From: a virus | Length of the DNA: 23,089 bases | IMG/VR virus record: IMGVR_UViG_3300030406_002361 | Location: 10,802-33,890 of that record | Reading direction: 5' to 3' (one strand) | Part shown: positions 1 to 23,089 of the stretch, piece after piece | How positions within the stretch are numbered: the first letter of the stretch is position 1 | How the letters are laid out: each line of letters begins with the position of its first letter | Made by a program: the position numbers and the translations under genes | Notes under the pieces: generated by a model | Databases searched by the model: none | What the model saw: the letters and a program-made list of their open reading frames with translations, nothing else | Told to the model about the DNA's origin: nothing

Positions 1-2
1 CT

Positions 3-1160
3 CCTCAAAAAGACAATGATAAATACTGGCCTTCTGAGTCTTCAGGTTCTAACTTATCGGGTGACAGTTATCACTTTGAGTGGGCTGAAAGTAGCGAGTG
101 CAGGAGAATAAGTGCTATAGAAGATTTAGGCAGTAGTAGATTTAGACTGTATGTAGACGATGCTTGGCAGTTCCAACATACTACCAGTGACACTCTTGAA
201 CTAAGGCAATATCATGATTCTAATACCAACGGTAGCCCTAACGTCAATACTACTCGCACAATCACTAATCCAGTACGCAGGTTACTCTTCTCTGCTGAGA
301 CTATACCTAGTTTCTCGATAGAACATAGTATCAGAACTAGAGACTTGGGCTCTTTCAATGCGACAGGTGAATCTACAGTAGCACCTGACGGCGAAGGTGA
401 CAGTAAGCAGTTAACTCGTATATTCAAAGGATGTAAGATAGTCGAATGGGAAATATCTTCTACTACAGATGCTGAATTGAAGTACAGATGTGTGTTCGAT
501 GCACTTGCTTGCTATACTGACACTGGTAGGTTAGAGTCCTCTAACAAGGGTGACAGATACACTGCTCACCGCATGTTCCAAAACACGGCTGACACTTTGA
601 AAGGTAGGAAGTCCAGTGGTATAGCAAGCGGCTCTGAAAAGCCGTTTATGTTTTACAACGGTACAATTAGTGCATTTAATCAAGATATCAATCTAATCAC
701 AGCGTTTGAACTTAGAGGTAAAACAGGTGTCGAGTTATTCCACACTATACAGAGTAACCCTGTAGCAGAGTCCGTTGACTCTTCCACTAACCTAAGTCTA
801 AAGCAGATACCTTATGGTGGTACTCGTAACGCTAGTATAGTAAGAGAAGGGCGTGAAGACTTTGAAATGGAAATCACAGTTGCATTAGAAAGTCAAACTA
901 TATATCACGAACTAAGAACTCACATACAGAGAAGCGGTACTGTCAATGCACAGGGTGGTGTCATAATGTTGCACTTTACCAAACCTGTAACAACAGGTGA
1001 TTCGGGTACTACACCTAGTCTGAGAATAATCATAGATGACTATTTCATAACCGAGTTACCAATACCTATGCCTGATGACAAAGGTTTGCTCTTTACTACT
1101 ATGAAGATAAAACCTCAAAACATTAAAGTCATAAGTGAAGATACGGAGTACCACTGTTAG
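3..1160 (+). CDS. Tail tube-like structural protein (5' end missing)
   Basis: The frame is open from base 3 to the TAG at 1158-1160, giving 385 codons with no start in the window; a TTG at 345 is internal, because the frame upstream stays open and reads as normal protein. No signal peptide or membrane segment is visible. The sequence follows the layout I know from phage tail tube proteins of the Phage_tube_2 type: a segment with PSFSIEHSIRTRD, then F-K-G-C-K-I-V-E-W followed by alternating beta strands, then a second half with KPFMFYNG and a strand pair ending in AFELRG. The last 100 residues hold a further beta domain with IIIDDYFITELPIPMPDD. Tube proteins polymerise into the hollow tail shaft. 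The position just upstream of the chaperone-like pair supports this. Family assignment is from remembered pattern, not a search. Confidence 0.62.
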   Translation, partial: PQKDNDKYWPSESSGSNLSGDSYHFEWAESSECRRISAIEDLGSSRFRLYVDDAWQFQHTTSDTLELRQYHDSNTNGSPNVNTTRTITNPVRRLLFSAETIPSFSIEHSIRTRDLGSFNATGESTVAPDGEGDSKQLTRIFKGCKIVEWEISSTTDAELKYRCVFDALACYTDTGRLESSNKGDRYTAHRMFQNTADTLKGRKSSGIASGSEKPFMFYNGTISAFNQDINLITAFELRGKTGVELFHTIQSNPVAESVDSSTNLSLKQIPYGGTRNASIVREGREDFEMEITVALESQTIYHELRTHIQRSGTVNAQGGVIMLHFTKPVTTGDSGTTPSLRIIIDDYFITELPIPMPDDKGLLFTTMKIKPQNIKVISEDTEYHC

Positions 1161-1164
1161 GAGG
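1160..1164 (+). promoter_or_regulatory. Shine-Dalgarno GGAGG for the small acidic gene
   Basis: GGAGG begins on the last base of the tail tube stop codon and lies 7 bases before the ATG at 1172. It fixes that start and suggests translation coupled to the upstream gene. Confidence 0.7.
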
Positions 1165-1171
1165 ACTGACC

Positions 1172-1390
1172 ATGCCGATGAGAACTTGGATGTCCCTTAG
1201 CCCAAATTCCTATTTTGCAATTCCCGTTGAGGAAGAAGAAGAAGAAGGTGGAGAATACCTCTTCGACCCTGAAGCAGGGAGAGCCAGCGATAATCCGTTC
1301 GCTCACCTGAAATCAGAGGAGGCCCCCTCTAATGAGGCGGCTTCTGACAAGGAAGTGAGTAAGTATGTCGGAGGAACCGAAGAAGAATGA
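1172..1390 (+). CDS. Small acidic protein of unknown function
   Basis: This encodes 72 residues starting at ATG 1172 behind GGAGG. I do not recognise the family. The N-terminus is moderately hydrophobic (MPMRTWMSLSPNSYFAIP). It is followed by a run of six glutamates and a strongly acidic, Asp/Glu/Ser-rich remainder ending in GGTEEE. There is no membrane segment and no cysteine. The acidic part is probably disordered. The gene follows the tail tube gene by 11 bases, and its last 26 bases overlap the start of the chaperone-like gene, so all three are probably translated together. Possible roles are tail completion or a partner of the tube or chaperone, but this is inference from position only. 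The good ribosome-binding site and conserved spacing make it a likely real gene. Confidence 0.6.
   Translation: MPMRTWMSLSPNSYFAIPVEEEEEEGGEYLFDPEAGRASDNPFAHLKSEEAPSNEAASDKEVSKYVGGTEEE
1229..1246 (+). repeat. GAG(GAA)5 trinucleotide run
   Basis: One GAG and five consecutive GAA codons encode the six-glutamate run of the small acidic protein. A tract like this could vary in length by slippage. Confidence 0.8.
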
Positions 1391-1730
1391 AATAGAAATA
1401 GGCGGCCTACCTTATCAAATATCAGCAAAACGCTTGACATTTTTTGATATACAAAAGGTAGCACCACTGTTCATGAATGGTAATTTAGATTTCTCTGACT
1501 ACTGGCGTTACGCTTTCAACAACTGGTTGCTTTACAATGACTACTTTGACATGGAAAACCTAACACCTGAGGAAGGTAGAGCGCTTGCAGAACTGCTACC
1601 TGACCCTTCTCAGGTCATGGAATGGTTAGTTTTTCGGGAAGCGAAGTCGGTAACATCAAACAATTTATCCACGGTAAGTCCGTCGTTGACAGACTTCGCT
1701 ACCAACGAGAAGGGCTGGAGTACCTTTTGA
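1365..1730 (+). CDS. Tail assembly chaperone, gpG-like (zero-frame product)
   Basis: This encodes 121 residues from ATG 1365 to TGA 1730. The first 90 residues look like a compact folded protein: IEIGGLPYQISAKRLTFFDI, then an aromatic-rich helical part (YWRYAFNNWLLYNDYF) and LTPEEGRALAELLPDPSQV. After about residue 90 the frame turns into low-quality Ser/Thr-rich sequence, while the -1 frame becomes protein-like. In tailed viruses the position between the tube and the tape measure holds gpG and its frameshift extension gpGT, which keep the tape measure soluble and recruit tube subunits. Similarity is by position, size and overlap, not by a recognised motif. The start overlaps the preceding gene by 26 bases and has GGAAGTGAG upstream. 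Confidence 0.6.
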   Translation: MSEEPKKNEIEIGGLPYQISAKRLTFFDIQKVAPLFMNGNLDFSDYWRYAFNNWLLYNDYFDMENLTPEEGRALAELLPDPSQVMEWLVFREAKSVTSNNLSTVSPSLTDFATNEKGWSTF

Positions 1731-1894
1731 TGACGCATTATAACATGAATTTACAGGAGGTTAGGCAATTGAGTATAGATGATGCAAAGCAACTCATGTA
1801 CTGGGCGCAGGCTATGCACGGTGAAGAAAGGTTACCTGACAACGCAGTTTACTTGGGCTATGACGTAGTGCCCCCAGTGGAGGAAACAGCGTGA
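1622..1894 (+). CDS. Tail chaperone extension, gpT-like (-1 frame of the gpG-like gene)
   Basis: This frame is -1 relative to the gpG-like gene and overlaps it by more than 100 bases. It is open from 1604 to TGA 1894. Its sequence is a convincing helical protein (VVDRLRYQREGLEYLLMTHY, then QEVRQLSIDDAKQLMYWAQAM), so it is the real coding frame after about 1635. A slip at 1632-1634 would yield a fusion of about 176 residues. Alternatives are separate translation from ATG 1622, which has a weak ribosome-binding site, or from ATG 1730, where TGATG overlaps the upstream stop and GGAG precedes it. The last option would discard well-formed sequence. A TTG near 1769 also sits behind AGGAGG. The gene ends in a 4-base overlap with the zinc-ribbon gene. 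Assignment rests on architecture and position. Confidence 0.55.
   Translation: MVSFSGSEVGNIKQFIHGKSVVDRLRYQREGLEYLLMTHYNMNLQEVRQLSIDDAKQLMYWAQAMHGEERLPDNAVYLGYDVVPPVEETA
1629..1635 (+). promoter_or_regulatory. Candidate -1 ribosomal frameshift site (GTTTTTC)
   Basis: In the zero frame the codons are GTT TTT CGG. The run T1630-T1634 lets tRNA-Phe re-pair perfectly after slipping back one base, and the next codon is CGG, which appears rare in this window. The -1 frame is open only from 1604, after a TGA at 1601-1603, so any slip must lie in 1604-1730. A canonical X XXY YYZ heptamer in the right phase is not present, so the exact site is uncertain. Confidence 0.35.
1878..1883 (+). promoter_or_regulatory. 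Shine-Dalgarno TGGAGG for the GTG-started zinc-ribbon gene
   Basis: TGGAGG ends 7 bases before GTG 1891 and supports this non-ATG start, which overlaps the upstream TGA as GTGA. Confidence 0.65.
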
Positions 1895-2085
1895 CTGTCG
1901 TAAAGTGCCCACTTTGTAACAGTGAAGAATTAGAAAACGATACTGTAATTATGCAAGGTAAATGGAGTAGGTTGGTTAATTATGCAAACAAAAGATATAC
2001 TGCTATCAGTTGCAAAAATTGCGGACACACTATGCTGTTCAAAGAGGGTGCTAGATTTAGTATACTTGAGGCTATGATAGGGTGA
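1891..2085 (+). CDS. Small zinc-ribbon protein (DUF2082/COG3478-like)
   Basis: This encodes 64 residues from GTG 1891. Two CxxC pairs, Cys6/Cys9 (CPLC) and Cys41/Cys44 (CKNCG), form a classic zinc ribbon with a 31-residue spacer. The pattern CP.C, a central segment near KWSRLVNYANKRY, then a beta strand into SCKNCGHTMLFKEG and a hydrophobic C-terminus ending LEAMIG matches what I recall of the small zinc-ribbon family PF09855/COG3478, including its typical length. Those proteins are annotated as nucleic-acid binding, but no function is firmly known. It overlaps the upstream gene by 4 bases and the GTG start option of the next gene by 4 bases, so it belongs to the tail operon. A structural zinc site in a tail part is as plausible as a regulatory role. 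Confidence 0.72.
   Translation: MTVVKCPLCNSEELENDTVIMQGKWSRLVNYANKRYTAISCKNCGHTMLFKEGARFSILEAMIG
2081..2085 (+). promoter_or_regulatory. Shine-Dalgarno GGTGA favouring ATG 2091
   Basis: GGTGA lies 5 bases before ATG 2091 and overlaps the zinc-ribbon stop. The earlier in-frame GTG at 2082 falls inside this motif and has no good site of its own, so ATG 2091 is preferred. Confidence 0.55.
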
Positions 2086-2090
2086 GTAAA

Positions 2091-2570
2091 ATGGTAGACG
2101 GTAACATAGACCCCCGCTCTGTAGAAGCGATGGAGAAATTCAAAGAATACAGTAAGTCTGCGAAAGACAGTATGCAAGCCTTGCAACAACAAATGGACAA
2201 GTTCACTAACTCTATGTCAATGACCAAGAGTAATACCAAAGACTTGACAGAGTCTTTGAGAAACCTGAGCAACTTAGAGCCTTTTCACCAAATAGAAGAT
2301 TCAATCAAAGAAGTGCAGACAGGGTTAGAGCAAACTATGAATCGCACTCAAGCGCCAGCCACTGGTGTAAACCGTGAGCCTATTGCCACAGCAGGACAAG
2401 CGACTAGTGCTCCTGACATCACGGTGAACCTAAGAATAGATGTAAGTGGTGTAACTGACAAGAGTGACAAGAAAGCACTGGCTAAAGAAATTAGCAATAT
2501 GGTAACTAAAGAATTGAGAAGTAAAATGGGCGGCTCACTGACTCAAAGTGGATTCAACAGGAGCGGCTGA
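2091..2570 (+). CDS. Short coiled-coil protein, possible mini tape-measure protein
   Basis: From ATG 2091 this gives 159 residues (162 from GTG 2082). Residues 1 to about 85 are charged and helical with heptad-like spacing (EAMEKFKEYSKSAKDSMQAL onward), typical of coiled coils. A Pro/Ala/Thr-rich linker follows at about 85-110. The C-terminal part, ITVNLRIDVSGVTDKSD then a final helix and KMGGSL, resembles the ends of tape-measure proteins, which often show a beta strand, a helix and a Gly-rich tail. The place directly after the chaperone pair is where the tape measure normally sits. Tape-measure proteins set tail length and are usually 600 to more than 1,000 residues, so this would be exceptionally short and imply a stubby tail. 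It could instead be a baseplate or tail-completion protein. Confidence 0.5.
   Translation: MVDGNIDPRSVEAMEKFKEYSKSAKDSMQALQQQMDKFTNSMSMTKSNTKDLTESLRNLSNLEPFHQIEDSIKEVQTGLEQTMNRTQAPATGVNREPIATAGQATSAPDITVNLRIDVSGVTDKSDKKALAKEISNMVTKELRSKMGGSLTQSGFNRSG
2559..2563 (+). promoter_or_regulatory. Shine-Dalgarno AGGAG for the first large tail protein
   Basis: AGGAG lies 8 bases before ATG 2572. A second site, AAGGAG at 2582-2587, precedes ATG 2593. Both starts are viable; the upstream GTG at 2548 lies inside the previous gene and lacks a site. Confidence 0.5.
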
Positions 2571-2571
2571 G

Positions 2572-5115
2572 ATGGCAGACGAAGGAGAAAGGATGCCAGT
2601 CAAACTGGTACAAGAGAATGGCGACACTATTTCTCTTGATGCTACTAGCATAGACATCGTAGTCGAAAGAGTACAGTCTAACTTTGGTATTCCTTTCTTT
2701 GATGCAAAGCGTATGGGTATAGACCTCAATCAGTCTCAAGTAGCCGTAGAGATAAACGGAGTGTTTACAGACGATTTAGGACAAGAAGCGACATCAAAAG
2801 CCACCGCTACTATCGATTTGTTTCAGCCGCAACAAGTTGTCAATTGGGGTCAACCACTCAACAGTGGAGGCGGCACACCTACTTTCGGTATAACTTCATC
2901 TTTCAATAGCGGCTCTGCGTCAAGTGGTCTGACGGCTACTGGTTTCACAGGTGGCTTTAGCGGTGGATTTGGAGGTTCCAGCGGTACTATACCCACTGAC
3001 TTTACGGACTTTGGTAACAGAATACTACGCTATTGGAACAAAAGATACATCGATTTTCCACTAGCATATTGGGTGGAGGCTTCAGGTGAATTAGGGATAC
3101 CTGTCACTAATGGCTTACAATTGCATTTGAAATCTGACTCTTTAGCAAGTACACTCAATCATAATGATGAAGTATCTACTTGGGCAGACAGTAGCGGTAA
3201 CGGTAGGAATGCAACACAATCAAGTGCAACTGTAAAGCCAAAGTACGTGCGACTTTCTGAGTTTGATACAGCCGTTAGGTTTGATGGATTTAACGACTTC
3301 ATGTCGATTGCTAACAGTCCTTTTCTGAACTCAGAAGAATTCACTCTTATCGTGGCTTGTAAAAATAACGCTGGCTCAGGTAACCAACCAGTTATCAGTT
3401 CCAGTGATGAGACAGATAGCGGCTATTCATTAGTCATGGACAGAAGCAACACTAGGTGTACGTTCAAGTGGGAGGGTACTTCTTCTAACACCTTAAACAG
3501 TAACAGTGCAGTAACCATGATTGGTGATAAACACATTTTGTCTGTAAAAATGCATGATACTAATGCCAATGCTCAGTCGGATAAGGTTACGTTTTTCATA
3601 GATGGCTTATCTACTCAAACCACTTCTACTGACTTTACACCCGAAGATACTTCGGCATTTAACATAGGGAAAGATGTTAGTGATTTCTTCAAAGGAGATA
3701 TTTATGAAATCGCTTTTTACAATAGAAGGCTCGACGCTTCAGAATTAGAAAAGGTAGAGGGTTACCTAGCCCGTAAGCACGGAATCAAAATACGAGAATC
3801 AGAGCATGATTATTATGAAAGCGACTCTTACAATTATGACACAAAACACATTCGTGTAGCATTCGATAAAAACATGGTAGCAAGTTTCGCAGAGCCGTAT
3901 GGGTTCATCAACAAAAGAAGAGTGATACCGGGTATGGGAATAATAGGCTTTGGCTCAGGTGGTACAGACAAGCAAGAGATAGTAGTAGACGGAGTTAACC
4001 CTCAAGACCACTTTGAGATTACTCAAAGCAATCGTGAGTACCGTGTGGTTTTCCGAAGCCTAGATGGGAATTGGCGAAAGGTCAATGGGGAAATATATGC
4101 AGGTATCATTAAGACGATAACCGATAATGGGGACGGCACTTACAGTTTTACCATAGACTATGCTAACAAATATGGTTCGGCTGAACCTCATGCCATTGGT
4201 GATGAGATATATATCGATGCAGTTGATTACGGCGTAGCCAATTTGTTTTCTACAGAACTGACCCCTGTTTTGATTATACCAATAAAAAACGCTGACACAT
4301 TCGATGAACAGGCTGCTCCTGAAAAGGCAGTAGGTCCTGAATTTCCTGACCATGAAAATACAGCGCCTAGAGACACTGGCGGTGGTATAACTAGGACAGA
4401 CGAATATCTGACTTACCTATTATCAAAGGCACTGACTGCGAATTACATAGACATGGGTAGACCCGTTGATGCTAACAATAACCAAACGATGGCTAATGCG
4501 TTTACGGCTACCATTTCTACTTCGGCCAGTAATCATGCTTCTCGCTTGACCTTAACTCAGCAACATGCCTCTTCTTTGGGTAGTCTATCTGATACTATTA
4601 ACACCAATTTAGGAGTGGGGCAGATACCGGTTATACAAGGGTTCTCAGGTGGCAGAAGCGGAAAGAAAGTAAAAAGTGCTGGTGACAAAGTACAGGACTT
4701 ACTAGGTATACTTGCTAACAGTAACAACTTTACTTCTAACCCTCAGATAAACTTAGCAACCGATATACTACAACTAGGTGCTGATTTCGTTAACAACGTG
4801 GTTGGTTACGATTCAGGTGGCGATTACATCAGAGGTATACAGATACCTTACGATTCTTTGACGACTAAGGGTAAAAATTCACTTGATGCCGAAGTTGCTC
4901 AAAGAAACTTTTTCTTGACTACAGAAGGTAGCACTTCTGACAAACTATCGAGTGCTAACGACGTACATGCTTCTAGGTCGTTCTCTCATTCGTCTGAAGG
5001 ATATCTGAAAAATGGCATAAGTGGTGTTGTCACCGACTTTACTATAAAGAGAGATGCAGCGATGAAAGCCTATGAGTTCAGTTTGAAATTCATAGCAGCC
5101 GATATAATCTTGTGA
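2572..5115 (+). CDS. Large tail/baseplate protein with inserted LamG-like lectin domain
   Basis: This encodes 847 residues from ATG 2572 (840 from ATG 2593, where similarity to the next gene begins). Residues 8 to about 97 are a beta domain (MPVKLVQ, then SIDIVVERVQSNFGIP and VAVEINGVFTDD) that aligns with the N-terminus of the downstream gene. A Gly/Ser-rich hinge follows. Residues about 182-405 form a concanavalin/laminin-G-like domain: STWADSSGNGRNATQ, VRFDGFNDFM, FTLIVA, VTFFIDG, GDIYEIAFYNRRLDASELE and a closing YLARKHGI, a pattern typical of Laminin_G_3. Residues about 484-551 hold a small beta module ending in IGDEIYID. The C-terminal 160 residues (SAGDKVQDLLGILANS, GIQIPYDSL, RNFFLT, final AADIIL) again match the downstream gene. 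A distal tail or baseplate role with sugar binding is inferred. No signal peptide or membrane segment is visible. Confidence 0.6.
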   Translation: MADEGERMPVKLVQENGDTISLDATSIDIVVERVQSNFGIPFFDAKRMGIDLNQSQVAVEINGVFTDDLGQEATSKATATIDLFQPQQVVNWGQPLNSGGGTPTFGITSSFNSGSASSGLTATGFTGGFSGGFGGSSGTIPTDFTDFGNRILRYWNKRYIDFPLAYWVEASGELGIPVTNGLQLHLKSDSLASTLNHNDEVSTWADSSGNGRNATQSSATVKPKYVRLSEFDTAVRFDGFNDFMSIANSPFLNSEEFTLIVACKNNAGSGNQPVISSSDETDSGYSLVMDRSNTRCTFKWEGTSSNTLNSNSAVTMIGDKHILSVKMHDTNANAQSDKVTFFIDGLSTQTTSTDFTPEDTSAFNIGKDVSDFFKGDIYEIAFYNRRLDASELEKVEGYLARKHGIKIRESEHDYYESDSYNYDTKHIRVAFDKNMVASFAEPYGFINKRRVIPGMGIIGFGSGGTDKQEIVVDGVNPQDHFEITQSNREYRVVFRSLDGNWRKVNGEIYAGIIKTITDNGDGTYSFTIDYANKYGSAEPHAIGDEIYIDAVDYGVANLFSTELTPVLIIPIKNADTFDEQAAPEKAVGPEFPDHENTAPRDTGGGITRTDEYLTYLLSKALTANYIDMGRPVDANNNQTMANAFTATISTSASNHASRLTLTQQHASSLGSLSDTINTNLGVGQIPVIQGFSGGRSGKKVKSAGDKVQDLLGILANSNNFTSNPQINLATDILQLGADFVNNVVGYDSGGDYIRGIQIPYDSLTTKGKNSLDAEVAQRNFFLTTEGSTSDKLSSANDVHASRSFSHSSEGYLKNGISGVVTDFTIKRDAAMKAYEFSLKFIAADIIL

Positions 5116-5120
5116 GGTGA
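5114..5120 (+). promoter_or_regulatory. Strong Shine-Dalgarno GAGGTGA for the second large tail protein
   Basis: GAGGTGA overlaps the TGA stop of the previous gene and lies 4 bases before ATG 5125, giving an unambiguous start. The motif is a full complement to the anti-Shine-Dalgarno end of 16S rRNA. Confidence 0.7.
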
Positions 5121-5124
5121 CAGA

Positions 5125-7122
5125 ATGACTATACCAATTAAACTTCTTGCTGGCAACGACGGAGAGATATCTGTAGATTTAGATGCACAAAGCATAGACA
5201 TAGCAGTTGACCGAAACGTAAGTGCTTTTCCTACACCGGGCAACGTACTCAAAAGAATATCTGTCGATACTAACATACCTAGAGTTACTATGGAAATAAA
5301 TGGCATATTGTCAAATGATGAAGGTGCTGACATATCAGGAGTTACAGGCGCAGAGGATTTGTTATCAGTAACTCCTATGAGAACAATAATCAACTTCGGT
5401 AGCATATTACCCACTCAGTCATCTTCTACTTTCAAACGTGCAGTAAAGACCGCTAGCCCTAGTGGACCTCGTGTGTTTTATACAAACACTTACACTGTGA
5501 CCAACAGTTTAAGAAAAAACTCTACTGATACAATATCTAACGTAGTTGATGGAACTTACGACTACAGTCATCCCGGCTGTCAACCTACGGAAGACCCTAC
5601 TACTAGGATTATGACTCATTTAAAATTTACAGATAGTTACTCAATAGGAGCGACAGGTGCATTGGACATATCAGCAGTTGTAGGTGATGTGACTATGATA
5701 GCGTCACTCTTGATTAAAGAAGGTGATAGGATAGAGAACGATAACGGTGATTTACTAGGTATAGTTCAAAGTGTTACTGATACCACTGTTACGTTCACTA
5801 CCGCTTTATCGGTCGCTATATCTGTTAACGACCAACTTTATGGAAGCCCTAAGTGTTTTAATTACAAAAACGAATTTTTGGGATTTGTAACAGACGCTCG
5901 CTATGTGGACATACCCAATGATAACTTTGACATTACTTTGACGCTTGATAGAAAAATAGAGGCTGACGTGCTAGAAGGTACTGAAATAACCCTCAACAAA
6001 AGTAACGATGGTATTGAAGATTTGCTGAATAACGAGTATATTAAACTCGTACCGTCTTACTGGTTAGAAGACCCTAGTAGAGGACCTACTGGCTCTTTAC
6101 CTAATGCAGATGAGTACACCGCAGGTACTGACAATAACTACGGAATCAAGTTTATCTTCGACGCTACCAAAACTCCCGTAGTAGCCGGAGGTAGCGCTAC
6201 TCCTCAATATGAAAGTTCTAGGAGATTTACATCATCACCTTTGGGCAATAGCGTCTGCATAGATGATGCGGCTTACAATGACATAGAGATTTCTATACCC
6301 ATCAAGGGCTTAGCGACAGCAAGTGGTAGCCCTGCTGCTAACTTAGCCGAAATAGTAGAGTCAGCGTTTCAACTAGGTGATAATTTACTTGCATTTACAA
6401 CAACTAGGCTCAACCCTGAAGGTGACAGTAAGTTGTTCAATAGCGGCCAACCTACTACATTCAGAGTAACACGTAGTAATGCAGTGCTTATGATAGAGCA
6501 AATCTACAAACCTGCTAAGCCAATAGAACACCCTAGGTTATTCAGTCAAGGTATATCTGAATTCATAGAGTCTTACAATTCAACTAACTCGTTCAGTTCC
6601 TTCGCTAATAAATCAGCGGGAGATAAAGCGCAGGATTTGATAGGTTTAATTTCAAATTCAAGTAAGACTTCGGGAGACTTGTTTACTGGTATACAGATAC
6701 CCTATGACAGTCTTATCACAAGTTCAGGAGTGACTAGCATTGCTAGGAACTTCTTCTTAACGTTCGGTGAAATACCAGCCTCTGAAAAAGGCTCGATAGC
6801 CAATAATAGAGCCGCATCAGAACCTATGCACGGTCTTTTATTGACCGGGGACGCTGGAGGTAACAAACCTGATTTTAGTGTAGATAAAGATAGTATACTC
6901 AGAGAGTGGTTCGGTAGTATAGTAGATGACGTAACTAGTTTGATAGGATTTGTTACTGCTTCAGTAACTGATATTTTCGTAACTTTGAAAACCAATCCTC
7001 ATGGCAATGATGGCGGTATCAGGATAATGCCGGAGAAACTTCATGTGCGATATGATGCTGGCAACAACTACTACGCATACAGTTTACTTCTAGTAGCCAC
7101 AGACTTCGTAATAGGTGTATGA
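5125..7122 (+). CDS. Large tail/baseplate protein, paralogue of the preceding gene
   Basis: This encodes 665 residues from ATG 5125. Its first 95 residues (MTIPIKLLAGNDG, QSIDIAVDRNVSAFPTPGNV, VTMEINGILSNDEG, IINFGSIL) align with the start of the preceding protein. Its C-terminal part shares SAGDKAQDLIGLISNS, GIQIPYDSL, RNFFLT and a final beta strand ending ATDFVIGV. The middle is different: it lacks the lectin domain and has a small beta module at residues about 185-241 (GDRIENDNGDLLGIVQSV onward), then an Asp/Asn-rich segment with SYWLEDPSRGPTGSL. The C-terminal region contains an extra insert of roughly 50 residues (WFGSIVDDVTSLIGFVTASV) that is unusually hydrophobic. Shared termini suggest both proteins occupy equivalent positions in one ring or tip complex. 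I cannot name the family; the distal tail or baseplate role is inferred from order. Confidence 0.58.
   Translation: MTIPIKLLAGNDGEISVDLDAQSIDIAVDRNVSAFPTPGNVLKRISVDTNIPRVTMEINGILSNDEGADISGVTGAEDLLSVTPMRTIINFGSILPTQSSSTFKRAVKTASPSGPRVFYTNTYTVTNSLRKNSTDTISNVVDGTYDYSHPGCQPTEDPTTRIMTHLKFTDSYSIGATGALDISAVVGDVTMIASLLIKEGDRIENDNGDLLGIVQSVTDTTVTFTTALSVAISVNDQLYGSPKCFNYKNEFLGFVTDARYVDIPNDNFDITLTLDRKIEADVLEGTEITLNKSNDGIEDLLNNEYIKLVPSYWLEDPSRGPTGSLPNADEYTAGTDNNYGIKFIFDATKTPVVAGGSATPQYESSRRFTSSPLGNSVCIDDAAYNDIEISIPIKGLATASGSPAANLAEIVESAFQLGDNLLAFTTTRLNPEGDSKLFNSGQPTTFRVTRSNAVLMIEQIYKPAKPIEHPRLFSQGISEFIESYNSTNSFSSFANKSAGDKAQDLIGLISNSSKTSGDLFTGIQIPYDSLITSSGVTSIARNFFLTFGEIPASEKGSIANNRAASEPMHGLLLTGDAGGNKPDFSVDKDSILREWFGSIVDDVTSLIGFVTASVTDIFVTLKTNPHGNDGGIRIMPEKLHVRYDAGNNYYAYSLLLVATDFVIGV
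7113..7117 (+). promoter_or_regulatory. Shine-Dalgarno AGGTG favouring ATG 7124 of the giant gene
   Basis: AGGTG lies 6 bases before ATG 7124. The in-frame GTG at 7115 overlaps the motif and so cannot use it. The ATG follows the previous stop (TGA 7120-7122) by one base. Confidence 0.5.
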
Positions 7123-7123
7123 T

Positions 7124-10100
7124 ATGACATTGACAGTAGACCCCGGATATGGAATAAAGTTCAATGGAATAAGCGACAGCATTTTGGTACCAGTCAATTC
7201 TAAAAACATACACGGAGTGCACAATGAAGAAAGAACGGCATTACCTACTGCTATCAATTCTTTTACGCTAGAAACTTGGTTCATACCTGATTGCGGCGGA
7301 GTCATATTTGAACAAGAAAACGTAATGCGACTCACAGTTGGTAGCCCTAGTAGCCCTGCGCCAGCCACTTTTGAAATCAGATTAAGAAATCAAGCCAGTG
7401 GTAGAGACGCTATCTATACGTTGTCCACTGCTAGGCCAGTGACTAAAGTTAACGGTAGAATAGCATATTGGGAAGGTATACAGTTCCCTAGTAACAGTGC
7501 TTTACACAATTCATATCTAGCCACTGATGCAGAAAAAGATGATGCAAGTGCCTTAAACGAAGGCCACAGAGAATTACTTAATGTCACAGTTATATTTGAT
7601 AGAAAGACTATCAGTATGTTTGTCAATGGTGATTTAGCCGTATCTCAAGAATTAGAGGAGGTGCATGAATTAGTTACTCAACAGAACCATATGTATCTTG
7701 GAGGAAGGGGTGGTGATTTCAGAGGGACGTTAGAGGCCGTTCATTGGTCAACTGGAGCACTACCTTCAGGTTATCAGCAATACGCTCCTGTCAAAAGCGA
7801 TAACACAATTGGGCTTTGGCGATTTGAAGAGCCTGTATCTCCTGTCAAGACCATAACCACTACTCCAGCAATAACCGCCTCTACTTCTGCTAGTTCTACA
7901 ATCACAATAGGTACGAGTGCTGCTCAAACTTTAATCGACGAACTAAGTGGCCAAAGTGGATTGACATCGATAAACTTTACCACCAGCCCTTACAGTAGTG
8001 GTGATTACAGCGTCACAGTTTACTCTTCTTCTTCATCTGCTACTGTTTCTATACCGAAAGTACCTTACAATATACTTGTCAACCCTCTTGGTTACAATCT
8101 CAACACTGGTAAGCCCACTAACATGTCTCCTGAAAGACTGAGACTGATGGCAATAGATGCAAGTGCCGGTACCGTTACGGTAGAATCTATTCATTTGGAT
8201 TTCGCATCTAACGCTAGTACAGGTAGAAGAGGGGCGTTAGCGAACCATGATGCAGGTAGGTTTGTCATAATAACTGGCGACTGCATAGTAGATACAGGTA
8301 ACGGTAATGATTTCCAGCCATACGGCACAGGTACGCAGTTTTCTCAAAGGCAAGGTCAAGTCATAATAGATGAGAGCGATTTCAGCAATAACGGTATAAT
8401 GTTCTCTCAAAGTATGGCGATTGATTCTCATGAATACAACAAGTTTTCCGCTAGCACTAGTAACGTAGGTAGTCAATTTTTAGCAGGTCATTCGGGTAGA
8501 CATATACTGAACCATGTGACTAGCCACCCGTTCATGGGTACACTTCCGCCTACAGAAAGTCACGAAGTTGAAAAGAAACTAGACATAGGCAGTGACGTAA
8601 TATCTGCCGCTTTTCCTTCTCAATTTTCTGATATAAGGTCAACTGTACCAGTGAAAAGCGTGGTATCAAGTTACAGTACCCACGGCGATATTAAACTGAC
8701 ATACATATCAAACAGAGGATATGTGACAGAAGTTATAGAAAACGGAATGGCTGACATAGATGATACTCAAAGAGACATATTAGCAGTAGGAGGAACATCG
8801 TTTGACATAGAGCCGTTTATGCTAAAGTCTGTTTCTTCTGATAACGAAAGCGGAGCAATAAAACACGTTATACCTTCTAAAGAAAGTAGAATTGCCATAC
8901 TGTCTGTTCCTGATTTAGCGGAGCATAATTACGCTCCTTTTGTACAGTTACATTACAATGCAGTAGATTTGAACGGTAGTCAATTCCGCACAGGTTCTTC
9001 TTCAAGATTAACTGCAAATATAAGCGGTGGTAACACTGTTCTTACATTAGAGAGCGTCAAGTCTTTTGGATATGACGGAGAGATTATACAAGCCAATCTC
9101 ATAAACATAAATGGAACAAAGGCATCTGCTGGCTCTAGTATAGTAGCGACGATAAATTATTCTGCTAAGACTTTGACTTTTACAAGCGCAGTTGATTCTG
9201 CGTTTTACACACTTGCTACAACCGGTGCAGTTGTAAAATTGACAAGCCGCTCTCCTAAAATTTTATTGAGTAAGACGCTACCTAAAGTCAGTACTATAGT
9301 TACAGGCTCTACTTCTATACTAGACGTAATTAGGTCCTCTTTAGAAAAAGGACCTCTGAGCCTACTGTCTGCTGGAGGAGTAGTTGGATTTGACACTCCT
9401 GAAATGTTTGGTTATTTAGACGGTGATTTAGAAGGCGAAAACGCTGAAGGACAAGTGGCCGAGAGCGTACTGAATAGAGACTTGTGTCCTGAAAATTATC
9501 TACCTTTAACTTCAACTGATTCGCCCCAAACTACTCCGCAAGCAATTTCATTAGCCACTACCGAACTTAATGATAGACAGTCTGTATTCCATAGAGTCAT
9601 AGTGAGAAGTAACAAGGCTAGACTGGGTGACTTTTCTGTAACAGATTCGCTTAGAAATCAGAACGCTACTAACGGAGAGCGATTAAGAATAGGATTGTCA
9701 ATACAGAACTCTTCAGGCTACGCCTCAGGTCATACCGGCTCAATGTCAGTAACGGGCGTTGATGCCACGACAGTAGTGTTTGTTGGTAATTCAATATACA
9801 AAGCAAACGGTAAGAATATAGGGACTGTTACAGCAGTGACTAGCGCCTCAATCACAATAGGCGGGGGTACAGGAGAAGCGTTAGTAGATTCAGATGAGTT
9901 ATTCACAGAGCCTCAGATTATAGGCAAGGGTACTACTAATCAGAGTTCTTGTATACACGAGTACTTCGATATCATAGAGCACAAAAGTAGTGGCAGGGTT
10001 ACTAAGTTAACTATACAACCCAGTGACAAAGCGAGATTCAACTTACTGTCTAAGTTGAATTCTAGTAGTAACTTGGCTAATCACATAAGTGTAGAGAATC

Positions 10101-13100
10101 TAGTTTCTCGTGGTAGAGTGCTTTCTTTTGCAGATGATGCTAATGGCAACACCGTCATGACAGCACACGGTTTAGTAAGTGACTTGTCTTCTTCAAGTGT
10201 ATACGTCAAAGGTTCAGCAGCCCCCGATTCTCACATTGTTAAGGAAATAATGCCGGGCGCTCCTGTAGTCACAATGACACTGGGCGGTCCGGGTCAGGGT
10301 GCTATAAACACCAAAGAGAGTTGGGACCCTAGTCCTTTGAGCAGACTGGCTTGGAACACTCGCAGAGATTGTCAAACTGCCGTGAGTTCTACAAGTAGTA
10401 CGACAGTGGTAGTTACTCCGCTTAATAACAAAGCGGACGATTTGCAGTCTTGGGGCACTTACTGTTTCCCTAAGAAAGGTAGAATATACTTAGCGATAGC
10501 AGGTAATCAAGGTGAGCAGACGAGGTTTGCTAGTGCTGAGTATACTAGTAAAACAGGTACTACCTTTACATTTGATTCAGGGTCTACTCATTTAGGCTCA
10601 GGTAAATTTGTATTAGCCGATGGCTCGGAAGCGGCCTCATTGAGCGATTGGATTACATCTACTGGTATAACTACAGGTAGTTTGTTACATGTCGATGACA
10701 AGTTTAGTGAAGAATCAATGTGTAATGACGGGACTACTATCAATGACAGGTTGTTCCAAACTCTTGACACTGTTCAGCATGACTACCAGTTGGGTACGCA
10801 GTACGCTAGCACGAGAGCGCTTGTCGAGATACCTTTGTTTGAGCAATTCTTCTTCGATAGGCCGGAAGAAGGTATATTCCCCGGACCTAATAACAGTATG
10901 AAATTGCACATAGATGCTACCCACACTGCTCATTCTTGGAATCCAAGTCCGGTTGGTCGCAGACCTAATTCAATATCTCCTCAAGACCCTGAACTGTTTG
11001 GACCGTTTTCTTACGCTATACAGAATGACACTCATCGTAGCGGTACAAAGGTAACTAGACCTTACGACTCTGCTAATTATCGTATCTATGTAGAAGATGC
11101 TAACGTATTCCCTATACCCTCTGCTCCTCCTGTAGACGTTGCTGGATTAGGCGGGAGTGCACGTTACCGTAGGGCTTTCCTATCTAACGGAGAATGGGTA
11201 ACCTACAGTGCTAGAGATACCACTGACCATTACTTGACTGTAGTCGACTCAGGAGATGACCATGCTTTCAGTGAGCACTTTTTGAGAGACATAAGAGTCG
11301 GCGCTCATATATCGCCAGCACCGGGCTACCAAGATATGAATTACAGCGGAATGGCTGACAATCCAAGTTTGATTAGCGCTGGTTACGAGAACCGTCGCTC
11401 TTTCTACTTCGACCGTTCAAATGTAATGACTCAAGGCGGTAACGTAGATTACGGATTGAAACAGTACGTAAGTGCAATCGAATTAAGGTCCGGTCCTACT
11501 TCTAATCCTCACCTGCCTAAGATTAAATCAAAGCGACCTAGGGGTAAAATTACATCGGTCACAGGCAGCCCTGCCACTTCTATAACACTAGACGATGCTA
11601 GTTTATTCCCGATAAAGTCTCCTGATTCAGATTATAATTTCAGAGTGGCTTGGAAGAATGCCAGTGGCACAGTGACTAGAGGATTCTACAATAATAGGTC
11701 AGATAACGTGCTTACAATTACTAACCCTGATAGTGGGTTTACGCCTTCAGTTGGTGACGAGATATACGTAGAAGACCTGTATGCTACTGCATCGGGTACT
11801 TATCCAAAAGTGAAAGAGACTTTTTTGAGCAGAGCATGGGCTCATCCTTATTGCGTCGGTGGACTAAGACAAGGCGACACTGTTTGGATGAACATGCATT
11901 ACACTAATCCGCATGCTATTGAAGGGTTATTCTGTAAAAGTAGAGGTACGCTTAACGAGGCGGAGGTTTGGACTGGGTTCAATGGAGGGGAAGGTTCACT
12001 TGACTCTAATCCTAGAGACAGCACTCCGATAGAAAATTTCCTAATTGGCGATAGTTGTATAGAAACTGCTCAGAACTTAGTGCAGCACATCAACAAAACG
12101 ATAGAGTTGAACTACGATGTCATGGGATTAAGCGAAACTGCACCTATAGTAGCCTACTTAGACCCTTACCAGTGTACTCAAGACCATGCTAGAGTTTTAC
12201 TTTATGATGTCGAGCATGACCGTGAGTTCATAGCATTCCAAGATTTACACATGCAAGTACAGTCTAGTGCTGCTACTGCTAGTATAGGTACAGTGGATAA
12301 CAACAAAACAGGTTACATAGATAACTCGGTAAGCGGCTCAGGCTCATTGTTAGACGTAGCAGCAGGTTTCCCAACCCAAAATAAGAGGCTGAACACTAGC
12401 GAAGCCTCTGATTTCATAGAGGCGAGTTACGCTCACAAGTCTACTTGGAATTCTAACGCACTCAATGTTCACATGGAACATCACATAGGAGGAGTAGATG
12501 ATACTGCTACCAACGGTTACACTGACCGTAACAACAACGCAGTGACCTTACCAGCCGACGCATTGGAAAAGCATCAGGAAATAGACGATACCAGTAGAGA
12601 GCAGTCTACCTTTTTCGATACGCCTGACGGTACAAGAGTAGTGCCTGCATTTTTAGCCATGAAGGGTATAAGAAATTCAACACTGTCTCTTAGTGACACT
12701 AGAATGAATAACCTAGACCACTGGACTAAGATGGACTTTGTAAGGAGATTGACCGTCGATATGGGAGAGGTTTCACTTAAAGACGGAGTTACTAACATTG
12801 AATCGGCTGCAAGAGAAGTTGTTAGGTTGATTAATCAAGCCGGTGCTAAAAACGGTAAGACTCACGCTAGAAAACCTGCTGACCAGTATCTAGGTAGCAG
12901 AAAAAAATTCGACCCTGCCAACGTGCATCAGAACGCTGACTTTGCTACGACTGCTTCTACCCACGACCCTTCTCCGTTTTGGAACGTAGACACGGCATTT
13001 GCGAGCCATGATAGAGGAACACACATGGGTTATGTGAGGGCTCACTTAGGTAGAGTCGTATTAGATTCAGACGGTAACCAAGGCTTTTCAATTATCATCC

Positions 13101-16100
13101 ACTCTACTATACCCGGTGCGGCTGGTCGTAATTTCTGTACTTGGTTAGACAGTAGCAAAGCGCAGACGGCTTACAAGCCTCAGTATCTAATAGGACACGG
13201 TGGTAGATTCAGGAATTACTGGTGTCAACCTGACGAAATAACTGGAGAGAATATGCACCCTGCACCTATGCCTATCAACAGATTCGGTAGGCCATTTGCA
13301 CCTATTACCACGTTGAAGGAATATCTACCGCCTGAAAACCCTGATGACGCTTTACTGAACAACTTGAATTTAGGAGCGGACAGGATAGACAGTCAGTCGG
13401 TAATGCCTACTGCCAACACAGAGTTAGTTAGCGGAAGGAACTCTAACACTTTACTGAATGAATCTTTTGAAACTAAAAGCCCCGCTTCGGTATTAGTAGA
13501 TGGACTAAGAGTAGGTACAAAGGCTAAGGCTAGGATTAACTTTGGCGGTATAACACAAGCAGGTATACCCGGTTGGGCACCTGACCTTAGTAAATGGGGA
13601 TTCGATAACGACGGCACTACTAACGTGTCGAGATATGGTAATGCTAGTAACGCTGCTACTGCTATGACTGCCACTACTGCACAGGCTAGCAGCGATGGTT
13701 ATATCCCTTCAGATGATATGAAGATTGAAAATATAGGCAAGGCCCCCATATATGGTTTGAGATTTACTGACCACAGAGGAGATAATCATACTATTAGATT
13801 ACTTTACAGGCAGTTTGGACAGAAGTTTGCTAATGACAATACTTTCTTACCCTCTACACTTGATGAGGAAATCATCATCCATTTCGATGACAGAGATGTA
13901 GGACAAGGTGGATTTACAATTGGTCGCCACATGGTAGGTAGCGGAGAAGTTTGTGGTGAAAAGACAGGTGGCAACGATATAAACTTCAAAGGTAATCTTT
14001 GGAACACTTATCCTTCTCCTATTGTAGGTGTTAAAGTCGCTACTAATTTAGCGAGTGATACAATGACTGTTACGTTAGACAGACCTTACGCAGGTCATTC
14101 AGGTGACGCTGTGATGAATTCTCACCCTGACATACTAGGTTACCTTGGCTTCCCTGAAAGCGGTATGTTTCAATTATCTAAACACGGTACAGGTGGTTCA
14201 AATCACCAAGGTTTGCCATTTTATTACACTAGTCGTACACATGACGCTGCTGGTGGCACTCACAAGTTCTACGGAGTACAAGGTGGAGGAGTAAACCACG
14301 CTAACGGAGATTGGTATCTCAGTCCGAGAATCAACTTTACATGCTTGTTAACTGATGAAGTCATAGCAGCAGCAGTAGAGCATGCTATCAATTCTCCAAG
14401 TAATGATGCAGATGTTACATTTGATTGTACCAATTTATTTGCACCTGACGGTAAGAAACTGAGCGAATGGGGAGTTAGTCCAACTGCAATCAGAATACAA
14501 ACTAGAGCAGACGGTAAAACTTCTATGAGCAAATTGTTTGAGGCAAAGTTGACTAGAGATTGGGGGCTACTTGACGGCGCATCTACTGATGCAGTTGTAG
14601 CAAGTAAACACACTGGTGGGCTATCCAATGCTGAAAAAGATGCAGGTACTAGACTAGACGTAGGTTACATACCTTACACTCTTTTACAAATTGAAACTAA
14701 GTTCAGAGGGTCAAATGCTAACACTGCCACTCCTGTTTTGGTTGACAGTCAGAATAATGTAGTGGATACTACCACTTGGCAAAGAAACCTTAGAGGAGAC
14801 AACTTCACAGATGTTGCAGGCGACCACATTATACCAAGAGTGGATTCACCTTGCTTAGAAGTTGATGCAGTCTCTAGCGGAGTAATTCAATCGGCATCTA
14901 ACGAGTCTTGGGCATTACTAGGTAAACTAGCATCTCATGATGCAAATAGTTGGGGAGAGCCTTACATCGTTTGGTATAGTACTACTGAATATGCAGAAGT
15001 TCGTAGCAAACCCGGCTCTAACGCAATAACCCATGTAGATGAAATAGTAGAGTCGGCTAATTTCTCACCTGCTCAACATGATTTAGTATTCAAAGGCACG
15101 AGCCGCATCAAAGATGCTAGTCAAGCAGATGGCGTAAGGCGAGCAGGTAGTAAACAAGCCAGTCCTTTCCTTTACTTCAGAGGAGGAAGAGACAGCCCTG
15201 ACCACTGGGTGCCACTTTACTTTGGTGGTGGGTTTAGCGGCGCAGTAGTTGACATAAACGACGGTACTCAGAACGATTACTCTGATTTCTATACACATCC
15301 TTATTCTTCAGGGCCGACAGGTAGTGCAGGCTTCCAAAATGTGGGAGAGTTGGCTGGTTCTTACGCTTTACTTGATGCTAATGCTATGCTTGCTATGTTC
15401 CCCGGCACACCTTACCTAGACCAGCATCGAGGTCAAAACCATCCTCCTTTCTTCAACCAAGATGCTATACTACCGTTTGATATGGCAAAGGGTGCTAACG
15501 CTAAGGTTACTGGTTTGACTTACACTGATTTAACAAACACAGTTTCGGTCAACATACCCAGCCCAATAGTACTAAGGTTCGCTCACCCTAATGCTAGATA
15601 CAGTGCAGAAGGAGATACTAATAACCAAACAACGTATATGATATTTGGACCGGGGCAAGCCTTCCCACATAACACTGCTTCGTTTGAACCACAAGGTAAA
15701 GAAATAGTAACGATAGGTAACGGTTACAGCGCTGTACCTGTGCACTTTAATGATGACTTTAGATTAGATACGTTCTTACCTAACCAGTTGACTAACGGAG
15801 ACGAAGCAGAGCATAGTGGCTTTAACAGACAAACTGATATCACTGACGCTCACTTACCTATGAGTACGTTCTTCCAACAAAATAAACGCTCAGGATTTAA
15901 TTACGCAATGAATTGGGAGCCCACCAAAGGTTTCCCGTCTACGGCAGCCAGTGCTACGAAAGTTTACACTCAGAGTTACAACCATGCTTTCTATTACGAA
16001 GGTTCGGTTGCTACCACTTCTAACTTACCTAAGCACTATCATCCTTTCAATTATGTGTTTACAGATATTAATAACAATTCAATTGGTTCAGGTACTTATC

Positions 16101-19100
16101 CTAAGACTAGGAAGTCCGCAGTTATTTGGCACATGGATGGTGGTTATCACCCCGGAGGTCATTTCCTAGATGACCACGTAAACATAAATCCCAAACACCC
16201 TGTTGCCACTTCAAGGGTAAGTGATGGTAGTGGAGCAAGCAGAAACACCACTGTTTTCAGACCCTGCGGTCTTTTAGCAAAGGCTTACTTAACTAAGTAC
16301 AGCGCACCCGGTGACCAAGAGGCTGATGACAATGTGGTAATAGTAGACGCTACTCGTGTACAAAATGCAGAAGAGTTAGGTGCAATAGTGAGTGGTGCAA
16401 TCAACACTTTCCCCGGTAAAAACCCACTAAAGGCTATAGGAGGTACGTTCATGCCTTCTATGCAAAACTCTCACAAACAAGACAGATACGGTTGGGTTGA
16501 GTTAGATGTAGTGGCTTATGCTGCTGAAATTGGAATTACTAATGCTTCACTTACAGTAAACAGCACTGAGACGACTTATCCTGATTATGGGTGGGTAAGA
16601 GTAAGCGATGGTAATGTATCGGGTTATGCGCCTTATATCTCTCAATTAGTAACCGGTACCGACGTTACTTTCAATTTAGGTAAGAACGCTGTAACTTCTA
16701 ACACTAACATAGTAGACGTAGATTCAGGAGCGGCTTTAGTACCTGATAACACTTTCAAAGCATATGTTTGGACAAAGGCAGGCACACACCGCTTCAACAA
16801 TGACTCGGCCAACAATAACCGTGACCACATGTGTCAAGTGCACTACAGTGGGTATGTTGACGCAGTAGACAGAACAAAGGCAATAGGAGCAGTAGGGTGG
16901 GCTGGAGAAGCCTATTCTTATCTTAACTCTTACGAAATAGGTACTAACCTACACCCTGCTGGACTGGGCGCTTGGCATGCGGCGCTAGGTTTCAGCCCTT
17001 ACGGTGCGGCAGAAACCTGCTTATCTTCTTCTTCTCCTGTCGGTTTAGTAGAAACACCTGCTGCTAGTTTTTACGCAGACTACTGTGTAACAGGTTTGTC
17101 TAGCAGGCACTTGATTGCAATTACGCATGAAAGTGAATTACCTTTGATTGCCAAAGCAGACAAAGACGGTATAACATGCGCTGGAGACTGGCTAAAGTTA
17201 GTAGACACTGGTGATATAACCCATGCCGGTACAATCGCATGGGACACAGGCAAAGTCCACAACAAGAGCAGATATGTCGGCTCGGCTACTGCTGGTCCGC
17301 ATGTAGAGGCTCAGATGCACAGTGGTTATACTAGGCCGTCTGCATCGAGTGATTATCCGGCATCAGGTGCTGCACCAACTGATGGAGAACTACACCGTGC
17401 CATTCAAAGTGGAGATATGGTAAGAGCCAATGCTTGTAATTATGCGACTGGTGATTTGTTTTGGGATGAAAGCGTAGTCAAACAGTCGGCTTTCCATGAA
17501 AATGCAAGTACTTACGGAGTAGAATGTGTGGGTGTTAGTAACCATGACCATTACTTGGATGTAACTGCATCACCCCATACAGGTCTGTACGGTTACTATG
17601 GCGGTAGACATCCGTCTCGCAACTTTTTGCCTGAGCATGTAGTATGGAAGAGGATGGATGGTGGCGGGCTCACCATGCCAGCGGTCAACGCTCGTGGTCT
17701 AGGTATGATTCCTTGGGTAAAGCGCAAAGACGGCAGTGATTACAAGTTAGTTGGAGAGAAGGTACTCGGTAACGTCAGGTTTAGTTTTGAGTCTACCAAC
17801 TCGGCTATGTTCCCTATCATACAAGCACAAGAATTAGGCCACCCTCAATTGTCAGAGAAGCATCCATTTGAGATAAGAAACGCTTTACTTATTCCAAACG
17901 AACACGTTCAGTTTGAAAGTGTACAAGTGATAGACGATACAGGCCAAGAGCACAGAATAGAAGGCGGGTCGCCTCTAGGTACTGTGATACTCGACTTCAG
18001 GCACATCAGTGATAGAGACGTTGAAGGACTAGCACCTGCATTGGCTGGAGCAGGAGTAAACCCTAACTTGAAAATTAGATTACCTAACCCTGACGAAATT
18101 CCGGGTAACATAGTAGTCAGGTCAGGCTTTGACAGAATACAGGCTTATCAAAACGAATCATTTGGTTCGGGTGGACTACAGCATCCTGCTCAGAACATTA
18201 CTAACATTCGACAAATGTTCAACAACGACTACAGTGGCCCTCGCCTATGGCCTACTTGGGAGAACAATGGCTGGGAACACCTCAGTCAGGATGCATCTGA
18301 CATATCTATAGCAAAGAGCGACAGTAGGCTAAAGTTCCCTGCATCTACTAACGAAGGTTGGTCAGACCATACAAACAACGCTCCTTTGGAGTCCGCATAC
18401 GAGCCACATGACAGAAGCCTATTCTTCCATGTCACCCGTATGGGCGTAAGCATGACACATCGTTACGATGTAGACGAGTTGTCTTTTAGTCAATATGATG
18501 AGGTAAATAACGAAATCGATGTGACTACTACACCTGAGGCTGCTACTTGGTTAGATACCAGTGAACAAAGTGGAGGTCGTTATTTCTTGAGAGTTTATGA
18601 CCCTACTACAAATAAGGGAGTATTAGCATCCTATACCGGGACTGGTACAAACAAATTCACTGGAGTGGTATTATCTCCTGACTTCAAGTCTTTCATCAGT
18701 GGGAAAAGTGGACTGAAGGTAGTGCCAAGTTACTACGTACCTGCGGGTAGCACCCGTATGTTTGCAGCAAGAAGATTACGTGACCACAGCGAATACAGTG
18801 GTGCGAGCCCTGACATGCAAAAGATTGACTGGCATGACTTGTATACTAACTTGCCATCAACTACTGGTGTGATGAAAGACCCATCTGAAGCACACCAAAG
18901 ATTAGCCAAACCCAAAATGACCCCTATGCCCATACCTAGGATGGGGCACCATTACGTTACTCCGACTATGGCACTGATGCCGGGTCACTATGCTCACCCT
19001 GCTTATCAGAGGCTATATGACCTCAATACTGCTTGTAAGAGTTCAAGTCATGACCCTATTTCCAAATCGCTAGTAGGTACTCTTGAGACAGCGAGGACCA

Positions 19101-22100
19101 GCGGCACCAATACACTTGATGACCAAGGATTTGGACGTGACCCTCTAATTTGGTTCTCTACACCGACTGCTGCTTTCTCACCTAGCGACATACATGGTGG
19201 TGCTTTCACACTCTTGACTGAAACCAAACTAAAGTACGAAGGGTACGGTATAGCAGCGAGTTCAGGTGCGAACGCTGGTACAATAAACGCCTCAGGTGGA
19301 CATACACTAGTGTTAGAAGCAGCCAACTCTTACACGCTGAACCACCATTTCCCTGACCCACTTGAAGTAGGTACCTATCAGATTATTATTCAACCGAATG
19401 TATTCAAGCAACAACTCAAAGGTTTCCACCAAAACGGACCTGCTACTGATGTCCCTGATGGCTCTGTAGTAGAGTTGACAGGTCAGCAAGTAAACACTGT
19501 CATTGCGATAGAGAAGGATATGAGCACGAGAGGGGCGTATGCATTGATATTAGCAGAGGCAACTATGGCTGATGTAAGAGGATGTGAAGTAATACTTAAC
19601 GAGATTATACTTGACATAGAGCCCGATGCTGGTAGCCAATTCACTAACCTGCCTCCGCTCGCTTTGTACAATCCTCTAGGTGTACAAGAAAGCACTAGCC
19701 CGTCATTCACAAGAAGAAGCCTACCGTACAGGCCCGGTATGTTCCAAAGCGCTACTCCCGGTAGAACACTAACGATTCCTTGGTGGGGTATTCTACACAA
19801 AGACGGTGCTACTGCTACAGGCGCTAACAAGTTCAAACACCTTGAATGGCACAAACCTGACAACTATTACGAACTTTGTAGAGCGAACTTCGGGTGCGTG
19901 GGTGCTCAAATTACTTTAGCAGGTTATCCTACGTCTTTCCTTGACATATACGAGCCTCATAAGAGATTGAGAAGCCTAAATCCAAACTGTGTTGTAATCT
20001 CAAAGAATCAATCCAGTACGACTATAACTGTTGATAATAACGATTTATTCCCTGTCACTCCGTATTATGGAGAGGTGTTGGAATACACCAAAGATGGTGT
20101 AAGGTATACCGCTACTTATTCAAATAGAACTGGAACTTTAGCACACGCTACCCTAGGGGCTTCTACTACTTTCTCAGGTGTCTCAGGTAGTGCGGCGTTT
20201 TGGGCCAATCTGAATGGTGACGCTGACGCAGGGAACAATACGATTATCAGATTAAGCCGACCTTATGACAACGCTCAGTCTGATACTATATTTACAGACT
20301 CAGAGACTAGTATGTTGACTCGTAACTTACCTCAATTGTCTAATGGTACTAGAGATACCAACTCTCTCAACCCAGCAGATGCATTCCTGTGTATGTGGCA
20401 CCCTAACCTTGGCAGACCGTTCACTTGGTACAGTGACACTGCTGATGGTGGTACAAGGGCTTTCTATACTAATGACGGTGCTGCTGACACTCCTCAAGAT
20501 AAGAAGGGTTACAATCACTTACCTGAGCACTTTGAGACTATACATTATCAAGACTTCAACTACGTGGCAAGTAAAGGTCCGTTCGGACTAGCAATGAAGT
20601 GGGTAGTTCCACCGCATGACCACGATAATGATTCAGGCACGGCCCTAAGTCACGACGGTACAATACAGACTGCTGCTCAGATAGATGCTAAGGTCGACGG
20701 CTCCGGCACGTTAAATCACCAAGGTGGTACAGTAGGTTCAAACAAGTATAACTTCAGTGGATTTTGGCCCGGCGGCTCTCATGGAGGAGGCGCAGTTAGT
20801 AGGTTAGAATCATACGGTCATTCACTGATTGGATGGGGTAGTGACACTTACGGAATGGATTGTGAAACCTATCAAGATTCAACTGGAGTTGCCACTCTGT
20901 CTTTACCAAATGATAGAAACAGATGCTTCGGTTACCGCATGGCAGTAAGGCAACTGTATAACAGACCACGCTGGTCGCCTTATGTCCGTGGCTGGCTTGA
21001 AGTAGCAAACAGCAACGCTATGCTTGGTTACTATCATGGGCCACTCATTCAGCATGATTCTAAGACAAACGGTTGGGATTACGTAGGCTCTGATACAGGA
21101 CAAAGCGACCAAGATTTCGACGCTATGTATGTGGGTATACTTGAGAGAATAACACAAGTCTCTAGTTTACTTGGGCAAGACCAAATCGGTAGACAAGTCA
21201 GGTATAGCGATGGGCGAAGAATGACTGGACCGTTTGGTTGTCCTGTTAGAACTTTGAGAAACGCTTCTACTACTACTCGTCTTTATCCAAATGACGAAAA
21301 CGGACAAGGGGTAGAGGAGTTGGCACAAGCCCACCGACATTACATGATTGACTGGTGGGGTAATACTCGTGGTGAAGATGTTAGGCGTTTCCCTGTAAGA
21401 GGATTTGGTTTGCGACCATCTTGGGACCCCGAAGACGCTTACAAAGACACTAACGTAACTCATAGACCAGCCGCTCATAATTTGTTTGGCGGTGATGGTA
21501 ATGACCGTTACAGTGGTAATGACAACAGTGACAATAACGCTGCGAGTAACATGGGAACTGTTGATTGGTTTAATCCAGCCAGCGCTCTCAGAGTTGGTGA
21601 CCGTGGTGATGGGCGAGGTGTACGCTGGCCGACTGTCTTTAACGAAAGTCTGTTGATGGCTGTAAGCGAAAACCATGACGCTACAGGGTTAGTTCTATCG
21701 CACAGTACAGCAGAGCCAATCTTTGGACAGGGACTAGTCAGACCAAGTAACGATACTTTGCAAAGTGGAGAAATCGAAAGAGGCATCAGTGACAGGGTAG
21801 ATTTGAACTCAGATGATGGTCTATTGAAGCCAAGTTCTAACGTGGGCGAAGCAATCGAAACGGTCAATGCTGACATCAGAGGTGCTGAACCAGTATCGAG
21901 GAACGACGTAAGGCTAGGATTAGATGTAGATACCATGGCTGAGTTGAACGATGGAATAAGTCGTGAATACATCGTAATGTCCACAGAGGCGACTAGCCTA
22001 CACACTGACAGAGAAGTAGGTCAGAGAACCAATATCAGAGGGGCTTACAATGTCGGTAGTCGTACTCTAAAAGACTTGGACATGACTGCACTTAATTGGA

Positions 22101-22798
22101 GTGCTCAACCAGTTACTGGTGTAGTGAAGCATTCCAATGCACATGCTATGTGGCCTCTTGGTGGTACATACGTAATAGAATGGAGTAAACACGCAGGTAA
22201 CCTAGATGTCAAAGGTTGGGGTAAGGCAGGAGTGTCTTCTTCTTCCAACCCATATCAAGATGCTAACCACGACCCTATACTTGAGAACATAAATTACACA
22301 GATAGCACTATACAATTTTTGTACAGGCCTATTTACGGACTTGATTACAAACATACTCAGATGTTTAGACCTTACATTGCTCTCAAAGGTAGTAGTCCTC
22401 AAGAAAATGCTAATTTCTACAGGGCGACATCGGGTGGTAAATACGGTATGTTCACTAGTGATGTGCCATCTGCTCGTACAGGAACACCAAGTGCACCGCC
22501 ATACGCTCCTGTTTACACTATGGTACCAAGTGCCAGCCTGACCGAACCTGATAGCCAAGGTCCTAAGATTCAGGGTGTAGATGTCACAGGCTATGATAAG
22601 ACTGACATACGTTCGCCTGTAGCAAGAGTAGTCATGTCTGAAAACACACTTGAGCACTTTAGAGCAGATGCGAGTAGGAAATCAATAGATGATGACGAGG
22701 GCGACTATAGCGTACAACCTAGGCATAGTCAAACATTACATCCGAAAGGTAGCAAGGGTGATGCATCTTATAACACAGGGGACCATAGCGGGGAGTGA
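7124..22798 (+). CDS. Giant 5,224-residue virion protein, probable tail-tip/adsorption structure
   Basis: One frame runs 15.7 kb without a stop from ATG 7124 to TGA 22798. Residues about 10-238 are a LamG/concanavalin-like domain (IKFNGISDSILVP, FTLETWFIP, VTVIFDRKTISMFVNGD, YLGGRGGDFRG, IGLWRFEE). The rest is a Ser/Thr/Asn/Gly/His-rich mosaic, mostly beta-type, with at least four divergent copies of a strand-FP-strand module (residues about 1092-1155, 1316-1375, 1485-1550 and 4297-4356) and an SH3-like module at about 876-928. Short helices ending in IN recur (HINKTI, RLINQA, HAINSP, GAINTF). About thirty cysteines are scattered singly. I see no signal peptide, membrane span, protease or glycosidase signature. 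Its position after two baseplate-like genes, the lectin domain and the size suggest a receptor-binding or baseplate scaffold. No family beyond the modules is recognised. A cell-surface adhesin is less likely without a secretion signal. Confidence 0.68.
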   Translation: MTLTVDPGYGIKFNGISDSILVPVNSKNIHGVHNEERTALPTAINSFTLETWFIPDCGGVIFEQENVMRLTVGSPSSPAPATFEIRLRNQASGRDAIYTLSTARPVTKVNGRIAYWEGIQFPSNSALHNSYLATDAEKDDASALNEGHRELLNVTVIFDRKTISMFVNGDLAVSQELEEVHELVTQQNHMYLGGRGGDFRGTLEAVHWSTGALPSGYQQYAPVKSDNTIGLWRFEEPVSPVKTITTTPAITASTSASSTITIGTSAAQTLIDELSGQSGLTSINFTTSPYSSGDYSVTVYSSSSSATVSIPKVPYNILVNPLGYNLNTGKPTNMSPERLRLMAIDASAGTVTVESIHLDFASNASTGRRGALANHDAGRFVIITGDCIVDTGNGNDFQPYGTGTQFSQRQGQVIIDESDFSNNGIMFSQSMAIDSHEYNKFSASTSNVGSQFLAGHSGRHILNHVTSHPFMGTLPPTESHEVEKKLDIGSDVISAAFPSQFSDIRSTVPVKSVVSSYSTHGDIKLTYISNRGYVTEVIENGMADIDDTQRDILAVGGTSFDIEPFMLKSVSSDNESGAIKHVIPSKESRIAILSVPDLAEHNYAPFVQLHYNAVDLNGSQFRTGSSSRLTANISGGNTVLTLESVKSFGYDGEIIQANLININGTKASAGSSIVATINYSAKTLTFTSAVDSAFYTLATTGAVVKLTSRSPKILLSKTLPKVSTIVTGSTSILDVIRSSLEKGPLSLLSAGGVVGFDTPEMFGYLDGDLEGENAEGQVAESVLNRDLCPENYLPLTSTDSPQTTPQAISLATTELNDRQSVFHRVIVRSNKARLGDFSVTDSLRNQNATNGERLRIGLSIQNSSGYASGHTGSMSVTGVDATTVVFVGNSIYKANGKNIGTVTAVTSASITIGGGTGEALVDSDELFTEPQIIGKGTTNQSSCIHEYFDIIEHKSSGRVTKLTIQPSDKARFNLLSKLNSSSNLANHISVENLVSRGRVLSFADDANGNTVMTAHGLVSDLSSSSVYVKGSAAPDSHIVKEIMPGAPVVTMTLGGPGQGAINTKESWDPSPLSRLAWNTRRDCQTAVSSTSSTTVVVTPLNNKADDLQSWGTYCFPKKGRIYLAIAGNQGEQTRFASAEYTSKTGTTFTFDSGSTHLGSGKFVLADGSEAASLSDWITSTGITTGSLLHVDDKFSEESMCNDGTTINDRLFQTLDTVQHDYQLGTQYASTRALVEIPLFEQFFFDRPEEGIFPGPNNSMKLHIDATHTAHSWNPSPVGRRPNSISPQDPELFGPFSYAIQNDTHRSGTKVTRPYDSANYRIYVEDANVFPIPSAPPVDVAGLGGSARYRRAFLSNGEWVTYSARDTTDHYLTVVDSGDDHAFSEHFLRDIRVGAHISPAPGYQDMNYSGMADNPSLISAGYENRRSFYFDRSNVMTQGGNVDYGLKQYVSAIELRSGPTSNPHLPKIKSKRPRGKITSVTGSPATSITLDDASLFPIKSPDSDYNFRVAWKNASGTVTRGFYNNRSDNVLTITNPDSGFTPSVGDEIYVEDLYATASGTYPKVKETFLSRAWAHPYCVGGLRQGDTVWMNMHYTNPHAIEGLFCKSRGTLNEAEVWTGFNGGEGSLDSNPRDSTPIENFLIGDSCIETAQNLVQHINKTIELNYDVMGLSETAPIVAYLDPYQCTQDHARVLLYDVEHDREFIAFQDLHMQVQSSAATASIGTVDNNKTGYIDNSVSGSGSLLDVAAGFPTQNKRLNTSEASDFIEASYAHKSTWNSNALNVHMEHHIGGVDDTATNGYTDRNNNAVTLPADALEKHQEIDDTSREQSTFFDTPDGTRVVPAFLAMKGIRNSTLSLSDTRMNNLDHWTKMDFVRRLTVDMGEVSLKDGVTNIESAAREVVRLINQAGAKNGKTHARKPADQYLGSRKKFDPANVHQNADFATTASTHDPSPFWNVDTAFASHDRGTHMGYVRAHLGRVVLDSDGNQGFSIIIHSTIPGAAGRNFCTWLDSSKAQTAYKPQYLIGHGGRFRNYWCQPDEITGENMHPAPMPINRFGRPFAPITTLKEYLPPENPDDALLNNLNLGADRIDSQSVMPTANTELVSGRNSNTLLNESFETKSPASVLVDGLRVGTKAKARINFGGITQAGIPGWAPDLSKWGFDNDGTTNVSRYGNASNAATAMTATTAQASSDGYIPSDDMKIENIGKAPIYGLRFTDHRGDNHTIRLLYRQFGQKFANDNTFLPSTLDEEIIIHFDDRDVGQGGFTIGRHMVGSGEVCGEKTGGNDINFKGNLWNTYPSPIVGVKVATNLASDTMTVTLDRPYAGHSGDAVMNSHPDILGYLGFPESGMFQLSKHGTGGSNHQGLPFYYTSRTHDAAGGTHKFYGVQGGGVNHANGDWYLSPRINFTCLLTDEVIAAAVEHAINSPSNDADVTFDCTNLFAPDGKKLSEWGVSPTAIRIQTRADGKTSMSKLFEAKLTRDWGLLDGASTDAVVASKHTGGLSNAEKDAGTRLDVGYIPYTLLQIETKFRGSNANTATPVLVDSQNNVVDTTTWQRNLRGDNFTDVAGDHIIPRVDSPCLEVDAVSSGVIQSASNESWALLGKLASHDANSWGEPYIVWYSTTEYAEVRSKPGSNAITHVDEIVESANFSPAQHDLVFKGTSRIKDASQADGVRRAGSKQASPFLYFRGGRDSPDHWVPLYFGGGFSGAVVDINDGTQNDYSDFYTHPYSSGPTGSAGFQNVGELAGSYALLDANAMLAMFPGTPYLDQHRGQNHPPFFNQDAILPFDMAKGANAKVTGLTYTDLTNTVSVNIPSPIVLRFAHPNARYSAEGDTNNQTTYMIFGPGQAFPHNTASFEPQGKEIVTIGNGYSAVPVHFNDDFRLDTFLPNQLTNGDEAEHSGFNRQTDITDAHLPMSTFFQQNKRSGFNYAMNWEPTKGFPSTAASATKVYTQSYNHAFYYEGSVATTSNLPKHYHPFNYVFTDINNNSIGSGTYPKTRKSAVIWHMDGGYHPGGHFLDDHVNINPKHPVATSRVSDGSGASRNTTVFRPCGLLAKAYLTKYSAPGDQEADDNVVIVDATRVQNAEELGAIVSGAINTFPGKNPLKAIGGTFMPSMQNSHKQDRYGWVELDVVAYAAEIGITNASLTVNSTETTYPDYGWVRVSDGNVSGYAPYISQLVTGTDVTFNLGKNAVTSNTNIVDVDSGAALVPDNTFKAYVWTKAGTHRFNNDSANNNRDHMCQVHYSGYVDAVDRTKAIGAVGWAGEAYSYLNSYEIGTNLHPAGLGAWHAALGFSPYGAAETCLSSSSPVGLVETPAASFYADYCVTGLSSRHLIAITHESELPLIAKADKDGITCAGDWLKLVDTGDITHAGTIAWDTGKVHNKSRYVGSATAGPHVEAQMHSGYTRPSASSDYPASGAAPTDGELHRAIQSGDMVRANACNYATGDLFWDESVVKQSAFHENASTYGVECVGVSNHDHYLDVTASPHTGLYGYYGGRHPSRNFLPEHVVWKRMDGGGLTMPAVNARGLGMIPWVKRKDGSDYKLVGEKVLGNVRFSFESTNSAMFPIIQAQELGHPQLSEKHPFEIRNALLIPNEHVQFESVQVIDDTGQEHRIEGGSPLGTVILDFRHISDRDVEGLAPALAGAGVNPNLKIRLPNPDEIPGNIVVRSGFDRIQAYQNESFGSGGLQHPAQNITNIRQMFNNDYSGPRLWPTWENNGWEHLSQDASDISIAKSDSRLKFPASTNEGWSDHTNNAPLESAYEPHDRSLFFHVTRMGVSMTHRYDVDELSFSQYDEVNNEIDVTTTPEAATWLDTSEQSGGRYFLRVYDPTTNKGVLASYTGTGTNKFTGVVLSPDFKSFISGKSGLKVVPSYYVPAGSTRMFAARRLRDHSEYSGASPDMQKIDWHDLYTNLPSTTGVMKDPSEAHQRLAKPKMTPMPIPRMGHHYVTPTMALMPGHYAHPAYQRLYDLNTACKSSSHDPISKSLVGTLETARTSGTNTLDDQGFGRDPLIWFSTPTAAFSPSDIHGGAFTLLTETKLKYEGYGIAASSGANAGTINASGGHTLVLEAANSYTLNHHFPDPLEVGTYQIIIQPNVFKQQLKGFHQNGPATDVPDGSVVELTGQQVNTVIAIEKDMSTRGAYALILAEATMADVRGCEVILNEIILDIEPDAGSQFTNLPPLALYNPLGVQESTSPSFTRRSLPYRPGMFQSATPGRTLTIPWWGILHKDGATATGANKFKHLEWHKPDNYYELCRANFGCVGAQITLAGYPTSFLDIYEPHKRLRSLNPNCVVISKNQSSTTITVDNNDLFPVTPYYGEVLEYTKDGVRYTATYSNRTGTLAHATLGASTTFSGVSGSAAFWANLNGDADAGNNTIIRLSRPYDNAQSDTIFTDSETSMLTRNLPQLSNGTRDTNSLNPADAFLCMWHPNLGRPFTWYSDTADGGTRAFYTNDGAADTPQDKKGYNHLPEHFETIHYQDFNYVASKGPFGLAMKWVVPPHDHDNDSGTALSHDGTIQTAAQIDAKVDGSGTLNHQGGTVGSNKYNFSGFWPGGSHGGGAVSRLESYGHSLIGWGSDTYGMDCETYQDSTGVATLSLPNDRNRCFGYRMAVRQLYNRPRWSPYVRGWLEVANSNAMLGYYHGPLIQHDSKTNGWDYVGSDTGQSDQDFDAMYVGILERITQVSSLLGQDQIGRQVRYSDGRRMTGPFGCPVRTLRNASTTTRLYPNDENGQGVEELAQAHRHYMIDWWGNTRGEDVRRFPVRGFGLRPSWDPEDAYKDTNVTHRPAAHNLFGGDGNDRYSGNDNSDNNAASNMGTVDWFNPASALRVGDRGDGRGVRWPTVFNESLLMAVSENHDATGLVLSHSTAEPIFGQGLVRPSNDTLQSGEIERGISDRVDLNSDDGLLKPSSNVGEAIETVNADIRGAEPVSRNDVRLGLDVDTMAELNDGISREYIVMSTEATSLHTDREVGQRTNIRGAYNVGSRTLKDLDMTALNWSAQPVTGVVKHSNAHAMWPLGGTYVIEWSKHAGNLDVKGWGKAGVSSSSNPYQDANHDPILENINYTDSTIQFLYRPIYGLDYKHTQMFRPYIALKGSSPQENANFYRATSGGKYGMFTSDVPSARTGTPSAPPYAPVYTMVPSASLTEPDSQGPKIQGVDVTGYDKTDIRSPVARVVMSENTLEHFRADASRKSIDDDEGDYSVQPRHSQTLHPKGSKGDASYNTGDHSGE
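7151..7837 (+). other. LamG/concanavalin-like domain of the giant protein
   Basis: The domain reads as a typical jelly-roll lectin: an opening strand with FNG, a FTLETWF strand, FVNGD before the penultimate strands, YLGGRGG and a closing W.FEE. Such domains bind sugars or mediate adhesion. It lies at the extreme N-terminus, next to the baseplate-like genes. Confidence 0.6.
10396..10590 (+). repeat. FP-module copy 1 in the giant gene
   Basis: Protein repeat: TTVVVTP strand, CFPKKGRIYLA, then AEYTSKTGTTFTF. It matches a beta module I know from phage tail proteins (strand, FP, Gly, strand, Y-S/T, TG). Copies differ too much for DNA-level repetition. Confidence 0.45.
11068..11250 (+). repeat. 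FP-module copy 2 in the giant gene
   Basis: Protein repeat: YRIYVEDANVFPIP, then RRAFLSNGEWVTYSARDTTD and a hydrophobic strand (HYLTVVDSG). Same order of elements as copy 1. Confidence 0.4.
11573..11770 (+). repeat. FP-module copy 3 in the giant gene
   Basis: Protein repeat: SITLDDASLFPIK, then GTVTRGFYNNRSDNVLTI and SVGDEIYVED. It is the clearest pair with copy 4. Confidence 0.5.
20010..20190 (+). repeat. FP-module copy 4 in the giant gene
   Basis: Protein repeat: TTITVDNNDLFPVTP, then GVRYTATYSNRTGTLAHATL. It shares the strand-D-LFP and Y.NR core with copy 3, although about 8 kb apart. Confidence 0.5.
22791..22798 (+). promoter_or_regulatory. Shine-Dalgarno GGGAGTGA for the last gene
   Basis: A purine-rich GGGAG/GAGTGA motif overlaps the giant gene's stop codon and precedes ATG 22801 by 2 to 5 bases. 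It supports that start and coupled translation. Confidence 0.55.
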
Positions 22799-22800
22799 GC

Positions 22801-23089
22801 ATGGCAGTAGGTAAGAACACAGTTACTGGTCGCTTTGATGCCGACCAAAATTCTGTTATGAAAGTCGTGCGTAAGCCACGTTTCGTAGATAATGCTGTCA
22901 GGCATGGTGAATACACACGAGTCAAAGCAGGCTTCGCTGTCAATAAACCGACCGCTAGCGATTTCATACCTACGGCTGAAAGAAAGTACAAGTTAATCGA
23001 AGAGGAAGATACTATTCGTTTACTTCACAATCCTACAGAGAGCGTGACATACGAAGGTGCTTTGTTTTTCGATAAAGACAAGGTCACTA
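22801..23089 (+). CDS. Unrecognised protein, 3' end beyond the window
   Basis: The frame opens at ATG 22801, two bases after the giant gene's stop, and is open for 96 codons to the window end. It begins MAVGKNTVTGRFDADQNSVM, then a basic stretch (KVVRKPRFVDNAVRHGEYTR), FAVNKPTASDFIP, and a mixed-charge part (ERKYKLIEEEDTIRLLHNPT) ending near GALFFDKDKVT. No signal peptide, membrane span or known motif is visible. Because it is coupled to the giant gene, it is probably another virion or tail-assembly component, but nothing in the visible part identifies it. Confidence 0.6.
   Translation, partial: MAVGKNTVTGRFDADQNSVMKVVRKPRFVDNAVRHGEYTRVKAGFAVNKPTASDFIPTAERKYKLIEEEDTIRLLHNPTESVTYEGALFFDKDKVT

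Follow-up and report, generated by a model that had tools for sequence, protein, structure and literature searches.

Absence of GATC, AGCT and further short words from a putative archaeal tailed virus and most of its relatives, and even spacing of GATC in viruses with one type of methyltransferase

Loss of restriction sites in phages has long been known. Deschavanne and Radman are said to have reported in 1991 that GATC is counter-selected in enterobacterial phages by mismatch repair, and the viruses described here resemble that case in that viral GATC would have been removed under a host nuclease other than classical restriction. In contrast to the enterobacterial case, no MutH was found in the hosts and viruses studied here, and GATC is not evenly spaced in Escherichia coli. 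Phage T4 with its Dam gene is comparable in that a virus with its own adenine methyltransferase keeps GATC, whereas the enzyme described below (L085-type) belongs to PF01555 and its carriers space GATC evenly, which T4 does not.

Restriction-site avoidance in prokaryotic viruses, as outlined by Rusinov et al. (2018, PMC6286503), is an under-representation of short palindromic words that is credited to restriction pressure; according to the same source, GATC was under-represented in all 46 phages with enzyme-encoding hosts. Here, too, the affected words lie far below a coding-aware expectation and are mostly palindromic. In contrast to the described avoidance, several words are exactly zero over records of 24–103 kb, and this throughout most of a clade, an invariant core is accompanied by a switching barcode, no cognate host enzyme was found in a search of three methyltransferase families, and methyltransferase-bearing relatives keep GATC evenly spaced.

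Magroviruses are described as tailed viruses of Poseidoniales archaea, with Apasviridae as an example of Magrovirales (PMC12999244). The virus studied here shares with them an archaeal-type tailed-virus character, head genes related to those of haloarchaeal tailed viruses and a 109-kb relative with replication genes. In the accessible text of one magrovirus paper (PMC10160649), a word search for restriction, methyltransferase and motif returned no mention.

Word counts in the virus record and its relatives

The sample consisted of positions 10,802–33,890 of the 33,890-base virus record IMGVR_UViG_3300030406_002361; this whole stretch of 23,089 bases is referred to as the window. The record is a genome fragment, and its counts speak for 33,890 bases only. 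All genes mentioned in the window lie on the plus strand. An open reading frame without family match (3–1160) is cut by a scaffold gap of 10 N that immediately precedes the window. It is followed by a gene for a virion structural protein of 855 amino acids with a LamG-like domain (2548–5115; phrog_10356, E = 5e-20; PF13385, E = 1.8e-10), a 665-amino-acid frame without family match (5125–7122) and, according to the open reading frame listing, a frame of 5,227 amino acids that takes up two thirds of the window (7115–22798). Neither half of the latter had a PHROG match, and Pfam, on the first half only, gave no more than a LamG-like hit that was weak and fell short of the cut-off.

The part of the record upstream of the window contains genes for a prohead protease (PF04586) and for a major capsid protein that shares 33–34% identity, across 99% of its length, with the capsid proteins of the haloarchaeal tailed viruses HCTV and HVTV, and so contains the head module of an archaeal tailed virus. 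One weak match, to Pseudanabaena phage PA-SR01, had hinted at a cyanophage origin, an idea abandoned once the protease and the capsid were found to match archaeal viruses. Judged by its genes, the record fits a magrovirus-like archaeal tailed virus, set beside the magroviruses by their published description, and its hosts are most likely Poseidoniales (Marine Group II) archaea, which abound in the ocean.

The preliminary description had claimed a complete and word-specific absence of GATC and AGCT, of which base composition would give roughly 80 each. Exact counts on both strands confirmed zero for both words, compared with 86 of each expected from base composition and with 63 GATC and 102 AGCT from a maximal-order Markov model. 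In 500 codon-preserving shuffles of the window genes, GATC occurred 60.1 ± 6.2 times (minimum 35) and AGCT 92.1 ± 8.2 times (minimum 68). The other palindromes named in that description were indeed present (CTAG 109, GTAC 102, CATG 85, TCGA 45, GGCC 29, GCGC 28), and the remaining 10,801 bases of the record contain no GATC, AGCT or CGCG either, so that within this record the claim withstood the refuting test named with it. Across the whole window (1–23089), three further words were missing from both strands, namely CGCG (shuffle mean 24.8), CCWGG (29.5) and CCAGA/TCTGG (51.9). GATC, AGCT, CGCG and CCWGG are palindromic, like type II recognition sites, whereas CCAGA/TCTGG is non-palindromic. 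The hexamers TCTAGA, TTCGAA, AATATT, CTGCAG and GGTCTC were each absent as well (shuffle means 6.1–7.9 in the window and 9.7–12.8 in the record); given the large number of words examined, less weight attaches to these absences. TTAA (56 versus 97 by codon shuffle) and TCGA (45 versus 75) are scarce yet present in the window.

The IMG/VR capsid scan yielded 504 relatives, 80 of them among the matches listed. The clade set was made up of this record and 72 relatives of at least 7 kb (n = 73), some of which are near-duplicates. GATC was absent from 71 of the 73 members and AGCT equally from 71, over GC contents of 0.36–0.59, and CCWGG was absent from all 73 (65 with an expectation of at least 8). 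Among the 15 records of 24–109 kb, 12 lacked GATC, 13 AGCT and 15 CCWGG; G011 (90 kb) and G032 (103 kb), for example, contain no GATC where 290 and 379 sites are expected. Other words form a barcode that changes from virus to virus: CGCG was absent from 44/73 members, ACGT from 39/72, CCAGA from 24/66, CTAG from 18/72, TCGA from 8/73, GTAC from 6/73 and GGCC from 0/73. The fewest changes on the capsid tree, counted by a quick method, were 12 for CGCG, 10 for ACGT, 8 for CCAGA, 7 for CTAG and 4 each for GTAC and TCGA, compared with 2 for GATC, 1 for AGCT and none for CCWGG. The absence of the core words is total, word-specific and clade-wide, and other words have been switched repeatedly.

How sites differ between near relatives was apparent from L003 (72.8% identity), in which ACGT does not occur, while this virus has 93 sites. 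Of 23 aligned ACGT sites none was kept and 17 were one base off; CATG was kept at 14 of 33 sites and CTAG at 7 of 33. Words are lost mostly by single substitutions, and selection against the words is the best fit to these clade data. As an exception within the clade, the record of L061 (G038) contains GATC and AGCT confined to its last 4.4 kb (58.9–63.3 kb). This end may be chimeric, recombinant or host-derived; its proteins gave no informative match. CCAGA/TCTGG in the same record is found nowhere but in the initial 5.4 kb and the final 4 kb.

Methyltransferases in viruses that keep the words

It had been predicted beforehand that a methyltransferase for a given word would be encoded by the viruses that keep this word. 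PF01555 genes were found in one of 51 records, in two copies in the 109-kb relative G002, which is also the relative with the most GATC (119 versus 417 expected) and encodes a clamp-loader-like AAA protein, an SNF2 helicase and a PD-(D/E)XK nuclease. For this record, that of L005, a Dam gene had been predicted; PF02086 was absent and a PF01555 gene was present instead. PF02086 (Dam-type, D12) occurred in one of 50 records, G043, which has no GATC, and PF00145 in none of 51. L049 and L050 keep AGCT, and no gene of the three methyltransferase families was seen in either, including the 25-kb record of L050, for which an AGCT methyltransferase had been predicted; replacement of AGCT avoidance by a methyltransferase was not apparent (G030).

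The L085-type enzyme of G002 (PF01555) has MboIIA and RsrI as nearest solved relatives, and its structure model is of moderate confidence (pLDDT 73.7). Relatives of the enzyme occur in 75 records of a phage collection. L147 and L148, which encode enzymes of this type at 94% and 90% identity and have DNA in common with G002, keep GATC as well. GATC was kept in 3/3 carriers of the L085-type enzyme compared with 1/72 others (Fisher p = 6e-5), the gene having been searched for in 50 of the 72 non-carriers, most of which are fragments. The sole non-carrier that keeps GATC, G009, is a 24-kb fragment that contains 34 GATC sites and lacks such a gene. As judged from gene and word content, a viral methyltransferase can probably replace GATC avoidance, and we infer that the L085-type enzyme would modify GATC.

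Spacing of GATC in viruses and host chromosomes

The GATC sites of G002 are evenly spaced, with a coefficient of variation (CV) of the gaps of 0.51 compared with 0.99 for random placement (z = −5.7); G009 has a CV of 0.54. With its first 4.7 kb set aside, G002 has a CV of 0.42 and a shortest gap of at least 297 bases. GATC is the most even of 133 tetramers in G002, the next having a CV of 0.94. At 1–4.6 kb, G002 contains 15 clustered GATC sites, partly in a run of small open reading frames that share a repeated GATC-bearing segment. In the aligned DNA of G009 and G002 (74.5% identity), 8 GATC sites are common and 18 and 10, respectively, private; sites move while the spacing stays.

The analysis was extended to 31 loci that encode an enzyme sharing 40% identity or more with the L085 type; G002 was left out. 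These carrier loci comprise 28 IMG/VR contigs and three contigs from cellular assemblies, and belong to related as well as unrelated viruses, several being mutually related. GATC was more even than random in 31/31 loci (mean CV ratio 0.66, combined z = −11.0). AGCT reached z = −2.8, and none of the other palindromes was even. The effect was weak in more distant relatives of the enzyme, with even GATC in 27 of 38 testable loci (z = −3.5), and in 68 testable cellular-genome loci with distant relatives GATC was even (p < 0.01) in three, with a mean CV ratio of 0.97. T4 with its Dam gene does not space GATC evenly (CV 0.96 in the first 50 kb).

Several other causes of the evenness were rejected. 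The L084-type enzyme, the other one of G002, was accompanied by even GATC in none of 17 carrier loci. Depletion alone does not produce evenness: CGCG, GGCC and CTAG in virus records have CVs of 0.84–1.89, and in the host CGCG reaches a CV of 1.08 at 0.37 of its expected count. A rule of one GATC per gene does not hold in G002, where one gene of 11 kb contains 11 sites and, among 100 genes below 300 amino acids, 64 have none. Pure avoidance of close pairs misfits the host gap tail and carriers with surplus GATC, such as L191 (60 versus 43 expected) and L195 (42 versus 27). Finally, a common ruler of GATC and AGCT was rejected by the absence of mutual repulsion in 14 loci. As a counterpoint to the rejection of pair avoidance, truncation of the upper gap tail was not significant in G002 alone (p = 0.22, 47 gaps); it was significant in a pool of 14 carriers and G009, picked partly for low CV (p = 0.004).

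In Poseidoniales chromosomes both words are thinned, GATC to 0.30–0.77 of expectation in 15/15 samples and AGCT to 0.30–0.73 in 13/15. In 400 kb of G077, GATC (CV 0.77) and AGCT (CV 0.83) have the two lowest values of 136 tetramers. The largest GATC gap there is 1,209 bases, no gap exceeds 1,500 bases where 10.9 are expected, and the gap tail is truncated at its upper end (0/5,000 simulations). The evenness ranks among about 135 tetramers in five larger host samples were 2, 5, 1, 1 and 1 for GATC and 3, 7, 2, 22 and 2 for AGCT; in small samples the GATC rank varies (40/136 in G078, 60/127 in G088). In 50 kb of E. coli K-12, GATC ranked 89th with a CV of 1.04.

Some individual contigs deserve mention. 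L182, in which GATC and AGCT are both even, has a gene for a C5 methyltransferase as well. AGCT, CTAG and GTAC are absent from L253 (PALK01000027.1, labelled Rickettsiales) and from L254 (DQKQ01000082.1, labelled Flavobacteriales), and each of the two encodes an L085-type methyltransferase and has very even GATC; L253 has a GATC CV of 0.35 and a PCNA gene, L254 a CV of 0.13 and an ERCC4-type nuclease. Both resemble contigs of archaeal viruses that ended up in bacterial genome bins.

Explanations for word loss and even spacing

We consider it likely that the sites were purged by long selection under attack by sequence-specific host nucleases. Such nucleases, restriction enzymes or enzymes acting like them, would attack DNA containing GATC, AGCT, CGCG, CCWGG or CCAGA/TCTGG; site loss would be the usual escape and a viral methyltransferase the alternative. 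GATC, AGCT and CCWGG would reflect a core pressure felt by almost all clade members, and other words would come and go with changing hosts or host defences. Nuclease pressure predicts a loss that is word-specific, clade-wide and independent of GC content, together with retention of GATC where a methyltransferase is present. The agent would be a nuclease seated in the host, and the host presumably Poseidoniales.

The preliminary description had named long-term escape from restriction enzymes or modification-dependent nucleases as the probable cause. On the viral side, restriction escape agrees with the features just listed and with a loss that is mostly one substitution deep, but its weak point is the host side. 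No cognate host enzymes for the lost words were found in three methyltransferase families, which together with MutH made up a host search in metagenome assemblies that can miss such genes. The 2.06-Mb contig of G077 has one PF01555 gene and no PF02086 or PF00145 gene, and a strong L085-type gene occurs in two of 60 Poseidoniales. D12 enzymes were found in 2/40 genomes and C5 methyltransferases in 4/40, too few for the latter to be the missing host enzymes. The PF01555 gene of G077 (L362, 18362–19318) encodes a methyltransferase of about 320 amino acids with an SPPY motif, and comparable genes occur in 16 more of 40 Poseidoniales. In the accessible part of a marine methylome study (PMC9516812), CGCG, GGTAG and TCGCGA are named for MGIIA archaea and, in some Caudovirales, GATC is named. 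One MGIIA genome is reported there to have methylated CGCG together with a methyltransferase congruent with it, and neither GATC nor AGCT is listed for MGIIA in that part. The sole hint of modification-dependent nucleases is a GmrSD-type gene that adjoins an L085-type methyltransferase on one Poseidoniales contig (L252, 6647–10927) and on one virus-like contig (L254, 3588–5622).

Neither ordinary restriction nor escape from it explains the even spacing, including that of GATC and AGCT in the thinned host chromosomes. Even spacing would require a cost per site as well as the need for a site within reach, and both would follow from a repair or surveillance system directed at such sites. Tentatively, GATC, together with AGCT, may serve as a genome ruler in Poseidoniales, with few sites that are never far apart. 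A maintenance or surveillance system would then have to find a site within about a kilobase, and viruses would either erase every site, as almost all of the magrovirus-like genomes analysed here have done, or retain the ruler by means of a GATC methyltransferase of their own. If this is true, selection acts on the spacing of a four-base word and not on its number or positions.

It seems rather unlikely that GATC and AGCT are the working sites of a host system for genome maintenance or surveillance, for example strand-marked repair by site-directed nicking, to which the word loss itself would also be due. Anywhere in the host chromosome, such a system would need a site no more than about a kilobase away; a virus without its own methyltransferase would be damaged at the sites and erase them, and one with the enzyme would keep an even set. 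The two lowest gap CVs and the truncated gap tail of G077 agree with this, as do the even GATC of all carrier loci, some above expectation (L191, L195), and the turnover of sites at constant spacing between G009 and G002. MutS1-type genes gave a strong match in 18/30 Poseidoniales and any match in 21/30, and AGCT was more even in seven MutS1-positive than in seven negative genomes (0.84 versus 0.95, p = 0.013, confounded by kinship and genome completeness), with p = 0.14 for GATC. On the other hand, MutH was found in 0/96 Poseidoniales and in 0/27 virus and carrier records, which speaks against MutH-type repair. E. coli K-12 uses GATC in repair and does not space it evenly, and neither does T4. 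Moreover, GATC is uneven in some hosts (G078, G088), the upper gap tail of G002 alone is not significantly truncated, and CCWGG, CGCG and the barcode words would need another cause.

That the viruses mimic the word use of GATC- and AGCT-poor hosts is very improbable. The hosts are indeed depleted of both words, but they contain hundreds of sites where the viruses have none, and this total absence exceeds that of any host sampled; in addition, near relatives differ at all ACGT sites, and a virus without sites shows no evenness. Chance, codon usage or mutational bias, for which no support was found, is refuted by the codon-preserving shuffles (60 GATC and 92 AGCT versus 0) and is also at odds with an identical core absence from 36 to 59% GC and with the normal counts of sibling palindromes.

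As far as our searches go, three findings are new, namely the total loss throughout the clade, the barcode that switches between viruses, and the even GATC, which is tied to one viral methyltransferase type and also observed in host chromosomes; no published description of evenly spaced GATC with a gap ceiling was found among open-licence PubMed Central papers. The core loss with the barcode on top could perhaps be read as a record of the nucleases of the hosts, and may help to match uncultured viruses to their hosts. The sharp question raised by these data is why GATC is evenly spaced, with a ceiling on its gaps, both in viruses with one type of methyltransferase and in host chromosomes.
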